From Steroidobacteraceae bacterium (GTDB taxonomy: Bacteria; Pseudomonadota; Gammaproteobacteria; Steroidobacterales; Steroidobacteraceae): 64,000 nt of DNA. Made by a program: the position numbers and the translations under genes. Position 1 is the stretch's first letter, and each line of letters starts with the position of its first letter. This document shows positions 1 through 64,000 of this stretch, piece after piece. The DNA is taken from the NCBI GenBank assembly GCA_019634915.1, contig JAHCAN010000005.1, positions 56,623 through 120,622 of the forward strand. Direction: 5' to 3'. Under the pieces are notes generated by a model. It was not told the DNA's origin. It saw only the letters and a program-made list of their open reading frames with translations, and did no database searches.

Positions 1-237
1 CGGATCTTCCATCATGCGGTCAACGGCACGCGGCTGTTCGTCGAGGGCGTCGACGCATACACCGACGACGCCGGTCACCGGATCGCCGTGCCATACGCCG
101 GCGTGATCGAATACCGCGACCGGCTGATCACGAGCTGGCGCGACTACTTCGACCTCGGCACGATGAACCGCATGAAGGCCGGCGAGCCGGTGCCGGCAGC
201 AATCGAGCCGCTGGTGTCGCGCGACGGCGAACCGTAA
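1..237 (+). CDS. NTF2/SnoaL-like protein, limonene-epoxide-hydrolase type (5' truncated)
   Basis: The frame is open from the first base to a TAA at 235-237, giving the last 78 residues of a small NTF2-fold protein. The end reads VIEYRDRLITSWRDYFDLG. WRDYF is the signature of limonene-1,2-epoxide-hydrolase-like and SnoaL-like proteins, and in true hydrolases this W and D sit in the active site. The other hydrolase element, R-x-D, appears here as EGVD, with no Arg at the expected place, so epoxide hydrolysis is doubtful. It converges on the carotenoid oxygenase gene with a 16-base gap. It is one of four NTF2-like genes in the first 14.4 kb. Fold call is fairly firm; substrate is unknown. Confidence 0.8.
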   Translation, partial: RIFHHAVNGTRLFVEGVDAYTDDAGHRIAVPYAGVIEYRDRLITSWRDYFDLGTMNRMKAGEPVPAAIEPLVSRDGEP

Positions 238-253
238 GGCCCCGGCCCGCGGC

Positions 254-1768
254 TCACAGCGGCGCGCCGGCGCCGGGCCAGAGTTGCCGGCCCGGGAACC
301 AGGACGCATGGAAGCCGGCCGCCACGCGCGCCGGCAACCGCACTTTCGCGATCGGGCCCGCGGTGATCCGCTTCGCGTCGAAGACCCAGGCCTCGGAACG
401 GTAGTCCGCGATCTGCGTCGCGAGCGTGACGACGTAGCCGGAGTCCTCGTCGCCACCGCGCGTGCTCTTCGCGAACGGCGCCTCGCTCGGAAACCAGCCC
501 GGCCCGTACTCGTAGATCTCGCGCGCGCCGCTCTCGTGATCGTATTTCACGAGTGCATCGAACGCGAGCGTCTGCAGGTCGGTGGGCACGCGCTGGTGAT
601 ACGAGTAGCGCGACCTGACGCCATAGAGCCCGGCATCCGGCAGGCAGAACTCGACGTTCAGGTCATCGAGCTGCTCTTCGGACGACTCGCCGGTCTTCAG
701 GTTCATGCGCCAGCGACGCAGATGGCCCCGGTAGCGCAGGTAGGCCAGCATCGAGGCGAGCGGACCCTCGTCGCGATCGCGCCGGATCGTCGGGTCGGGC
801 TGGAAGCAGCCGTCCATCACGATCCAGTCGCCCTCCTCCCAGGCATTGACCATGTGCAGCACGTAACCCGGCGTGAACTCGAACCACCTGACCTGCGCCT
901 GCGTGCCGTAGCGCGGGATCACGCCGAAGCGGCTCGGCGTGTCGCGGTGGAACTCCACGACGCGGTGGCCGGTGCGACGCAGCACCTCGGTGTCGTGGTA
1001 AAGAGGGAAGTCGTGCAGGATCGTGTAATGGCGCGTGATCGTCGTGTCGTGCGGCAGCCGCGGGCCGGGCAGGTCCACGCGCGCGCGATGCTTCAGCGCG
1101 CCGTCGGCGCCGATCACGTAGTAGTCGAGATACGGCTTGAAATCGCCGTAGTCGTAGTCGATGTACTCGCCGGTGCGCGGGTCGACCTTCGGATGCGCAT
1201 TGAGCGTCCCGCCGATCGCGCCGCCGAAACTCTCCTCGCCGATCGTCTCGAGCGTCAGCGGATCGAGCGCGCAGGGCCGGCCGGCGTTGTACCACTGCGC
1301 GAGCAGCCTGCCGTTGTGCAGCGTCAGCGTCGTGTTCGCGGTGTCCTTGCAGTAATCCGGGTTGACCGCCTGCTCGAGCGGACCCTGGACGCGCGCCAGA
1401 TCGAACGGTCCCATCACGCCGGCAAGCTCGGCCCGCCCGCGGGCGATCTCCGCGCGCAGCGCGCGCGTCCAGATCCACTTGCGCACATAGCTCGCGCGGC
1501 CGTTGCGGAAGTAGACGCCGTGCACCATGCCGTCGCCGTCGAACCAGTGATAGAGGCCCTTCGGCTCGAACACCGGGTTCGGGCCGTTGCGCATGTAGGC
1601 GCCGTACAGGTCGTCGGGAATCTCCCCGTGCACGACCTCGAGGTCGACCGCGGTGACCTCGGAGACCACCGGCGTGTACGGGCCGTGCAGATAGGGATTG
1701 TCGACACGGTCGACCCAGGTCGGCCGATCGACGGGATCCGCAGGGTTGCCGAGCGCATAGGTCCGCAT
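254..1768 (-). CDS. Carotenoid oxygenase / lignostilbene dioxygenase family protein
   Basis: A 504-residue member of the non-haem Fe(II) carotenoid cleavage oxygenase family, a seven-bladed propeller enzyme that splits C=C bonds in carotenoids, apocarotenoids or stilbenes. All four iron-ligand histidines are recognisable: NAHPK near 191, LPHDTT near 239, LHMVNAWE near 305 and GFHASW near 486. The N-terminal RNGPNPVF and the HWFDGDGMVHG stretch are family hallmarks. I start at the ATG at 1768 because AGGAG lies 9 bases upstream; an in-frame GTG at 1789 is the outer alternative. No signal peptide is seen, so it is probably cytoplasmic. It is divergent from the NTF2-like gene at 1884. The substrate could be a carotenoid, a stilbene or a related lipid. 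Confidence 0.92.
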   Translation of the reverse strand: MRTYALGNPADPVDRPTWVDRVDNPYLHGPYTPVVSEVTAVDLEVVHGEIPDDLYGAYMRNGPNPVFEPKGLYHWFDGDGMVHGVYFRNGRASYVRKWIWTRALRAEIARGRAELAGVMGPFDLARVQGPLEQAVNPDYCKDTANTTLTLHNGRLLAQWYNAGRPCALDPLTLETIGEESFGGAIGGTLNAHPKVDPRTGEYIDYDYGDFKPYLDYYVIGADGALKHRARVDLPGPRLPHDTTITRHYTILHDFPLYHDTEVLRRTGHRVVEFHRDTPSRFGVIPRYGTQAQVRWFEFTPGYVLHMVNAWEEGDWIVMDGCFQPDPTIRRDRDEGPLASMLAYLRYRGHLRRWRMNLKTGESSEEQLDDLNVEFCLPDAGLYGVRSRYSYHQRVPTDLQTLAFDALVKYDHESGAREIYEYGPGWFPSEAPFAKSTRGGDEDSGYVVTLATQIADYRSEAWVFDAKRITAGPIAKVRLPARVAAGFHASWFPGRQLWPGAGAPL

Positions 1769-1797
1769 CGGGCGCATCTCCTGTATCACTCAATAGG

Positions 1798-1811
1798 TTG
1801 CATTAGCAGAC
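1798..1811 (+). promoter_or_regulatory. Copy D of recurring motif; possible -35 of the gene at 1884
   Basis: TTGCATTAGCAGAC matches 10 of 14 positions of the motif TTGCACWACGAKAC found at three other intergenic sites of this island. It lies in the divergent region between the carotenoid oxygenase and the NTF2-like gene. TTGCAT could also act as a -35 box with TATGTT at 1822-1827 after an 18-base spacer. This is the weakest of the four copies. Confidence 0.35.
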
Positions 1812-1883
1812 TGACAAGGCCTATGTTACTCCAGATGCCGCCGCCGCGCCTGCCGGATCCGGCGGGCTGACTGGAGACCTGCC

Positions 1884-2312
1884 GTGAGCCTCGAAGACAA
1901 CAAGCGCGTGGTCCGCGACTTCCTCGGCCACTATGCCGCCGGCCGCTACGATGCGGCGCTCGACATGCTGGCCGCCGATTCCACCTGGTGGCTGCCCGGC
2001 CATCCGCAGGAATTTCCCGCGGCCGGCAGCGTCGACAAGGAGACGGTCAGGCGCCGGCTGGCCGCCAATCTGAAGCTGCTGCCGCATGGCCTCGAGATCG
2101 ACGTCGGCGCGATCACCGCCGAGGACGATCGCGTCGCGGTCGAGGCGGAAAGCCGGGCCACGCTGGTCGACGGCAGCCGGTATCACAACCGCTACCATTT
2201 CCTGTTCGTCGTGCGCGGCCGGGAAATCGTGCTCGTGAAAGAATATCTCGACACGCTGCATTCGAGCCGCGTGCTCGGTGCGGCACGCGCCGCCTTCCAG
2301 GCCGGCCGCTGA
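1884..2312 (+). CDS. SnoaL-like/NTF2-fold protein
   Basis: A 142-residue cytoplasmic protein with the ketosteroid-isomerase/SnoaL-like fold. It shows the N-terminal helix pattern NKRVVRDFLGHYAAGRYDAALDMLAADSTWWLPG and the C-terminal strand HFLFVVRGREIVLVKEYLDTLH; the KEYLDT end is common in SnoaL_2 proteins. Members act as isomerases, hydrolases, cyclases or simple binding proteins on small hydrophobic ligands, and sequence alone does not tell which. It diverges from the carotenoid oxygenase and sits next to the thiolase/acyl-CoA ligase pair, so a role in that pathway is likely but inferred. Confidence 0.85.
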   Translation: MSLEDNKRVVRDFLGHYAAGRYDAALDMLAADSTWWLPGHPQEFPAAGSVDKETVRRRLAANLKLLPHGLEIDVGAITAEDDRVAVEAESRATLVDGSRYHNRYHFLFVVRGREIVLVKEYLDTLHSSRVLGAARAAFQAGR

Positions 2313-2346
2313 ACGCGGCGACGGTCGGCGGCCGGCGCCGGCCGGA

Positions 2347-3588
2347 TCACCCGCCGGCGGCGTCGACGACGAAGCTGACCGTGGTCGTCGCGCTGCCGCC
2401 CACGTTCAGCGTCGCGAAGGTCTTCGCGCCCTCCACCTGGTAGGCGCCCGCCCGGCCGGTCACCTGCTTCCAGCAGTCGAGCACCATGCGCACGCCGGTC
2501 GCGCCGACCGGGTGGCCGAGGCCGATCAGGCCGCCACTGGGATTGACCGGGATGCGCCCGCCGATCTCGATGTCGCCGGCTTCGATCGCGCGCCAGCTCT
2601 CGCCGGGCGGCGTGATGCCGAAGTGGTCGATCGCCATGTATTCGGTGGTCGTGAAGCAGTCGTGGGTCTCGATGCCGTCGATCTGCCCGATGCCGGCGAT
2701 GCCGGCGCGCCGGAACGCATCGGTGATCGTGCGGCGCACCCACGGGAAGACATAGGGCTCGTCCCGGCTCGCGGCAACCTTCTGCGCATAGGTGATCGGC
2801 GCCGTGCGATGCCCCCAGCCGCGAAGGCGCGCCAGCGCCTCGAGGCCGAGGCCGCGCCGCGCGGCATAGGCGCGCGCGACCGGCTCGCTCGCGAGGAAAA
2901 TGATCGCCGCGCCATCGGTGATCTGCCCGCAGTCCTGCTTGCGCATGTGGCCGTCGATGACCGGATTGGCGCGCTCGTCGGTGCCGAAGCTCTCCTCGCT
3001 GAACACCCAGCGGCGTGTCTGCGCATTGGGATTGCGGCGTGCGTTGGCGAAGTTCAGCTGCGCGATCTGCGCGAGATGACGGTGATCGAGGCCGTAGCGC
3101 CGGTCGTATTCGTCCGCCAGCAGGCTGAACACGTGCGGCCACGGGAAACGCACGTCGGTGCATTCGTGCCCGGCCCACATCGCCGAGCCGCCGATCAGTT
3201 TCGCGGCCTGATCGCCGGGCACGTTGCGCATCTGCTCGATGCCGAGCACCGCGGCGAGCCCATAGCGGCCGGCCTCGATCTCGGCGGCAGCCGCAAGCGT
3301 CGCGAGGCTGCCCGATGCGCACGCGCCCTCGTGCCGCGAGGCCGGCACGCCCGCAAGGTCCGGATGCGCCGCGGCGACCAGCCCGCCGAGGTGCCCCTGT
3401 CCACAGAACAGCTCGGCGGCGAAATTGCCGACGTGCACGGTCTCGATGTCACGCGCCTCGAGCGCCGTGGCCTCGAGCCCGCCTTCGAGCACCATCCGGA
3501 TGCCGTCGGCCAGCTCGCGCCCTTCGCGGGCCCAGTTGGCCGAGAAATCGGTCTGATAGCCGCCGAGTACATAGACCTTGTCGCTCAT
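2347..3588 (-). CDS. Thiolase-family acyltransferase (SCP2-thiolase-like)
   Basis: A 413-residue thiolase-superfamily enzyme that would cleave a beta-ketoacyl-CoA or condense acyl-CoAs. The nucleophilic Cys lies in EGACASGS near residue 88 and the conserved His in GGLIGLGHPVGATG near 359. The usual C-terminal Cys (CxGGGxG) is replaced by NVGGSATT, as in SCP2-thiolase and lipid-transfer-like members, which often act on branched or sterol side chains. GGAGA lies 9 bases before the ATG. The acyl-CoA ligase stop codon is 15 bases upstream, so the two genes form an operon in which the ligase could supply the CoA thioester. Cytoplasmic; the substrate is unknown. Confidence 0.9.
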   Translation of the reverse strand: MSDKVYVLGGYQTDFSANWAREGRELADGIRMVLEGGLEATALEARDIETVHVGNFAAELFCGQGHLGGLVAAAHPDLAGVPASRHEGACASGSLATLAAAAEIEAGRYGLAAVLGIEQMRNVPGDQAAKLIGGSAMWAGHECTDVRFPWPHVFSLLADEYDRRYGLDHRHLAQIAQLNFANARRNPNAQTRRWVFSEESFGTDERANPVIDGHMRKQDCGQITDGAAIIFLASEPVARAYAARRGLGLEALARLRGWGHRTAPITYAQKVAASRDEPYVFPWVRRTITDAFRRAGIAGIGQIDGIETHDCFTTTEYMAIDHFGITPPGESWRAIEAGDIEIGGRIPVNPSGGLIGLGHPVGATGVRMVLDCWKQVTGRAGAYQVEGAKTFATLNVGGSATTTVSFVVDAAGG

Positions 3589-3602
3589 CGCTGGATCTCC
3601 GC

Positions 3603-5300
3603 TCAGGATTCGTCAGCCGCGGCGATCGCCGCGATTTCGCTGCGCACGATCTTGCCGACCGGATTGCGCGGCAGCTCCCGCACGATGCGCAGGCGTTCGG
3701 GCCACTTGATCGGCGTGATGCCGCGCGCGCCGAAGTGGCTGCGCAGCAATTCGAGGGTGACCTGCCTGCCGGGCCGCGGCACGACGACTGCGCAGACGCG
3801 CTCGCCGAGCACGGTATCCGGATAGCCGACCGCGCCGGCTTCGGCGATGTCGGGGTGCTCGGCGAGCACCGCATCGATCTCGTCCGGCGAGATCTTGAAG
3901 CCACCCCGGTTGATCTGCGTGCGCAACCGCCCGAGGAAGCGGTAGAAGCGCGGCTCCTCGGGCGCGATCTCGAACAGGTCGCCGGTCCGGTACCACCGGT
4001 CGGCGGTGAACGCCGCGGCGGTGAGCGCCGGCGCGCCGAGGTAGCCGTCGAACACCGTCGGTCCCCGGATCTGCAGCTCGCCGGGTTCGCCGGGCGATAC
4101 GATCTCGGCGCCGCTCGCGGGATCCACGAGCCGCGTCTCGATCATCCGCGCGATGCGCTGCGGCCATTCGAGCTCGGACCGGCCGAAGCGGGCGAAATAG
4201 CGCGCCCGGTGCTCCGCATCGGGCGCCTCGAGCGGGCCGCTCATCAGCGAGACCCCCTCGTTCGAGCCGAACATGTTGACGATCTCGATGTCGTAGCGCT
4301 CCTTGTAGCCGCGGATCATCGCCGGCGCGAGCGGCGCCGAACCGGAGCCGACGCAGCGCAGGCCGCGCAGGTCGACGTCCTTCAGCAGCGCCTCGTTCTG
4401 CAGCAGCAGCATCAGCACCGCCGGCGGCGCGATCGCGTAATCGGGCCGCTCCGTCGCGATCTGCTGCAGGTACACCGGCAGCTCGAACGGGTGATGCAGC
4501 AGCAGCGTGCCGGCCATGTGCAGCCAGCTCATGAAGCAGCCGCCGATCGCGGCCATGTTGACCAGCGGAAACGGATTGAGCAGCGTGTCGCCGGGCCGCA
4601 GCCGGGCGCCTTCGGCGTGCGCATGGCTGATCGCGATCCAGTGGTTGTGCGAGCGCGGCACGCCCTTCGGCATGCCTTCGGTGCCGGATGTCCAGCAGAT
4701 CGTCAGGATGTCGTCGGCCGACACGGCGGCCGCCTGCTCGAGCTCCAGCGCGCGCCGGTGTGCACCGGCATCGTTCGCGCCCGGCAACTGCAGCGCGCGT
4801 GCAGGCGGCGGCGCGTCGTCGCCGAGCACGAGCACTGCAGGGACGCCTGGCACATCGAGCGCCGCGCGCGCCGGTTCGGTCGCCTTGAAGCGCGCGACCG
4901 TGAGCAGCGCGCGCGCGCCGGTGAGCCGGCAGATCGGCTCGAGCTCGCCGCGGCGAAACTGCATCGGCACCGGACTCACGACGATGCCGAGCCGCGCGGC
5001 GGCAAGGTAGACTGCAACGTACCCGGTGATGTTCGGCAGCTGCGTGACCAGCACGTCGTCGCGCCGCAGGCCGGCGTCGGCGAGCGCGCACATCGTCGAG
5101 TCGACGAGTGCGGACAGGGCCCGATAGTCGAGGCGGCGCGGCGCGGCACCGTCGAGATCGGCGCGGTTCGGCGGGTCGATCACCGCGAGGCGCGCCGGGT
5201 CACCGGCGGCGTTGCGGGCATACAGGTCGTGGATGCGCACATCCGACCAGTAACCGCGCTCGCGATAGCCTGTGCTCAGCGCCTCGGGTGTCGTGCGCAT
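3603..5300 (-). CDS. Acyl-CoA synthetase (class I adenylate-forming enzyme)
   Basis: A 565-residue AMP-dependent synthetase/ligase that activates a carboxylate with ATP and CoA. The P-loop ICWTSGTEGMPKGVPRSH is near residue 200, the hinge region GGFKISPDEID near 465, and the catalytic Lys in NPVGKIVRS near 547. The length fits fatty or aromatic acyl-CoA ligases. I start at the ATG at 5300, preceded by GGGAGGA; a further in-frame ATG at 5339 is possible but has no good ribosome site. A TATACT -10-like box lies at 5325-5330. It is first in an operon with the SCP2-like thiolase and is divergent from the nitronate-monooxygenase-like gene. Confidence 0.92.
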   Translation of the reverse strand: MRTTPEALSTGYRERGYWSDVRIHDLYARNAAGDPARLAVIDPPNRADLDGAAPRRLDYRALSALVDSTMCALADAGLRRDDVLVTQLPNITGYVAVYLAAARLGIVVSPVPMQFRRGELEPICRLTGARALLTVARFKATEPARAALDVPGVPAVLVLGDDAPPPARALQLPGANDAGAHRRALELEQAAAVSADDILTICWTSGTEGMPKGVPRSHNHWIAISHAHAEGARLRPGDTLLNPFPLVNMAAIGGCFMSWLHMAGTLLLHHPFELPVYLQQIATERPDYAIAPPAVLMLLLQNEALLKDVDLRGLRCVGSGSAPLAPAMIRGYKERYDIEIVNMFGSNEGVSLMSGPLEAPDAEHRARYFARFGRSELEWPQRIARMIETRLVDPASGAEIVSPGEPGELQIRGPTVFDGYLGAPALTAAAFTADRWYRTGDLFEIAPEEPRFYRFLGRLRTQINRGGFKISPDEIDAVLAEHPDIAEAGAVGYPDTVLGERVCAVVVPRPGRQVTLELLRSHFGARGITPIKWPERLRIVRELPRNPVGKIVRSEIAAIAAADES

Positions 5301-5324
5301 CGGGTCCTCCCGGCCAGGCGGGCC

Positions 5325-5330
5325 AGTATA
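5325..5330 (-). promoter_or_regulatory. Candidate -10 box of the acyl-CoA ligase operon
   Basis: On the minus strand TATACT lies 24 bases before the chosen ATG. The position 17 bases further upstream, at 5348-5353, is TACTAT, a poor -35, and motif copy A (5351-5364) overlaps it. That arrangement would suit control by a regulator bound at copy A. Weak evidence. Confidence 0.3.
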
Positions 5331-5350
5331 GCGCCGCATCCGGCCTCATA

Positions 5351-5364
5351 GTATCGTTGTGCAA
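5351..5364 (-). promoter_or_regulatory. Copy A of recurring motif TTGCACWACGAKAC
   Basis: The minus strand reads ACTTGCACAACGATAC across 5351-5366. It lies between the divergent acyl-CoA ligase (ATG 51 bases away) and the nitronate-monooxygenase-like gene (ATG 36 bases away). Copies B and C share the 16-base pattern ACTTGCACWACGAKAC. I read it as a possible operator for a shared regulator; no regulator gene is in the window. Confidence 0.4.
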
Positions 5365-5399
5365 GTCACTGGCGTGGGAAAAATGCCGCGGGAAGATCG

Positions 5400-6353
5400 A
5401 TGAGGGACCGGCTCGGAGCGCTGCGCGGGCAGCTGCGGCTGCCGCTGATCGCGGCACCGATGTTCCTGGTCTCCGGGCCGGAGCTGGTGCTCGCGGCGTG
5501 CCGGGCGCGGATCGGCGGGGCGTTTCCGGCGCCCAATGCCCGCACACTCGATGTGCTCGACGCCTGGCTCGGACAGATCGCCGGCCAGCACGCGCGCTGG
5601 GCCGCGGCCGGTGAGCACGTCGGGCCGTGGGCACTGAATCTCGTCACGCACCGCTCCTACGACCGGCTCGGCGCCGAGCTCGAACTGGTCGAGCGCCATC
5701 GGCCGCCGATCGTGATCACCGCGCTCGGCAGCCCGGCTCCGGTGATCGAGCGCATCCACCGCTACGGCGGGCTCGTGATCGCGGACGTCAACAGCGTCGC
5801 GCTCGCCCGCAAGGCCGCGCAGGCCGGCGTCGACGGGCTCGCGCTCGTGTGTGCCGGCGCGGGCGGGCACACCGGCTACCTCTCGCCGTTCGCGTTCGTC
5901 CCCGCCGTGCGCCGCTTCTTCGACGGCCTGCTGATCGTCGGCGGCGCGATCGGCCACGGCGGCGCCGTGCGCGCGATCGAGCTGCTCGGCGCGGACCTGG
6001 TCTACGCCGGCACGCCGTTCATCGCGGCCACCGAAAGCCTTGCGCCGGACCGCTACCGCGACATGCTCGTGCGCGCGACGGTGCAGGACCTCGTGCTGTC
6101 GAGGGCACTGACCGGTGCCGACGCCTATTACCTGCGCGAGAGCATCCTCGCCGCGGGCCTCGACCCGGACGCGCTCGTCGGCAAGGAGAAGGTCGACTGG
6201 TCGAACTCGCAGGGCCAGGTCAAGGCCTGGAGGGACGTCTGGGCCGCAGGCCAGGGCGTCGAATGCGTGCGCGCAGTGGAACCGGTCGCGGCCATCGTCG
6301 AGCGCTACGCCACGGAATACGACGCGGCGCTCGCGGTACCCGGCTTCCATTGA
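5400..6353 (+). CDS. Nitronate monooxygenase-like flavoprotein
   Basis: A 317-residue FMN-dependent TIM-barrel protein of the nitronate monooxygenase/2-nitropropane dioxygenase family. The N-terminal LPLIAAPMFLVSGPEL, the mid strand IVIADVNSV-like segment (LVIADVNSVALARKAA) and CAGAGGHTGYLSPF near residue 155 (the conserved GGH) fit the family, as does the FMN-phosphate region IVGGAIGHGGAVRAIELLGADLVYAGTPF. In catabolic islands this family often has poorly defined oxidase or reductase roles, so activity on nitronates should not be assumed. It is followed 8 bases later by a lipocalin-like gene, with which it probably forms an operon. Confidence 0.87.
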   Translation: MRDRLGALRGQLRLPLIAAPMFLVSGPELVLAACRARIGGAFPAPNARTLDVLDAWLGQIAGQHARWAAAGEHVGPWALNLVTHRSYDRLGAELELVERHRPPIVITALGSPAPVIERIHRYGGLVIADVNSVALARKAAQAGVDGLALVCAGAGGHTGYLSPFAFVPAVRRFFDGLLIVGGAIGHGGAVRAIELLGADLVYAGTPFIAATESLAPDRYRDMLVRATVQDLVLSRALTGADAYYLRESILAAGLDPDALVGKEKVDWSNSQGQVKAWRDVWAAGQGVECVRAVEPVAAIVERYATEYDAALAVPGFH

Positions 6354-6361
6354 GGGATCCG

Positions 6362-6799
6362 ATGGACGGTGGAGCCGAACTGCTGATCGGTGCCTGGCGT
6401 CTCGAGCGGTGGGAGATCGTCGCCGGCGATGGCACGCGCCGCCATCCGTTCGGCGCACGACCCGCGGGGCTGCTGATCTACACGGCGGACGGCTGCATGT
6501 CGGCGTGCATCATGGCCGGGGACCGGCCGGCGCTTTCGGCGCCGAACCCCAGGCGCGCCTCCGCCGCCGAGCGTGCCGCGGCCTTCGACGGGTATTTCAG
6601 CTATGCGGGCCGTTACCGCGTCTCCGGATCGCGCGTGCTGCACGAGATCGAGATCGCGCTGAACCCGGCGATGGTCGGCACGCCGCAGTGGCGCGACGCG
6701 CAGCTCGCCGGCAGCGAGCTGACGCTGTCGGCATCGGAGCCCGCGCCGAACGGCGGCGAGCGGTTGCACCGGCTGGTGTGGCGAAGGGCGCAGTCGTGA
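6362..6799 (+). CDS. Lipocalin-like domain protein
   Basis: A 145-residue protein that begins 8 bases after the flavoprotein stop. LIGAWRLERWEIVAGDGTRRHPFGARPAGLLIYTADGCMSACIM is typical of the lipocalin-like family (Lipocalin_5), where a GxW motif opens a small beta-barrel. The later segment FDGYFSYAGRYRVSGSRVLHEIEIALNPAMVGTPQWRDAQLAGSELTLSA follows the same family pattern. Such proteins are thought to bind small hydrophobic ligands and occur beside catabolic genes. No signal peptide is present. It is cotranscribed with the flavoprotein and converges on the thiolase gene at 6822. Confidence 0.82.
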   Translation: MDGGAELLIGAWRLERWEIVAGDGTRRHPFGARPAGLLIYTADGCMSACIMAGDRPALSAPNPRRASAAERAAAFDGYFSYAGRYRVSGSRVLHEIEIALNPAMVGTPQWRDAQLAGSELTLSASEPAPNGGERLHRLVWRRAQS

Positions 6800-6821
6800 G
6801 GCGCGGCGCGGTGGCCCGCGG

Positions 6822-8027
6822 CTAGGTCCGCTGCAGCACGATGCCGCAGCCGATGCCGCCGACGGCATGCGTGACGGCGACGCCCCACTCGCTGCCGGCG
6901 CGCTCCATCTCCGCGAGCAGCGTCGCGATCAGCACCGCGCCCGACGCTCCCATCGGGTGACCCATCGCGAGATGCCCGCCGCTCGCGTTGGCGCGCTCGG
7001 CCGCCGCGGGGCAGGCGCGCACGAAGCGGGCCGGCACCGCGGCGAATGCCTCCATGAACTCGATCGAGCCGGCATCCTCGAGGCCGATGCCCGCTTTCGC
7101 GAGCACCGCATCGAGCGCGACGAAACCGGCTTCGAACGGCAAGAGCGGATCGGTATTGACCTCGGCCCATGCGGCGAGGCGCGCGCGCGGCCGCAGGCCG
7201 AGCGCCTCGCCGCGGGCCCTGCTGCCGAGCATCACCAGGGCCGCGCCGTCGGCGATCGGCGGACAATGCGGCACCGCGTGCACGTGCTGCACGGGCCCGA
7301 GTTCGGGCGCGATGCGCCCGATGTACGCATCCGGGCCGAGCGCACCGAGCTGGCCGAAGGCCGGCCCGAAGCGCGCGAGATCCGCGACCGTCAGCTCCGG
7401 GCGTACGAGCTCGTCGCGCTCGACACGCGCGCCGTCGGCGCGCTCGATCGGCACGACGCTCGCTGCATAGTGCCCGGCACGCCAGGCCTCGCCGGCCCGA
7501 CGGTGTGACCGGACGGTCACCGCGTCGAGCTCGTCGCGCCCGATGCCGAGCCGCGTCGCGAGCCAGTCGGCGACGATCGGCGGCGGCACGTAGCGGATCG
7601 CCGCCGCGAGCCCGGCATCGCGGTAGAACGGCGCGCCATCGGCCTCGAAGGCGCACTGCGACATCGATTCGACGCCGCCTGCGAGCGCGAACGATTCCTC
7701 GCCGGCCGCGATCGCGCGCGCCGCGCTCGCGACGGCGCTCATGCCCGACACGCAGTAGTTGTTGAGCGTCACGGCGACCGCGGTATCGGGCAGCTGCGCG
7801 TGCTCGCGGGCCACGAGCGCGATGTGGCCGCCCTGCGCGCCCACCTGCGTCACGCAGCCGAGCGCCAGGCGTTCGACGGCCGCCAGCGCTCCGGGGCCGT
7901 GCCGGCCGCGCAGCGCGGCCGCCAGCTGGCGCACGAGTTCCCAGGGCGGCACGCCCGCCAGCGCGCCGTCCGGCTTGCCCTTGCCGCGCGGCGTGCGCAC
8001 GGCGTCGTACAGGCAGACGTCGATCAC
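6822..8027 (-). CDS. Thiolase-family acetyltransferase (degradative type)
   Basis: A 401-residue thiolase. The nucleophile is the Cys in LNNYCVSGMSA near residue 92 and the conserved His is in GGHLAMGHPMGASG near 356. The C-terminus reads HAVGGIGCGIVLQ where a standard thiolase has CxGGGxG, so the acid/base Cys appears to be Ala and a Cys occurs six residues later. The enzyme may be a specialised beta-ketoacyl-CoA thiolase or have altered chemistry. The start codon is GTG at 8027. The upstream NTF2-like gene ends one base before it, so the two are coupled. Confidence 0.88.
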   Translation of the reverse strand: MIDVCLYDAVRTPRGKGKPDGALAGVPPWELVRQLAAALRGRHGPGALAAVERLALGCVTQVGAQGGHIALVAREHAQLPDTAVAVTLNNYCVSGMSAVASAARAIAAGEESFALAGGVESMSQCAFEADGAPFYRDAGLAAAIRYVPPPIVADWLATRLGIGRDELDAVTVRSHRRAGEAWRAGHYAASVVPIERADGARVERDELVRPELTVADLARFGPAFGQLGALGPDAYIGRIAPELGPVQHVHAVPHCPPIADGAALVMLGSRARGEALGLRPRARLAAWAEVNTDPLLPFEAGFVALDAVLAKAGIGLEDAGSIEFMEAFAAVPARFVRACPAAAERANASGGHLAMGHPMGASGAVLIATLLAEMERAGSEWGVAVTHAVGGIGCGIVLQRT

Positions 8028-8028
8028 G

Positions 8029-8397
8029 TCAGCCCGGCACCGGCCCCAGCTGGAAGTAGTCGCGCCAGCGGTGGATGCGGCCGTCCCGGAACTCGAGGAT
8101 GCCCATGTAGCGGTTCACGATCCGCTCGCCACTCGCGATGTCGGTGTACGCATCATGACCCTCCACCAGCAGCTTGTCGCCGGCCTCGGCCCAGGTCTCG
8201 ATGTGCCACTCGGGATCCTGCGAACGGCCCCAGTAGGCGTCGAGAAAGCGGCCGATCTTCTCCGGACCGACGAGCGGCTTCGAGCCGACGTGGTAATGAT
8301 ATTCGACGTCCGGCGTGACCAGCGCGAGCACTGCCGCGCGGTCACGCCGGTCGTTGGCGTCCTGGAGGGCCTGCAACACGGCGCGCATCCGCGACAT
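8029..8397 (-). CDS. NTF2/SnoaL-like protein, limonene-epoxide-hydrolase type
   Basis: A 122-residue NTF2-fold protein with the C-terminal pattern GILEFRDGRIHRWRDYFQLG. WRDYF matches the limonene-1,2-epoxide-hydrolase-like group. The segment VEGHDAYTD lies where true hydrolases have R-x-D, so the Arg seems absent, as in the protein at position 1. It begins 2 bases after the TonB receptor stop and ends 1 base before the thiolase GTG, so it is translationally coupled inside that operon. A hydratase, isomerase or ligand-binding role for an intermediate is plausible but unproven. Confidence 0.83.
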   Translation of the reverse strand: MSRMRAVLQALQDANDRRDRAAVLALVTPDVEYHYHVGSKPLVGPEKIGRFLDAYWGRSQDPEWHIETWAEAGDKLLVEGHDAYTDIASGERIVNRYMGILEFRDGRIHRWRDYFQLGPVPG

Positions 8398-8399
8398 CG

Positions 8400-10901
8400 T
8401 CAGAACCTGTAGCTGAAGTCGACTCCGTAGGTGCGCGGCGCGCCGAACTGCGACACCTCCTCGCCGAAGAACGAGATGATGCTCACGCGATACAGTTCAT
8501 CGGTCAGGTTCTTGCCCCATACCGCGACCTGCCACGGCGAATCCCCGGGCGAGAGCGCGATGCGCGCGTCCAGCAGGCCGTAGGCCTTCTCCTTCGCGAC
8601 GTTGTCGGTCGCCCAGAACATGTCGCTCTGCCAGGAGTAGTCGACGCGGAAGCTGAGCGCGTTCTCCCAGGCGCCGAGGCTCGTCGTGAAGTCGATGCCG
8701 GCGCTCAACTGCGTCTCCGGCGTGCGCTGCAGGCGGTTGTCGGAGCTGTCGAGACGCTGTCCCGTGGTCGGATCGAGGGCCGACTCGAGGAAGTCCTTGT
8801 ACTTCGCATCGACATACGAGCCCGACAGGTTGAACCGCAGCGCGTCGGTCGCCGCGAAGATGAACTCCGCTTCGACGCCCTTGATCTCGGCGCTCGCGGC
8901 GTTGTCGGTCAGGTTGCACAGGCACGCCGCGTTGGTCTGCGTGACCTGCAGGTCCTTGTAGTCCATGTAGAACACGTCGGCGTTGAGCCGGACGCGGTTG
9001 TCGAGCAGGTCCGTCTTGATGCCGAGCTCGTAGTTCCACGCGGTTTCCGGATTGAACGGCGTGCTCGCCTGCGCCGGGTTCGCCGGCGTGTCGTCGAAGC
9101 CGCCGCCCTTGAAGCCCTTCGCGACCGTCGCGTACAGGAACACGTCGTCGCTGGCCGTCCACTCGAGCGTCGCCTGCGGCGTCGTCTCGTGCCACTTGCG
9201 CGAGTACGGCGTGTCGAAGCCCGTGCCGGCCGAGTAGATCCACTGGTTCGGGGCGGCGCAGGCGGCCGGCGTCGGCGAGACCACGGTGCCGTCCGGCTGG
9301 CGGCAGAGGCCCTCGATCGTGACGTTCGGCCGCGGATCGTTCGGGCTGAAACGGTCGCCAGTCGCGACGACGAAGCCGCTCACCCGGCCGTCTTTCTTGT
9401 CCTCGGTGTAGCGCGCGCCGACGCTCAGCTTGACCGTATCGGTGAACTTGAAGCCGATCTGCGCGAAAGCCGCGGTGTTCTCGACCGTGCCGTCGTTGAT
9501 CCAGCGGTTCTCGCCGGACAGCGTCGACAGCGGATTGTTGCCGCCGGGCAGGACCGAGCCGAGGAAGTTCTCGCCGATGAAGCGGTCGGTCTTCTCGATG
9601 TCGTCCTTCTTGTAGTAGAGGCCGACGATCCAGTCCCAGCGGTTGCTGTCCGGGTTCGAGGTCAGCCGGAACTCCTGGCTGAACGCATTGCCGTCGACCG
9701 CCTCGCCGACCGGCTGCGCGAACAGGAACTGCCCGTTGTTCGAGGTCGCCGGGCGTGTGCCGTAGCGCGTGTTGATGTAACCGATGTAGTCGGCCCAGCG
9801 CGTCACGTCCCAGCCGAGTGCCTCGGGGCCGATGCCCGTCTGGTCATAGAGTTGCGCGCTCTCGACCTCGCGCCAGGAGGTCAGCGAGTTGAACGTGAAG
9901 CGGCCGGCGTCCTTCTCGATGTCGAGCGTCGCGCCCCAGTTATGCCGGTCGAGGAACTGCTGGATCCGATCCTCGCCGGCGTACTGCACGCTCTGTGCCA
10001 TGTTCTGCCGCGGGTTGGTGATGCCGAGGTAAGCGCGCAGGTTGCTCCACGGCCGCGTGCAGTTGGTGCGCAGGTAGGTCGTCTCGCACGAGCGCGTGCC
10101 GCCGTCGACGGCGACCGTGTTGATGCCGTTCGACTCGTCCTTCGAATAGTCGACGATGCCGCGCACCTTGAGGCCGCTGTCGCCGCCATCCCACAGCAGC
10201 TGGGCGCGCGCCTGGAAGGACTCGAGGTCCTCGACGTCGCGGTCGTGCAGGATGTCCTTCGCGAAACCGTCCCGCTTGCGCGCCTGGAACGAGAGGCGCC
10301 CGGCAAGCGAGTCCGAGAGCCCGCCGGTCAGCCAGCCCGACAGCAGCATCGCGTCGTAATTGCCGTAGGACGCGAGGATCTGGCCCGCGTTCTCGAATTT
10401 CGGCGCCGCCGTGATGACGCTGAGGGCGCCGCCGACGACGTTCTTGCCGAGCAGCACGCCCTGCGGGCCGCGAATCAGCTCGACGCGCTCGAGATCGTAG
10501 AGATCGAAGTTGTAGTCACCGCTCCTGCCGACGTAGACGCCGTCGACGAAGGTGCCGACCGAAGGGTCGGAGGTCGGCGAATCGAGGCGCGTGTTGGTGA
10601 TGCCGCGGATGTTCAGCTCCATGTCGAGCGGCGACAGCGCGGTCATCGAGAATGCCGGCACGCTGTTGGCCAGGTCGCCGATCGAATACAGCTTGTTCTG
10701 CTCGAGCATTTCACCCGTGTAGGCGCTGATCGCGACCGCGGTCGTCTGCAGCGCGGTCTCGCGCCGCTGCGCGGTGACCATCACCTCTTCGAGCGCCTGG
10801 GCCCATACGCCCTGCGCCGCGGTCAGTGCGCAGGCGGCGCCGAGGACAAGGACGCTCGCTGTGCGCAGACTGCGCGCACGCCGGCCGGCTTGAAGTTTCA
10901 T
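8400..10901 (-). CDS. TonB-dependent outer-membrane receptor
   Basis: An 833-residue TonB-dependent receptor. It has a signal peptide (MKLQAGRRARSLRTASVLVLGAACALTAAQGVWA), a TonB-box-like EEVMVTAQRRE just after it, a plug domain with GVLLGKNVVGGALSVIT and a 22-strand-type barrel ending in the aromatic FSYRF. I start at the ATG at 10901, which has GAGGGG upstream and gives a proper signal peptide; the frame stays open much further but without coding character. Receptors of this sort, beside catabolic genes in gammaproteobacteria and sphingomonads, import large or hydrophobic substrates across the outer membrane. It heads the operon continuing to the NTF2-like protein and thiolase, which suggests substrate uptake for that pathway. 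Confidence 0.93.
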   Translation of the reverse strand: MKLQAGRRARSLRTASVLVLGAACALTAAQGVWAQALEEVMVTAQRRETALQTTAVAISAYTGEMLEQNKLYSIGDLANSVPAFSMTALSPLDMELNIRGITNTRLDSPTSDPSVGTFVDGVYVGRSGDYNFDLYDLERVELIRGPQGVLLGKNVVGGALSVITAAPKFENAGQILASYGNYDAMLLSGWLTGGLSDSLAGRLSFQARKRDGFAKDILHDRDVEDLESFQARAQLLWDGGDSGLKVRGIVDYSKDESNGINTVAVDGGTRSCETTYLRTNCTRPWSNLRAYLGITNPRQNMAQSVQYAGEDRIQQFLDRHNWGATLDIEKDAGRFTFNSLTSWREVESAQLYDQTGIGPEALGWDVTRWADYIGYINTRYGTRPATSNNGQFLFAQPVGEAVDGNAFSQEFRLTSNPDSNRWDWIVGLYYKKDDIEKTDRFIGENFLGSVLPGGNNPLSTLSGENRWINDGTVENTAAFAQIGFKFTDTVKLSVGARYTEDKKDGRVSGFVVATGDRFSPNDPRPNVTIEGLCRQPDGTVVSPTPAACAAPNQWIYSAGTGFDTPYSRKWHETTPQATLEWTASDDVFLYATVAKGFKGGGFDDTPANPAQASTPFNPETAWNYELGIKTDLLDNRVRLNADVFYMDYKDLQVTQTNAACLCNLTDNAASAEIKGVEAEFIFAATDALRFNLSGSYVDAKYKDFLESALDPTTGQRLDSSDNRLQRTPETQLSAGIDFTTSLGAWENALSFRVDYSWQSDMFWATDNVAKEKAYGLLDARIALSPGDSPWQVAVWGKNLTDELYRVSIISFFGEEVSQFGAPRTYGVDFSYRF

Positions 10902-10996
10902 ATTGCTGAACCCCTCGCGCGACGGCATCGCGTCGCTTGCTGTCTTGGTTGTCGATCCACCGGGCGGGCCGGCGTGTTGCGCCGCCGCCACCTCAC

Positions 10997-11010
10997 TTGC
11001 ACAACGAGAC
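10997..11010 (+). promoter_or_regulatory. Copy B of recurring motif TTGCACWACGAKAC
   Basis: The plus strand reads ACTTGCACAACGAGAC ending at 11010, in the 160-base region upstream of the TonB receptor. On the minus strand a possible promoter for the receptor is TTGCGT followed after 18 bases by TAGACT, close to this site. The copy lies 96-109 bases before the receptor ATG. See the finding on the four-site motif. Confidence 0.4.
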
Positions 11011-11061
11011 CGGAGTCTACAGTCGGGTGTGACGGCAACGCAAGGAAACAGCGTTGCGTAT

Positions 11062-12123
11062 TCACTGACCACGCTCGAAGCGCGCACGATACGGCGCGAC
11101 GGTCGGCCAGGCGAAGAAGCCCGGTGGCGCGGCACATACATCCGGGATCGCGCGCAGCGCGAGCGCGATCGTGGCGTCGGTCGCCGCACGCATGTGGGGC
11201 GCCTGCGGGTCCGGATCCTCGATCGCGATCGTCGCGCGCACGTTGGGCCGGCCCCTGATCTCGATCCGCCAGTGGGCTGCCTCACGGCCGCTGCGGCCCT
11301 GCAGGGCCGGGTCCGCGGTCCAGGTCACCGAATGAACGAGCTGCCCGCCGTCCGCGAGCGCAGCGCGCCAGCGCCACTCGGTCGCCGCCACGGTCCCGGC
11401 ACGTACGGTGCCGGCCCTGATCGCGATGTCGTGCGGTGCGAGCGTCAGCTGGTGTTCGGGGGTGAGGCGGACGATCGGCACGCGCAGGGCGTCGGCGACC
11501 GCATGCAGCACCTCCATGAACAGCTCCTGGTACAGCGCGGCGAGTTTGCCGCGTGTGATGTCCTGCTCCGCCGGATCCGTGCCGAAGCCCATCGTGCCGA
11601 ATACGAACTCCGCCGATGGCATGCTCGATGCGTCGGCGAGCTCGTACCACTCGACGGCCTCCAGCCGGGCGCACAGGCCGGTCAGCGTGGTCGCGATGCG
11701 CTCGGCGATGAAGCCCGGATTCAGGCCGAGGCCGGCAAGCACGCTGCCGCCACGCCGGCACGCGTCGAGGAGCGGACCGGCATAGGCCGTGCCATGACAG
11801 GCGGGATGGTGGAACCCGGCCGTCGAGATGACGTGGATGCCCGCCCCGAGCAGGCGCTCGACGTCGGCGTTCTGCGCCGCGTAGGGCTCCGACACCCGCG
11901 GCGTGTGGATCACGACGTCCGGCGCGAGCGCAATGACGGCCTCGATCGAGCCGGTCGCGAGCACTCCGGTCGCGGGACGCCGCGCGATGTCGCCGGCATC
12001 GCGCCCCAGCTTGCGCTCATCGTAGACATGGACGCCGACGAGCTCGAGGTCCGGGTGATCGATGATCCGCCGCAGCGCCGTACGCCCCATCGAGCCCGTT
12101 GCCCATTGCACGACCCGGTACAT
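11062..12123 (-). CDS. Dihydrodipicolinate-reductase-like NAD(P)-dependent oxidoreductase
   Basis: A 353-residue protein with an N-terminal Rossmann fold (RVVQWATGSMGRTALRRIIDHPDLELVGVHVYD) and a DapB-like C-terminal domain. It belongs to the group usually annotated as dihydrodipicolinate reductase N-terminal-domain proteins, related to 2,4-diaminopentanoate dehydrogenase. Members occur in steroid and lipid catabolic clusters and are not lysine-biosynthesis enzymes. It is followed 9 bases later by the DUF1295 gene on the same strand (which lies upstream in transcription), and the TonB receptor is next downstream. Cofactor binding is well supported; the substrate is unknown. Confidence 0.83.
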   Translation of the reverse strand: MYRVVQWATGSMGRTALRRIIDHPDLELVGVHVYDERKLGRDAGDIARRPATGVLATGSIEAVIALAPDVVIHTPRVSEPYAAQNADVERLLGAGIHVISTAGFHHPACHGTAYAGPLLDACRRGGSVLAGLGLNPGFIAERIATTLTGLCARLEAVEWYELADASSMPSAEFVFGTMGFGTDPAEQDITRGKLAALYQELFMEVLHAVADALRVPIVRLTPEHQLTLAPHDIAIRAGTVRAGTVAATEWRWRAALADGGQLVHSVTWTADPALQGRSGREAAHWRIEIRGRPNVRATIAIEDPDPQAPHMRAATDATIALALRAIPDVCAAPPGFFAWPTVAPYRARFERGQ

Positions 12124-12132
12124 CCGCCCGCC

Positions 12133-12948
12133 TCAGCCGCGCTTCGGCGGCCAGGGCAGGAAGCCGCTGGTCCTCGCCACGTAGTCGGCGTAGCCGGGCC
12201 GGGTGCGCGCCATGCGTTTCTCGAGCAGCCGCTTGCCGGTCACGTTCAGCAGGAAGTGCGTCATCAGCAGCGGCGAGAACGCCGTGAGCAGGCCGAGCGG
12301 GCTGTCGCAGGCGAGCAGCCACAGACCCCACCACAGGCAGGCATTGCCGAAGTAGTTCGGGTGACGCGTGTAGCGCCACAGGCCGGTGTCGAGGATGCGG
12401 CCGTGCATCGACGGGTCGGCCCTGAAGCGCGCCAGCTGCCGGTCGCCGATCGCCTCGAAGAGGAATCCGCCCGCCCACAGCAGGATGCCGAGCATTGCGA
12501 CGCCGCCGATCGCGGCGGGCCGCTCGAGATACTGCGCGAGCTGCACCGGCATCGATATCAGCCAGATCAGCGCGCCCTGCAGCAGGAACACCTTCGTCAA
12601 CGTATGCAGGTGCAGCCGCCGGCCTTCATGGCGCTTGCGGAACGCCGCGGTATAGCGCGGGTCCTCGCCCTTGCCGTGGTTGCGCCACCAGAGATAGAGG
12701 CCGAGCCGCGCCGCCCAGACGGTCGTCAGCAGCGTGACGATCGTGCGGCGCGGGTCGCTGTCGACGTCGGCCGAGAGGAACCAACCGAGCACCGCGACGA
12801 CGCCGAAACCGGGGCCCCAGAAGATGTCGATGATGCTCACGTCGCGCAGGCGGATACTGAGCAGCCAGAGCGCCAGCACACAGGCGAGCAGCACCAGCGC
12901 GGTCGCCGCGAGATTCAGGCCGAGGCCCGGACCGAGATCGCTCAGCAA
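12133..12948 (-). CDS. DUF1295 membrane protein, steroid 5-alpha-reductase-like
   Basis: About 271 residues with six or so hydrophobic helices and the C-terminal motif TGLWRYTRHPNYFGNACLWWG near residue 198. RHPNYFGN is the hallmark of DUF1295/3-oxo-5-alpha-steroid 4-dehydrogenase and isoprenylcysteine-methyltransferase-like membrane enzymes. These act on steroids or other isoprenoid lipids in the inner membrane, often with NADPH. The start is uncertain: no ATG lies near the front, and TTG at 12948, overlapping the SDR stop at 12942 by 7 bases, is the best candidate. It is coupled to the SDR gene upstream and the reductase downstream. Confidence 0.85.
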   Translation of the reverse strand: MLSDLGPGLGLNLAATALVLLACVLALWLLSIRLRDVSIIDIFWGPGFGVVAVLGWFLSADVDSDPRRTIVTLLTTVWAARLGLYLWWRNHGKGEDPRYTAAFRKRHEGRRLHLHTLTKVFLLQGALIWLISMPVQLAQYLERPAAIGGVAMLGILLWAGGFLFEAIGDRQLARFRADPSMHGRILDTGLWRYTRHPNYFGNACLWWGLWLLACDSPLGLLTAFSPLLMTHFLLNVTGKRLLEKRMARTRPGYADYVARTSGFLPWPPKRG

Positions 12949-13868
12949 GGGCTGATCCCCGGCGCGCTCGCGTAGAACTGGTCGAACGCGGCGAGCGCAT
13001 CCGCGAACTGCAGCGCCGGCGAGATCGCCTCGATGGCCGCGGCATCGGCCGCCAGCCGTTCGGCGCACAGCTCGGCCGCGCGCGTGTACGCGACACCGGG
13101 CCCTTCCGACACGAACGCGCGCCTGAACGCCCCCTTGCCGGCGACGATCACCTCGCCGTTCGACGCGCAGCGCTCGCTCGCGAACCATGCGATCAGCGGC
13201 GCGACATGCCCGGGTGGCATGGTCGCCGCCATGTCCGGTGGTGAATTCGCCGCCGTCATGCCCGTGTACGCGTAAGGGGCGACGGCATTGCAATGCACGC
13301 CGCAGCGCGCGCCCTCCTGGGCGAGCGAGCGCATCAGGCCGAGCAGCGCGGCCTTGGATGCCGAATAGGCGGAGAGCCCGTGCAGTCCGTGCAGTCCGGC
13401 GGCCGACGTCGACACGACGATCCGCCCGTAGCCGGCGGTGCGCATGTGCGCGAAGGCCGCATGCGTGACGTACAGCGAACCGTAGAAGTTCACGTCGAAG
13501 ATGTCGCGAAACTGCGCGATCGTGAGCCGGTGGAACGGCAGGTGCTGGCCCACCCCCGCGTTGTTGACCAGCGCGTCGAGCCGCCCCCACGCTCCGATCG
13601 CGCGATCGACCATGCGCAGGCCCGAGTCCGGATCACGCACGTCTTCCCAATCGGGCAGTGCCTCGCCGCCGCCGGCGCGAATCGCGGCGACCGTCTTTTC
13701 GGCGCTCGTGGCGCCGTCGGCGTCGTCCGGCCGGCGCCGATTGTTGACCAGCACGCGTGCGCCGCGCCGCGCCAGCTCGAGCGCATAGGCGCGGCCCAGC
13801 CCGTTGCCCGCGCCGGTCACGATCGCGACGCGACCGTCGAGCCGCAAGGCATCGGCCCCGCGCACCAT
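12942..13868 (-). CDS. SDR-family oxidoreductase
   Basis: A 308-residue classical short-chain dehydrogenase/reductase. The nucleotide-binding motif TGAGNGLGRAYA is near residue 17, NNAG follows, and the catalytic Ser and YSASK (Tyr/Lys near 168) are present. The C-terminal extension to about 308 residues resembles the SDR domain of peroxisomal multifunctional beta-oxidation enzymes (NG rather than SG in the first motif). That would suit 3-hydroxyacyl-CoA or hydroxysteroid oxidation. The ATG at 13868 follows the NTF2-like stop by one base, which decides the start and indicates translational coupling. Confidence 0.9.
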   Translation of the reverse strand: MVRGADALRLDGRVAIVTGAGNGLGRAYALELARRGARVLVNNRRRPDDADGATSAEKTVAAIRAGGGEALPDWEDVRDPDSGLRMVDRAIGAWGRLDALVNNAGVGQHLPFHRLTIAQFRDIFDVNFYGSLYVTHAAFAHMRTAGYGRIVVSTSAAGLHGLHGLSAYSASKAALLGLMRSLAQEGARCGVHCNAVAPYAYTGMTAANSPPDMAATMPPGHVAPLIAWFASERCASNGEVIVAGKGAFRRAFVSEGPGVAYTRAAELCAERLAADAAAIEAISPALQFADALAAFDQFYASAPGISPC

Positions 13869-13869
13869 C

Positions 13870-14343
13870 TCAGTGCCGGGCGTCGGCCGGCGCGACACCC
13901 ATCGCCGCGCGCAACTGGGCATGGTCGTAATACTCGCGCCAGACCTTGACCTTGCCGTCCTCGATCTCGAGCACGCCGACCACCGGCACCGCGCCGGCGT
14001 GGCCCTTGTAGACGAATTCGTCCACGCGTTCGATGAACACGCGCCCGTCGATCACGCCGATGTGGCGCAGCTTCAGCTCGATCCTCTCGATGCCCGGCGC
14101 CAGCAGGCCGAGTCGCGCGCGGATGGCCTCGCGCCCGACGAGCGGCTCCTGCATCATGCTGTGCAGCACGCCGTCGACAGCGAACAATGCATAGACGCGC
14201 TCCCAGTCGAGTGCCTGCCAGGCCTGCACCATCTGCCGCGCCACGGCCAGCTTTTCGGCATCGGTATCGGCAGACGCAGGAGTCGACATCGACAGGCTCC
14301 CCAGGGCAACGATCGCCGCGCAAACGGCACTGCGTATGGGCAT
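13870..14343 (-). CDS. Exported NTF2/SnoaL-like protein, limonene-epoxide-hydrolase type
   Basis: A 157-residue protein starting at the ATG at 14343, with AGGGG about 12 bases upstream. MPIRSAVCAAIVALGSLSMSTPASA is a Sec signal peptide, so the NTF2 domain is periplasmic, unlike the other three in this island. VFIERVDEF keeps the R-x-D pair of limonene epoxide hydrolases, and VLEIEDGKVKVWREYYD keeps the W but has Glu in place of the catalytic Asp. It is the first gene of the run toward the SDR and DUF1295 genes. An in-frame ATG at 14376 would extend it but would spoil the signal peptide. Confidence 0.84.
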   Translation of the reverse strand: MPIRSAVCAAIVALGSLSMSTPASADTDAEKLAVARQMVQAWQALDWERVYALFAVDGVLHSMMQEPLVGREAIRARLGLLAPGIERIELKLRHIGVIDGRVFIERVDEFVYKGHAGAVPVVGVLEIEDGKVKVWREYYDHAQLRAAMGVAPADARH

Positions 14344-14362
14344 GGCCAAGTTACCCCTCTGA

Positions 14363-14376
14363 GTCTCGTAGTGCAA
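14363..14376 (-). promoter_or_regulatory. Copy C of recurring motif TTGCACWACGAKAC
   Basis: The minus strand reads ACTTGCACTACGAGAC just upstream of the exported NTF2-like gene (20-33 bases before its ATG). It matches copies A and B at 14 or more of 16 positions. The close distance to the start codon would suit a repressor site; this is inference. Confidence 0.4.
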
Positions 14377-14470
14377 GTTAGGGGATCATTCAACCTCAGC
14401 GGACCGTGCTTGGCAACCTCCGACCCGGCGGCCGGCGGCACGAACGACGAAGGGCCTTGGCGGCATTGCC

Positions 14471-14666
14471 GCGTTCCGGCGGGCAGCTGACGCCTCCGGC
14501 GACGGGCGTGGAGAGCGCCGAGTCGCGGCGAGCAGCGCCCGGCGTCGGCGAGGGTTCTGCTGCCGCGACACCATTCCGCCGGGCGCCGCCGCGGCGAGGG
14601 CACACCGCCGCAGGCGGTGCGCTCGACCCGCCCGCCGCCGGAGGCGTCAGCTGCCCGCCGGAACGC
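14471..14666 (+). repeat. Structured dispersed repeat, copy 1
   Basis: This fills most of the 346-base gap between the exported NTF2-like gene and the MMPL gene. A core of 106 bases (14516-14621) lies between inverted arms 14471-14515 and 14622-14666. The outer 30 bases of the arms are perfectly complementary and the full 45-base arms pair at about 41 positions. The core carries the family landmarks GGTTCTGCTGCCGC and a hairpin ACCGCC-GCA-GGCGGT. The right arm ends 24 bases from the MMPL stop codon. Short open frames through it (for example a 95-codon one on the plus strand) look like structure, not genes. Confidence 0.8.
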
Positions 14667-14689
14667 CGCGAGCCCGTCAGCCCCGCTCG

Positions 14690-17008
14690 CTAAGCCCCGC
14701 CGGGCCGCCGAACGAGCCAGGCCGCCAGCGCCGGCAGCAGGATGATCGCGCCCAGCATGTTCACGAGGAACATGAAGGTCAGCATCACGCCGATGTCGGC
14801 CTGGAACTTCAGCGGCGAGAACACCCAGGTCGCGACGCCGATCGCGAGCGTGATGCCGGTGAAGATGATGCTCGCGCCGGTCACGCGCATCGTGTGCTCG
14901 TAGGCGTCGCGCACCGACTCGCCCCGGTGCAGGTATTCCTGCATGCGGCTGTAGAGATAGATGCCGTAGTCGACGCCGATGCCGGCGCCGAGCGCGACCA
15001 TCGGCAGCGTGGTCACCTTGAGACCGATGCCGACGATCGCCATGACCGCATAGACGAGCACCGACACGAGCGCGAGCGGCAGCACGACCACGATCACGCC
15101 GAGCAGCGAGCGGAAAGTGAGCAGGCACATGATGCTGACCGCCGCGAACACGCCCGCGAGGATCGGGAACTCCTTCGCCCTGACCTCTTCGTTGGTCGCC
15201 GCCATGACGCCGACGTTGCCGGTCGCGAGCCGGAACTGCGCGCCCGCTACCGGGTTCGCGGCGCGCCATGCCTTCGCGGCGGCGACGATGCGCTCGATCG
15301 TCGCGGCCTTGTGGTCCTCGAGGAAGATGTATACCGGCACGATCGTGCAGTCGGCGTTCAGCAGACCGGTGCTCGTCTCGATGTAGCGTGTCGACTGCGT
15401 CAGCGTGTCGGGGTTGCGCGGGATGCTGCGCCAGGCGAGGCTGCCCTCGTTCCAGCCGGCGATCGCGATCTTCGCCACGTACGGCAGCGTGACCACATCC
15501 TGCACGCCCGCCACGTTCTGCATGTGCCAGGCGAAGCGGTCGACCGCGGTCATCGTGTCGTAATCGACGCACACCGGCTCCGTCGCGCTGACGATCACCG
15601 TGAACACGTCGACGCCGATCGAGAACCGCGACGTGATCAGGTCGCTGTCGAGGTTGTAGCGTGAATCGGCGCGCAGTTCGGGCACCCCGGCCTGCGTATC
15701 ACCGATCGGCGTCTCGCGCCCTTTCCACAGTCCGAAGACCGCGAGGCCGAGCGCGATCGCGATGATCAGCGCCGCCGGAGCGCGGTTCGTGATCCGCGCA
15801 AGGGCGTGCCACCAGCGCGCGAGCCGCGCCTGGCGGGCATGGACCCGCCCGCTGTAGCCAGGGGCGAACCTGACGTAGGACACCAGCACCGGCAGCAGCA
15901 CGAGGTCGGTCAGGATCACGATCGCGACGCCGATGCTCGCGGTGACCGCCATCTCGCGTATCACCTGCACCGGGATCATCAGGATCGTGACGAAGCCGAC
16001 CAGGTCGGCGAGCAGCGCGACGATTGCCGGCGTGAACAGCTGGTGGAAGGTGCGTCGCGCCGCGTCGAGGCTGCCGAGCCCCTCGAGGACCGCGTCGGCC
16101 ACGGCGCTGATCTTCTGCACGCCGTGGCTCACGCCGATCGCGAAGATCAGGAACGGCACCAGCAGGCCGAGCGGATCGATCCCCTGGCCCAGCACGACCA
16201 GCGTGCCGAGCTGCCAGATCACCGCGATGATCGAACACACGACCGGCACGAGCGCGACGCGGAACGATTGGCAGTAGATCCACACCGCGAGCAGCGTCAG
16301 CAGCAGCGTGGCGATCGCGAAGACGATCACGGACAGCGCGCCGGCGGCGATGTCACCCATCACCTTGGCGAAGCCGATGATGTGCACGTCGATGCCGTCG
16401 CCCTGGATCTGCCCGCGCACCCGGCTCTCGAGCTCGCGCGCGATCTTGATCGGGTCGACCGGCCGGCCGTTCGCGTCCTGGTCGAGCACGGTGGCCGTAA
16501 CCAGCGCGCCCGAGAAGTCGTTCGCCACCAGCCGCCCGACGATGCCGGCCTTGAGGATGTTCTCGCGCACCTCGGCCATCGCCGCCGGCGTCGGCTGGAA
16601 ATCGGCCGGCACCACGTTGCCGGCCTCGATACCGTCCTCGACGACCTCGAGATAACGCACGTTCGGCGTGAACAGCGACTGCACGCGGCCGCGGTCGATG
16701 CCGTCCATCACGATCACTTCGTCGGTCGCGCGCTTCAGCGCCGCGAAAAATGCCGGCGTGAACATGTTGCCGTCGCGCGCGACGATCGCGATCAGCACGC
16801 GGTTGGCGCCGCGGAACTCCTCGATCGCCGGATCGAGGTAGGTGCGCATGTATTCGTGCTGCGTCGGCAACTGCTTGGTGAACGATGCGTCGATGCGCAG
16901 GCCGCGCGCGCAGATCACCGCGAACGCGACCGTCAGCAGCGCGAAGACGAGCACGATCGTCCTGCGGTGATCGAAGATCGGGTGCTCGAGGCGGTCGGCG
17001 AGCTTCAT
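14690..17008 (-). CDS. MMPL/RND-family transporter
   Basis: A 772-residue inner-membrane protein of the resistance-nodulation-division superfamily, MMPL branch. It has TM1 at about residues 18-36, a large periplasmic domain, a block of five or six helices in the middle (including FAIGVSHGVQ), a second periplasmic domain and a final helix block ending ILLPALAAWLVRRPG. GAGIGVDYGIYLYSRMQEYL is the GxGxDYxxxL-like motif carrying proton-relay residues. MMPL proteins (MmpL3, HpnN) move lipids or hopanoids using the proton motive force. Its ATG overlaps the stop of the YCF48-like gene by 4 bases (ATGA), so the two are translationally coupled. Confidence 0.92.
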   Translation of the reverse strand: MKLADRLEHPIFDHRRTIVLVFALLTVAFAVICARGLRIDASFTKQLPTQHEYMRTYLDPAIEEFRGANRVLIAIVARDGNMFTPAFFAALKRATDEVIVMDGIDRGRVQSLFTPNVRYLEVVEDGIEAGNVVPADFQPTPAAMAEVRENILKAGIVGRLVANDFSGALVTATVLDQDANGRPVDPIKIARELESRVRGQIQGDGIDVHIIGFAKVMGDIAAGALSVIVFAIATLLLTLLAVWIYCQSFRVALVPVVCSIIAVIWQLGTLVVLGQGIDPLGLLVPFLIFAIGVSHGVQKISAVADAVLEGLGSLDAARRTFHQLFTPAIVALLADLVGFVTILMIPVQVIREMAVTASIGVAIVILTDLVLLPVLVSYVRFAPGYSGRVHARQARLARWWHALARITNRAPAALIIAIALGLAVFGLWKGRETPIGDTQAGVPELRADSRYNLDSDLITSRFSIGVDVFTVIVSATEPVCVDYDTMTAVDRFAWHMQNVAGVQDVVTLPYVAKIAIAGWNEGSLAWRSIPRNPDTLTQSTRYIETSTGLLNADCTIVPVYIFLEDHKAATIERIVAAAKAWRAANPVAGAQFRLATGNVGVMAATNEEVRAKEFPILAGVFAAVSIMCLLTFRSLLGVIVVVLPLALVSVLVYAVMAIVGIGLKVTTLPMVALGAGIGVDYGIYLYSRMQEYLHRGESVRDAYEHTMRVTGASIIFTGITLAIGVATWVFSPLKFQADIGVMLTFMFLVNMLGAIILLPALAAWLVRRPGGA

Positions 17009-17997
17009 TGCAGCGCGATCCGCTCGACGCCCGCCTCGCCGACCGCGAGCAGCGCGTCGGCTCCCGCAGCGACGACGCCGGCGAGGCCCTTGCGGTCCTC
17101 GCGCTGCTCGAGCGTGAAGCTCGCACCACTGTCGCGGCTCACGAGCACGGCACCCGACAGACCGACGATCGCGAGCGTGTGCGCATCGAGGCGCGTGCCG
17201 GCGGTCAGCATCGCGACCGTATCGGTCGGCAGCCTCGCCCAGTGCGCGCCGGCATCGTCGGAGCGGAACAGATTGCCGCGCAGGCCGAAGACGAGCAGCG
17301 AGTCACCGTCGAGCGGCAGCAGCCCGTACATCGATCCGTCGTAGGGCAGCGGCAGCAGCCGCCAGCTCGCGCCGCCATCGTCCGAGCGGTAGACCTGCCC
17401 CGCCTCGCCGGCGATGTAGAGCCGCCCGCCGGCCATCGCGATCCGGTTCAGGTGATAGTCCATCGGCAGATCGTCGCCGTCGGCCGCGTCTGCCGGCGCG
17501 CGATTCACGACGACGAATGGCTGCGCGCTCCAGCTCTGCCCGCCGTCGCTGGTCGTGTAATAGGCGGCGTAAGCGCCGATCGCGATCCCGTGCTGCGCAT
17601 CGGCGAACCACACGTCGAGCAGCGGCCGCTGCGCCTGCGGCGCATCGTGCACGAGGGTCCAGCTGGCGCCGCCGTCGGTCGTGCGCAGGATCACCTCGTC
17701 GTGCCCGACCGCCCAGCCGTGCCGCGCATCGATCAGCGTCACGGCGGTCAGCAGCGCGGTGGTCGGTACCCGCGGCGACTGCCGCCAGCTCTCGCCGGCG
17801 TCGTCCGAGACGAGGATGTGGCCACGCGCACCGACCGCGATGCGCGTGTCGCCGTGGGCGGCGACATCGAGCAGCAGCGAGTGCGCCGCGAGCGGCGCGA
17901 CCCAGGAGTCGCGCTCGCCTGCGGTACCCGCCGGCACCGCCATGACGGCGCCCGCCAGCAGCGCGAGCGGCGCGAATCTCAGGCGATCACCGCACAC
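17005..17997 (-). CDS. YCF48/BNR-repeat periplasmic beta-propeller protein
   Basis: About 330 residues with repeated S-D-D-G/T-x-D-x-G-x-x-W motifs (VSDDAGESW, RTTDGGASW, TTSDGGQSW, RSDDGGASW, RSDDAGAHW, VSRDSGASF), which form a sialidase-type propeller related to the photosystem assembly factor Ycf48. I choose the GTG at 17997, which overlaps the DUF1329 stop by 11 bases and leaves a hydrophobic leader (FAPLALLAGAVMAVPAGTAG); the frame is open to 18057. In non-photosynthetic bacteria this family is commonly encoded with MMPL, DUF1329 and DUF1302 proteins, as here. It is probably a periplasmic partner of the MMPL pump. Start codon is uncertain. Confidence 0.85.
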   Translation of the reverse strand: MCGDRLRFAPLALLAGAVMAVPAGTAGERDSWVAPLAAHSLLLDVAAHGDTRIAVGARGHILVSDDAGESWRQSPRVPTTALLTAVTLIDARHGWAVGHDEVILRTTDGGASWTLVHDAPQAQRPLLDVWFADAQHGIAIGAYAAYYTTSDGGQSWSAQPFVVVNRAPADAADGDDLPMDYHLNRIAMAGGRLYIAGEAGQVYRSDDGGASWRLLPLPYDGSMYGLLPLDGDSLLVFGLRGNLFRSDDAGAHWARLPTDTVAMLTAGTRLDAHTLAIVGLSGAVLVSRDSGASFTLEQREDRKGLAGVVAAGADALLAVGEAGVERIALQ

Positions 17998-19360
17998 CGC
18001 GTCGCTGCAGCTGGCTCGGCTGGTAGTCGGCCGCGCTGCGCTGGATCGAGAAATCATAGCCGCGCGGCTCCTCGTTCTGCAGTCCGAGCGCGAGGTAGCG
18101 CCCGTTGCTGAGGTCCATCACGGTCTCGAGCGTCGTCCACAGCGACGGCACGTCGTAGAACTGCATCGCGTGGCCCTCCTGCACGCGGTACAGCTCGCCG
18201 CGGCGGTCGTAGCAGTCGACCGCGAGGATCTGCCAGGAGTCCTCGTCGACATACAGCGTGCGGCGGCTGTACAGGTGGTTCTGGCCCGGCTTCAGCGTCG
18301 AGTCGACCACCCATACGCGATGCAGCTCGTAGCGCGCGAGGTCCTGGTTGATGTGGTTCTTCTGCAGGATGTCGCTGTACTTGAGCTTGTTGCTCGCGAT
18401 CCGGTAGGAATTGTACGGGACATAGATCTCGCGCTTGCCGACCAGCTTCCAGTCGTAGCGCTGCGGGCTGCCGTTGTACATGTCGAGCTGGTCCGACGTG
18501 CGCAGGTTGTCGGAGTTCGTGCCCGGATTGTCGAACGCGACGTTCGGCGCGCGCCGCACGCGGCGCTGGCCGGGGTTGTAGACCCAGGCCTTGCGGTTCT
18601 CGACCGACTGGTCGAGCGTCTCGTGCACCAGCAGGATCTCGCCGGCGAGGCGCGCCGGCGCGGTGGTCTCCTGGATGAAATAGAGGATGATGTTGTTCAG
18701 GTTGTCGGACGTGGCGCCCGGCATGCTGTAGGCGGCGAAGGTGTCGTCACGGAACTTCACCAGCGTGTAGGCGCCCGACGCCGTGACCGGCGCCTGGCCG
18801 ATGTTGCGCAGGACCGCATTCGCGCGATAGCGCAGGATGTGGTTCCAGAACACCTCGACGCCTTCCTTCGGGATCGGGAACGGAATGCCCTCGCCCGCGC
18901 CGGTGACGCCATTGCCGCCCGCCGCGAGCTGTGCGGTCGTCGCGATGCGCCGCGTCGCGTCGTAGATGCGCTGCGGCACCGCCGCGCTGCGATGGGTCGG
19001 GTACACGATCATCCTGTAGGTCGCGCCGTACTGCTGCAGCAGCTTCTTCTGGCCCTCGGTCAGACGCCCCGCGTACTGCGCCATGTTCGCCGCGGTGATC
19101 GTGAACAGCGGCTTGTCGGACGCATAAGGGTCGGGACGGTGATCGCCGCTGCGGTAGGACGCGACACCGGCCTTCGCCGGCGTGTCGAGCCCGCCGGTCC
19201 ACGCCGGGATCGTGCCCTCGGCATTGCCCTGCTTCTCGCCGCCGAGCGGCGTCAGGTCGGCCCCGAGACGCGCCGCTTCCTGCGCGCTGATGGCCGGCCA
19301 GGCGGGAGCCGAAGCGAGCGCGACGGCCACGGCGATCAACCGGATGAGTTGCGTTGACAT
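17987..19360 (-). CDS. DUF1329 periplasmic protein
   Basis: A 457-residue exported protein: MSTQLIRLIAVAVALASAPAWPA is a signal peptide and GGAG lies 7 bases before the ATG at 19360. The segments GADLTPLGGEKQGNAEGTIPAWTGGL and ...NPGQRRVRRAPNVAFDNPGTNSDNLRTSDQLDMYNGSPQRYDWKLVGKREIYVPYNSYR are typical of DUF1329. The family is sometimes annotated as outer-membrane lipoprotein-sorting-like, with a large curved sheet that could hold lipid. It sits between the DUF1302 barrel and the YCF48/MMPL pair, so a periplasmic lipid carrier between the two membranes is the natural guess. Function is not experimentally settled as far as I know. Confidence 0.9.
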   Translation of the reverse strand: MSTQLIRLIAVAVALASAPAWPAISAQEAARLGADLTPLGGEKQGNAEGTIPAWTGGLDTPAKAGVASYRSGDHRPDPYASDKPLFTITAANMAQYAGRLTEGQKKLLQQYGATYRMIVYPTHRSAAVPQRIYDATRRIATTAQLAAGGNGVTGAGEGIPFPIPKEGVEVFWNHILRYRANAVLRNIGQAPVTASGAYTLVKFRDDTFAAYSMPGATSDNLNNIILYFIQETTAPARLAGEILLVHETLDQSVENRKAWVYNPGQRRVRRAPNVAFDNPGTNSDNLRTSDQLDMYNGSPQRYDWKLVGKREIYVPYNSYRIASNKLKYSDILQKNHINQDLARYELHRVWVVDSTLKPGQNHLYSRRTLYVDEDSWQILAVDCYDRRGELYRVQEGHAMQFYDVPSLWTTLETVMDLSNGRYLALGLQNEEPRGYDFSIQRSAADYQPSQLQRRGVR

Positions 19361-19379
19361 GTGCTTCTCCATGGCGCGC

Positions 19380-21479
19380 TCAGAATGAATACTTGACGGT
19401 CGCGGACATGTAGTCGCGGTCGCCCAGTTCGTTCCAGCGCCCCGCGCCCGCGAACTTCGTCCATGCAAAATCGACTTCCCAGGTCGCGCGCAGGTTCGCA
19501 CCGACGCCGAGCGTGAGGCCATAGCGCCCTTCCTGGAAATTGCCGCCGGGCCCCGGCGAGACGCCCTCGACGTCGTGCTGGAACGCGAAGCGCGGCAGCA
19601 CGTTCCACGGGCCGACGAGGCCCGGATACTCGAGCCGGCCCGCGAGCCGGTAGCCCCACGAGGTCGCGTCGGCGAACCTGCTCTGCGGCTCGACTTCACC
19701 GAAGTGGCGCGCGGCCAGCTCCCCGTTGCCGCTGACCGAAGTGGCCGGGCCGTTGTAGCGCAGTCCGCGCCCGTTCGGCCCGCCGGTCAGCTTGTTCTCC
19801 ATGTCGAACACATGGGTCACGCCGAACTCGGCGACCAGCACGAGCTGCGAGGCGCGCAGCACGTTGGCGATGGACTTCGTGGCCGTGAACTGGAACTGGC
19901 CGACGTCGTGCGGCTCCCAGCCGCGGATCTCGGTGTTCAGGCCATAGGCGCCGAACTGGCCGCAGCGGCTCAGCGTGGCGCCGGCGCCGGGCAGGCAGGT
20001 CGTCGGGAACGGCGTGCCCGCGGGCTGCGTCGCCGCGAACGCCGCCTGCTCGAACGGCGTCAGCGCGGCGAACAGCAGCTCGACGTCGTCGAGCTGCAGC
20101 GGCTGGTCCATACGATAGGTGAACTCGCCCTGCAGCGCGATGCCGGTGCGCTGCAGCTGCGTGTTGAACGACAGCCCGATCAGCTTGATGTCCTCAGGGT
20201 ACTCGGTGAAATAGCCGGCGGTGCGCGCATATTCGTGCGTGCCGATGTTGGTCGCCTGCGCGGTCACGTTGCCGCCCTGCAGATGCGTGTTGGCGCCGAT
20301 CGTCGCGTACTGGGTGGCGGTCGCGAGCGACAGGTCGCCGCCCGCCGCCGCCGCGCGCTGCACGGCGACCTGCGCCGCGGTCGCGATCGCGGCATTCAGC
20401 GGCAGGCCGGCCGCGAGCCCCTGCGCCGCGGCGCCGACCGCGGTGATGCCGCCGATCGAATTGCCGATGCCGGCCTGCGTGCCGGTGCGCCCGCTGATCA
20501 CCGGCAGGCGGCTGTGGTAATTGAGGAAATACAGGCCGAACTCGGTGCCGTTGTTGAAGTTCGGCAGGTAGAGTTTCAGGTTGACGCCGTACTGGCCCTG
20601 CTCGTCGGGGGTGCGCGTCGCGAGGCGCGGCACCTGCTGGAAATCGGCGATCAGCGGCCCGCCGACCGCGCCGAAATCGACACCCTGGTCCGAGAACGCG
20701 CCGAAGCCGAGCAGCACCTTGTTGCCGCCGGTGACCGCGATGTCGTTGGTGCTGAAATACGAGCCGACCGGCTCCGGTATCGTTGCGTCCCAGTCGGCGA
20801 TGTAGACCGCCTGGCCGCTCAGGTAGTCGTTGAACTGCAGCGACAGCAGCGCCATCTCCTGCGGCATGAAGCCCTCGCGCAGCTCGGAGCCCGGCACGCG
20901 CAGCGCCGCGACGTCGAAGTGGTTGATGACGTTGATGCCGCCCTGGATGAAGGTGCTCTCGCCCCAGCTCGCGACCTGGCGGCCGAGGCGCAGCTCGCCC
21001 TGCGTCGCCCCCTCGCCGAATTTCCAGTAGACGAAGGCATCGAGCAGCCGCTCGTAGCTGCCGACCAGCTGCTTCGCGCTGTCCGACAGGCGCGTGCGCG
21101 CGGTGTTGCCGCCCATCACGTCGAAGTCGTAGAGCGCCGCGCCGCGCACGAACAGGCCGACGTCCTCGTAATTGAGGCCGAACTCGGTCACGATTTTCGC
21201 CGCCCGGCTGAACAGGCCCTGCGGGTAATTCAGATCGCCGTCGTCGCCGTTGGCCGAGCGGCCGCAACCGCCGTTGGCATTGGCGATCAGCCGGCAGTCA
21301 CGGTCCTCGATGCGCCAGGCCTGGCCATAGCTCAGCGTGGTGTCCCAGCTGCCGCGCAGCGTGCCCGCCTCGTTCTGGAAGTCTATGCCGTGGGCGGGCA
21401 GCGCCACGATCGTGGCGGCGATGCCGGTCGGGAGTGTCCATCGCAGCCAGCGCCCGCAGGTCCTGCTGAATGTCTTCAT
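19380..21479 (-). CDS. DUF1302 outer-membrane beta-barrel protein
   Basis: A 699-residue outer-membrane protein. It begins with a signal peptide (MKTFSRTCGRWLRWTLPTGIAATIVALPAHG), preceded by GGGGATCG, and then IDFQNEAGTLRGSWDTTLSYGQAWRI, a DUF1302 N-terminus. The C-terminus YMSATVKYSF ends in Phe as barrel proteins do. A central stretch with many Ala/Gln/Thr residues ([39 protein letters not shown]) looks like an extracellular or plug-like insertion. It is the first gene of the four-gene set with DUF1329, YCF48 and MMPL, and would be the outer-membrane port of that system. Confidence 0.9.
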   Translation of the reverse strand: MKTFSRTCGRWLRWTLPTGIAATIVALPAHGIDFQNEAGTLRGSWDTTLSYGQAWRIEDRDCRLIANANGGCGRSANGDDGDLNYPQGLFSRAAKIVTEFGLNYEDVGLFVRGAALYDFDVMGGNTARTRLSDSAKQLVGSYERLLDAFVYWKFGEGATQGELRLGRQVASWGESTFIQGGINVINHFDVAALRVPGSELREGFMPQEMALLSLQFNDYLSGQAVYIADWDATIPEPVGSYFSTNDIAVTGGNKVLLGFGAFSDQGVDFGAVGGPLIADFQQVPRLATRTPDEQGQYGVNLKLYLPNFNNGTEFGLYFLNYHSRLPVISGRTGTQAGIGNSIGGITAVGAAAQGLAAGLPLNAAIATAAQVAVQRAAAAGGDLSLATATQYATIGANTHLQGGNVTAQATNIGTHEYARTAGYFTEYPEDIKLIGLSFNTQLQRTGIALQGEFTYRMDQPLQLDDVELLFAALTPFEQAAFAATQPAGTPFPTTCLPGAGATLSRCGQFGAYGLNTEIRGWEPHDVGQFQFTATKSIANVLRASQLVLVAEFGVTHVFDMENKLTGGPNGRGLRYNGPATSVSGNGELAARHFGEVEPQSRFADATSWGYRLAGRLEYPGLVGPWNVLPRFAFQHDVEGVSPGPGGNFQEGRYGLTLGVGANLRATWEVDFAWTKFAGAGRWNELGDRDYMSATVKYSF

Positions 21480-21571
21480 GTCGATCCCCACGCCGCGATC
21501 CGGCATGTGCACGGGTCAGGTGTCCGGCGTCGCGCGATCGCGCACGCTCTTTTACAAACATAGCACGCGGC

Positions 21572-24007
21572 TCAGGCGTGCACCACTTGCAGGATGCTGT
21601 GGCGGATCTCTCCCGACAGCACGAACTCGGCGTCCTGCGCGACGCGCAACAGCACCTCGTCGAACACGAGCGCGCCGCCGCTTTCGGTGCGGATCACGCC
21701 GCGTTCGCGCAGGCGATCGACGAAGTCGCCGAACAGGCCGCGGTCGAAGAACTCCGGCGAGTTGAAGCCGTGCAGCATCGTCATGCGCTGCGCCATCAGC
21801 TGGCAGCGCTCGACGAGCGCCGCCTGCGTGACCCGGCCGCTGCCGGAATCGATCAGCGCCGCGATCGCGAGATAATAGCGCTCGACGGTCTGGATCGTCG
21901 CCTGCGCGAGATGCGACAGCTGCACCGCCTCCGGCGTCGTCGGCGGCGCGCGCCGCCAGCCGCTGCCGTCGGCGTCGGCGGTCACGAGCCCGCGCGCAGC
22001 GAGCGCGGCGAGCAGCGCGTCGGTCACCGCCGCGCACTCCTCCTCGGGCCAGCGCAGGAACAGCTCGGCGGCGACGTACGGATAGATGCGCCAGACGAGC
22101 CGGTGGATGTCCGCCGTGCGCATCATCGAGTTGCCGACGAACGCGCAGGCGATCAGCGACGGCATCGCGAACAGGTGCAGCACGTTGTTGCGGTACCAGG
22201 CCGACAGCACCGCGTTCTCCTCGCTCATGCGCACGATGTCGCCGAGCTTGTGCGGCTGGCGGGTCAGCAGCTTCATCGATTCGCCGTAGGCGAGTATCGC
22301 CTCGGGCGACTCGGTCGTGACCGTGACACGCGCGCTGTACGGCACCGCGCGCAGCAACGCGAGGTACAGCCCGATCTGGCGCAGCAGGTCGGCGCGCAGC
22401 ATCGCCTGACGCGGTGTCGCGAGCAATATCAGTGCGAGCAGGTTCACCGGCGTGACGGCCGCCGCGGCATTGATGTGCCGCATGATGCGCCCGGCGACGT
22501 CGTCGACGACGTGCGCGATCCACGGCGCACGCGCCTCGCCCGAGAGCGCCTGCGCGCGCCAGTCGGGCGCGAGGCGTTGCAGGGCCGCGTCGAGCGCGAC
22601 CGGCTCGCCGAGGTTCACGTGCACGCGGCCGAACTTCTCGCGCAGCACGCGCAGCGAGCGCAGCATCCCGGCGATGCTCTCCTTCTCCTTTGGCTTGCCC
22701 GACAGTTCGCTGACGTAGGTCGCCGCCTCGACGACGCGCTCGTAGCCGAAATACACCGGCACGAACACGATCGGCCGCACAGGATCCCGCAGGTAGCTGC
22801 GGATCGTCATCGCGAGCATGCCGGTCTTCGGCGGCAGCAGCCGCCCGGTGCGCGAGCGGCCGCCCTCGATGAAGAACTCGAGCGAGTGGCCGCGCGCCAT
22901 GATCGTCGCGAGATATTTCATCAGCACGACGGTGTAGAGCGCGTTGCCGCGGAAGCTGCGGCGGATGAAGAACGCCCCGCCCTTGCGCAGGAAGCGGCCG
23001 ACCACCGGCATGTTGAGGTTGACGCCGGCGGCGATGTGCGGAATCGCATAGCCCTGGCGGTAGATCGCGTAGGACAGCAGCAGATAGTCCATGTGGCTGC
23101 GATGGCAGGGCACATAGACGACCTCGTTGCCGTCGGCGACCTCGCGCAGCGTGTCGACGTGGCCGAGGATCACGCCGTCGTACAGCCGGTTCCAGACCCG
23201 CCGCAGCACCGCCTCCATGACCGTGACGAAGCGGTGCGAGTAATTGGCCGCGATCTCCTCGGCGTACTTGCGTGCGGTCAGCAGCGCCTCACGGCGCGTG
23301 ACCTGCCGCTCGCGCATCTCCTGCGCGGCAGCCGCCCGCACCGCCTGCGTGCGCAGCACCGCCGCGACGATCGTGCGCCGGTGCGAGAGATCCGGCCCGA
23401 TGCGGGCGGCGCGCTGGCGGCCGAACTGCGCGCGCGCGGTGCGCGCGATGCGCCGCGCCTCGAGCTTCGGGTCGCGCTCGCCCTCACCGAGCAGGCTGCG
23501 CAACGACACCGGCGTGCCGATCTCGACCATCGTCGCGCGCCCGTTGAAGATCACGGTCAGCGCCTTGCGCAGCCGCGTGGCGAGCGCCCAGTCCTCCGAC
23601 AGCAACAGGCGCAGCCAGGAGTTCTCCTTCTGCGGCGCGCGGCCCCAGTAGACCGCGGCCGGCACGAGGTCGACGTCGAGCTGCGGGTTGCGCTTCAGGA
23701 TCGCGATCAGCTCGCGCAGCGCATCGGGCGGGCGGCGGTCGATGCGCGCGCTCCAGAAATTCAGCGGGCGCGACAGGTAGAACCAGGCGCGCAGGCGCCG
23801 CAGCTCGCCGCCGCCGAGGCGCGCGCCGGGTCGCGGCAGGTTCGCCTGCGCACAGACATTCTGCAGCACGGCCAGGTCGGACGAGCTGCGGCGCTCGAGC
23901 ACATAGCAGACCGGCGCCGGGCGCGCGGCGAGCCGTGCCGCGACGTCATCGGGACGCAGCGTCGCGCGGACCCAGAGCGAGAGCAGGCGGCGAAGCAGCC
24001 ATTCCAT
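21572..24007 (-). CDS. plsB: Glycerol-3-phosphate 1-O-acyltransferase PlsB
   Basis: An 811-residue membrane-associated acyltransferase that makes 1-acyl-glycerol-3-phosphate, the first step of phospholipid synthesis. All PlsB acyltransferase motifs are present: YVPCHRSHMDYLLLSYAIY (HX4D near 301), GAFFIRRSFRGN, EFFIEGGRSRTGRLLPPKTGML near 380, and IVFVPVYFGYERV. The length agrees with the Escherichia coli enzyme. It is cytoplasmic-face, monotopic. The ATG at 24007 has GAGGG upstream. It is separate from the DUF1302 operon (92-base gap) and follows a small esterase gene on the same strand. Confidence 0.95.
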   Translation of the reverse strand: MEWLLRRLLSLWVRATLRPDDVAARLAARPAPVCYVLERRSSSDLAVLQNVCAQANLPRPGARLGGGELRRLRAWFYLSRPLNFWSARIDRRPPDALRELIAILKRNPQLDVDLVPAAVYWGRAPQKENSWLRLLLSEDWALATRLRKALTVIFNGRATMVEIGTPVSLRSLLGEGERDPKLEARRIARTARAQFGRQRAARIGPDLSHRRTIVAAVLRTQAVRAAAAQEMRERQVTRREALLTARKYAEEIAANYSHRFVTVMEAVLRRVWNRLYDGVILGHVDTLREVADGNEVVYVPCHRSHMDYLLLSYAIYRQGYAIPHIAAGVNLNMPVVGRFLRKGGAFFIRRSFRGNALYTVVLMKYLATIMARGHSLEFFIEGGRSRTGRLLPPKTGMLAMTIRSYLRDPVRPIVFVPVYFGYERVVEAATYVSELSGKPKEKESIAGMLRSLRVLREKFGRVHVNLGEPVALDAALQRLAPDWRAQALSGEARAPWIAHVVDDVAGRIMRHINAAAAVTPVNLLALILLATPRQAMLRADLLRQIGLYLALLRAVPYSARVTVTTESPEAILAYGESMKLLTRQPHKLGDIVRMSEENAVLSAWYRNNVLHLFAMPSLIACAFVGNSMMRTADIHRLVWRIYPYVAAELFLRWPEEECAAVTDALLAALAARGLVTADADGSGWRRAPPTTPEAVQLSHLAQATIQTVERYYLAIAALIDSGSGRVTQAALVERCQLMAQRMTMLHGFNSPEFFDRGLFGDFVDRLRERGVIRTESGGALVFDEVLLRVAQDAEFVLSGEIRHSILQVVHA

Positions 24008-24027
24008 GCGGCGCGGCCCTCAGCCGC

Positions 24028-24555
24028 TCACTGCAGATCGCGTGGCAGGTCGAGCCCGATCAGGAAGTGCTCGAAGTAGTAGCGGATCATCCGCATGTGC
24101 GTATAGAGGTGGTGGTCGCTGTCGACGAGATGCAGCGTCGCCCGGTATTCGCGCGCGAGCCGCAGGCTGTCCTCGTACGGCACGACGTCGTCGCGCCAGC
24201 CGTGCACGATCGTGAACGGACAGTCGATCGAACGCTCGCGCAGCGGCGGCAGCTGGTCGAAATAGATGGCCGGCGCCATCAGGAACACGCCGCGGGCGTG
24301 CAGGGTCGGCGCGCCGACCAGCGACACGTAGCCGCCGAGGCTCGAACCGACCAGCACCAGGTCGCCCTGCACGTCCTTGCAGGCGTCGACGAGGCGCGTG
24401 ACCCGCTCTTTCGGCGAGTCGATGCCGCGGTAGTCGACCGCGAGCACGTCGTAGCCCTCGCCCTGCGCGGTGGCAGTCAGCGCGATGATCTTGCGGCTCT
24501 GGGGCGAGGATTCCAGCCCATGGGAGAACACGACCGTGCCACGCTTGTCGTTCAT
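24028..24555 (-). CDS. Small alpha/beta-hydrolase (YqiA/UPF0227-like esterase)
   Basis: A 175-residue hydrolase. VVFSHGLESSPQSRK carries the oxyanion region, GSSLGGYVS the nucleophilic Ser, and the later HGWRDDVVPYEDS and DSDHHLY supply Asp and His. The compact size and the HGLESSP opening resemble YqiA-type or serine-aminopeptidase-like esterases. It lies 20 bases upstream of plsB on the same strand and 19 bases after the alkyltransferase-like gene, so the three may be cotranscribed. The substrate is unknown. Confidence 0.85.
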   Translation of the reverse strand: MNDKRGTVVFSHGLESSPQSRKIIALTATAQGEGYDVLAVDYRGIDSPKERVTRLVDACKDVQGDLVLVGSSLGGYVSLVGAPTLHARGVFLMAPAIYFDQLPPLRERSIDCPFTIVHGWRDDVVPYEDSLRLAREYRATLHLVDSDHHLYTHMRMIRYYFEHFLIGLDLPRDLQ

Positions 24556-24574
24556 CGGTTCATTGTAGCGCCTC

Positions 24575-24919
24575 TCACGCTTTCCAGAGCCACGCGTCGA
24601 GATCGGCCGCGCCCGTGCCGCGCGCCGCCGCGACGACGCGGCTGCCGATCACCTCGCGCCCTTCCGCGCGCAGGCGCCGGCACTGTTCGCGATGCAGGCG
24701 CGAGCCGGGCGGAAACGCGATGCGCCCGCCGGCGCCGATCACGCGATGCCAGGGCAGCCGCAGCGACGGCGGCGCCGCCTTCAGCGCCACCGCGACCCAG
24801 CGTGCGCGCCGCGGCAGGCCGGCCTGCCGCGCCACTTCGCCATAGCTCAGCGTCGTGCCGCGCGGTATCGCACGCACGACCCGCCAGACGCTCGCCAGCG
24901 CCACATCGCGTTCATCCAT
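24575..24919 (-). CDS. Alkyltransferase-like protein (ATL), MGMT family
   Basis: A 114-residue protein with the DNA-binding fold of O6-alkylguanine-DNA alkyltransferase. The active-site motif is LPWHRVIGAGG near residue 55, with Trp where alkyltransferases have the reactive Cys (PCHR). This marks it as an ATL protein, which binds O6-alkylguanine lesions and hands them to nucleotide excision repair without removing the alkyl group. VWRVVRAIPRGTTLSYGEVARQAGLPRRARWVAVAL is the helix-turn-helix part. The ATG at 24919 is back to back with the first possible ATG of the divergent oxoprolinase gene. Confidence 0.9.
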   Translation of the reverse strand: MDERDVALASVWRVVRAIPRGTTLSYGEVARQAGLPRRARWVAVALKAAPPSLRLPWHRVIGAGGRIAFPPGSRLHREQCRRLRAEGREVIGSRVVAAARGTGAADLDAWLWKA

Positions 24920-24953
24920 AATGTCGGCTTCTCCGGTGACATTGTATGGGCTC

Positions 24954-27900
24954 GTGGGCAGCTGGGAATTCTGGATCGATCGGGGCGGCACTTTCACCGA
25001 CGTGATCGGCTGCTCGCCGGCGGGCCAACTGCACGTGCGCAAGCAGCCCTCGCGCAGCGCCGACGGCGAGGACCCGGGGCTCGCCGCAGCGCGCGCGATC
25101 ATCGCGGCGAGCGGCGCGGCGCCGGCGCCGATCGCCGCCTTCAAGATCGGCACGACCGTCGCGACCAACGCGCTGCTCGAGCGCCAGGGCGAGCCGGTCG
25201 TGCTGGTGACGACGCGCGGCTTTCGCGACGCGCTGCGCATCGGCTACCAGCATCGCCCCGACGTGTTCGCGCGCCGCATCGTGCTGCCCGAGCCGCTCTA
25301 CGCCGAGGTGATCGAGGCCGACGAGCGCATCGCCGCCGACGGCACGGTCGTCGAGCCGCTCGATCGCGTGGCGCTCGCCGCTGCGTTCGCCGCGGCGCGT
25401 GCGCGCGGCCGGCGCGCCGTCGCGATCGTCTTCGTGCACGGCTACCGGCACGCGCAGCACGAGGCGCAGGCCGTCGAGCTCGCGCGCGCGGCGGGCTTCG
25501 CGACGATCGCCGCCTCGCACGAAGTCTCGCCGCTCGTGCGCTTCGTCGCCCGCGGCGAGACCACCGTGTTCGATGCCTATCTCGCGCCACCGCTCGCGCG
25601 CTACATCGACGGCGTCAGCGCCGCCGCGCGGCGGCTCGACGCCGGCGCGCAGGTGCTGTGCATGCAGAGCGCCGGCGGTCTCGTCGCGGCGGCCCGGCTG
25701 CGCGCCGCCGCGAGCGTGCTGTCCGGACCCGCCGGCGGCCTGACCGCGATGGCGCGCATCGGCGAGCGCCTGCGGCTCGATGCGCTGGTCGGCTTCGACA
25801 TGGGCGGCACGTCGACCGACGTCTCGCTGTACACGGGCGGGATCGCGCAGCGCTTCGAACACGAGCTCGCCGGCACGCGCCTGCAGGCGCCGATGCTCGA
25901 CATCCACACGATCGCCGCCGGCGGCGGCTCGGTGCTCGACTACCGCGACGGGAGATTGCAGGTCGGCCCCGCTTCGGCAGGCTCGGACCCCGGGCCGGCC
26001 TGTTACGGGCGCGGCGGCCCGTTGACCGTGACCGATCTGCAGGTCGCGCTCGGGCGGCTGCAGCCCGCCTTCCTGCCGCCGGTATTCGGCCCGCACGGCG
26101 ATGCGCGCATCGATCCGGAAATCGTCGGCGAGGCGCTGCGCCGGCAGGCCGCGCGGCCCGGCGCCGTGCAGCCGGGCATGTCGGACGAGGTCGCTCTCGC
26201 CGCAGCCTGGCTCGAGGTCGCGATCGAGTCGATGGCGAACGCCGTGCGCCAGGTGTGCGCCGCGCGCGGCGAGGACCCGGCGCGCTTCGCGCTCTTCTGC
26301 TTCGGCGGCGCGGCGCCCCAGCATGCCTGCGCGGTCGCCGCCGCCTGCGACATGCGCCGCATCGTGATCCATCCGCTCGCGAGCGTGCTGTCCGCGTTCG
26401 GCATCGGCATCGCCGACTGGCTCGAGCTGCGCCGCCGCAGCCTGCGAGTGCCGCTCGACGCCGCGGGCCTCGCGGCGGCGCGCGCGACGATCGCGGCGCT
26501 CACGCAGGAGGCGGCCGCCGCGCTGCCGCCCGGAATGCCGCAGGACCTGCGCGGCGTGCTCGAAGTGCGCAGCGGCGATAGCGAGGTCACGCTCGACGTC
26601 GACGCGGACGATGCCGCGCCGCGCGAGGCCCTGCTCGCCGCGCAGCGCGCGCGCTACGGTTTTGCCGACGCGCAGGCCGCGCTGACGATCGAGTCGGTGC
26701 GTGTCGAGGCACGCGCGCGACCGGCCTTCCCCGCGCTGCAGGAAGTGATCGCCACGCCGCTCGCGGACCTGCCCGCCGGTGCGCGCGCCTTCTTCGCCGG
26801 CGCGTGGCACGACACGCCGGTACTGCCGCTCGCGGCGCTGACGCGCGTCGCCGGACCGGCGCTCGTCGTCGACACGAACTTCACGGTGGTCGTCGAGCCG
26901 GGCTGGAGCGCATGGCGTGCGGACGGCGGCGAGGTGATCCTCGAGCGCACCGCGGCACCCGCCACGGCCGTCGCCGCGCCACGCGGCAAGCCGGCGGCGC
27001 CCGATCCCGCGCGCATCGAGATCTTCGGCAACCTTTTCATGCACGTCGCGAAGCAGATGGGCACGGTGCTGCAGGGCACCGCGCAGTCGATCAACATCAA
27101 GGAGCGGCTCGACTACTCCTGCGCGCTGTTCGATGCCGCCGGGCGCCTGCTCGCGAACGCGCCGCACATGCCGGTGCACCTCGGCTCGATGGGCGCATCG
27201 GTGCGCGCGGTGATCGACCGCCACGGCGACACGCTGCGCGACGGCGATGCCTGGCTGCTGAACAGCCCCTACCACGGCGGCACGCACCTGCCGGACATCA
27301 CCGTCGTCACGCCGGTGTTCCTCGCCGGCGGCGCGCGCCCCGACGCCTTCGTCGCCTCGCGCGCGCACCACGCGGACATCGGCGGCATCACGCCGGGCTC
27401 GATGCCGCCGTTCAGCACGCATATCGACGAGGAAGGCGTGCTGTTCGAGGGCCTGCGCGTCGTCGCGGCCGGCCGGTTCGACGAGGCGGCGCTGCGCGCG
27501 GCACTCGCGGACGCGCCTTTCCCGGCGCGCAACCCGGGACAGAACATCGCCGACATCCGCGCGCAGCTCGCGGCCAATGCGCGCGGCCGCGACGAACTCG
27601 CGCGCGCGATGCAGCGCCACGGACTGCCGACGCTGCTCGCGTTCTTCGGGCACGTGCGCGCGAACGCCGAGGAATGCGTGCGCAACGCGATCTCGCACCT
27701 CGCGCCGGGCGAATTCAGCTGCGAAATGGATGGCGGCCAGTGCATCCGCGTGCGCATCTCGATCGACGCCGCACGCCGCAGCGCGCGCATCGACTTCAGC
27801 GGCAGCTCGGCCCAGGGCGCGCACAATTTCAACGCGCCGCGCGCAGTCTGCGCCGCGGCGGTCATCTACGTGTTCCGCACGCTGATCGACCGCCCGATAC

Positions 27901-28550
27901 CGCTGAACGAAGGCTGCCTCGCGCCGCTCGAGATCGAGATCCCGGCGGGATCGATGCTCGCGCCGGCGCATCCCGCCGCGGTCGTCGCCGGCAACGTCGA
28001 GACCTCGCAGGTGCTGGTCGATGCGCTGTACGGCGCGCTCGGCGTGCTCGCCGCCTCGCAGGGCACGATGAACAACCTGACGTTCGGCGACGCGGCCCTG
28101 CAGTACTACGAAACGATCGCCGGCGGCGCGGGCGCAGGGCCCGGCTTCGACGGCGCGAGCGCCGTGCAGACGCACATGACCAACTCGCGCCTGACCGACC
28201 CCGAGATCCTCGAGCTGCGCTACCCGGTGCGGCTGCGCGAGTTCTCGCTGCGCCGCGGCTCGGGTGGCGCGGGTGCGCACCGCGGCGGCGATGGTCTCGT
28301 GCGCGCGATCGAGTTCCTCGCGCCGATGAGCGGCGCGATCCTCGCGAACCGGCGGCGCACGCTGCCCTTCGGCCTGGCGGGCGGCAGTCCCGGCGCGCCG
28401 GGCGTCACGCGCCTCGTGCGCGCGAACGGCGCCGTGGAAACGCTGGCCGCGGCCGACCGCTTCGATGCGCGGCCGGGCGACGTGATCGAAGTGCTGACGC
28501 CGGGCGGCGGAGGCTTCGGCGCGCCCGAAGTTCCGGGCGGCGGCGAGTAG
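24954..28550 (+). CDS. 5-oxoprolinase (fused HyuA-HyuB type)
   Basis: About 1,198 residues. The N-terminal half is the ATPase-like HyuA part, opening with WEFWIDRGGTFTDVIG and carrying VGFDMGGTSTDVSLY; the C-terminal half from about residue 690 is HyuB (GNLFMHVAKQMGTVLQGTAQSINIKERLDYSCALFD... HMPVHLGSMGASV). The fusion and length match ATP-dependent 5-oxoprolinase, which opens pyroglutamate to glutamate; hydantoinase activity is the alternative. I start at the GTG at 24954 because family members begin just before W-x-F-W-I-D-R-G-G-T; an ATG at 24921 adds 11 residues and would abut the divergent ATL start. Confidence 0.9.
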   Translation: MGSWEFWIDRGGTFTDVIGCSPAGQLHVRKQPSRSADGEDPGLAAARAIIAASGAAPAPIAAFKIGTTVATNALLERQGEPVVLVTTRGFRDALRIGYQHRPDVFARRIVLPEPLYAEVIEADERIAADGTVVEPLDRVALAAAFAAARARGRRAVAIVFVHGYRHAQHEAQAVELARAAGFATIAASHEVSPLVRFVARGETTVFDAYLAPPLARYIDGVSAAARRLDAGAQVLCMQSAGGLVAAARLRAAASVLSGPAGGLTAMARIGERLRLDALVGFDMGGTSTDVSLYTGGIAQRFEHELAGTRLQAPMLDIHTIAAGGGSVLDYRDGRLQVGPASAGSDPGPACYGRGGPLTVTDLQVALGRLQPAFLPPVFGPHGDARIDPEIVGEALRRQAARPGAVQPGMSDEVALAAAWLEVAIESMANAVRQVCAARGEDPARFALFCFGGAAPQHACAVAAACDMRRIVIHPLASVLSAFGIGIADWLELRRRSLRVPLDAAGLAAARATIAALTQEAAAALPPGMPQDLRGVLEVRSGDSEVTLDVDADDAAPREALLAAQRARYGFADAQAALTIESVRVEARARPAFPALQEVIATPLADLPAGARAFFAGAWHDTPVLPLAALTRVAGPALVVDTNFTVVVEPGWSAWRADGGEVILERTAAPATAVAAPRGKPAAPDPARIEIFGNLFMHVAKQMGTVLQGTAQSINIKERLDYSCALFDAAGRLLANAPHMPVHLGSMGASVRAVIDRHGDTLRDGDAWLLNSPYHGGTHLPDITVVTPVFLAGGARPDAFVASRAHHADIGGITPGSMPPFSTHIDEEGVLFEGLRVVAAGRFDEAALRAALADAPFPARNPGQNIADIRAQLAANARGRDELARAMQRHGLPTLLAFFGHVRANAEECVRNAISHLAPGEFSCEMDGGQCIRVRISIDAARRSARIDFSGSSAQGAHNFNAPRAVCAAAVIYVFRTLIDRPIPLNEGCLAPLEIEIPAGSMLAPAHPAAVVAGNVETSQVLVDALYGALGVLAASQGTMNNLTFGDAALQYYETIAGGAGAGPGFDGASAVQTHMTNSRLTDPEILELRYPVRLREFSLRRGSGGAGAHRGGDGLVRAIEFLAPMSGAILANRRRTLPFGLAGGSPGAPGVTRLVRANGAVETLAAADRFDARPGDVIEVLTPGGGGFGAPEVPGGGE

Positions 28551-28568
28551 TGCCATCATCGAACGAAC

Positions 28569-29090
28569 ATGGACGGCACGGCAACTGACGGCTCCGTTCT
28601 CGCGCGCTGGCGGCGCCTGTCGCGGCATGCGTTCGGCCGCTGGCTGTTTGCGCGGGCGGTCTGCTACCGCGCGCCCTATTTCGCGACGATCGCGCCGCGC
28701 TTCCTCGAGCTGCGCCCCGGGCTGTGCCGCGTCTCGATGGCCAAGCGCCGCCGCGTCGAGAACCACATCGCGACGGTGCACGCGCTCGCGATGGGCAATC
28801 TGGTCGAGCTCGCCGCCGGCATGGTCACCGAGGTGACGGTCCCGGCCGCGATGCGCTGGATCCCGCGCGGCATGACGATCGAGTACCTGAAGAAGGCGAC
28901 CACCGGCGTGACCGCGACGGCAAGGCTGGACAAGGCGGACTGGCAGGGACCCGAGAACACCGGCGTGCTGGTCGCGGTGCACGATGCCCGTGGCGTCGAG
29001 GTCGTGCGCGCGGTCGTGACGATGTATGTCTCGCCGCGCGCGAGCCGCCGATCGGGCGGCGGCGCGGCGGCGGCGCCGCACCAGGCCTAA
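28569..29090 (+). CDS. DUF4442 hotdog-fold thioesterase-like protein
   Basis: A 173-residue protein of the DUF4442 family. The middle reads LELRPGLCRVSMAKRRRVENHIATVHALAMGNLVELAAGMV, the hotdog-fold helix and strand pattern seen in acyl-CoA thioesterases and YiiD_C-like proteins. It starts 18 bases after the oxoprolinase stop and is probably in the same transcript. The stop codon TAA overlaps the stop codon of the convergent tail-sheath gene (29087-29090). Probably cytoplasmic and acting on an acyl-CoA; substrate unknown. Confidence 0.85.
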   Translation: MDGTATDGSVLARWRRLSRHAFGRWLFARAVCYRAPYFATIAPRFLELRPGLCRVSMAKRRRVENHIATVHALAMGNLVELAAGMVTEVTVPAAMRWIPRGMTIEYLKKATTGVTATARLDKADWQGPENTGVLVAVHDARGVEVVRAVVTMYVSPRASRRSGGGAAAAPHQA

Positions 29091-29099
29091 AACGCCTGG
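29081..29099. terminator. Small stem-loop at the overlapping convergent stops
   Basis: CCAGGC at 29081-29086 pairs with GCCTGG at 29094-29099 around a 7-base loop. It sits exactly where the DUF4442 and tail-sheath genes converge with overlapping stop codons. There is no clear U tract, so this would be a weak bidirectional terminator at best. Confidence 0.3.
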
Positions 29100-30718
29100 G
29101 CTTCGAGGGCGATGCCCCGGAGGATCGCGGTCTCGATCTCCTCGCCGACACGCGCGCGCGAGGTCGCGAGCCGGTTCACCGAGACCGGCCGCACGCTGCT
29201 CCCGCCCGCCCGCTGCGTGACGAGGAAAGCGTGGAAATCGCCGGCGCGCAACGGCGCGAAGCCGAGCAGCAGGTGCACGCGGCCGGCGGCCGTCGAGGTC
29301 GGCGGATTCAGCCGCTCGTCGCAGATCACGAACCAGCGCTCCGCCGCGTCACGGCCGACGAAGGCACCATCGTCGTCGAGCGCGGCGAGGAAGGCCTCGA
29401 CCTGGGCGCGCAGGCGTGCCCAGGCGTCGGGGCGGTCGTGCTGGAACACGATCCAGCGCGTGCCCTCCTCGACCGAGGCGAGGATGAACAGCGCGAGCCG
29501 GCGCGCGCCGAGCCAGGTCCAGTCCGCGGGGCCCGAGCCGCCCGCGCCGAGCGTGCGCGGGCTGCAGCTGCGCCGCACCGGCCGCACGGTCGCGAACGTG
29601 TTGACGCCGAGCTGCGCGAGGCGCGCGCGCTCGGCGTCATCGATCTGCACCGCGGTGCGCAGCGCCGGGCGCAACACCGGCTCGTCGCCCTCGCCCGCGC
29701 TCCAGACCGGCGTCGTCGCATCGCCGCGCGCGATCAGGCCCGCCGCCGCGCCGCAGGACGCGAACACCTCGTGCCGGCCGCGCACGCGGTCGAAGGCCAG
29801 CACGCGCGGGTAGTACATCAGCGCCTGCTCGCTGCGAAACGGCCAGAGCCTGAGCGCTTCGATCGCGGCACCCGCGTTCGACCAGGCCGCGGGCGGGTCG
29901 ACGATCAGCATCGCCTGGTGCTCGCGACAGACGCGCGCGGCGATCATCAGCGTCGACAGGCCGACGTCGTCGCTGCGGGTCAGCGGCGGCACGCACAGCA
30001 GGTCGAAACGCGGCGCCATGCGCAGGCTGAACAGGCCCGTGCCGCGCTGGCTCGAGCCGATGATGTCGTAGTCGGTCAGCGGCGCGCCGTCGTCGCCGTC
30101 CGGATTCGACGCGACGTAGCCCGCCAGCAGGCTCGAGGTACGCGCCGGCGTGCGCAGCGGACGCGCCCGCGGCACCTCGCCGCTGACGCGCACCAGGCGC
30201 GAGTCGAGCAGCACCGTGGCGACGTGCCGGTCGGAGCCCGGCTGCACCGACAGGCGGCGGAAGATCTCCTGGTCCTCGACGCGCTCGGAGCCGGGCGTGC
30301 GCAGGCGCTGCACGACGAGATTGAAACGGTCCTCCTCGTTCGCGCCGACGCCGTCGAGATCGACGGAGGCGCGCAGGTATTCGCGCGAGCCCGGCGCGAG
30401 CGCGACCAGCGTCAGCGGCGCGCCGCCGGTCGGCAGCGTGATCGTCGGCGGACGCGCGCCGTTCGCGACGCGCACGACGATCGCCTTGCGCCCGCCGTTG
30501 TCGAAGTACTGCTCGAGCGCATAGCTCAGCGTCGAGGGCTGCCAGAGCCCGCCGAACAGGCGCACGTACTCGGCAAAGGAGTGGATGACGACGGGCGTGT
30601 CGACCGGCCCCTTGAGCGCGCGCCCGACGAAGGCAGTGATGCCGGTGGTCACGCGCGCGATCGCGTGCCCTGGTCCGTTCTGTTCCGAGATGTCGAAGCC
30701 AGTGACGGCGTCGGCCAC
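29087..30718 (-). CDS. Phage tail sheath-like protein (isolated gene)
   Basis: A 543-residue protein of the contractile tail sheath family, which polymerises around the inner tube of myophage tails, pyocins and related injection systems. The N-terminal VTTGITAFVGRALKGPVDTPVVIHSFAEYVRLFGG and the C-terminal WTWLGARRLALFILASVEEGTRWIVFQHDRPDAWARLRAQVEAFLAALDDDGAFVG...FVICD are the family's conserved ends. I start at the GTG at 30718, preceded by GGGGGG; the frame is open to 30754. No tube, baseplate, spike, ATPase or lysis gene is nearby, so it is an orphan. It is convergent with DUF4442 and lies downstream of the 50-residue ORF. Confidence 0.88.
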   Translation of the reverse strand: MADAVTGFDISEQNGPGHAIARVTTGITAFVGRALKGPVDTPVVIHSFAEYVRLFGGLWQPSTLSYALEQYFDNGGRKAIVVRVANGARPPTITLPTGGAPLTLVALAPGSREYLRASVDLDGVGANEEDRFNLVVQRLRTPGSERVEDQEIFRRLSVQPGSDRHVATVLLDSRLVRVSGEVPRARPLRTPARTSSLLAGYVASNPDGDDGAPLTDYDIIGSSQRGTGLFSLRMAPRFDLLCVPPLTRSDDVGLSTLMIAARVCREHQAMLIVDPPAAWSNAGAAIEALRLWPFRSEQALMYYPRVLAFDRVRGRHEVFASCGAAAGLIARGDATTPVWSAGEGDEPVLRPALRTAVQIDDAERARLAQLGVNTFATVRPVRRSCSPRTLGAGGSGPADWTWLGARRLALFILASVEEGTRWIVFQHDRPDAWARLRAQVEAFLAALDDDGAFVGRDAAERWFVICDERLNPPTSTAAGRVHLLLGFAPLRAGDFHAFLVTQRAGGSSVRPVSVNRLATSRARVGEEIETAILRGIALEAQAF

Positions 30719-30787
30719 TGATGCCCCCCGTGAATCACGACGACTGTAGCACATCGGCGACAGCGCGCGCCGTGGCGGCGGACCGGA

Positions 30788-30940
30788 TCAGCGCACGGGC
30801 GGCGGCGGAACCGGTTCGTGCGCGCCCTGCTCGCGGCGCGCGGATTCGGCGCGCGCGGCCGCGGCTTCGTCGCGCTTGCGCGCGATCTCGCCGAGCATCA
30901 GCTCGAGCCATTCGCTGAGTTTCGTGTCCGGATCGCTCAT
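30788..30940 (-). CDS. 50-residue hypothetical protein coupled to the M1 aminopeptidase gene
   Basis: A short ORF beginning MSDPDTKLSEWLELMLGEIA with ATG at 30940, only 3 bases after the aminopeptidase stop (TGACCGATG). It predicts a charged helical stretch (KRDEAAAARAESARREQ) and a Pro-rich tail ending PPPPVR. The spacing suggests translational coupling. No family is recognised and it could still be chance, although the tight spacing and clean reading frame favour a real gene. Confidence 0.5.
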   Translation of the reverse strand: MSDPDTKLSEWLELMLGEIARKRDEAAAARAESARREQGAHEPVPPPPVR

Positions 30941-30943
30941 CGG

Positions 30944-32845
30944 TCAGCGCACGATCGCATCGAGCGTCGCGGCCGTGATCGGATGATAGCCCGGCCGCGC
31001 CTGCGCGTAGATGGCCCGCGCACGGGCGGCGCCCGCCGGCGTGTCCATCAGCCTCGCATAGAGCGGCACGATCAGCTTGCGCCGGCCGATGGTCCCGAGG
31101 TATTGGGCGAGGCGCGGCCATGCCGGCTCGTAGTCGCTCCTGATCGCGAGCAGCAGCCAGCTGAAGGCGATCTCGCTGTTGCCCGCATCGGTCAGCCGGA
31201 AGGCCGCGTCGAGCGCGGCGAGCTGCTCGCGCGGCAGTTGCCGCGGCAGGTTGTTCAGGAAGTAGAGCCACTCCTGCGTGCTCCATGCCGCCTGCGGCAG
31301 GGACTGCGCGGCCAGCGTGCCGGCGAGAAACGCCTCGCGCGCCTGATCGACCTTCGCTAGCGCATCCGATTGCGGCCGGATCGCGTCCGCGGGCAGCCCG
31401 GGGGCCTCGATCCATTCGAGCAATTGCGCGCGCGTGACCGCGCCCGGGTGCTGCGCGAGCAGCCGGGTATCCAGCCGGTCGAGGAACTGCGCGGTGGTGA
31501 TGCTCTGGAACGCGAAGTGGTCGAAGTAGTCCTTCAGGAAAGCGTTCAGCGCCTCGTCGCCGACGCGTGCGCCGAGCCAGGCGAGGAAGGCATGGCCCTT
31601 CTCGTACGGAATGTCGCTCGCGCCATCGTCCGGATCGCGGCCACGCAGGTCGATCGCGAGCACCTGGTCCGCCGGTGCGAGCCTCTGCAGCTCGCTCTCG
31701 AGCGACTGGAAGCCGAGCAGGTCCTCCATCGCCGCGCGTTGCGGCCCGTACACGGCCGCCATGATGCGGCGCTCGAGATGGACCGTGAAGCCCTCGTTCA
31801 GCCAGAAATCGCGCCAGGTCGCGTTGGTGACGAGATTGCCGGACCACGAATGCGCGAGTTCGTGCGCGATCACCGCCACGAGGCTGCGATCGCCCGCGAT
31901 CACGGTCGGCGTGATGAACGACAGGCGCGGATTCTCCATGCCGCCGTACGGGAACGACGGCGGCAGCAGCAGCACGTCGTAGCGCCCCCAGCGATACGGG
32001 CCGAACAGCGACTCGCCGGTCCCGAGCATCGTCTCCATGTCGGCGAATTCGCGCGCCGCCGCCTCGATGACCTCGGGCTCGGCATAGACGCCGGTGCGCG
32101 CGCCGACCGGCCGGAACTCGAGCCGGCCGGCGGCGATCGCGAGCAGATAGGACGGAATCGCCTGCGGCATGTGGAAGCGGTACACGCCGTCGGCCGACGG
32201 CGCCGGATCGTGCTCGGCACCCATCAGCGCGCGCATGCCGGGCGGCACGCGCACGGTCGCGTCGAACGTGAAGCGCACCTGCGGCGAGTCCTGCAGCGGC
32301 ACCCAGCTGCGTGCATGGATCGCCTGCGACTGCGAATAGAGGAACGGCTGCTGACGACCCGCGGTCTGCCCGGGTTCGAGCCATTGCAGCCCCGATGCGT
32401 CAGGCCGCGTCGCGTAGTGGATGCGGACCGAGAAGCTGCCGGGCAGGTCGGGCGGCAGTTCGATCTCGAGCGGCGCGCCGAGCGGCGGGCGGTCGTCGCC
32501 GAGCCGGAACGCGAGCGGCGCCGGCGCCGCGCCGGCCGGCAGCCACTCCACCGCGTCGATGTCGAGGCCGCGCGTGTCGAGCACGAGCGTGCGGCTGCCG
32601 TCCGCGAGTGCCTCGATGCGCAGCACGGCCGCGCCCCGCAGGCGCCGGGCGGCGAAATCGGCGGTGAGATCGAGCGTCAGGTGACGCACGCGGAATGCGT
32701 CGAGATTCGCGAGCGTGTGGTAGTCGTGCCCGCCGTCGATCGGCGCGGAAGCCGGCGCATCCGGCCGCGGCGTCGCGCAGGCCGCGAGCATCGCCAGCGC
32801 CGCGGCGCCGGTCAGCGGCAGCGCGCCGTGTGAGGGCCGGCCCAC
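30944..32845 (-). CDS. M1-family zinc aminopeptidase, lipoprotein
   Basis: About 633 residues. The N-terminus LPLTGAAALAMLAACATP has a lipobox (LAAC), so the protein is probably anchored in the envelope. The peptidase domain has GGMENPR near 300, HELAHSW near 326 and WLNEGFTVHLER near 348, the HEXXH-18-E zinc site with the GxMEN substrate motif. The C-terminal helical ARM-like domain suggests the leukotriene-A4-hydrolase/aminopeptidase B branch. The start is GTG at 32845, one base after the L,D-transpeptidase stop, so the two lipoproteins are coupled. The gene ends 3 bases before the small ORF. Confidence 0.93.
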   Translation of the reverse strand: MGRPSHGALPLTGAAALAMLAACATPRPDAPASAPIDGGHDYHTLANLDAFRVRHLTLDLTADFAARRLRGAAVLRIEALADGSRTLVLDTRGLDIDAVEWLPAGAAPAPLAFRLGDDRPPLGAPLEIELPPDLPGSFSVRIHYATRPDASGLQWLEPGQTAGRQQPFLYSQSQAIHARSWVPLQDSPQVRFTFDATVRVPPGMRALMGAEHDPAPSADGVYRFHMPQAIPSYLLAIAAGRLEFRPVGARTGVYAEPEVIEAAAREFADMETMLGTGESLFGPYRWGRYDVLLLPPSFPYGGMENPRLSFITPTVIAGDRSLVAVIAHELAHSWSGNLVTNATWRDFWLNEGFTVHLERRIMAAVYGPQRAAMEDLLGFQSLESELQRLAPADQVLAIDLRGRDPDDGASDIPYEKGHAFLAWLGARVGDEALNAFLKDYFDHFAFQSITTAQFLDRLDTRLLAQHPGAVTRAQLLEWIEAPGLPADAIRPQSDALAKVDQAREAFLAGTLAAQSLPQAAWSTQEWLYFLNNLPRQLPREQLAALDAAFRLTDAGNSEIAFSWLLLAIRSDYEPAWPRLAQYLGTIGRRKLIVPLYARLMDTPAGAARARAIYAQARPGYHPITAATLDAIVR

Positions 32846-32846
32846 G

Positions 32847-34037
32847 TCAGCTGCGCGGCTTGTTCGCGGCCGCTGCCTCGGCCTCGTTGTCGGAGAACAT
32901 TTCCTGGAAGGTCTGTTCGTCGATCGGCAGGCCCGACACGCCGTCCCAGGTGGCGCCGTCCGGCACGCGGTTTTCGACCACCACTGCCGCGGCGACCTCG
33001 GCCTCGACGCTCGCGCTGCCGCCCGCGATCGGCGCCGGTATGCCGCGCGGCTCGTGCGAGATCGCGGCGACCGCATCCCAGTCGATCGTCTCGCCGCGCG
33101 CCTTCAGCTCTTTCTGGATGCGCGCGGCGAGCTGCTTCGACAGCAGCTTCTGCCGGGCCTTGACGAAATCGCGCGGATCGTCCTCGAGCACGTCGTAGGC
33201 TTGCAGGTAGAGCTTGCCTTCGTGCCAGCCGAACAGGAACGGCTGGTTGACGACGCGCACCGGCGTACCGATCGAGGTCATGTCGAAGAGCTGTTCGATG
33301 TCCTCGGGATAGAGGCGGATGCAGCCGTGGCTCGAGCGGATGCCGACGCCGTAGGGCTTGTTGGTGCCGTGCACCAGATAGCTCGGCCAGCCGAGATACA
33401 TCGCGCGGTTGCCGAGCGGATTGTCGGGCCCGGCAGGCACGACCGCCGGTATCGGGTCGTCGTTCTCGGCGTGCTCCTTGCGGATCGCCGCGGTCGGGCG
33501 CCACTCCGGATCTTTCTTCTTGCGCACGACCTTGGTCGCGCCCTGCGGCGTCGCCCAGCCGACGCGTCCGATGCCGATCGGATAGGTGTGCACGACCTGC
33601 GGCTCGTCCGCCTTGCGCGGCTCGAAGTACCACAGGCGCATCGCCGCGAGATTGATCACGATGCCCTGGCGCGGCGCGTTCGGCAGGATGAAGCGGGTCG
33701 GCACGACGACCTCGCGGCCGGCACCGGGCAGCCACGGATCGACGCCGGGATTCGCGCGCACCATTTCCTCGTAGCCGACGTTGAAGCGGCGCGCGATGTC
33801 GGAGAACGTGTCGTCCGCGCCGACCACGGTCTTCTGCACGACACCGACCACGTCGTCGTGCTCCGGGTCGATCGTGAAGCGGCCGGTCGCGACGGGCACC
33901 GCGTACTGCGGCGCGGGCGGCTCAGCGGCCGCCGCGGGCGCGCTCTTGCGCGTGAAGCTGTCGTTCAGCAGTGAGCAGCCGCCCAGCAGGACGGCGGCGG
34001 CGGCAAAGGCGCTGGCGCGCAGGAATCGTCGGGACAT
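32847..34037 (-). CDS. L,D-transpeptidase (LysM + YkuD), lipoprotein
   Basis: A 396-residue envelope enzyme of the ErfK/YbiS type that makes L,D peptidoglycan crosslinks or attaches proteins to peptidoglycan. MSRRFLRASAFAAAAVLLGGCSLL is a lipoprotein signal (LGGC). A LysM-like segment follows (DTFSDIARRFNVGYEEMVRANPGVDPWLPGAGREVVVP), then the YkuD catalytic domain with HGTNKPYGVGIRSSHGCIRLYPEDI near 238, giving the catalytic His and SHGC Cys. I start at 34037 because it gives the lipoprotein signal; the frame is open to 34199. Coupled to the downstream M1 peptidase. Confidence 0.93.
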   Translation of the reverse strand: MSRRFLRASAFAAAAVLLGGCSLLNDSFTRKSAPAAAAEPPAPQYAVPVATGRFTIDPEHDDVVGVVQKTVVGADDTFSDIARRFNVGYEEMVRANPGVDPWLPGAGREVVVPTRFILPNAPRQGIVINLAAMRLWYFEPRKADEPQVVHTYPIGIGRVGWATPQGATKVVRKKKDPEWRPTAAIRKEHAENDDPIPAVVPAGPDNPLGNRAMYLGWPSYLVHGTNKPYGVGIRSSHGCIRLYPEDIEQLFDMTSIGTPVRVVNQPFLFGWHEGKLYLQAYDVLEDDPRDFVKARQKLLSKQLAARIQKELKARGETIDWDAVAAISHEPRGIPAPIAGGSASVEAEVAAAVVVENRVPDGATWDGVSGLPIDEQTFQEMFSDNEAEAAAANKPRS

Positions 34038-34074
34038 CAAGGAATTATGGCACCGATGACCCGTCGGCGTCAGC

Positions 34075-34572
34075 TCACAGCAGCACCGGCTCGTCGCGCA
34101 GTTCGTTGCGGTCGCCGCCGTCGTACGGAAAGTGCCGCGCGAGCACTGCGCCGACCGCATGTACGCCCGCAGCGACACCCTCGCCGTAGCGGCCGGCACG
34201 GAAGTCGGACTCGATCGCCCGGCAGATCGCCGCCCACTCGCCCTTCGGCACGCGCGCGGCGATGCCGCGGTCGGCGACGATCTGCACTTCCCTGTCCGCC
34301 ATCAGCACGTAGATCAGCACGCCGTTGTTGGCCGCCGTGTCCCAGACGCCGAGCATGCCGAACACCGCGAGCGCGCGCTGGCGCGCCGTGACGCCGAAAT
34401 AGAGATCGGGCAGGTCGAGCGCCGTTTCGATCGCGACGCGGATCTCGCCGGCGTGACGGCTCTCGACCTCGGTCACCGCGCGCTCGATTGCCGTGCGCGC
34501 CGCACGATCGAACCGGCGGTGCGTGCGCCAGATCGACGCGAGCAGATGCCTGCACCAGCGCCCGGGCGCCAT
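34075..34572 (-). CDS. TPM-domain protein
   Basis: A 165-residue protein with a TPM (TLP18.3/Psb32/MOLO-1) phosphatase-like fold: AVTEVESRHAGEIRVAIETALDLP, RALAVFGMLGVWDTAANNGVLIYVLMADREVQIVADRGIAARVPKGEW. No signal peptide is evident, and a membrane segment is not clear. Its ATG directly follows the TAG of the upstream TPM gene, so the two are translationally coupled. This TPM-TPM-LemA arrangement is common in proteobacteria but its function is not well defined. Confidence 0.85.
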   Translation of the reverse strand: MAPGRWCRHLLASIWRTHRRFDRAARTAIERAVTEVESRHAGEIRVAIETALDLPDLYFGVTARQRALAVFGMLGVWDTAANNGVLIYVLMADREVQIVADRGIAARVPKGEWAAICRAIESDFRAGRYGEGVAAGVHAVGAVLARHFPYDGGDRNELRDEPVLL

Positions 34573-35484
34573 CTACCATCTCCCCGAGGCGCCGCCGCCT
34601 CCGAAACCGCCGCCGCCGCCGCGAAAGCCCCCGCCGCCGAAGCCGCCGCCACCGAGCCCTCCGCCCCAGCCACCGCCGCCCCAGCCGCCGTGGCGCGGTC
34701 CGCTCGACCAGCCGCCACCACCGAGCGCGGCGAGCAGCAGCGACAGCAGCCACGCGCCGAGCCCCGCGGCGATCGACACCCCGAGCGTCGCGAGCACCAG
34801 GTAGACGATGCCGCCGACCGCGCCGCCGGTCAGCAGCGAGCCGAGGCCGCGGCCGAAGACCGCGCGCAGGATGCCCGAGAAGAAGAGCACCGCGAACAGC
34901 AGCACCGGCAGCAGGTCGAGGCTGCGGCTCGCGACGTCGCCGCCCTGCCAGCGCTCGTCCGGCGGCGGCAGCGCCTCGCCGCGGATCACGCCGAGGATGC
35001 GATCGAGACCGGCGTCGATGCCGCCGTAGTAGTCGCCCTCGCGAAAGCGCGGCGTGATCGTCTCGCGGATGATGCGGCTCGCGATCGCATCGGGCAGCGC
35101 ACCCTCGAGCCCGTAGCCCACCTCGATGCGCAGCTGCCGGTCGTCCTTCGCGACCAGCAGCAGCACGCCGTCGTCGGGCTGCGCGCGCCCGAGCTTCCAG
35201 GCGTCGACGACACGGATCGAATACTGCTCGATCGCCTCGGGCTGCGTGGTCGACACGACCAGCACCGCGACCTGGGCGCCCTTTTCGCGCTCGAAGGCTT
35301 CGAGCTTCGCCTCGAGCGCCGAGCGCTGCGCATCGGTCAGCGTGCCGGTCGTGTCGGTGACGCGTGCGGTCAGCGGCGGGATCGCCTGCTCCGCCTGCGC
35401 CTGCGCTTGCGCCGCACCGCCCGCCGCCCACGCGGCGAGGGCCGCCAGCGCGATGCCCACCAGACGCGCGCGCAGGATCATCAT
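34573..35484 (-). CDS. TPM-domain membrane protein with Gly-rich tail (YgcG-like)
   Basis: A 303-residue protein: signal peptide (LVGIALAALAAWAAGGAAQAQ), a TPM domain (LTARVTDTTGTLTDAQRSALEAKLEAFEREKGAQVAVLVVST...DDGVLLLVAKDDRQLRIEVGYGLEGALPDAIASRIIRETITPRF), then two hydrophobic segments (LLPVLLFAVLFFSGIL and GIVYLVLATLGVSIAAGLGAWLLSLLLAALG) and a C-terminal tail of GGG repeats ending GASGRW. This matches YgcG-type proteins. The DNA of the tail is strongly repetitive. It lies between lemA (20 bases upstream) and the second TPM gene. Confidence 0.88.
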   Translation of the reverse strand: MMILRARLVGIALAALAAWAAGGAAQAQAQAEQAIPPLTARVTDTTGTLTDAQRSALEAKLEAFEREKGAQVAVLVVSTTQPEAIEQYSIRVVDAWKLGRAQPDDGVLLLVAKDDRQLRIEVGYGLEGALPDAIASRIIRETITPRFREGDYYGGIDAGLDRILGVIRGEALPPPDERWQGGDVASRSLDLLPVLLFAVLFFSGILRAVFGRGLGSLLTGGAVGGIVYLVLATLGVSIAAGLGAWLLSLLLAALGGGGWSSGPRHGGWGGGGWGGGLGGGGFGGGGFRGGGGGFGGGGASGRW

Positions 35485-35504
35485 CGCGCCCGCGCCGCCG
35501 CGCG

Positions 35505-36131
35505 TCAGGTCGACGGCATCATCGGCTGCGGCTCGGGCTGCGCCGTGCCGAAGTCGACGGTCGGTGGCCGCGAGATTTCCGCCTCGTTCTCGACGGTGAA
35601 ATTGGGCTTCACCTTGAACTTGAACAGCATCGCCGTCAGATTCGTCGGGAACGAGCGCACCGTGGTGTTGAACTGCTGCACGGCGGCGATGTAGCGGTTG
35701 CGCGCCACGGTGATGCGGTTCTCGGTGCCCTCGAGCTGCGCCTGCAGCTCGAGGAAGTTCTGGTTCGACTTGAGCTCGGGATAGTTCTCGGTGACCGCGA
35801 GCAGGCTCTTCAGCGCCGCTCCGAGTTCGCCCTGCGCCGCCTGGAACTTCCTGAGCGCCTCGGGATCATCGAGCATCTCGGGCGTCAGCTGGATCGTGCC
35901 GACCTTCGCGCGCGCCTCGGTCACGCCGAGCAGCACGGTCTGCTCCTGCTGGGCGAAGCCCTTCACGGTCGCGACCAGGTTCGGCACGAGGTCGGCGCGC
36001 CGCTGGTACTGGTTCACGACTTCCGACCAGGCCGACTTGACCGCCTCGTCCTGCGACTGCAGCGAGTTGTAGCCGCAGCCCGACAGTGCCAGGCCGGCCA
36101 GGGCGACGAATGCGAATTGGAGCGCGCGCAT
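35505..36131 (-). CDS. LemA-family lipoprotein
   Basis: A 208-residue LemA-family protein. MRALQFAFVALAGLALSGCGYN is a lipoprotein signal (LSGC), and GGAAGG lies 4 bases before the ATG at 36131. The body NSLQSQDEAVKSAWSEVVNQYQRRADLVPNLVATVKGFAQQEQTVLLGVTEARAKV is the typical LemA helical region, followed by NRYIAAVQQFNTTVRSFPTNLTA. It is the first gene of the lemA-TPM-TPM run. Molecular function is not established. The M13 peptidase gene upstream ends 32 bases away. Confidence 0.93.
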   Translation of the reverse strand: MRALQFAFVALAGLALSGCGYNSLQSQDEAVKSAWSEVVNQYQRRADLVPNLVATVKGFAQQEQTVLLGVTEARAKVGTIQLTPEMLDDPEALRKFQAAQGELGAALKSLLAVTENYPELKSNQNFLELQAQLEGTENRITVARNRYIAAVQQFNTTVRSFPTNLTAMLFKFKVKPNFTVENEAEISRPPTVDFGTAQPEPQPMMPST

Positions 36132-36163
36132 GATCCTTCCTCCGTGTCCGTGCGGATCGGTCA

Positions 36164-38227
36164 CTACCAGATTTTCACACGATCGGCGGCCGGCCGGTAC
36201 AGCTTGTCGCCGACGTCGACGCCGAAGGCCTCGTAGAACGCGTCGAGATTGGTGACCACGCCGTTGACGCGAAACTGCGCCGGGCTGTGCGGATCGGTGA
36301 CCAGGCGCATGCGCAGGTTCTCGTCGCGGTATTTCGTGCGCCAGCCCTGCGACCAGCCGAGGAAGAAGCGCTGCTCGCCGGTGTAACCGTCGATCACCGG
36401 CGCCTCGCGGCCGCCGAGCGACATCCGGTAGGCGAGATGCGCGATCGCGAGCCCGGAGAGATCACCGATGTTCTCGCCGAGCGTGAGCCGGCCGTTCAGG
36501 TGCTCGCCGTCGAGCACGGTATACGCGTCGTACTGCGCGACCAGCCGGTCGGCGAGCACCTTGAAGCGCGCCGCATCGGCCCCGGTCCACCAGTCGCGCA
36601 GGTTGCCGTCGCCGTCGTACTGGCGGCCCGAGTCGTCGAAGCCGTGGCTCATCTCGTGGCCGATCACGCCGCCGATGCCGCCGTAGTTGACCGCGTCATC
36701 GGCCTGCGGGTCGAAGAACGGCGGCTGCAGGATCGCGGCCGGGAACACGATCTCGTTCATCACCGGGTTGTAGTAGGCGTTGACGGTCTGCGGCGTCATG
36801 AACCATTCACTGCGGTCGATCGGCGCGCCGAGCTTGGCGACGCTGCGGTCGAACTGGTAGCCGACCGAGCGCTCGATGTTGCCGAACAGGTCGTCGCGCG
36901 CGATCGTCAGCGCGCCGTAGTCCTGCCACTTGTCGGGATAGCCGATCTTGACCGAGAACTTCGCGAGCTTCTGCTTCGCCGCGGCGCGCGTCCCGGGGCT
37001 CATCCACTCGAGCGTGTCGATCGACTGCGCGAACGCGGCGCGCAGGTTGTCGACGAGTTCGAGCATGCGCGCCTTCGATCCGGGCTGGAAGTGCAGCGCG
37101 ACATACTGCTTGCCGACCAGCTGGCCGACGTTCGAGCCGAGCAGCGCGACGCCGCGTTTCCAGCGCGCCGGCTGCTCCTGCACGCCCTGCAGCACGCGGC
37201 TGTGGAAGTCGAAGTGCGCGGTCGCGAACGGCGTGGCCAGATACGGCGCGGCGACGTCGAGCAGCTGGAAGAAGAAATACTCGCGCCACTCCGGCACCGG
37301 CACCGCGCCGATCAACTGGCCGAGCGCCTTCAGGTAGGTCGGCTGGTTGACGTCGACGGCGTCGACCGGCACGCCCGCGGCGGCGAAGAACGCCTCCCAG
37401 TCGATGCCCGGCGCGAGTCCGGCGAGCTGCGCCGGCGCGGTCCTGTTGTAGGTGGCGACCGGATCGCGGTTCTGCACCTTGGTCCACTGGATCGCCGCGA
37501 TGCGGGTCTCGAGCGTCGCGATGCGCTTCGCGCGCGCGTCGACGTCCTTCGCGCCGGCGAGCCGCAGCAGCTGCGCGATGTAGGCGAGATGCTGGCGGCG
37601 GAACTCCGCGTGCGTCCTGTCCTGCTTGAGGTAGTAGTCCCGGTCGGGCATCGACAGCCCGCCCTGCGACAGGATGCCGATGTAGCGCGTCGCGTCGCCC
37701 TGGTCCTGCGAGACGAAGTAGTTGAGCGGCACGCGCTGCACGCGGCGCTGCGATTCGCCGAGGAAGCGCACGACGTCGGCCGGTGTGCGCAGCTCGCGCA
37801 GGCGCGCGAAGCGCGGCTCGAGCGGCGTGATGCCGGCGGCGTCGACGGCGGCCTCGTCCATGAAGCTCGCGTACAGGTCGCCGATCTTTTGCAGGTCGGA
37901 GCCCGGCGGCACGTCGGCCGCTGCGGCCGCCTGCTCGGCGATCTCGCGCACCTGCTGCTCGGCGCGCTCGCTCAGGATCGCGAAGGTTCCCCAGCTCGAG
38001 CGGTCCGCCGGGATCGGCGTGTCCGCGAGCCACTTGCCGCCGGTGAAGCCGAACAGATCGTCCTGCGGCCGGATGCCGGTGTCGTAGCCGTCGAGCAGCA
38101 GGCCACCCGGCCGCGGCGGTGCCGGTGCCGCAAGCTCTGCTGCGGGCGGCTGTGGAGACGGCGCCGGCGGCGGTGCCGCACAGGCGGTCAGGGCCGCGAC
38201 CGCGGCGGTGGTGATCTGGATGCGCAT
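36164..38227 (-). CDS. M13-family zinc metallopeptidase (neprilysin/PepO-like), lipoprotein
   Basis: A 687-residue endopeptidase of the neprilysin family, usually acting on short peptides. VIGHEMSHGFDDSG near 523 and LGENIGDLSGLAIAH near 583 give the zinc site (HEXXH...E), NAYYNP the substrate-binding motif and the C-terminal DKLYRPAADRVKIW the CxxW-like end without the Cys. The signal MRIQITTAAVAALTACAAPPPAPSPQPP has a lipobox (LTAC) and a Pro-rich linker, so it is an envelope lipoprotein. The start at 38227 is chosen for that signal. Confidence 0.93.
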   Translation of the reverse strand: MRIQITTAAVAALTACAAPPPAPSPQPPAAELAAPAPPRPGGLLLDGYDTGIRPQDDLFGFTGGKWLADTPIPADRSSWGTFAILSERAEQQVREIAEQAAAAADVPPGSDLQKIGDLYASFMDEAAVDAAGITPLEPRFARLRELRTPADVVRFLGESQRRVQRVPLNYFVSQDQGDATRYIGILSQGGLSMPDRDYYLKQDRTHAEFRRQHLAYIAQLLRLAGAKDVDARAKRIATLETRIAAIQWTKVQNRDPVATYNRTAPAQLAGLAPGIDWEAFFAAAGVPVDAVDVNQPTYLKALGQLIGAVPVPEWREYFFFQLLDVAAPYLATPFATAHFDFHSRVLQGVQEQPARWKRGVALLGSNVGQLVGKQYVALHFQPGSKARMLELVDNLRAAFAQSIDTLEWMSPGTRAAAKQKLAKFSVKIGYPDKWQDYGALTIARDDLFGNIERSVGYQFDRSVAKLGAPIDRSEWFMTPQTVNAYYNPVMNEIVFPAAILQPPFFDPQADDAVNYGGIGGVIGHEMSHGFDDSGRQYDGDGNLRDWWTGADAARFKVLADRLVAQYDAYTVLDGEHLNGRLTLGENIGDLSGLAIAHLAYRMSLGGREAPVIDGYTGEQRFFLGWSQGWRTKYRDENLRMRLVTDPHSPAQFRVNGVVTNLDAFYEAFGVDVGDKLYRPAADRVKIW

Positions 38228-38246
38228 CCGCGCAGTATACGAAGTC

Positions 38247-41231
38247 TCACTCGACGCCGAGCGCGAGGCGGACACGGCCCGGCGTCGCGGCCTCGCCGGC
38301 GGTCTCCGGCGCGCCGGACGTGACGAACACGCGCTCGGGCTCGAGCCCTGAACCGGCGGCGAGCGCCTCGCGCACCGCATCCGCACGCTCGAGCGCGAGC
38401 GCGGCGAGCTCGGCCTCCGTGACCGTGATGCGTGCGCGCAGCGCGTCCTCGGTGGCGTCGATCGTACGCAGCGCCCAGGCCGTGCGGTCCTCGCCCTGCT
38501 CGCGTTCGGGGCGCGGCGCCTGGCGCTCGCCGGTCTGCGTGCGCCAGGCCGCATCGATCGCCTTCTGGTACGCCTCCGGATCGGTGGCGTGCAGCGCGCG
38601 CACTTCGGCTCCTCCGAGCAGCGTGTCGAGGCGCGCCTCGACGAGCGCCGCGCGATCGCGCTGCGGGTCGACGACCAGCGGCACGTCGAGCTTCAGCTGC
38701 GGGCGCTCGACCAGCGCCTTGCCGAGGTTCGCGAGCTGCTGCTGCGCGGCCGCGTCGAGCACCGCGCTGCCGTAGTCGAAGTCGACGAAGCGAACTTCCT
38801 CCCCGCCGCCGAACAGCGAGCCGAGCAGTGCGAACGGTGCGGTGGCGATCTTCACGAGCAGGTTGCGCAGCGCCTTCCAGACCAGCGGCGCGACCCGGAA
38901 GCTCGGATCGTCGAGCGAACCGGCGACCGGCAGGTCGATGTCGATCACGCCGTTGCGGTCCTTCAGCAGCGCGACGGCCAGCTTGATCGGCAGATGCACC
39001 GCGTCGTCGCTGTCGACGCGCTCGCCGAGCGTGAACTGGTCGAGCACGAACTTGTGCTGCGCATCGAGCTTGCGGTTTTCGACCAGGTAGTGGAAATGGG
39101 CGTCGAGCTTGCCCTTCTCGATCTTGTAGCCCATGAACTTGCCGGAATACGGCGTGAACGTCGGCAGCTCGATGTTGTGGAAGTCCGCGGCGAGATCCGT
39201 GAAGGTGCTCGACGACAGGTAATTGACCTGGCCGCGCACCTGCACCGGCGCATACCGGTCGACCTTGCCGTCGAGCTGCACGTCGGCGCGCGCGGCCGGG
39301 TCGGACGACAGGCCGCTGATCGTGCCCTCGAGCTCCTCGATGCCGGTCGCGAAGCTCGGCCGGATCGACAGGTCGGCGAAATTCGCCGAACTCGCGGCCA
39401 GGCTCAGCGTATCGATCCGCACCGCCATCGGGCGGGCGGCCGGCTTCGCGGGCGGCGCGGCAGCTTGCGGCGCAGCGGCCTGCGCCGTGGTCCCGGACGT
39501 GTCGCGCAGCCGCGGCGGCGACAGCACGTCGGCGATGTTGGTCGACTGGTCGGGCGCGATCACGAGCTTGAAGTGGGCGGCGCGCGCGACCACGTCGCGC
39601 ACACGCAGCGACGCCGGCGCCGACGCGTAGCGGATGCCGGTCAGCGCGAGACTCGCGACCGTGACGAAATCCTCGCGCAGCGCGCGATCCACGCTGTGGA
39701 AGTCCGCGAGCGTCACGCTGCCCTCGAAGCCGACCTTCGTGCGGGCCTTCGCGTCGCGCCCGACGTCGAGCTTGCCGTCGACGGACAGGTTGCCCGAGGT
39801 CAGCACGAGATCGGTCGACGCATCGAGGTAGGGCTGCACGAACGGCACCGGCAACTTGCGCGCATCGACCGTGAACTCGCCGCCCGGCTGGTCGAGCCGC
39901 CACGTGCCGGCAACCCCGATGTGCCCCGATTCGTTGAAGCCCGAGCGCAGCGCGATATCGACCGACGGCGCATCGCTCGCATAGCCGTCGACATCGATCC
40001 CGAGCGGCGCGAGCACGTAACGCACCGGCTGCGGCGCGGCGCGGTCCTCGAACTCGACGCGGGATTCCGTGACGCGCAGTTGCGGCGCCTCGATGCGCCA
40101 GCGCCGGTCCGCGCCGGGCGTCGCGCTGGCGCCACCCGCCGCAGGGTCCGCCACCGCGGACTGCGCTGCGGCCGGCGCGGGCGCCCCGGCCTCATCAGCC
40201 ACCTCCGCGTGCGCCGGCAGCAGCGCCGCGAGATTGATCGCACCATCGGCTTCGCGCCAGGCGCGCACATCGAGGCCCTGCACGCGGATGTCGGGCAGTC
40301 GCACGAGTGCGTCGCGCACATCGACGCTCGCGCCGCCGACGGTGAACGACGCGATCCGGATCCAGTCCTGCGCGCCGTCAGCATCCGCGGCGCGCAGCGC
40401 GAGCTCGCGCGCATCGATGTCGAGCGCCGCGAGGTTCACGTCGACGCCGGCATCCGTCGACGCGATGCGGTAGGCGGTCTTCAGATCGATCGTGCCGGTG
40501 GGGGCTGCGATGCGCCCATACTGGCCGGCGAGACGCCACGCGGTGTCGGCGGCGAGCGCCTCGAGCCGCAGGTTGCCCTCGAGCAGGAACGGGCGCACGC
40601 CGAGCTGACCCTCGAGCGTGAGCGCCCCGCCCTGCTCGCCGCGGGCCGCCAGGTGGAAGCTGCCCTCGCTGCCGGCGCGCGTCGTGAAGTTCTGCACGCG
40701 CAGGTTGAGCGGCGCGAGACGCTCGGTCAGCGGCTCGCCGCGACGCAGGTCGGTCGCATCGACGACGCCGCGGTTGACCGCGATCTCACCGATGCTGACC
40801 AGCAGCAGCCGGCTGCCCGCTGCCTCATCGGGTGGCGCGGGCTGCTTCGACTCGAAAGCCGTGACGAGATTCAGGCTGCCGTCCTTCCGCAGCACGAGAT
40901 TGACCGCAGGCTCGTCGAGCACGAGCGCGCGCAGCACGACGCCGCGGCGCCAGATCGAGGCGAGCTGGGCGTCGACGAACAGGCGCTGCGCGCCGAGGAG
41001 CGGCGTGCCGTCGGGTTCGGCCAGCGCGACGTCGGTCGCTTCGACCGACAGCTGGAAGGGCCGGACAACGATCGCGCCGAGCGTGAGCCGCTGGCCGGTC
41101 GCGGCGGCGATGGCCGCCGGCAGCTTCGACTGGATCAGGCGCGGCGCGAGCCGGTATCCCGCCCAGGCGTATGCGCCGACCAGCAGTGCGAGCACTGCGA
41201 TGGTCCACGCGAGTGGTTTGATCCAGCGCAT
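38247..41231 (-). CDS. DUF748 (AsmA-like) large envelope protein
   Basis: A 994-residue protein anchored by one N-terminal helix (IKPLAWTIAVLALLVGAYAWAGY) with a long periplasmic body rich in repeated beta elements. GQRLTLGAIVVRPFQLSVEATDVALAEPDGTPLLGAQRLFVDAQLASIWRRGVVLRALVLDEPAVNLVLRKDGSLNL is the AsmA-like N-terminus, and DGVIDIDLPVAGSLDDPSFRV near residue 770 is a conserved DUF748 segment. The end has an OmpA-like hint (FDYGSAVLDAAAQQQLANLGKALVERPQLKLDV). AsmA-like proteins are implicated in phospholipid transport between the membranes, which is inference here. I choose the ATG at 41231; a terminator lies just upstream. Confidence 0.9.
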   Translation of the reverse strand: MRWIKPLAWTIAVLALLVGAYAWAGYRLAPRLIQSKLPAAIAAATGQRLTLGAIVVRPFQLSVEATDVALAEPDGTPLLGAQRLFVDAQLASIWRRGVVLRALVLDEPAVNLVLRKDGSLNLVTAFESKQPAPPDEAAGSRLLLVSIGEIAVNRGVVDATDLRRGEPLTERLAPLNLRVQNFTTRAGSEGSFHLAARGEQGGALTLEGQLGVRPFLLEGNLRLEALAADTAWRLAGQYGRIAAPTGTIDLKTAYRIASTDAGVDVNLAALDIDARELALRAADADGAQDWIRIASFTVGGASVDVRDALVRLPDIRVQGLDVRAWREADGAINLAALLPAHAEVADEAGAPAPAAAQSAVADPAAGGASATPGADRRWRIEAPQLRVTESRVEFEDRAAPQPVRYVLAPLGIDVDGYASDAPSVDIALRSGFNESGHIGVAGTWRLDQPGGEFTVDARKLPVPFVQPYLDASTDLVLTSGNLSVDGKLDVGRDAKARTKVGFEGSVTLADFHSVDRALREDFVTVASLALTGIRYASAPASLRVRDVVARAAHFKLVIAPDQSTNIADVLSPPRLRDTSGTTAQAAAPQAAAPPAKPAARPMAVRIDTLSLAASSANFADLSIRPSFATGIEELEGTISGLSSDPAARADVQLDGKVDRYAPVQVRGQVNYLSSSTFTDLAADFHNIELPTFTPYSGKFMGYKIEKGKLDAHFHYLVENRKLDAQHKFVLDQFTLGERVDSDDAVHLPIKLAVALLKDRNGVIDIDLPVAGSLDDPSFRVAPLVWKALRNLLVKIATAPFALLGSLFGGGEEVRFVDFDYGSAVLDAAAQQQLANLGKALVERPQLKLDVPLVVDPQRDRAALVEARLDTLLGGAEVRALHATDPEAYQKAIDAAWRTQTGERQAPRPEREQGEDRTAWALRTIDATEDALRARITVTEAELAALALERADAVREALAAGSGLEPERVFVTSGAPETAGEAATPGRVRLALGVE

Positions 41232-41245
41232 TCCCACACCCGCAG

Positions 41246-41278
41246 AAAAAAAGACCCCGGCCCTTTCGGACCGGGGTC
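41246..41278 (-). terminator. Rho-independent terminator
   Basis: On the minus strand an 8-bp stem GACCCCGG/CCGGGGTC (41253-41260 with 41271-41278) with a 10-base loop is followed by seven T at 41246-41252. It ends minus-strand transcripts from the small gene at 41331 and isolates the DUF748 gene, whose ATG lies only 15 bases further on. The DUF748 promoter must therefore overlap or lie very close. Confidence 0.85.
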
Positions 41279-41330
41279 GCAGTATGCGGACTTTCAATGA
41301 AGGGAAGGAAGTCCGCCAGGGGATTTGTGT

Positions 41331-41528
41331 CTAGTGAAGCCTCGCCCAGTGCAAGATCCGGATGTCCTCGCGATCGAGCTCGAAGCTCTGCGCCAGCAGC
41401 CGCGCGAGCTCGCCGGTACCGCGCCGCTGGTCGAGCTCGCGCCCGAGTTCGACGACGCCGCTCCACTCATGCGCCTGCCGGGCCTCGTCGGCCGGGGTCA
41501 TGAAATGCGTGTAGTACCGCGCGGACAT
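41331..41528 (-). CDS. 65-residue hypothetical protein
   Basis: A short ORF with ATG at 41528 and TAG at 41331, followed 52 bases later by a strong terminator on the same strand, which supports it as a real transcription unit. The sequence HFMTPADEARQAHEWSGVVELGRELDQRRGTGELARLLAQSFELDREDIRILHWARLH is helical and charged, with no membrane segment. No family recognised. No strong ribosome site is visible. The structured repeat copy 2 lies upstream. Confidence 0.6.
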   Translation of the reverse strand: MSARYYTHFMTPADEARQAHEWSGVVELGRELDQRRGTGELARLLAQSFELDREDIRILHWARLH

Positions 41529-41700
41529 GGGGTTAGGCTAGCCATGCCGCCCCCGCAAGACTGTGAGCGCCGGCACAGTCCCCCTGCGCCGGCGGGGCCG
41601 GGGCTGAGAACTGGCGCAAGAAAACCGACAATCCGGCCGCGGGGCGGCGCCGTGGCGCTGTTTTGCGGCAGCGCCCTGACGCCGTGGCGCGCTGGCGCGC

Positions 41701-41889
41701 TGGCGCAGTGACCCGTGGCTTTGCCGGGCGCTCAATGGCGGGCGCGCCGCCTGCGGCGGCGTACCCTCGGCGCGGCGGCGCTCGGCGAAGTGGAACCGCG
41801 GTGACTGAAGCCTTGCGGACGCCTCGCTTTGCCCGCCGCACCTCGGCGCCCTCCATTCGCGCCCGGCAAAGCCACGGGTCACTGCGCCA
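41701..41889 (-). repeat. Structured dispersed repeat, copy 2 (reverse orientation)
   Basis: This lies in the 433-base gap between the divergent small gene and greB. The outer 31 bases of the arms (41701-41731 and 41859-41889) are perfect inverted copies, and the arms continue with one gap to the 106-base core at 41743-41848. Read on the minus strand, the core matches copies 1 and 3, with the hairpin GCCGCC-GCA-GGCGGC. The rest of the gap is GC-rich with GCGCTGGC tandem repeats near 41690; I see no gene there. Frames of about 140 codons across the element are judged spurious. Confidence 0.8.
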
Positions 41890-41961
41890 GCCCACCGCCG
41901 CGCGGGGGGAGGGTGCGTTATCGTGCAGCGGTGCCGCAAAAGCCGGAGGGTCCGCCACAAA

Positions 41962-42462
41962 ATGAGTCGTTATCGTCCCCGGGAGGTGCCGGGATCACGC
42001 TTCATTACGCCTGAGGGGCATGGCCGGCTGAGGGCCGAGCTCGAGCAGCTCTGGCGAGCCGAGCGCCCGCGGGTCACGCAGGCCGTCGCGGAGGCCGCGG
42101 CGCAGGGCGACCGCTCCGAGAACGCCGAGTACACCTACGGCAAGCGGCGGCTGCGCGAAATCGACCGGCGGATACGTTTCCTGCGCCAGCGCCTCGAGGG
42201 CATGGTGGTCGTCGACCGGCCGCCGTCGGATCCCGCCCGCGTCTACTTCGGCGCCTGGGTCACGCTGGAGGACGACGACGGCAGCACGCTGCGGGTACGA
42301 ATAGTAGGCCCCGACGAATTCGACGCCGCCCCCGGCTACATCAGCATGGACGCTCCGCTGGCGCGAGCCCTGATGGGCAAGCGCCTGGACGACGACCTCC
42401 GGGTGGAAACCCCCGGCGGCAATCGCCAATACACGATCACCGGCATCGACTACCCGGGATAG
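41962..42462 (+). CDS. greB: Transcription elongation factor GreB
   Basis: A 166-residue Gre factor that binds RNA polymerase and stimulates cleavage of backtracked transcripts. The N-terminal coiled coil FITPEGHGRLRAELEQLWRAERPRVTQAVAEAAAQGDRSENAEYTYGKRRLREIDRRIRFLRQRLE carries the acidic tip (GDRSENAEY) and the GreB-type basic patch (YGKRRLREIDRRIRFL). The C-terminal FKBP-like part reads SMDAPLARALMGKRLDDDLRVETPGG. The ATG at 41962 has GGAGGG 11 bases upstream. It diverges from the small gene across repeat copy 2. Confidence 0.93.
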   Translation: MSRYRPREVPGSRFITPEGHGRLRAELEQLWRAERPRVTQAVAEAAAQGDRSENAEYTYGKRRLREIDRRIRFLRQRLEGMVVVDRPPSDPARVYFGAWVTLEDDDGSTLRVRIVGPDEFDAAPGYISMDAPLARALMGKRLDDDLRVETPGGNRQYTITGIDYPG

Positions 42463-42471
42463 CGAGGGCCG

Positions 42472-42525
42472 GCCACTCGCGCGGCGATCGGACGGTGCGG
42501 TGGGGCCGGCCTCGCCGCGCCGCGC
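42472..42525. terminator. Possible stem-loop between convergent greB and homospermidine synthase
   Basis: GCGAGGGCCGGCC (42472-42484) pairs with GGCCGGCCTCGC (42514-42525) with one bulged base and a loop of about 29 bases. There is no U tract. Its place between two converging genes makes a bidirectional terminator plausible. Just after it (42544-42588) are short tandem repeats, CCCGGCGT twice and TCGCGCAG(G/T)CAG twice. Confidence 0.35.
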
Positions 42526-42603
42526 GCACCCGTCCACGAGCATCCCGGCGTCCCGGCGTCGTCGCGCAGGCAGTCGCGCAGTCAGTCGTATCGGCCCATC
42601 GCC

Positions 42604-44022
42604 TCAGAACACGCGAACGTTCTTGAACTGCCAGGGATCGCTCTTGTCGACATCCTCGGGCAGCAACCGCTCGCGATCGGACAGCGGCGTCCAGTCGGTG
42701 TACTCGCCGACCACCGGCCCGAGATACGGCGAGCAGATCTCGAGCATGCGGCGGAAGTCGAGCTCGTCCGGCTCGAGCAGCCCCTCGTTCGGATTCTCCA
42801 TCGCCCACACCATGCCGGCGAGGCAGGAGGCCGTCACCTGCAGGCTGGTCGCCTGGTTGTGCGGCGCGAGCGAGCGCGCCTCCTCGACCGACAGCTGCGA
42901 GCCGTACCAGTACGCGTTCTTCTTGTGGCCGGCGATCAGCACGCCGAGCTCGTCGATGCCGCTGACGATGTCGTCCATCATGATGCGCTTCGATGCCTGC
43001 ATGTCCCAATTGCGGCCCTGCAGCTCCCATACCGACAGCACCGCCGCATCACACGGGTGGTAGGCGTAGTGCACAGTGGGGCGGTACACCGGCTGCATGC
43101 TGTCGTAGACGGTGAAGTAGTCGGCGATCGAGATCGACTCGCCGTGCGTGATCAGGAAGCCCATGAAGTTCTGCGCCTTCGGCGTCCAGGTGCGCACGCG
43201 GGTCGCCGCGCCGGGCTGCATCAGGTAGATCGAGGCGCCGCAGCCCGCCTCGTGACGCTTGCCGTCGCGCGGGAAGTTGCGCTCGTGCGTGCCCCAGCCG
43301 AGCTCGGCCGGCTGCGAACCCTCGCCGACGAAGCCGTCGATCGACCAGGTGTTGACGAACTCGTTGCTGCGCTTCGGGATGCCCGACATCTGCGTGTCGC
43401 GCTCGGCGATGTGGATCGTCGTGACACCGAGCTGGCGCGCGAGCTTGGCCCATTCGGCGCGTTTCTTCGGCGCCGCCTCGACACCGAGATCGGCGGCGAT
43501 GTTGAGCATCGCCTGCTTGACGAAATGCGACACCAGCCCCGGGTTCGCGCCATGCGTGATGATCGCGGTCGGCAGGCGCGTGTGGCTGGTGCCGCCGCGC
43601 AGCGCGAGCGCGCTCTCGCGCAACGCGTAGTTGGTGCGCTGCGCCGGCGTGATCGTCGGCGAGGTATAGCCGCCGGCCCAGGGCTCGATGCAGGTGTCGA
43701 GGTACATCGCGCCGCGTTCCCAGCAGTACTTCACCAGCGCGACGCTCGACACATCGACCGAGACGTTCAGCACGAAGTCGCCGCGACCGACGTTGACGTC
43801 GAGGATGCGACGGAAGTTCTCGCGCGTCAGCGCCTGCTGCAGGAACTTGACGCCGTATTCGTCCGCTACCTTCTTGCCGAGGTCGTCCGCCGCGATGATC
43901 AGCATCCGCGACGGCTGGATGCCGATGTGGCGCAGGATCAGCGGCAGCACGCCCTGGCCGATGCTGCCGAAACCGATGATGACGATGCGGGCCGGAAACT
44001 CGATGTAGACCTTGTCTGCCAT
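42604..44022 (-). CDS. hss: Homospermidine synthase
   Basis: A 472-residue cytoplasmic NAD-dependent enzyme of the saccharopine-dehydrogenase-like fold that joins two putrescines to sym-homospermidine. ARIVIIGFGSIGQGVLPLILRHIGI is the Rossmann motif, and GADDLG-like IIAADDLGKKVADEYGVKFLQQALTRENFRRIL, ERGAMYLDTCIEPWAGGYTSP, THGANPGLVSHFVKQAML and GWGTHERNFPRDGKRHEAGCGASIYL are typical of bacterial Hss. I start at the ATG at 44022; the frame stays open to 44067. With speA 1.7 kb away it points to a homospermidine polyamine route, though the agmatine-to-putrescine step is not in the window. Confidence 0.92.
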   Translation of the reverse strand: MADKVYIEFPARIVIIGFGSIGQGVLPLILRHIGIQPSRMLIIAADDLGKKVADEYGVKFLQQALTRENFRRILDVNVGRGDFVLNVSVDVSSVALVKYCWERGAMYLDTCIEPWAGGYTSPTITPAQRTNYALRESALALRGGTSHTRLPTAIITHGANPGLVSHFVKQAMLNIAADLGVEAAPKKRAEWAKLARQLGVTTIHIAERDTQMSGIPKRSNEFVNTWSIDGFVGEGSQPAELGWGTHERNFPRDGKRHEAGCGASIYLMQPGAATRVRTWTPKAQNFMGFLITHGESISIADYFTVYDSMQPVYRPTVHYAYHPCDAAVLSVWELQGRNWDMQASKRIMMDDIVSGIDELGVLIAGHKKNAYWYGSQLSVEEARSLAPHNQATSLQVTASCLAGMVWAMENPNEGLLEPDELDFRRMLEICSPYLGPVVGEYTDWTPLSDRERLLPEDVDKSDPWQFKNVRVF

Positions 44023-44097
44023 GCGGGAGTCGCGCCTTCGGAATCTGCTCAGCCGGCAGGGTAGCAACCGTGTCGGGCGCTGACCAGCGCGCGGCGC

Positions 44098-44763
44098 TCA
44101 GCCGGTGCGCCAGTGCGGTGGAAATGTCCGGTCAAAGCCCGGCAGCGCTTCGACGCGGGCGAGCCAGCGGCCGAGCGACGGGTAGTTGACCTCGACCGGC
44201 AGGAAGCGCGAGGCGAGCACGCCGGCGCCCGGCCGCTGCAGCGCGCGCAGCAGCACCTTGATCGCCGGATAGACGACCATGTCGACGGCCGAGTAGTCGT
44301 CGCCGACGATCCAGTCGCCCTTCGACAGCCGCCCTTCGATCGTGCGCGCCTCGCTGGCCGCGGCCAGCATCGCGCGCGTCAGCTCGCCGAGATTGTCCTC
44401 GTTGAGACCGGGTCCGGTGAGCGCGCGCACGATCTTCATCAGCTGGTCCTCGGCGTAGGCCTCGAACTCGCAGATCACGCGCATGATCACGCCGGCCTCC
44501 TCGGGCGTGCGCCCGAAGATCGGCGGCTCCGGGTACTTCAGGTCGAGGTAATACAGTATCGCGACCGACTCGAAGACGACGTAGTCGTCGTGCCTGAGGA
44601 TCGGCAGGCGCCCGCGCGGATTCATCGCGACGATGTGCGGCGCCTTGTGCTCCTGCTTGGAGAACTGCAGCAGGTGGCTGCGATACCCGAGCCGCTTGTG
44701 TTCGAGCGCGAGCAGCACCCGCCACGAGTAGGGACTGCCGCTGCCCCAGTAGACGTCGATCAT
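44098..44763 (-). CDS. Glutathione S-transferase family protein
   Basis: A 221-residue GST. The N-terminal thioredoxin-like domain shows SPYSWRVLLALEHKRLGYRSHLLQFSKQEHKAPHIVAMNPRGRLPILRHDDYVVFESVAILYYLD, with the cis-Pro in RLPIL and the ES motif for glutathione. The C-terminal helical domain follows from about residue 90. It is cytoplasmic. It is divergent from the sulfurtransferase gene with a 42-base gap between start codons. The substrate is unknown. Confidence 0.88.
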   Translation of the reverse strand: MIDVYWGSGSPYSWRVLLALEHKRLGYRSHLLQFSKQEHKAPHIVAMNPRGRLPILRHDDYVVFESVAILYYLDLKYPEPPIFGRTPEEAGVIMRVICEFEAYAEDQLMKIVRALTGPGLNEDNLGELTRAMLAAASEARTIEGRLSKGDWIVGDDYSAVDMVVYPAIKVLLRALQRPGAGVLASRFLPVEVNYPSLGRWLARVEALPGFDRTFPPHWRTG

Positions 44764-44805
44764 GGCTCGATTGTAGTGGCCGTGATTTCAGTCGAGAATT
44801 GTCGC

Positions 44806-45654
44806 ATGTATTCGACCCTGATCGATGTTTCACACCTCGGCGCGCTGCTCGACCGGCCCGAAATCGTCATCCTCGACTGTCGTTTCGAGCTCGGCGCACC
44901 CGATGCCGGCGCCGCCGCGTTCGCGCAGGGCCACATACCGGGCGCGCAGTATGCCCACCTCGAGCGCGACCTGTCGGGCCCCGCCGACACGACCACGGGC
45001 CGCCATCCGCTGCCCGACCCCGAGCGCCTGGCGCTCACCTTCGGGCGCTGGGGCATCAATGCGAACGTGCAGGTGATCGCCTACGACGCCGGTCCCGGCG
45101 CCTACGCCGCCCGCGCCTGGTGGCTGCTGCGCTGGCTCGGCCATGAGGCGGTCGCAGTACTGAACGGGGGCTTTGCGGCGTGGCAGGCGGCGGGCTTCGC
45201 GATCGAGACCGTCGCGCGCCGCCGCGACGCGCGCCTCTATGTGCCGCAGCTGCGCGCGGAGCGTGCGATCGACACGCAGGAAATCCTGCAGCACCTGCCG
45301 CGCAAGGACCTCGACATCGTCGACGCGCGCGGCGCCGACCGCTTCGCCGGACGCAACGAGACGATCGATCCGGTCGCCGGCCATGTGCCGGGCGCGCGCA
45401 ACCGGCCGTTCACGGCCAATCTCGGCGCCGACGGGCGCTTCCTGCCCACCGCGACGCTGCGCGAGCAATGGGACGCGCTGCTCGCCGGCCGGCCGGTGTC
45501 GACGCTCGTGTCGATGTGCGGCTCGGGCGTCACCGCCTGCCACAACCTGCTCGCGCTCGAACACGCCGGGCTGCAGGGCGCGCGACTCTACGCGGGCTCC
45601 TGGAGCGAGTGGGTGCGCGATCCGTCGCGCCCGGTCGCGACGACCGACGACTGA
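44806..45654 (+). CDS. sseA: 3-Mercaptopyruvate/thiosulfate sulfurtransferase
   Basis: A 282-residue tandem rhodanese. Domain 1 (IVILDCRFELGAPDAGAAAFAQGHIPGAQYAHLERDLSG) is inactive-type; domain 2 holds the active Cys in SMCGSGVTACHN near residue 238. CGSGVTA is the loop of mercaptopyruvate sulfurtransferases (CG[S/T]GVTA) rather than classical rhodanese (CRxGxT), which is the basis for the sseA-like name. The ATG at 44806 is chosen by homology. It is followed by speA with the GTG 36 bases after the stop. Confidence 0.88.
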   Translation: MYSTLIDVSHLGALLDRPEIVILDCRFELGAPDAGAAAFAQGHIPGAQYAHLERDLSGPADTTTGRHPLPDPERLALTFGRWGINANVQVIAYDAGPGAYAARAWWLLRWLGHEAVAVLNGGFAAWQAAGFAIETVARRRDARLYVPQLRAERAIDTQEILQHLPRKDLDIVDARGADRFAGRNETIDPVAGHVPGARNRPFTANLGADGRFLPTATLREQWDALLAGRPVSTLVSMCGSGVTACHNLLALEHAGLQGARLYAGSWSEWVRDPSRPVATTDD

Positions 45655-45690
45655 TTTGCTATCGTGCGCGCCTCTTTGCCGGAGCACCGC

Positions 45691-47640
45691 GTGGCGGCTG
45701 AACCCAAGCCGGGCCTGAACCAACCCTGGAGCGTCGACGACTCGGCCGAGCTGTATCAGGTCGGCGCCTGGGGCAAGGGCTATTTCGCCGTCAACGCCGC
45801 GGGCCACGTGGTCGTGCGCCCGGACCGGCAGCCGGCCAACGAGATCGACCTGTTCGAAGTCGTGCAGGGGCTGCGGGCGCGCGACCTGACCGCGCCGGTC
45901 GTCGTGCGCTTCTCCGGCATCCTCGCGCACCGCCTGCGCCACCTGGCCGAGGCGTTCGCGCAGGCGATCGCCGAGAACGAGTACCGCGGCTCGTACGCGG
46001 CGGTGTTCCCGATCAAGGTGAACCAGCAGCGCCTGGTCGTCGAGGAAGTCTTCCGCTACGGCGCCGAGCACGGCTTCGGCCTCGAGGTCGGCTCCAAGCC
46101 CGAGCTGCTCGCGGTGATGGCGATGACCGAGGGCTCGTCCGACCGGCTGATCGTCTGCAACGGCTTCAAGGACGACAGCTACATCGAGGCCGCGATCCTC
46201 GCGACCAAGCTCGGCCGCACGATCGTGCCGGTGGTCGAGAACTTCTCCGAGCTCGAGCTGATCCTGAAGCACGCGGACAAGCACGGCGTGCGCCCGCGCA
46301 TCGGCGTGCGCGTCAAGCTCTCGAGCGAGGGCTCGGGCCGCTGGCGCGACTCGGCGGGCGAGAAGTCGAAGTTCGGCCTGTTCATCACCGAGATCCTCGA
46401 GGCCGTCGGCGTGCTGCGCGCGCGCGGCATGCTCGACTGCCTGCAGCTCGTGCACTGCCACCCCGGCAGCCAGCTGCAGGACATCCGGCGCGTCAAGGAC
46501 GCGATCAACGAGCTCGCGCACGTCTACGCCGAGCTGTCGCTGCTCGGCGCCGGGCTCAGGTACATCGACGTCGGCGGCGGCCTCGGCGTCGACTACGACG
46601 GCAGCGGCACGAACTTCCCGTCGTCGATGAACTACACGATCAACGAGTACGCGAACGACGTGGTCTACCGCATCGCGAGCGTCTGCAACGCGCGCGGCAT
46701 CGCGCACCCGGTGATCGTCAGCGAGTCGGGCCGCGCGATCGCGGCCCACCACAGCGTGCTGATCTTCAACACGCTCGGCAGCTCGGCGCTCGACCGCTTC
46801 CGCGTCGCGGGCCGCGTCGAGCAGGACTACGACGGCGACGCCGACCTGCCGCAGCCGGTGCAGGACCTGTTCGAGGCCTACGCGACGATCAGCGCGCGCC
46901 GCCTGGTCGAGTGCTACCACGATGCGCTGACGGCACGCGAGCAGGTGCTGCAGATGTTCAATCTCGGCCTGCTGTCGCTCGAGATACGCGGCCTCGCCGA
47001 GCGGCTGTTCTGGGCGACCTGCGCGCGGATCCGCGATTACTGCCGCCGCCTCGACACGGTGCCCGACGAACTCGCCGGCCTCGAGGAGATCCTCTCCGAC
47101 ATCTACTTCTGCAACTTCTCGGTCTTCCAGTCGCTGCCGGACAGCTGGGCGATCGACCAGTTGTTCCCGATCATGCCGATCCACCGGCTCGACGAGCGCC
47201 CGACCAGGAAGGGCGTGCTCGCCGACATCACCTGCGACTCGGACGGCAAGATCGACCGCTTCGTCTCGCAGCGCGACGTCAAGCGCACGCTCGAGCTGCA
47301 CGAGCTGCGCGCCGGCGAGGAATACTACCTCGCCGCGTTCCTGGTCGGCGCCTACCAGGAGACGCTCGGCGACCTGCACAACCTGTTCGGCGACACGCAC
47401 GTCGTGCACATCCGCGTGCACGAGAAGGGCGGCTGGGCGATCGAGGAGAGCGTCAAGGGTGACACCGCCAACAAGGTGCTCGAGTACATGGAGTACGACG
47501 TCGAGGAGCTCTACCCGGCGCTCGCGCGCGACTGCGAGCGCGCGATCCGCGAGGGCCGCATGACGATCACCGAGAGCCAGGCGCTGAAGCGCTTCTACGA
47601 AGGCGAGCTGAACGGCTACGCCTATCTCGAGCCGGCCTGA
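45691..47640 (+). CDS. speA: Biosynthetic arginine decarboxylase
   Basis: A 649-residue PLP enzyme that converts arginine to agmatine, the first step of the ADC route to putrescine. The PLP Lys lies in VFPIKVNQQRLVVEE near residue 108; other landmarks are YIDVGGGLGVDYDGS and SESGRAIAAHHSVLIFN. The length is right for SpeA. I start at the GTG at 45691, with GGAG 6 bases upstream; a GTG at 45664 is the outer option. Cytoplasmic. With hss at 42.6 kb it suggests putrescine is turned into homospermidine. Confidence 0.95.
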   Translation: MAAEPKPGLNQPWSVDDSAELYQVGAWGKGYFAVNAAGHVVVRPDRQPANEIDLFEVVQGLRARDLTAPVVVRFSGILAHRLRHLAEAFAQAIAENEYRGSYAAVFPIKVNQQRLVVEEVFRYGAEHGFGLEVGSKPELLAVMAMTEGSSDRLIVCNGFKDDSYIEAAILATKLGRTIVPVVENFSELELILKHADKHGVRPRIGVRVKLSSEGSGRWRDSAGEKSKFGLFITEILEAVGVLRARGMLDCLQLVHCHPGSQLQDIRRVKDAINELAHVYAELSLLGAGLRYIDVGGGLGVDYDGSGTNFPSSMNYTINEYANDVVYRIASVCNARGIAHPVIVSESGRAIAAHHSVLIFNTLGSSALDRFRVAGRVEQDYDGDADLPQPVQDLFEAYATISARRLVECYHDALTAREQVLQMFNLGLLSLEIRGLAERLFWATCARIRDYCRRLDTVPDELAGLEEILSDIYFCNFSVFQSLPDSWAIDQLFPIMPIHRLDERPTRKGVLADITCDSDGKIDRFVSQRDVKRTLELHELRAGEEYYLAAFLVGAYQETLGDLHNLFGDTHVVHIRVHEKGGWAIEESVKGDTANKVLEYMEYDVEELYPALARDCERAIREGRMTITESQALKRFYEGELNGYAYLEPA

Positions 47641-47742
47641 GCGGGCCGCCGTTCGACAGGTGAAATGACGGCGAGCCGGTGCAACACGGCCGGCCGGCCG
47701 CGATTACCATGGCGGCTGGCCTCCCATCCGAAGGGTTCCCCG

Positions 47743-48645
47743 ATGCGCCTCTTCCACACTCTCCGCGCCCGCCTGCTGCTCGGCGCCGCGCTGCTCGCCG
47801 CCGCCGGCGCCGCCCAGGCCGGCAAGATCGATCTCGCGACGCCCGAGGGCGCGAGCCTCGCGATGCGCAAGGTGCAGTGTTCGCTGCAGGACGATGCACC
47901 CGTCATCTTCTACTGGAACGGCGCGATGTACAGCCGGGTCGAGGGCGAGCCCGACCGCAAGCTGTTTCATGTCGAGGCGATGAACATCCGCACCTGCGTC
48001 ACCGTGCAGGATCCGGCCAAGGGGACCGGCTGGCGGCTCGTGTCGCGCGAGCTGCTGCTCTACATGGATCCCGACACGAAGGAGATCCTGAAGACCTGGG
48101 TCAATCCGTGGACCGGCAAGACGGTCGACGTGCTGCACATCGACAACGACCCGGTCAACCAGCCGCCGGTCTTCCCGGTCGGTCGCGACGGCAAGCCGAT
48201 CTCGTGGCCGGCCGAAGTGGTCGGCGACAACTGGTGGATGACGCTGACGGTCCCGCTCTTCTACAACAACCCGCTCGGCGGCCCATACCAGGCCTATGTC
48301 GGCGGCACCTACCACGCGACCGAGATGTTCAATTTCATGGGCGACGTCTCGAACCTCGTCGACGACAGGCGCCCGACCGCCGCAGTGCGCGTCGGCTGGG
48401 TGCGCCTGTCGAACTGGCTGCCGTGGATGGCGATGGGCGACCGCCAGGGCCTCGTGTACTTCCACACCGCCGGCCGCAAGATCGACGCCTTCGCCGATCT
48501 CCCGGACGTGCTGCGGCACGAGATCGAAACCAACTATCCGAAGTACCGCTCGCCCCCGCCGGGCGATGACACGCGCCCGAACGAGACCAGCTGGACCTAT
48601 TTCATGAAGAAGGTGCCGCCGCCGGCGCCCGCCGGTCGCCGCTGA
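47743..48645 (+). CDS. DUF1838 exported protein
   Basis: A 300-residue protein with a Sec signal peptide (MRLFHTLRARLLLGAALLAAAGAAQA) and an AAGGG ribosome site before the ATG at 47743. The body matches the DUF1838 family: LATPEGASLAMRKVQCSLQDDAPVIFYWNGAMYSRVEGEPDRKLFHVEAMNIRTCV, SRELLLYMDPDTKEILKTWVNPWTGKTVDVLHIDNDPVNQPP and PWMAMGDRQGLVYFHTAGRK. The family is uncharacterised and is seen beside steroid and aromatic catabolism genes in some proteobacteria. It stands alone between speA and the RRM gene and ends with its own terminator. Confidence 0.88.
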   Translation: MRLFHTLRARLLLGAALLAAAGAAQAGKIDLATPEGASLAMRKVQCSLQDDAPVIFYWNGAMYSRVEGEPDRKLFHVEAMNIRTCVTVQDPAKGTGWRLVSRELLLYMDPDTKEILKTWVNPWTGKTVDVLHIDNDPVNQPPVFPVGRDGKPISWPAEVVGDNWWMTLTVPLFYNNPLGGPYQAYVGGTYHATEMFNFMGDVSNLVDDRRPTAAVRVGWVRLSNWLPWMAMGDRQGLVYFHTAGRKIDAFADLPDVLRHEIETNYPKYRSPPPGDDTRPNETSWTYFMKKVPPPAPAGRR

Positions 48646-48651
48646 GCCACG

Positions 48652-48680
48652 CGGGGCCGGGTCGCCGGCCCCGTTTACTT
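48652..48680 (+). terminator. Rho-independent terminator of the DUF1838 gene
   Basis: CGGGGCCGG (48652-48660) and CCGGCCCCG (48665-48673) form a perfect 9-bp stem with a 4-base GTCG loop, followed by TTTACTT. It lies 7 bases after the DUF1838 stop. The TTACTT/TAGCAT pair with 17-base spacing just beyond could be the promoter of the RRM gene. Confidence 0.75.
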
Positions 48681-48734
48681 GCAGTTTGCGCCCGGGGTAG
48701 CATCGTTTCTCCGCCTGGCAGACGGGAAGACGGG

Positions 48735-49016
48735 ATGACGACGATCTACGTTGGGAACCTGCCGTTCTCCGCGACCGAGCAGGATGTCCGTGCGCTGTTC
48801 GAGGCACATGGCGCGGTCACATCGGTCAAGCTGATCAACGATCGCGAAACCGGCCGGCCACGCGGTTTCGGCTTCGTCGAGATGGGCGAGGCCGAAGCAC
48901 AGGCCGCGATCCAGGCGACGAACGGCCGCGAGATGGGCGGCCGCGCACTCAGGGTGAACGAGGCACAGGAGCGCCCGCAGCGCCCGCGCTCGAACGGCGG
49001 TCCCTTCCGCCGCTGA
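48735..49016 (+). CDS. RNA-binding protein with one RRM domain
   Basis: A 93-residue single-RRM protein of the bacterial cold-shock/Rbp type. RNP2 is TIYVGNLPF at residue 3 and RNP1 is RGFGFVEM near residue 43, with the aromatic positions kept. The C-terminal tail is Arg/Pro/Gly-rich (RPQRPRSNGGPFRR). It binds single-stranded RNA; cellular role unknown. Its own promoter and the preceding terminator suggest a monocistronic unit. Confidence 0.92.
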   Translation: MTTIYVGNLPFSATEQDVRALFEAHGAVTSVKLINDRETGRPRGFGFVEMGEAEAQAAIQATNGREMGGRALRVNEAQERPQRPRSNGGPFRR

Positions 49017-49087
49017 CGCGCCCGCCGGCCTTTCCTTGCGGCGCCGGCCGGGCTACGGTAGCGCCTCCAGACACGGAGGGACTGCCG

Positions 49088-49924
49088 ATGCTTCACCGGA
49101 ACCGACCGATGTGGCTCGCGCTCGCGGGTGCCGTCGCGCTCGCCGGCTGCGCGACGACCGCGAGTACGCGCACTTCGACCGCCGCCGACCTCGACCGGGT
49201 GCTGGCCGGTGATCACCGCAGCGAAGCGAACCGTGCGCGCGACGTGTACCGGCATCCGAAGCAGACCCTGCTGTTCTTCGGCATCCGCCCCGAGCAGACC
49301 GTCATCGAGGTGTGGCCCGGCGGTGGCTGGTACACCGAGGTGATCGCGCCGCTCGTCCAGGGCAAGGGCAAGTTCTACGCGGCCCAGTTCGCGCCGAACC
49401 CGGAGAGCCAGGGCACGACCCGGGCGCTCGCGGCCTACGCGGCGAAGCTCGCCGGGCATCCGGATCTCTACGGCGGCGCCACGGTCACCGCGCTCGGCCC
49501 GGGGGCCGACGAGATCGCGCCGCCCGGCAGCGCCGACCTGGTGGTCACCTTCCGCAACATCCACAACTGGATGGGTCGCGACTTCGCGCCCGAGGCGTTC
49601 GCCGCGATGTACAAGGCGCTGCGGCCGGGCGGCGTGCTCGGCGTCGTCGAGCATCGCGGCAACCCGGCCGTCCCGCAGGACCCGAAGGCGAAGAGCGGCT
49701 ATGTCAACGAGGACTACGCGATCGCGATGATCGAGGCGGCGGGCTTTCGCCTGGTCGCCAAGTCCGAGGTGAACGCGAACCCGAAGGACACGAAGGACTA
49801 CCCGAAGGGCGTCTGGACGCTGCCGCCGACCTACGCCGCCGGCGACGAGGATCGCGGGAAGTACGCGGAGATCGGCGAGAGCGACCGCTTCACGCTGAAG
49901 TTCATCAAGCCTTCGGGCAAGTGA
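49088..49924 (+). CDS. Class I SAM-dependent methyltransferase, predicted lipoprotein
   Basis: A 278-residue protein with a lipoprotein signal MLHRNRPMWLALAGAVALAGCATT (lipobox LAGC) and then a Rossmann-like methyltransferase body: TVIEVWPGGGWYTEVIAPLV (motif I, with WPGGG instead of the usual GxGxG), DLVVTFRNIHNWM and LRPGGVLGVVEHRGNP. GGAGG precedes the ATG. The combination of export signal and methyltransferase fold is unusual because SAM is cytoplasmic, yet this family recurs in proteobacteria. It follows the RRM gene on the same strand; a link is not evident. Confidence 0.87.
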   Translation: MLHRNRPMWLALAGAVALAGCATTASTRTSTAADLDRVLAGDHRSEANRARDVYRHPKQTLLFFGIRPEQTVIEVWPGGGWYTEVIAPLVQGKGKFYAAQFAPNPESQGTTRALAAYAAKLAGHPDLYGGATVTALGPGADEIAPPGSADLVVTFRNIHNWMGRDFAPEAFAAMYKALRPGGVLGVVEHRGNPAVPQDPKAKSGYVNEDYAIAMIEAAGFRLVAKSEVNANPKDTKDYPKGVWTLPPTYAAGDEDRGKYAEIGESDRFTLKFIKPSGK

Positions 49925-49954
49925 CGACGGGCGCGCCGCGCGGCGGCGGCGCGT

Positions 49955-52039
49955 TCACCACATGCTCTTGACGCGCTCGATCGCGTCGAGCGCCGATTGG
50001 CCGGCCTCGGCGAGCGATGCCTCGCCGAGGCTCGAGCCCTGGAAGCCGACCTCGTCGAGCGTCTTCAGCACTTTCTCGGTCATGAAGCGGCTGCGGGCGC
50101 CGTACACGTGCGCGTCGCCGTGGCGCGGCTGCTGCGTCAGCTGGAACCTGAGCGGCTGCACCAGCGTCAGGTCGTCCTTCGCGCGCGTCATCGCGACGTA
50201 GAGCAGCCGGCGCTCCTCCTCGATCGTCTCGGCGCGGCCGGTGGCGAACTCCGACGGGAAGCTGCCGTCGACGACGTTCAGCACGTAGACGCTGTCCCAC
50301 TCCATGCCCTTGGCCGAATGCACGGTCGAGAGCACCAGGTAGTCCTCGTCGTGCAGCGGCTGGCCGGCGAGATCCCCGCTCGCCTGCGGCGGATCGAGCG
50401 TCAGCTCGGTGATGAAGCGCTCGCGCGACGGATACTGGCCCGAGAGCAGCTCGAGCTGGTCGAGATCGCCGATGCGCGTGTGCACGTGCTCGTACAGCCG
50501 CTCGAGATGCGGCCGGTACCACTCGCGCACCTGGTTCAGCTGCCCGGTCCACGGCCGCTGCGGATCGACGAGCGCGACGAGCAGCTCGACGAGCTTGCGC
50601 CAGTCGACCGCGCAGTCGGCCGGCGGGTCGAATTCGCGCAGCGAGCCGAAGCTCGCGTCGTGCCGGAACAGGTGGTTCAGCGCGCGGCGCGCGTTCACGG
50701 GCCCCATGCCCTTCAGCAGCTGCAGCACGCGAAAGCCCGCCATCGCGTTGCGCGGATTGTCGATCCAGCGCAGGATCGCGAGCAGGTCCTTGACGTGCGC
50801 GGCCTCGAGGAACTTCAGGCCGCCGTACTTGATGAACGGAATCTTGCGCCTCGAGAGCTCGACCTCGAGCAGGTCGCTGTGGCTCGCGGAGCGGAACAGC
50901 ACCGCCTGGCGGCGCAGCGTCACGTTGGCCTCGCGCGCCTTCAGCACCTGCGTGCAGACATACTCGGCCTGCGTCGGCAGGTCGTCGACGGTGACGAGCC
51001 GCGGCCGCGAGCCCGCGCCGCGCAGCGACAGCAGGTGTTTCCTGAACTGCTTGGGCGCCTCGGCCATCAATGCGTTCGACACGTCGAGCACGGCCTGCGT
51101 CGAGCGGTAGTTCTGCGCGAGCGCGATGACCTCGGCCCGCGGCGTGAAGCGGTCCGGGAACTCGAGGATGTTCTCGACCGTGGCGGCGCGGAACGAATAG
51201 ATCGCCTGCGCATCGTCGCCGACCACGGTGAGGCCGTTGCCGTCGGGGCACAGGCCGTAGAGGATGCCCGCCTGCAGGCGGTTCGTATCCTGGTATTCGT
51301 CGACGAGCACGTGGTCGAAATGCGTGGCGACGTGCCGCGCGAGCTTCGGCTCGCTCATCAGAATGTGCCAGTAGAGCAGCAGGTCGTCGTAGTCGAAGAC
51401 CGCGAACTTCTGCTTGCGCTCGACATAGGTGCGAAAGAGCTTCGTCAGGTCCTCTTCCCACTGCGCGCACCACGGGAACTGCCGCGCGAGCGTGTCGGCG
51501 AGCGACAGCTGCGTGTTGACGCGGTGCGAATAGATCGCGAGGCAGGTGTCCTTGCGCGGGAAGCGCTGCTCCTTCGACGCGAGGCCGAGCTCCTGGCGGA
51601 TGCCGTCGATCAGGTCGGCCGAATCGGCGCGATCAACCACCGAGAACTGCGGATCGAGCCCGAGCTGGCGCGCGTAGTGGCGCAACAGCCGGTTGCCGAC
51701 CGAGTGAAAGGTGCCCGCCCAGCCGAGGCGCTGCAGGATCGTCTGGCTGACGCCGCCGAGCGCGTCGTTGAGCGCGATCTTCGCCACCTCGTGGGCGCGG
51801 CGGCGCATCTCGAGCGCGGCACGGCGCGTGAAAGTGAGCATCAGGATGCGCGCGGGATCGACGCCGTGCATCGCGAGGTGCGCGACGCGGTGCGCGAGCG
51901 TATTGGTCTTGCCGGTGCCCGCGCCGGCAACGATCAGCAGCGGGCCCGCGCTGAAGCCCCGCTGCGGCGCCGGTTCCCCGTAGGTCACGGCCCGGCGCTG
52001 GGCCGCGTTCAGCTTCTCGAGGTGCGCGCTCGTCGACAT
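49955..52039 (-). CDS. UvrD/Rep-family ATP-dependent DNA helicase
   Basis: A 694-residue superfamily 1A helicase. Motifs in order: I IVAGAGTGKTNTLAHRV near 38, Ia LTFTRRAALEMRRR, II HVLVDEYQDTN, III VVGDDAQAIYSFRAA, IV LAQNYRST, V STVHSAKGMEWDSVYVLN and VI EEERRLLYVAMTRAK. It lacks the long C-terminal tail of UvrD. Probably a cytoplasmic repair or replication-restart helicase. The ATG at 52039 has no ribosome site, and a candidate promoter 8 bases upstream suggests a very short leader. Divergent from the AhpD-like gene. Confidence 0.92.
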   Translation of the reverse strand: MSTSAHLEKLNAAQRRAVTYGEPAPQRGFSAGPLLIVAGAGTGKTNTLAHRVAHLAMHGVDPARILMLTFTRRAALEMRRRAHEVAKIALNDALGGVSQTILQRLGWAGTFHSVGNRLLRHYARQLGLDPQFSVVDRADSADLIDGIRQELGLASKEQRFPRKDTCLAIYSHRVNTQLSLADTLARQFPWCAQWEEDLTKLFRTYVERKQKFAVFDYDDLLLYWHILMSEPKLARHVATHFDHVLVDEYQDTNRLQAGILYGLCPDGNGLTVVGDDAQAIYSFRAATVENILEFPDRFTPRAEVIALAQNYRSTQAVLDVSNALMAEAPKQFRKHLLSLRGAGSRPRLVTVDDLPTQAEYVCTQVLKAREANVTLRRQAVLFRSASHSDLLEVELSRRKIPFIKYGGLKFLEAAHVKDLLAILRWIDNPRNAMAGFRVLQLLKGMGPVNARRALNHLFRHDASFGSLREFDPPADCAVDWRKLVELLVALVDPQRPWTGQLNQVREWYRPHLERLYEHVHTRIGDLDQLELLSGQYPSRERFITELTLDPPQASGDLAGQPLHDEDYLVLSTVHSAKGMEWDSVYVLNVVDGSFPSEFATGRAETIEEERRLLYVAMTRAKDDLTLVQPLRFQLTQQPRHGDAHVYGARSRFMTEKVLKTLDEVGFQGSSLGEASLAEAGQSALDAIERVKSMW

Positions 52040-52047
52040 GACCGCGC

Positions 52048-52076
52048 AATATACGATCCGCCGCCGCAGTTGTCCC
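52048..52076 (-). promoter_or_regulatory. Candidate sigma-70 promoter of the UvrD-family helicase
   Basis: On the minus strand GGGACA (52071-52076) and TATATT (52048-52053) are separated by 17 bases. The -10 ends 8 bases before the ATG, so transcription would begin at or within a base or two of the start codon. That would fit a leaderless mRNA and agrees with the absence of a ribosome site. Confidence 0.45.
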
Positions 52077-52096
52077 GCCCGGCCGATTGCCGGATC

Positions 52097-52711
52097 ATGC
52101 GCACCGTGACCAGGAACACGAAGGCGCGCTACCGCGCCCAGCCGAAGCACCTGACCGCGCTGCGCCTGCCGCTGCCGTCGCGGCGCGCGCTGCCCGCGGA
52201 CCTGCGCAAGTATTTTGCGGTCTGCGAGCAGAAGATCGGCTTCCTGCCGAACGTGCTCGCCGCCTACAGCTTCGACATCGTCAAGCTGCGCGCCTTCATC
52301 GGCATGTACAACGACCTGCTGCTCGGCGAGTCGCGGCTCTCGAAGCTCGAGCGCGAGATGATCGCGGTGGTCGTGTCGGCGGCGAACCGCTGTTTCTACT
52401 GCCTGACCGCGCACGGCCAGGCGGTGCGCGAGCTGTCCGGCGACCCGTCGCTCGGCGAGCTGCTCGTGATGAACTACCGCAGCGCGCGGCTGCCGGCGCG
52501 CCAGCGCGCGATGCTCGACTTCGCCCACAAGCTGACCGTGACGCCGGCCGAGGTCGGTGCGGCCGACCGCCGCCGCCTGGCGCGCGCCGGCTTCAGCGCG
52601 CGCGACATCTGGGACATCTCGGCCGTGACCGGCTTCTTCAACATGACCAACCGCCTCGCCGGCGCGGTCGACATGATGCCCAATGCCGAATACCACGCGC
52701 AGTCGCGCTGA
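52097..52711 (+). CDS. AhpD/carboxymuconolactone-decarboxylase-family protein (peroxidase-related)
   Basis: A 204-residue AhpD-like protein. SAANRCFYCLTAHGQAVRELSGDPSL carries the CxxC...H redox motif of the peroxidase-related group, and the surrounding helices (LSKLEREMIAVVVSAAN, LLDFAHKLT-like MLDFAHKLTVTPAEVG) fit the fold. It probably acts in thiol-based antioxidant defence, or as a decarboxylase-like relative. The ATG is at 52097. Its 3' end overlaps the Nudix gene by 29 bases, so they are coupled. Confidence 0.9.
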   Translation: MRTVTRNTKARYRAQPKHLTALRLPLPSRRALPADLRKYFAVCEQKIGFLPNVLAAYSFDIVKLRAFIGMYNDLLLGESRLSKLEREMIAVVVSAANRCFYCLTAHGQAVRELSGDPSLGELLVMNYRSARLPARQRAMLDFAHKLTVTPAEVGAADRRRLARAGFSARDIWDISAVTGFFNMTNRLAGAVDMMPNAEYHAQSR

Positions 52712-53249
52712 CGCCGGCGCACGCGCGACGCTGGTCGCGAGCGAGACGAAGTTCCGCGGCCGCATCGTCACCGCGAACGTCGAGGTCGTCGACCTGCCGG
52801 GCGGGCACCGCGCGACGCTCGACATCATCCACCATCCGGGCGGCGCGGCGGTCGTCGCGCTCGACCGGCGGCTGCAGGTCTGCCTGCTGCGCCAGTACCG
52901 CCACGCGGCCGGCGGCTGGGTCCGCGAGCTGCCCGCCGGCAAGCTCGAGCCGGGCGAGGCGCCTCTGCTCACCGCGCAGCGCGAGCTCGTCGAGGAAGCC
53001 GGCACGCGCGCGGCGCAGTGGTCGGCGCTCGGCACGATGCTGAGCTCGCCAGGCGTGCTCACCGAGACGGTGCACCTGTTTCTCGCCACCGGGCTCGAGG
53101 CGACCGAAGCGCAACCGGAGGCGGGCGAGGTGCTGACGGTCGAGTGGCTCGCGCTCGACGAGGCCTGTCGCCTCGCGCTCGACGGCACGATCGACGACGC
53201 GAAAACCTGCGTGGGTCTGCTGCGCGCCGCCGCGCGGCTCGGGATGTGA
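52683..53249 (+). CDS. Nudix hydrolase (ADP-ribose pyrophosphatase-like)
   Basis: A 188-residue Nudix enzyme. The Nudix box GKLEPGEAPLLTAQRELVEEAGT (GX5EX7REUXEEXGU) is near residue 86. The N-terminal strand region ETKFRGRIVTANVEVVDLPGGHRATLDIIHHPGGAAVVALD and CLLRQYRHAAGGWVRELPAG are characteristic of the ADP-ribose pyrophosphatase (NudF) group, which cleaves ADP-ribose to AMP and ribose-5-phosphate. The start overlaps the AhpD-like gene by 29 bases. Confidence 0.9.
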   Translation: MPNTTRSRADAGARATLVASETKFRGRIVTANVEVVDLPGGHRATLDIIHHPGGAAVVALDRRLQVCLLRQYRHAAGGWVRELPAGKLEPGEAPLLTAQRELVEEAGTRAAQWSALGTMLSSPGVLTETVHLFLATGLEATEAQPEAGEVLTVEWLALDEACRLALDGTIDDAKTCVGLLRAAARLGM

Positions 53250-53315
53250 CGCGCGTCGCGGCTTGGCAAGCGCGGCGCGCGGCGCCGGCGCCGCCGGCGT
53301 TAGCATCGCAACTGC

Positions 53316-53549
53316 GTGGCTGAGCAACCGAAAAACCGCCCTTCCGGCCAGCGTCCCCGGACTCTCGAGGTCGAGGACTACCGCAGCGAGAAGAGCACCA
53401 ATCCGTACGACCGTGTCGACATCGCCGGCAGGCCCGACACGCCCGGCACCGGCACGACCCGGCGCGACCTGCGCAAGCTCTCCGAGTGGATCAAGCTGAA
53501 GCGCGAGATGGAAGCGCGCAAGCAGCGCGGCGAGGACGAGCCGGACTGA
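53316..53549 (+). CDS. 77-residue hypothetical protein
   Basis: A GTG-initiated ORF of 77 codons. It is highly polar with no membrane segment: LEVEDYRSEKSTNPYDRVDIAGRPDTPGTGTTRRDLRKLSEWIKLKREMEARKQRGEDEPD, where the second half should form a charged helix. No family recognised. It lies 66 bases after the Nudix gene and converges on the gene at 53554 with a 4-base gap. A TAGCAT -10-like box precedes it by 9 bases. Codon use fits its neighbours. Confidence 0.65.
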   Translation: MAEQPKNRPSGQRPRTLEVEDYRSEKSTNPYDRVDIAGRPDTPGTGTTRRDLRKLSEWIKLKREMEARKQRGEDEPD

Positions 53550-53553
53550 GCCG

Positions 53554-54207
53554 CTACGCGCAGCGCTCGATATGCGCGAGCTTGCGTGTCTCGTTGAGCC
53601 GGTAGAAGCGGCGCAGCTCCGCCAGCATGTCGCGCCAGGTCCCGTCCGCGGGCCGCTGCAGCCTCGCCTCCATGCGCCGGCAGAACCGGCCCGCATAGGC
53701 GCTCGCCCGCCGATAGAGCTCCGCCCGCTGCGGCGGCAGGCGCGGATCGATCCGCGCGCGCGCGAACAGCAGCCGGTGCAGCTCGCGCGGGAAATGCTCC
53801 GGATGCTGCCGGCGAAGCAGCCACAGCGTCGCCACGTACTTGTCGATCTCGGCCTGCGTCTCGAGCTCGAGGCGCGACACCTCGCGATCGTGACCGGCAT
53901 GGAACGCGAGATAGTGGAAATGGCTCACGCCCTCGAGCGCGGTCCACCAGTCGGCGAGGTTCGCGCCGTCCAGGCGCGCGAGCGGGTCGGCCTCGGCGAG
54001 ACGCGCGAGCACGTGCGCATCGACGTACAGCGCGATTGCCATGTCCTCGCCGTCGCGCGCGACGAGCAGCTGCTCGTCGCTGACGGCCGCGACATCGGCC
54101 GCCAGCGCGACGGCGTGCGGATCGGTCACCAGGAAATCGTGCACGTCGTGCGCGAGCGGCACGTCGTAGATGCCGGCGAGCAGCTCCTGCAGCGCGGTCA
54201 GCCGCAT
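53554..54207 (-). CDS. Conserved hypothetical protein, 217 residues
   Basis: No family is recognised with confidence. The protein is soluble and mostly helical, with HDFLVTDPHAVALAADVAAVSDEQLLVARDGEDMAIALYVD near the front and several His-rich stretches (GVSHFHYLAFHAGHDREVSRLELETQAEIDKYVATLWLLRRQHPEHFPRELHRLLF). It starts 13 bases after the stop of the upstream hypothetical gene, so the two are likely one operon. Function unknown. Confidence 0.75.
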   Translation of the reverse strand: MRLTALQELLAGIYDVPLAHDVHDFLVTDPHAVALAADVAAVSDEQLLVARDGEDMAIALYVDAHVLARLAEADPLARLDGANLADWWTALEGVSHFHYLAFHAGHDREVSRLELETQAEIDKYVATLWLLRRQHPEHFPRELHRLLFARARIDPRLPPQRAELYRRASAYAGRFCRRMEARLQRPADGTWRDMLAELRRFYRLNETRKLAHIERCA

Positions 54208-54220
54208 GCGCGGGCCGCCG

Positions 54221-54850
54221 TCAGTGCCGGAACGCCGTGCGCGCCGCCGCCGACGGCGCGACGCCGAGCTTCGACAGCAGCCGCTGCGCGCGCCGGCTGC
54301 CGGTCGCGAGCCACAGTTCGTAGAGGCGCAGGATGTCGCGGTCGCTGTGCTGGTAGCCCGATTCGCTGACCTCGTTCAGCGCATCGACCAGCTGCTGGAA
54401 CTTCGCCGCGAGCTCGCCGAACACCGGCCCGAGCGAGTGCTGCCCGGTGCGCCTGACCGCATCGGACAGCGTGCCGTAGGCGCGGCCGCCCATCGCGATG
54501 TGGTAGTCGATGTCGACCAGCTTGCGCGCGAAGCCCTGCGCGAAGAAGCCGGCGACGAACAGCGACACGTCGCCGAGCCGCTGCAGGCCGGCGCAGCGCT
54601 GCTGCGTCGTGCGCGCCTCGAGCGCCTCGGTCAGCAGCACGACGAGCGGCCGCAGCCGCGGGCCCTCCGGCGTCTGGTCGAACAGCGCCTCGGAGCGCGC
54701 GAACAGCGTCAGCATGTTCACGACGTACTGTTCGGTCTGGCCGCCGATCTCGACGTGCTGGTGCAGCAGCGCATCGCGCACCGCATCGCGGAAGAACTCG
54801 CGCAGACTGTGTACCGCGACGACCGCGGCCGGCTGACGTGTATTCGACAT
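54221..54850 (-). CDS. Conserved hypothetical protein, 209 residues
   Basis: A soluble, helix-rich protein. I start at the ATG at 54850, which has GGAG 10 bases upstream; the frame remains open to 54994. The central part reads HSLREFFRDAVRDALLHQHVEIGGQTEQYVVNMLTLFARSEALFDQT and LQRLGDVSLFVAGFFAQGFARKLVDIDYHIAMGGRAYGTLSDAVR. No family recognised. It forms an operon with the downstream 217-residue protein and diverges from the MFS transporter. Confidence 0.78.
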   Translation of the reverse strand: MSNTRQPAAVVAVHSLREFFRDAVRDALLHQHVEIGGQTEQYVVNMLTLFARSEALFDQTPEGPRLRPLVVLLTEALEARTTQQRCAGLQRLGDVSLFVAGFFAQGFARKLVDIDYHIAMGGRAYGTLSDAVRRTGQHSLGPVFGELAAKFQQLVDALNEVSESGYQHSDRDILRLYELWLATGSRRAQRLLSKLGVAPSAAARTAFRH

Positions 54851-54957
54851 GCTGCCAAGACTCCACACGCGGCCGCGTGCAGGCAAGTGTGCGACGTCAC
54901 GGTTCTGAATTGGCAGCCGAGCGACTAGACTGCTGATTGCGACGGGGGTCACAACGC

Positions 54958-56229
54958 ATGACGCGCTATCAATGGCTGGTGCTCGCAGCCGCATGGCTCG
55001 GCTGGGGCTTCGACGTATTCGACGCGCTGCTGTTCAATTTCGTGGCGCCGAACACCGTGCCGACGCTGCTCGGGCTCGACCGCGGCAGCGATGTCGCGCG
55101 CGACGCGACCGTGCTGTGGACCGGCATCCTCTCCTCGATCCTGCTGGTCGGCTGGGCCGCGGGCGGCGTGCTGTTCGGCTGGTACGCCGATCGCTACGGG
55201 CGGCGGCGTGCGCTGTTCGTCACGGTCGCGCTGTACGCGGTCGGCACCGCGCTGTGCGCCGCATCGATGAACATGGGGCAGCTCGTGCTCTTTCGCGCGC
55301 TCGCGAGCCTCGGCATCGGCGGCGAGTGGGCCGTCGGTGCCGCGCTCGTCGCCGAAAGTGTGCCCGAGAGCCGGCGGGTGTTCGCCGGCACGCTGCTCTA
55401 CACGGCCTCGCCGATCGGCCTGCTGCTCGCGGGCGCCGTGAACTACCAGGTCGCGGGCGTCTGGTTCGCCGACGATCCGGCCAACTCCTGGCGCTATGTG
55501 TTCCTGTGCGGGCTCGCGCCGGTCGCGCTCGCGTTCGCGGTGCGCGCGTTCATCCACGAGCCGCAGGCCTGGACGCAGGCGCGCCGCACGACGGCGCCGC
55601 CATCGCCGCGCGAACTGTTCGCGCCGGACGTGCGACACGCGACGCTGGTGGGCTTTCTCGTCTCGGTGGCGGGGCTGCTGACCTGGTGGGCCTGCAACGC
55701 CTTCGTGCCGCTGCTCGGCGCATGGCTTGCGGCCGAACATGCGCCGGCGCTCGTCGAACGGTGGAAGACGATGGCCGCCAATGCGTTCAATCTCGGCGGC
55801 CTCGTCGGCGCGCTCGCCGCGGTGCCGCTCGCGCACTGGCTCGGACGGCGCGCGATGTTCACGACCTATTTCCTGTATTCGGCGATCGCGATCGTCGTGA
55901 CCTTCGGCCTCGATCTTGCGCCGGAGCTGCGCATCCGGCTGCTGTTCTGCGTCGGCCTCGGCGTCTACGGCATCTTCAGCACCTATGTGTTCTACCTGCC
56001 GGAGCTCTTCCCGGCCCGGCTGCGGGCGAGCGGCGCAGGATTCTGCTACAACATCGGCCGCATCTTCGCGGCGCTCGGACCGCTGGCCGTCGGCATCGTG
56101 ACCGCGCGCGCCGACGGCTCCTCGTCGGCACTGCTCGCGACGATGCTCTGGGTCGCGGTGATCCCGCTCGCCGCGGCACTGTTCTCGCCGTGGCTCGTGA
56201 TCGAAACCCGCGGCCAGGCACTCAAATGA
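54958..56229 (+). CDS. MFS transporter, sialate:H+ symporter (SHS)-like
   Basis: A 423-residue, 12-helix major facilitator. GWGFDVFDALLFNFVAPNTVP in TM1, motif A GWYADRYGRRRALF between TM2 and TM3, and ASLGIGGEWAVGAALVAESVPESRR after TM4 match the SHS/metabolite:H+ symporter families for organic acids. The helix pair around the middle carries an expanded loop. It would import or export an organic acid across the inner membrane; the substrate is unknown. It is followed 13 bases later by the S9 peptidase gene with a perfect AGGAGG ribosome site, so the two are probably cotranscribed. Confidence 0.88.
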   Translation: MTRYQWLVLAAAWLGWGFDVFDALLFNFVAPNTVPTLLGLDRGSDVARDATVLWTGILSSILLVGWAAGGVLFGWYADRYGRRRALFVTVALYAVGTALCAASMNMGQLVLFRALASLGIGGEWAVGAALVAESVPESRRVFAGTLLYTASPIGLLLAGAVNYQVAGVWFADDPANSWRYVFLCGLAPVALAFAVRAFIHEPQAWTQARRTTAPPSPRELFAPDVRHATLVGFLVSVAGLLTWWACNAFVPLLGAWLAAEHAPALVERWKTMAANAFNLGGLVGALAAVPLAHWLGRRAMFTTYFLYSAIAIVVTFGLDLAPELRIRLLFCVGLGVYGIFSTYVFYLPELFPARLRASGAGFCYNIGRIFAALGPLAVGIVTARADGSSSALLATMLWVAVIPLAAALFSPWLVIETRGQALK

Positions 56230-56242
56230 CAGGAGGCTGAAG

Positions 56243-58293
<2,051 letters not shown>

Positions 58294-58297
<4 letters not shown>

Positions 58298-58707
58298 CGG
58301 CGGCGGTTGTAGGGATCGTAGCCGCCGCTCTTGTCGTCCTCGATCTTGAGCTCGTGATCGTCCTCGATCTTGAGCTCCGGCGCCTCGAGGCGCTTCAGCA
58401 GCTTCGAGGTGCTCTCGAGCGCGAACACGCCGGTCGCTACCGCAATGTCCCAGACGGCATTGCCGCGCTCGTCGTGCCGTACGCGGCCGGACCCACCCTC
58501 GCCGGGCGCCGCGGCAGTCGGCCGCGCCGGGGGGACCGGCTTCGACGCCGCGGGCGGGCCCGACTTCGGCGCCGCGGGCGGCGGTGGCTTCGGCACCGCC
58601 TGCTCCGCCTCGCCGGCCTCCCGGGCCCGCATCTGTTTCATCCGCAGTGCACGCAGCCGCTGCGTCGTGTCGTCGAGCTTGCGGATCGTGCGTGAAATGA
58701 AACTCAT
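58294..58707 (-). CDS. Pro-rich hypothetical protein with an 8-residue repeat
   Basis: A 137-residue protein: a charged helical front (MSFISRTIRKLDDTTQRLRALRMKQMRAREAGEAE), a Pro/Ala linker and a C-terminus with ELKIEDDH-ELKIEDDK in tandem, encoded by a 24-base-period duplication (58335-58353 and 58359-58377). The end is KSGGYDPYNRRR. No family recognised. It overlaps the S9 peptidase gene end by 4 bases, and its ATG is 10 bases from the stop of the CpcT-like gene on the same strand, so it may be the last gene of that operon. Confidence 0.72.
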
Positions 58708-58717
58708 CGCCGCATGC

Positions 58718-59320
58718 TCAATGTGAGCCCGACTTGACGAAGCGTTCGAGCGCCTCGTCTTCGCGCCCGCCGATCATGCGCCCGGCGGCATCGAACCAGC
58801 GCTCGGCGCGCGCGTAGTCGTCGGCGGTGAGTTCCGCACGCGCCTCGAGGAACGCAAGGCCCCCGCCGGGCCGCGTCGCGCGGCAGTGCGCCCTGTCGTT
58901 CGTGCCGACGAAGCGCTCGCCGTCCTTGACCCACAGCATCTCGCAGCCCGCCATCACCTTCAGGTCCTGCTCCATCAGGCTCTTGAACAGCTCGGGATGC
59001 TGCACGCCCGCGCGCCAGCGGCCGGGATCGGCGAGCTGGTAGCTCGCCTGCACGATCTGCCGGTCGATCACGTCGAAGGCGATGATGCGCTGGGCGAGCA
59101 TCTGGCGGTGGCTGTCGGTCGCCGATTCCTCGGCGAAGAACACATGGTCGCTCAGGAACGGCGCGTAGACCGGAACGAAGGCGATGTCGGCGGCGTCGCG
59201 CGCGTAGGTCCCGGGCAGCCAGGTCGCGAGCTCGCCGAGTTCGGCCTTGCGCAGCTCCTCGGTATTCGAGCAGGCCGCGAGCAGCACGGCACAGAGCAGC
59301 GCGGCACAACGTTCAGTCAT
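58718..59320 (-). CDS. CpcT/CpeT-family (chromophore lyase-like) lipoprotein
   Basis: A 200-residue lipoprotein (MTERCAALLCAVLLAACSN, lipobox LAAC) with the CpcT/CpeT fold: LATWLPGTYARDAADIAFVPVYAPFLSDHVFFAEESATDSHRQMLAQRIIAF, ASYQLADPGRWRAGVQHPELFKSLMEQDLKVMAGCEMLW. In cyanobacteria this family attaches bilins to phycobiliproteins; here there is no phycobilisome and the protein is exported, so a ligand-binding role is more likely. Its ATG overlaps the stop of the ATP-grasp gene by 8 bases, which fixes the start and shows coupling. Confidence 0.85.
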   Translation of the reverse strand: MTERCAALLCAVLLAACSNTEELRKAELGELATWLPGTYARDAADIAFVPVYAPFLSDHVFFAEESATDSHRQMLAQRIIAFDVIDRQIVQASYQLADPGRWRAGVQHPELFKSLMEQDLKVMAGCEMLWVKDGERFVGTNDRAHCRATRPGGGLAFLEARAELTADDYARAERWFDAAGRMIGGREDEALERFVKSGSH

Positions 59321-60347
59321 AGAACACCCGCCATTCCGCCCGGTAGCCGAGCCCCAGGCCGATGATACGCTCGAGCAGCTCGCCGTAGCCGATACCGGCG
59401 GCGAGGGCTGACTGCGCGAAATCCTCCTCCTCGGAGAGGTTCGGGTTCGCGTTCGCCTCGAGCACGAACATCCGCCCGTCCGGCGCGAGCCGGAAGTCCA
59501 TGCGCGCATAACCCGACAGCCCGAGCGCGCGGTAGATGCGCCGCGACAGCGCATCGAGCCGGCTGACGATCTCGCGCGGCAGTTCGTCGGCCGCGCGCGT
59601 CGTGATGCCGTATTTCTTCTGGTAGCGGCGGTCCCACTTGACCTTGCGGGTCGCGATCGCCGACAGCGAATCGGGCATCGAGCCGAACACCATCTCCCAG
59701 ACCGGCAGGCGCGTCAGGCGGTCGTTGCCGAGCACGCCGACGTACAGCTCCTGGCCCTCGATGAACTCCTCGACGAGCGCGTTCGAGCCGATCTGCTCGT
59801 GCACGAAGCCGACGCGCTCGCGCAGCTTCGCCTCGTCCTCGACCACCGACGCCTGGGCGATGCCGAGCGAGGCGTCCTCGGTGGTCGACTTGACGAACAG
59901 CGGGAACTTCAGCCTCTTCGGCAATTTGAACTTGACGCCCTTCCTGAACACCGCGAACTGCGGCGACGGGATGCGGTGATAGGCGAACAGCTGCTTGCAG
60001 ATCGACTTGTCGCGCGACAGCAGCAGGCCGCGCGGGTTCGAGCCGGTGTAGGGCTGGCGCATCAGCTCGAGGAAGGCGACGACGTGCTGGTCGTAGGTGA
60101 CGATGCCGTCGAACTCCTCGAGCAGGTTGAAGACGATGTCCGGCCGCCAGTCGGTGATCGCCGCGCGCAGCTCGCTCAGCGTGTCGAGCACGCCGAGGCA
60201 GCGCACTTCGTGGCCGGCCGACTTCAGGTTCGAGATGACGTCGTATTCGGTGCGCCATTCCCCGATCTGCTTCTCGGAATGGCCGTCGAGGCTGTCGGGC
60301 GGCACGAGGGTCGCGTGGACGACGACCAGCACCCTGAGTTTTTTCAT
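59313..60347 (-). CDS. ATP-grasp ligase (D-Ala-D-Ala ligase-like)
   Basis: A 344-residue ATP-grasp protein resembling D-alanine-D-alanine ligase: VFNLLEEFDGIVTYDQHVVAFLELMRQPYTGSNPRGLLLSRDKSICKQLFAYHRIPSP, KFPLFVKSTTEDASLGIAQASVV (ATP Lys), ALVEEFIEGQELYVGVLG and YARMDFRLAPDGRMFVLEANANPNLSEEEDF (Mg-binding Glu/Asn). It would join a carboxylate to an amine with ATP, possibly a peptide or dipeptide rather than D-Ala, as this group is distinct from DdlB. It is coupled by ATGA to the upstream zinc-peptidase gene and by an 8-base overlap to the CpcT-like gene. Confidence 0.88.
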   Translation of the reverse strand: MKKLRVLVVVHATLVPPDSLDGHSEKQIGEWRTEYDVISNLKSAGHEVRCLGVLDTLSELRAAITDWRPDIVFNLLEEFDGIVTYDQHVVAFLELMRQPYTGSNPRGLLLSRDKSICKQLFAYHRIPSPQFAVFRKGVKFKLPKRLKFPLFVKSTTEDASLGIAQASVVEDEAKLRERVGFVHEQIGSNALVEEFIEGQELYVGVLGNDRLTRLPVWEMVFGSMPDSLSAIATRKVKWDRRYQKKYGITTRAADELPREIVSRLDALSRRIYRALGLSGYARMDFRLAPDGRMFVLEANANPNLSEEEDFAQSALAAGIGYGELLERIIGLGLGYRAEWRVFYD

Positions 60348-61432
60348 AGCCTCATCTGGGGGCTGGTACTGTCGACGTAGAGCCGCACGACGCGCGACAG
60401 CACCCAGCGCGCATTGCGCAGCGCGTCGCGCCGGCTGCCGCGCGGATAGAGCCTCAGCTGCTCACTGCGTTCGATGATCATGCGCAATATCTGGATCGCA
60501 CTATAGCGCGCGACGCCCTGTTCGCGCACCACCGCGTCGATGAGCTCGCGGCGCGCGGCGCGGATCAGCGTGCTCGCGCGCGGCGTCGTGCGCCGCGGGC
60601 GATTCGGCGTGAACGCCTTCGAGAGCAGCACGTCGGCGAGGCCGCGGCGGTACTGGTTGTGGCGCTCGATCTTCTCGGCATAGTGCTCGCCGAGCGTGCG
60701 CGTCAGCGTGTCGATCGGTTCGATGCGCGTGCGCGAGCGCACGGCCGGGCGCCGGCCGCGCAGCTCGCTCATCAGCTCGTCGACGAGCTCGAGCTTCTGG
60801 AACGCGGGCCAGTCCGCGTAGCTGCGCCGCCACGACGAATTCGGCGTCAGCCACACCGCGAAGGTCTCGGCGAAATCCTCGGTCGGATGCGCCTGCGCAT
60901 ACCAGTCGCCGAGGTGCTGCACGTAGCGGCGGCTGCCGGGCCGCGCGCGGTAGCGGTCGGGGTAAGGCAGCGAGGCGGGGCCGAAGGTCTCGCGCCAGCG
61001 CTTGCGCCGGCGCAGCCGGTACGCGGTGTCGAGCGCGTGCCCGGCCTCGTGGCGCAGGATGCGCCTGAGCCATTGCGCGTTGCCGCCCTCGACGTGCTTC
61101 ATCATCGTGCGCTCGAGCCGCTCGAGGCGCGGATGGGCGAGATAGAACGGGATCGAGATGCCCGGCACGCCGTCGGGCGAGAACCACTCCTCGCCGATCC
61201 ACGCGTGCGGGCGGAAGTGGATGCCGCGCCGTGCGAGATCGGTGTACAGGCGCCGCAGGTGGCGCGCGAGCGGCGTGCGCTCGATCTTCAGGTGGAGATC
61301 GCAGAAGCGCATCGCGAGCAGATCCTCGTCGCCGAGACGCGCCCACGCGACCGCGCGCCGCCGGCGCCGGGCAGCCGCCACCGGCACGCGATGGCGCGCA
61401 GTTCCGTGTGCCTTGCGACTCGCGGTCGGCAT
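60344..61432 (-). CDS. Putative zinc-binding metallopeptidase
   Basis: A 362-residue protein. ILRHEAGHALDTAYRLRRRKRWRETFG holds HEXXH and HPTEDFAETFAVWLTPN the third metal ligand Glu, in the pattern of the putative zinc-binding metallopeptidase family. FRPHAWIGEEWFSPDGVPGISIPFYLAHPRLERLERTMMKHVEGG before it is equally conserved. No signal peptide, so it is cytoplasmic unless secreted otherwise. The ATG at 61432 has a weak ribosome site; the first 25 residues are Arg-rich. The gene ends in a 4-base ATGA overlap with the ATP-grasp gene. Confidence 0.84.
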   Translation of the reverse strand: MPTASRKAHGTARHRVPVAAARRRRRAVAWARLGDEDLLAMRFCDLHLKIERTPLARHLRRLYTDLARRGIHFRPHAWIGEEWFSPDGVPGISIPFYLAHPRLERLERTMMKHVEGGNAQWLRRILRHEAGHALDTAYRLRRRKRWRETFGPASLPYPDRYRARPGSRRYVQHLGDWYAQAHPTEDFAETFAVWLTPNSSWRRSYADWPAFQKLELVDELMSELRGRRPAVRSRTRIEPIDTLTRTLGEHYAEKIERHNQYRRGLADVLLSKAFTPNRPRRTTPRASTLIRAARRELIDAVVREQGVARYSAIQILRMIIERSEQLRLYPRGSRRDALRNARWVLSRVVRLYVDSTSPQMRL

Positions 61433-61495
61433 CGGTTGGGGATCCTCGGACGGTGACCGGCTCAGGATAACACCCTGCCCCGGGGTTGCGGGGCC

Positions 61496-61708
61496 GGTGG
61501 GCGCGGGAGCCGCGGGGTTTGCCCCGTCCTTTTCCTCGCGTGGAGATCGCCGAGGCACGGCGGGCAAAGCGAGGCGCTCCGCGACGGTTCTGCTGCCGCA
61601 GTTCAAATTCCCGCCGAGCGCCGCCGTGCCGAGGGTACGTCGCCGCAGGCGACGCGATCGACCCGCGAGGCGGCGGACGGAGCAAGCCTCGCTGCGCCCG
61701 CGTCTGCC
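61496..61708 (+). repeat. Structured dispersed repeat, copy 3
   Basis: This fills the 308-base gap between the zinc peptidase and the phosphatase/ADP-ribosylglycohydrolase gene. Arms 61496-61549 and 61655-61708 (54 bases each) pair without gaps at about 39 positions, around a 105-base core 61550-61654. The core matches copy 1 in orientation and carries the hairpin GTCGCC-GCA-GGCGAC. The right arm ends 33 bases from the stop codon of the fusion gene, as copy 1 ends near the MMPL stop. No gene is seen in the remainder of the gap. Confidence 0.8.
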
Positions 61709-61740
61709 ATCGTCTCAGCCCCCTCACGCCTGCCGGCGTC

Positions 61741-63207
61741 TCAACCGGCCAGCGCCTCCAGGGCCCTCGCCAGCAGCCGGTCGGCGAAATCGACGATCAG
61801 CTCCCGCCCGACGAGGCTCGCGCTCCAGGCCGCCGGAAGCGCCGCGGCGCCGTAATGGGCCCCGGCAAGCTGGCCGAAGGCGGCGGTCAGGGCGTCCGAA
61901 TCGCGGCCGCGGTTCGCGCACAGCAAGGCGCCTTCGCGAAACGACGCGGTCGACTCGAAGGCCGCGAGCGCGCCGCCGAGCACGTCGAGCGCCGTCGACT
62001 GCGCCGGCGCCGGCGCATCGAGCGCACGGCGGTAGCCGCCTGAGGCGACTGCCGCGACTTCGGCGCGCAGCGTGCCGCCGCCGCCGAGCTCGTGCACCGC
62101 GCGCAGGATCGCCGGCCTGTCGCGCCCCACCAGCGCCCCGTGCAGCGCAGTCGCGAGCACGCGGCAGGCGTCGAGCACGAGCGGCGCCTGGCAGGTGGTG
62201 CGCGCGAGCTCGGCCGCGGCGGCGATCGCCGCGGGCGGATCGGCCAGCTCGTACATCACGGCCGGCGCGAGGCGGGTCAGCGGCTCCGGGTCGAGCTGCG
62301 CGGGATCGTGCGAGCCCGGATAGCGCTGCGGCCGCCAGCGCGCGGCGGCCAGCGCGCGCGTGACACCCGCGGTGATGCCGACGCACTGGCCGGTCGCGGA
62401 CAGGTAGCCGTCGCGCTGCCAGCGCCCGAAGCGCTCGACCTGGTCGAGCGGATCCGCGCCGCCACGCTCGAGGAAGCTGTCGGCGACGCACAGCGCCATC
62501 GCGGTGTCGTCGCTCCACGCGCCGCGCGGCAGGTCGAAAGGCCCGCCGCCGAGCAGATCGCCGACCGGCGTGAAGCTGCCCGGCTTGCGGTACTGCGTCG
62601 CGGCCGCGAGTGCGTCTCCTGCCGCGAGGCCGAGCAACGCGCCGGTGTACCGGTCGCGCAGTGCACGCGTCGCGGCCATCGCGTCGTCGTCGAGTGTCGG
62701 GTCGAGCACCGCCGGCCAGTGGTACACGAAGTCGCGCTGCTCGTCGGTCTCCGGGATCGACGGCCACGAGCGCGAGCGCGCGCTGCCCGCCCAGAGCACG
62801 TTCAGCGCATCGAGTGCCGCGTCGCCACGCCCGCCATGCTGCGCGAGGTGGCAGCCGACGACGGTGCCGGTGCGGCCGATGCCGGCGCGGCAGTGCAGGT
62901 AGAGCCGGCGCCCCTCGCCGAGCAGCTCGTCGATCACCGCGATGATCTCGCTCATGTGCCAGGGCTCGAGCGGCAGGCCGTGATCGGGAATCGGCTTTCT
63001 GACGTGCAGCGTGCCGCGCGCGAGCTCCGCCGCGTAGGCCGGCAGCTCGCCCGGCTGGGTCAGGTCGACGAAGGTGTCGATGCCGAGCGCGCCGAGCGCC
63101 GTGAGGCGCGCGCGTGTTTCGTCGCGCGTCGGTCCGCCCGGATATTCCCCGGCCAGCCAGCGATCCTGCTGCACCCAGTACGCGTTCGGGAACGGCAGTG
63201 CGATCAC
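61741..63207 (-). CDS. Fusion of protein-tyrosine/dual-specificity phosphatase and ADP-ribosylglycohydrolase
   Basis: A 488-residue two-domain protein. The N-terminal 150 residues form a phosphatase: [19 protein letters not shown] and [25 protein letters not shown] near 106 (CX5R loop). From about residue 185 the DraG-type ADP-ribosylhydrolase follows: [36 protein letters not shown] (metal site) and [22 protein letters not shown]. It could remove ADP-ribose and phosphate from related targets. The GTG at 63207 overlaps the ttcA stop (GTGA, 4 bases), which fixes the start and shows coupling to tRNA thiolation. Confidence 0.88.
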
Positions 63208-64000
63208 TGCGGCGGGCGGGCGGGCGAGGCGAAATCGTGCAACCGCGGATCGGCGAGATGCGCCGGCTCGACGTGCGTCAGCGCCGAGAAGATCGACGCG
63301 ACGCGCCCCGGATGCTCGCGCTCCCAGCCCTCGAGCATGCGCTTGACGACGAGGCGCTGCATGTTGTCCTGCGAACCGCAGAGCCGGCATGGAATGATCG
63401 GGAACGCGCGCGCGCGCGCATAGCGGCCGATCTCGCGCTCGGGCACGTACGCGAGCGGGCGGATCACGACGTTGCGGCCGTCTTCCGCGACGAGCTTCGG
63501 CGCCATCGCCTTCAGCCGTCCGCCGTGGAACAGGTTCAGGAACAGCGTCTCGACGATGTCGTCGCGATGGTGGCCGAGCGCGATCTTCGTGTAGCCGTGC
63601 TCGGCCGCGTAGCGGTACAGCGCGCCGCGGCGCAGGCGCGAGCACAGTCCGCACATCGTGCGCCCCTCCGGAATCACGCGCTTGACGACGCTGTAGGTGT
63701 CCTGCTCGATCTGGTGGAACGGCACGCCGAGCTCATGGCAGTACGCCGGCAGCACGTCCGCCGGGAAGTCCGGCTGCTTCTGGTCGAGATTGACCGCGGC
63801 CAGCTCGAACGGCACCGGCGCACTGCGCTGCAGCGAGTGCAGCATGTCGAGCAGCGTGTAGGAATCCTTGCCGCCCGACAGGCAGACCATGACCCTGTCG
63901 CCCGCCTCGATCATCCGGTAGTCGGCGATCGCCTTGCCGACGAGCCCGCGCAGCTGCGCGGCGAGTCGCTTCGACGTGCTCGAATCGAGAGCTTGCGTGG
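63204..64000 (-). CDS. ttcA: tRNA 2-thiocytidine synthetase TtcA (5' truncated)
   Basis: The gene runs off the right edge; the frame is open through position 64000, and upstream residues [44 protein letters not shown] include the PP-loop SGGKDS. TtcA adds sulfur to C32 of certain tRNAs with ATP and an Fe-S cluster. The cluster Cys residues are visible in [11 protein letters not shown] (CxxC) and [15 protein letters not shown]. 265 residues are present in the window, and the true start lies outside. It is followed by the phosphatase/ADP-ribosylglycohydrolase gene in a 4-base overlap. Confidence 0.94.

Follow-up and report, generated by a model that had tools for sequence, protein, structure and literature searches.

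A strongly folded, dispersed family of intergenic elements in Steroidobacteraceae, apparently mobile DNA

REP and REPIN (BIME) sequences have been described as dispersed, palindromic intergenic repeats that lie mainly between convergent and unidirectional genes, and their head-to-head doublets are common and thought to be the mobile unit (PMC3116915; PMC3733652; PMC8266576). Bacterial MITEs, such as Correia/NEMIS, ERIC and RUP, are portrayed as non-autonomous elements of ~100–200 bp that form long stem-loops and are mainly intergenic (PMC2229807). Integron attC sites are described as keeping their structure as their sequence varies, their substrate being a folded single strand (PMC2727003), and template switching (quasipalindrome correction) is reported to be able to keep stems paired as sequence changes (PMC8794818). 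The elements described here are, like REPs, dispersed intergenic palindromes at gene ends; they share with MITEs their length class, long stem-loops and mainly intergenic location, and with attC sites a structure that is kept while sequence varies. Quasipalindrome correction is a mutational process, whereas these elements are a family.

The window, the whole 64,000-nucleotide stretch of Steroidobacteraceae DNA that was analyzed, contains three intergenic repeats, E1, E2 and E3 (Table 1), which are copies of one strongly folded, dispersed element family of Steroidobacteraceae. The first-pass annotation had placed the three elements and aligned them through a common core, and both observations stand; the core itself is real but longer by the covariance model than the 105–106 bases first given to it. 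The inverted arms said to bound each element are also real, with 34 of 35 arm positions paired in E1, 33 of 33 in E2 and only 27 of 36 in E3. Folding z scores are −12.1, −13.0 and −5.6, respectively, with none of 200 dinucleotide shuffles of each as good. The gene at 61741, on the opposite strand, has its stop codon 74 nt past the end of the E3 core, and a terminator scan around E3 gave one site, within its left arm. The idea that such elements occupy every gap of more than 300 bases holds for three of the four gaps given by a home-made gene caller, but the gap at 24556–24941 has none.

Table 1. Positions in the window of the three elements and adjoining features
Feature	Position	Strand	Remarks
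E1, arms and core	14471..14666	+	right arm ends ~23 nt before MMPL-family stop codon
E1 core, three-way junction	14506..14631	+	126 nt, covariance model
MMPL-family gene beside E1	14690-17008	-	
Possible 7-bp target duplication at E2	41632-41638 / 41951-41957		5/7 identical, placed by eye
Insertion carrying E2, approximate extent	41639..41950	-	just before greB start codon at 41962
E2, arms and core	41687..41903	-	
E2 core	41733..41858	-	126 nt, covariance model
E3, degenerate arms and core	61496..61708	+	
E3 core	61538..61666	+	129 nt, covariance model

The family is not confined to these three copies, the case that had been named as counting against it: in the window's own genome (G000), a covariance-model search at E ≤ 0.01 finds 19. 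All seven genus genomes searched have the family (19, 7, 1, 10, 3, 30 and 3 matches in G000–G006), as do two further genera of Steroidobacteraceae. Genus counts of position and arms use 70 of 74 matches (omitting two cut by contig ends, L077, which has no P2, and a weak overlapping match in L065), and the 71 copies of several counts below are these 70 plus L083. Outside the genus, 27 of 29 matches were folded (all except L083 and the weakest L245 match), of which L243 (G406) and L244 (G401) were dropped as having no stem; matches in G024, G031 and G225 were left out of inspection. Scanned for an exact pattern, GTDB genomes yielded 46 stretches, 26 in contigs of the genus and 20 in other lineages (Bradyrhizobium, Streptomyces and others); the latter lacked the long stem on folding and were counted as chance. 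The exact pattern was unmatched in viral contigs and an E3 query in phages; among plasmids, E1 matched once, in part, over 51 bases. The cores cluster by genome: for 52 of the 71 rows with enough letters among 75 aligned copies, the nearest neighbor belongs to the same genome (shuffled mean 14.4, maximum 28, 1000 shuffles).

The conserved core of ~120–130 nt is a three-way junction with strong covariation. In its helices 95.8% of cells are paired against 86.2% in shuffles, and 23 of 30 core pairs have changed on both sides against 10.0 in shuffles (0 of 500 shuffles as good); the alignments were fitted to the covariance model, and this fitting, the energy shuffles and the common ancestry of copies limit the statistics. 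The sequence motifs are strand-specific. Of 75 aligned copies, 72 have letters at the P3 loop, and 69 of these show C-GNA-G; the base of P2 has GA/GA in 65 of 75; P2b occurs as GA/GA (31 of the 75), CC/GG (25) and GA/TC (7). In the first six arm positions G·A mismatches number 135 and C·T mismatches 1 (54 of the 71 copies, those with clear arms), and outer-arm mismatches are about strand-symmetric. Both C-GNA-G loops and sheared GA pairs have unusual stability in DNA. Among core pairs G·U outnumbers A·C by 34 to 9, which suits RNA as well. Folding energies of 66 cores do not favor the proposed strand, the + strand being lower in 34 by an RNA model and in 29 by a DNA model, so the argument for that strand has no support from energy models.

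Most copies adjoin a gene directly past its stop codon. Of 70 genus copies, 56 have a gene 3′ end next to the element's own 3′ side, as have 15 of 21 others; 11 of the other 14 genus copies meet a gene 5′ end there, two another element and one none of these. The 21 non-genus copies are 20 of the 27 folded plus L083 (without L243, L244, L240, both L239 and two L245 matches). Because many G005 copies descend from common ancestors, the position counts, like those of pairs, lack independence. Genes were called with a home-made codon-score program, trained on window sequence, that can err on single neighbors. E2 is an exception to the gene-end rule. Among clusters with genes on both sides, 30 of 47 lie in convergent gaps.

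This orientation and the convergent gaps, together with the fold and covariation of the core and the G·U excess, would fit a structured RNA, in which the + strand, transcribed from the opposite direction, stops or slows antisense transcription into the abutting gene or protects transcript ends. We consider this rather unlikely, given that G·U makes up only 34 of 2161 cells, that Rfam 15 has no match at gathering score in the window or six other loci, and that the number of matches, from 1 to 30 per congener, speaks against a set role at particular genes. Nor is there a terminator-like site at the P3 hairpin in the two loci scanned, L226 and L230, where an intrinsic terminator (a hairpin then a T-run) at P3 is absent.

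Elements also occur in pairs; of 15 two-element clusters, 14 have the head-to-head order (−,+), as in the inverted doublets of REPs; these clusters are not all independent, since seven in G005 have one common spacer. Paired copies in G217 flank 1.4–2.4 kb with ORFs matching DJ-1/PfpI, DUF1697, TfoX_N and YqeY, and those in G001 flank a TacA1-like antitoxin and a PIN-domain protein. attC sites stand after the cassette gene, and the position and strand of our elements after stop codons resemble them. Both these features and the flanked ORFs are what an attC-like site would give, with a folded strand that runs antisense to the gene upstream and a tyrosine recombinase moving single-gene cargo. Such a site is nevertheless very unlikely here: the conserved part is at the tip and not the base, the common G005 spacer (167–171 bases) contains no recognized gene, and attC-type R box pairs are absent, the boxes RYYYAAC / GTTRRRY occurring in the 60-nt flanks of 0 of 71 copies. 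We hold it distinctly improbable, too, that a T-shaped strand is read by its junction and stem length alone, with the stem remade for each copy and paired copies carrying single genes or toxin-antitoxin modules into post-gene gaps by a recombinase not yet known.

The outer stem closes the core and extends ~31–35 bp past it. Pairing between the two arms reaches at least 80% in 18 of 19 copies in the window's genome, where arms are 96.4% complementary within a copy against 48.6% between different copies; pairing falls after the first 31 arm positions there and in relatives. Arm sequence differs between copies of this genome even at 98.4% core identity, and all 12 pairs with cores >90% identical have arm likeness of 0.40–0.60, no more than random pairs (mean 0.50). 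G005 mostly conserves it and G217 does so in part (by eye), and at most sites common to several species arm likeness is near background. These unlike arms of near-identical cores, their uniform length and their state at common sites might suggest that the core alone moves and that each insertion makes its arms by inverted copy of flanking DNA. This is very unlikely, as the arms travel with the core in G005, where 26 of 37 pairs with cores >90% identical have a likeness of at least 0.70 in both outer arms, and neither arm is seen as native DNA at the empty E2 site, the one site studied in detail. Arms do not appear to be guides that match elsewhere (E1 and E2 arm queries gave no match above chance level in their own genome), and pre-existing long hairpins were rejected as targets, with none of score ≥17 in the window; 535 kb of loci contain only one other hairpin family, in G001 and G004 loci.

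E2 is an insertion that is absent from 6 of 6 relatives. Matches to its flanks are 0–9 bases apart in all six and ~320–330 bases apart in the window, and the empty site was also read by alignment in five; G003, whose alignment row is misplaced, is counted as empty by the 9-base spacing of its matches. (The E1 site is unread in G006, where the contig ends.) MITEs make target duplications; at E2, the only site read for one, the candidate is imperfect (5 of 7 bases, placed by eye). Several sites are filled in more than one species, which could mean that the elements are long-lived rather than active.

The first-pass annotation had suggested a family of miniature mobile elements or of structured RNAs, and this reading is supported: the genome-wide family, the E2 insertion and the core covariation favor both halves, and the working form may be DNA, RNA or both. 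Its statement that the elements are unlike classic REPs agrees with our findings. REPs and REPINs are 20–40 bp, whereas these are ~200 bp with a three-way junction; a GTAG (or CGTC) tag accompanies the short REP palindrome, whereas here GTAG, the one of the two that was scored, stands in a 22-base zone at the outer 5′ stem end in only 7 of 71 copies; shuffles predict 2.9, so GTAG exceeds chance in a few copies without being a defining tag. REPs have a RAYT (TnpA-REP), whereas PF01797 (RAYT, Y1_Tnp), the sole enzyme family searched, was found in 0 of 7 genus genomes, some of them incomplete assemblies, and RAYT was rejected as the mover; G016 has six matches. Stem sequence is not conserved in G000, unlike that of REPs, and no fixed-sequence terminal inverted repeat like those of MITEs occurs there; the elements are also GC-rich.

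The family is apparently mobile DNA, and we give about an even chance to a non-autonomous, REPIN/MITE-like element family with its own structure that is retained at gene ends. One core strand folds as a T-shaped three-way junction of outer stem (P1), long arm (P2) and hairpin (P3), and copies would spread by machinery acting in trans that probably recognizes this folded strand as DNA, not RNA. Some units may consist of two copies set head to head, at times with cargo enclosed. Copies would be retained mainly just 3′ of genes, often in convergent gaps and antisense to the abutted gene, where strong structure may be tolerated or useful in blocking transcription from the opposite direction. For the outer stem, length and pairing would matter and not a given sequence; selection and template-switch (quasipalindrome) correction may keep it paired during sequence turnover, and cores would be homogenized within a genome.

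This adds to the dispersed bacterial repeats a family structurally unlike REPs. It is a natural experiment on stem upkeep, with unrelated stem sequences on the same junction and stem length in one genome, and its placement at gene ends permits a direct test of such repeats as blocks to convergent transcription. It is also a warning that apparent sets of terminators may be mobile DNA.

The three intergenic elements of the window that the first-pass annotation described are present where it placed them (see the table) and have one core in common, and each folds far beyond its own shuffles. A DNA search of the organism's own genome (G000) with the first of these, E1, gave 20 places, which reduce to 18 distinct elements, E2 and E3 among them, after discounting one match of E1 to its own reverse and one match of 26 bases. 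The covariance-model search that the annotation had proposed bears out the family: R1, a model built on these 18 elements, finds 19 copies in this assembly (2.78 Mb, judged 79% complete) and matches further genomes as well.

Coordinates of the elements and neighboring features
Feature	Location	Positions	Strand
E1	window	14471-14666	+
E2	window	41687-41903	-
E3	window	61496-61708	+
ORF with ADP-ribosylglycohydrolase and dual-specificity-phosphatase-like domains	window	61741-63654	
Second hairpin family, copy	L193	1409-1483	
Second hairpin family, copy	L172	2897-2971	
Second hairpin family, copy	L172	3880-3954	
Element pair around antitoxin and PIN-domain genes	L064 (G001)	3634-4790	
Toxin-antitoxin-like ORF	L067	2373-3049	
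Toxin-antitoxin-like ORF	L104	5231-5479	
Toxin-antitoxin-like ORF	L226	9324-9794	

In 75 aligned copies the core comprises the inner part of the outer stem P1, a long P2 arm with a variable loop and the P3 hairpin, and its covariation exceeds both controls. GA/GA motifs lie on one strand at P1 (49 of the 75 copies), at the base of P2 (65) and in P2b (31), and also at the start of the arms, and the same strand carries a C-GNA-G loop on P3; in P2b, other copies have Watson-Crick CC/GG or GA/TC in place of GA/GA. Because the + strand is the one that carries these motifs and the loop, and because of the P2b alternation, it is likely the strand that folds. Folding energies do not favor the + strand. 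Among core pairs G.U outnumbers A.C (34 vs. 9), which agrees with a single active strand and does not discriminate DNA from RNA; an argument for DNA as the folded form is that C-GNA-G loops and sheared GA pairs are unusually stable in DNA.

The arms keep their pairing while differing in sequence. Across the 19 G000 copies, a copy's own two arms are 96.4% complementary (positions 6-30), in contrast to 48.6% for arms of different copies, with all cross pairs at or below 0.68. Per-position pairing is at least 0.79 over the first 31 positions and at most 0.68 beyond; in the relatives it falls at the same position, and the first few positions are G.A rather than pairs. Two copies whose cores differ at 2 of 129 positions (L105 and L110:10227) have arms as unlike as random pairs, and the same holds for every one of the 12 pairs in G000 whose cores exceed 90% identity; of the 37 G005 pairs above that core identity, 26 have a similarity of 0.70 or more in both outer arms. 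Four of 21 shared-site comparisons have conspicuous arm similarity (ranks 0/16, 3/486, 0/48 and 1/16), and in the remainder it is weaker, near background or below. A long stem is also present in L240, a G003 locus outside the first locus set.

R1 matched all seven genus genomes searched and one of 52 other relatives, G016, which yielded a single copy and also has six Y1_Tnp (RAYT-type) matches (L164-L169). Of 396 genomes drawn from the order, each with only a few candidates scored, R1 matched eight, the seven genus genomes and G217. A second model, R2, built on 60 copies, has matches at E ≤ 0.01 in 16 of 150 family genomes; inspection of the folds, which left out three weak hits, backs G016, G217, G316 and G388, from two further genera (g10 and g11). 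Those g2 and g19 hits that were folded were not supported.

In 52 of 71 cases the nearest neighbor of a core comes from its own genome. At shared sites the flanking DNA is 75-87% identical, and core identity, in ten comparisons, is 66-86%, in every case lower than that to the best G000 paralog. These values fit either homogenization within genomes or new arrivals at the same sites. E2 is an insertion in front of greB. The E1 site is also occupied in G003 and G004; G002 has no whole element there (possibly a remnant, by eye), no match was found in G001 or G005, and the G006 contig ends at this point. The E3 site holds three elements in G005, a different hairpin in G004, no match in G003, and no element in the printed stretches of G001, G002 and G006. 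By eye, the counterparts of the L105 site (L208, L207 and L209) are an apparent collapsed element in G005 and other palindromes with heptad-like repeats in G006 and G004. A second hairpin repeat family, about 75 nt long and with arms that pair almost perfectly (GCCGGGTTTTCGG...CCGAAAACCCGGC), occurs in G004 and G001.

Some paired elements enclose genes. In G001, a TacA1-like antitoxin and a protein with a PIN domain are encoded between two elements that share one arm sequence; G004 has one element only at the sister site. Three pairs in G217 enclose 1.4-2.4 kb, two of the gaps containing ORFs that match DJ-1/PfpI, YqeY, DUF1697 and TfoX_N, and the third three ORFs with no Pfam match. In L226, the one locus profiled for GC, both gaps are lower in GC than their surroundings. 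Reading the printed spacers of other pairs revealed no recognizable gene. Toxin-antitoxin-like ORFs, judged by eye from translations, adjoin elements at three loci, the one in L226 having no Pfam match.

Of 70 genus elements, 56 face a gene 3′ end on their 3′ side, 11 a gene 5′ end, two another element and one no gene, with core-to-stop distances of 15-116; on the 5′ side the corresponding counts are 23, 9, 31 and 7. Outside the genus, the 3′ neighbor of 21 elements is a gene 3′ end 15 times, a 5′ end five times and no gene once, at distances of 22-123 vs. 80-1269 on the 5′ side. Exceptions to this gene-end rule include E2 and L105. Two-element clusters are arranged (-,+) in 14 of 15 cases, and seven G005 clusters have a common spacer of 167-171 bases. 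Retention, and not targeting, may underlie the rule, on the evidence of a few cases.

We found no paper on Steroidobacteraceae intergenic repeats, and among the matches listed for three-way junctions and for Steroidobacter palindromic or repetitive DNA none appears to concern this family, and those listed for the latter do not mention Steroidobacter; since most subscription journals were outside coverage, this silence is weak evidence that the family is new to the literature. The elements are a real, structured and dispersed family with a marked place at gene ends, and they show signs of being mobile.
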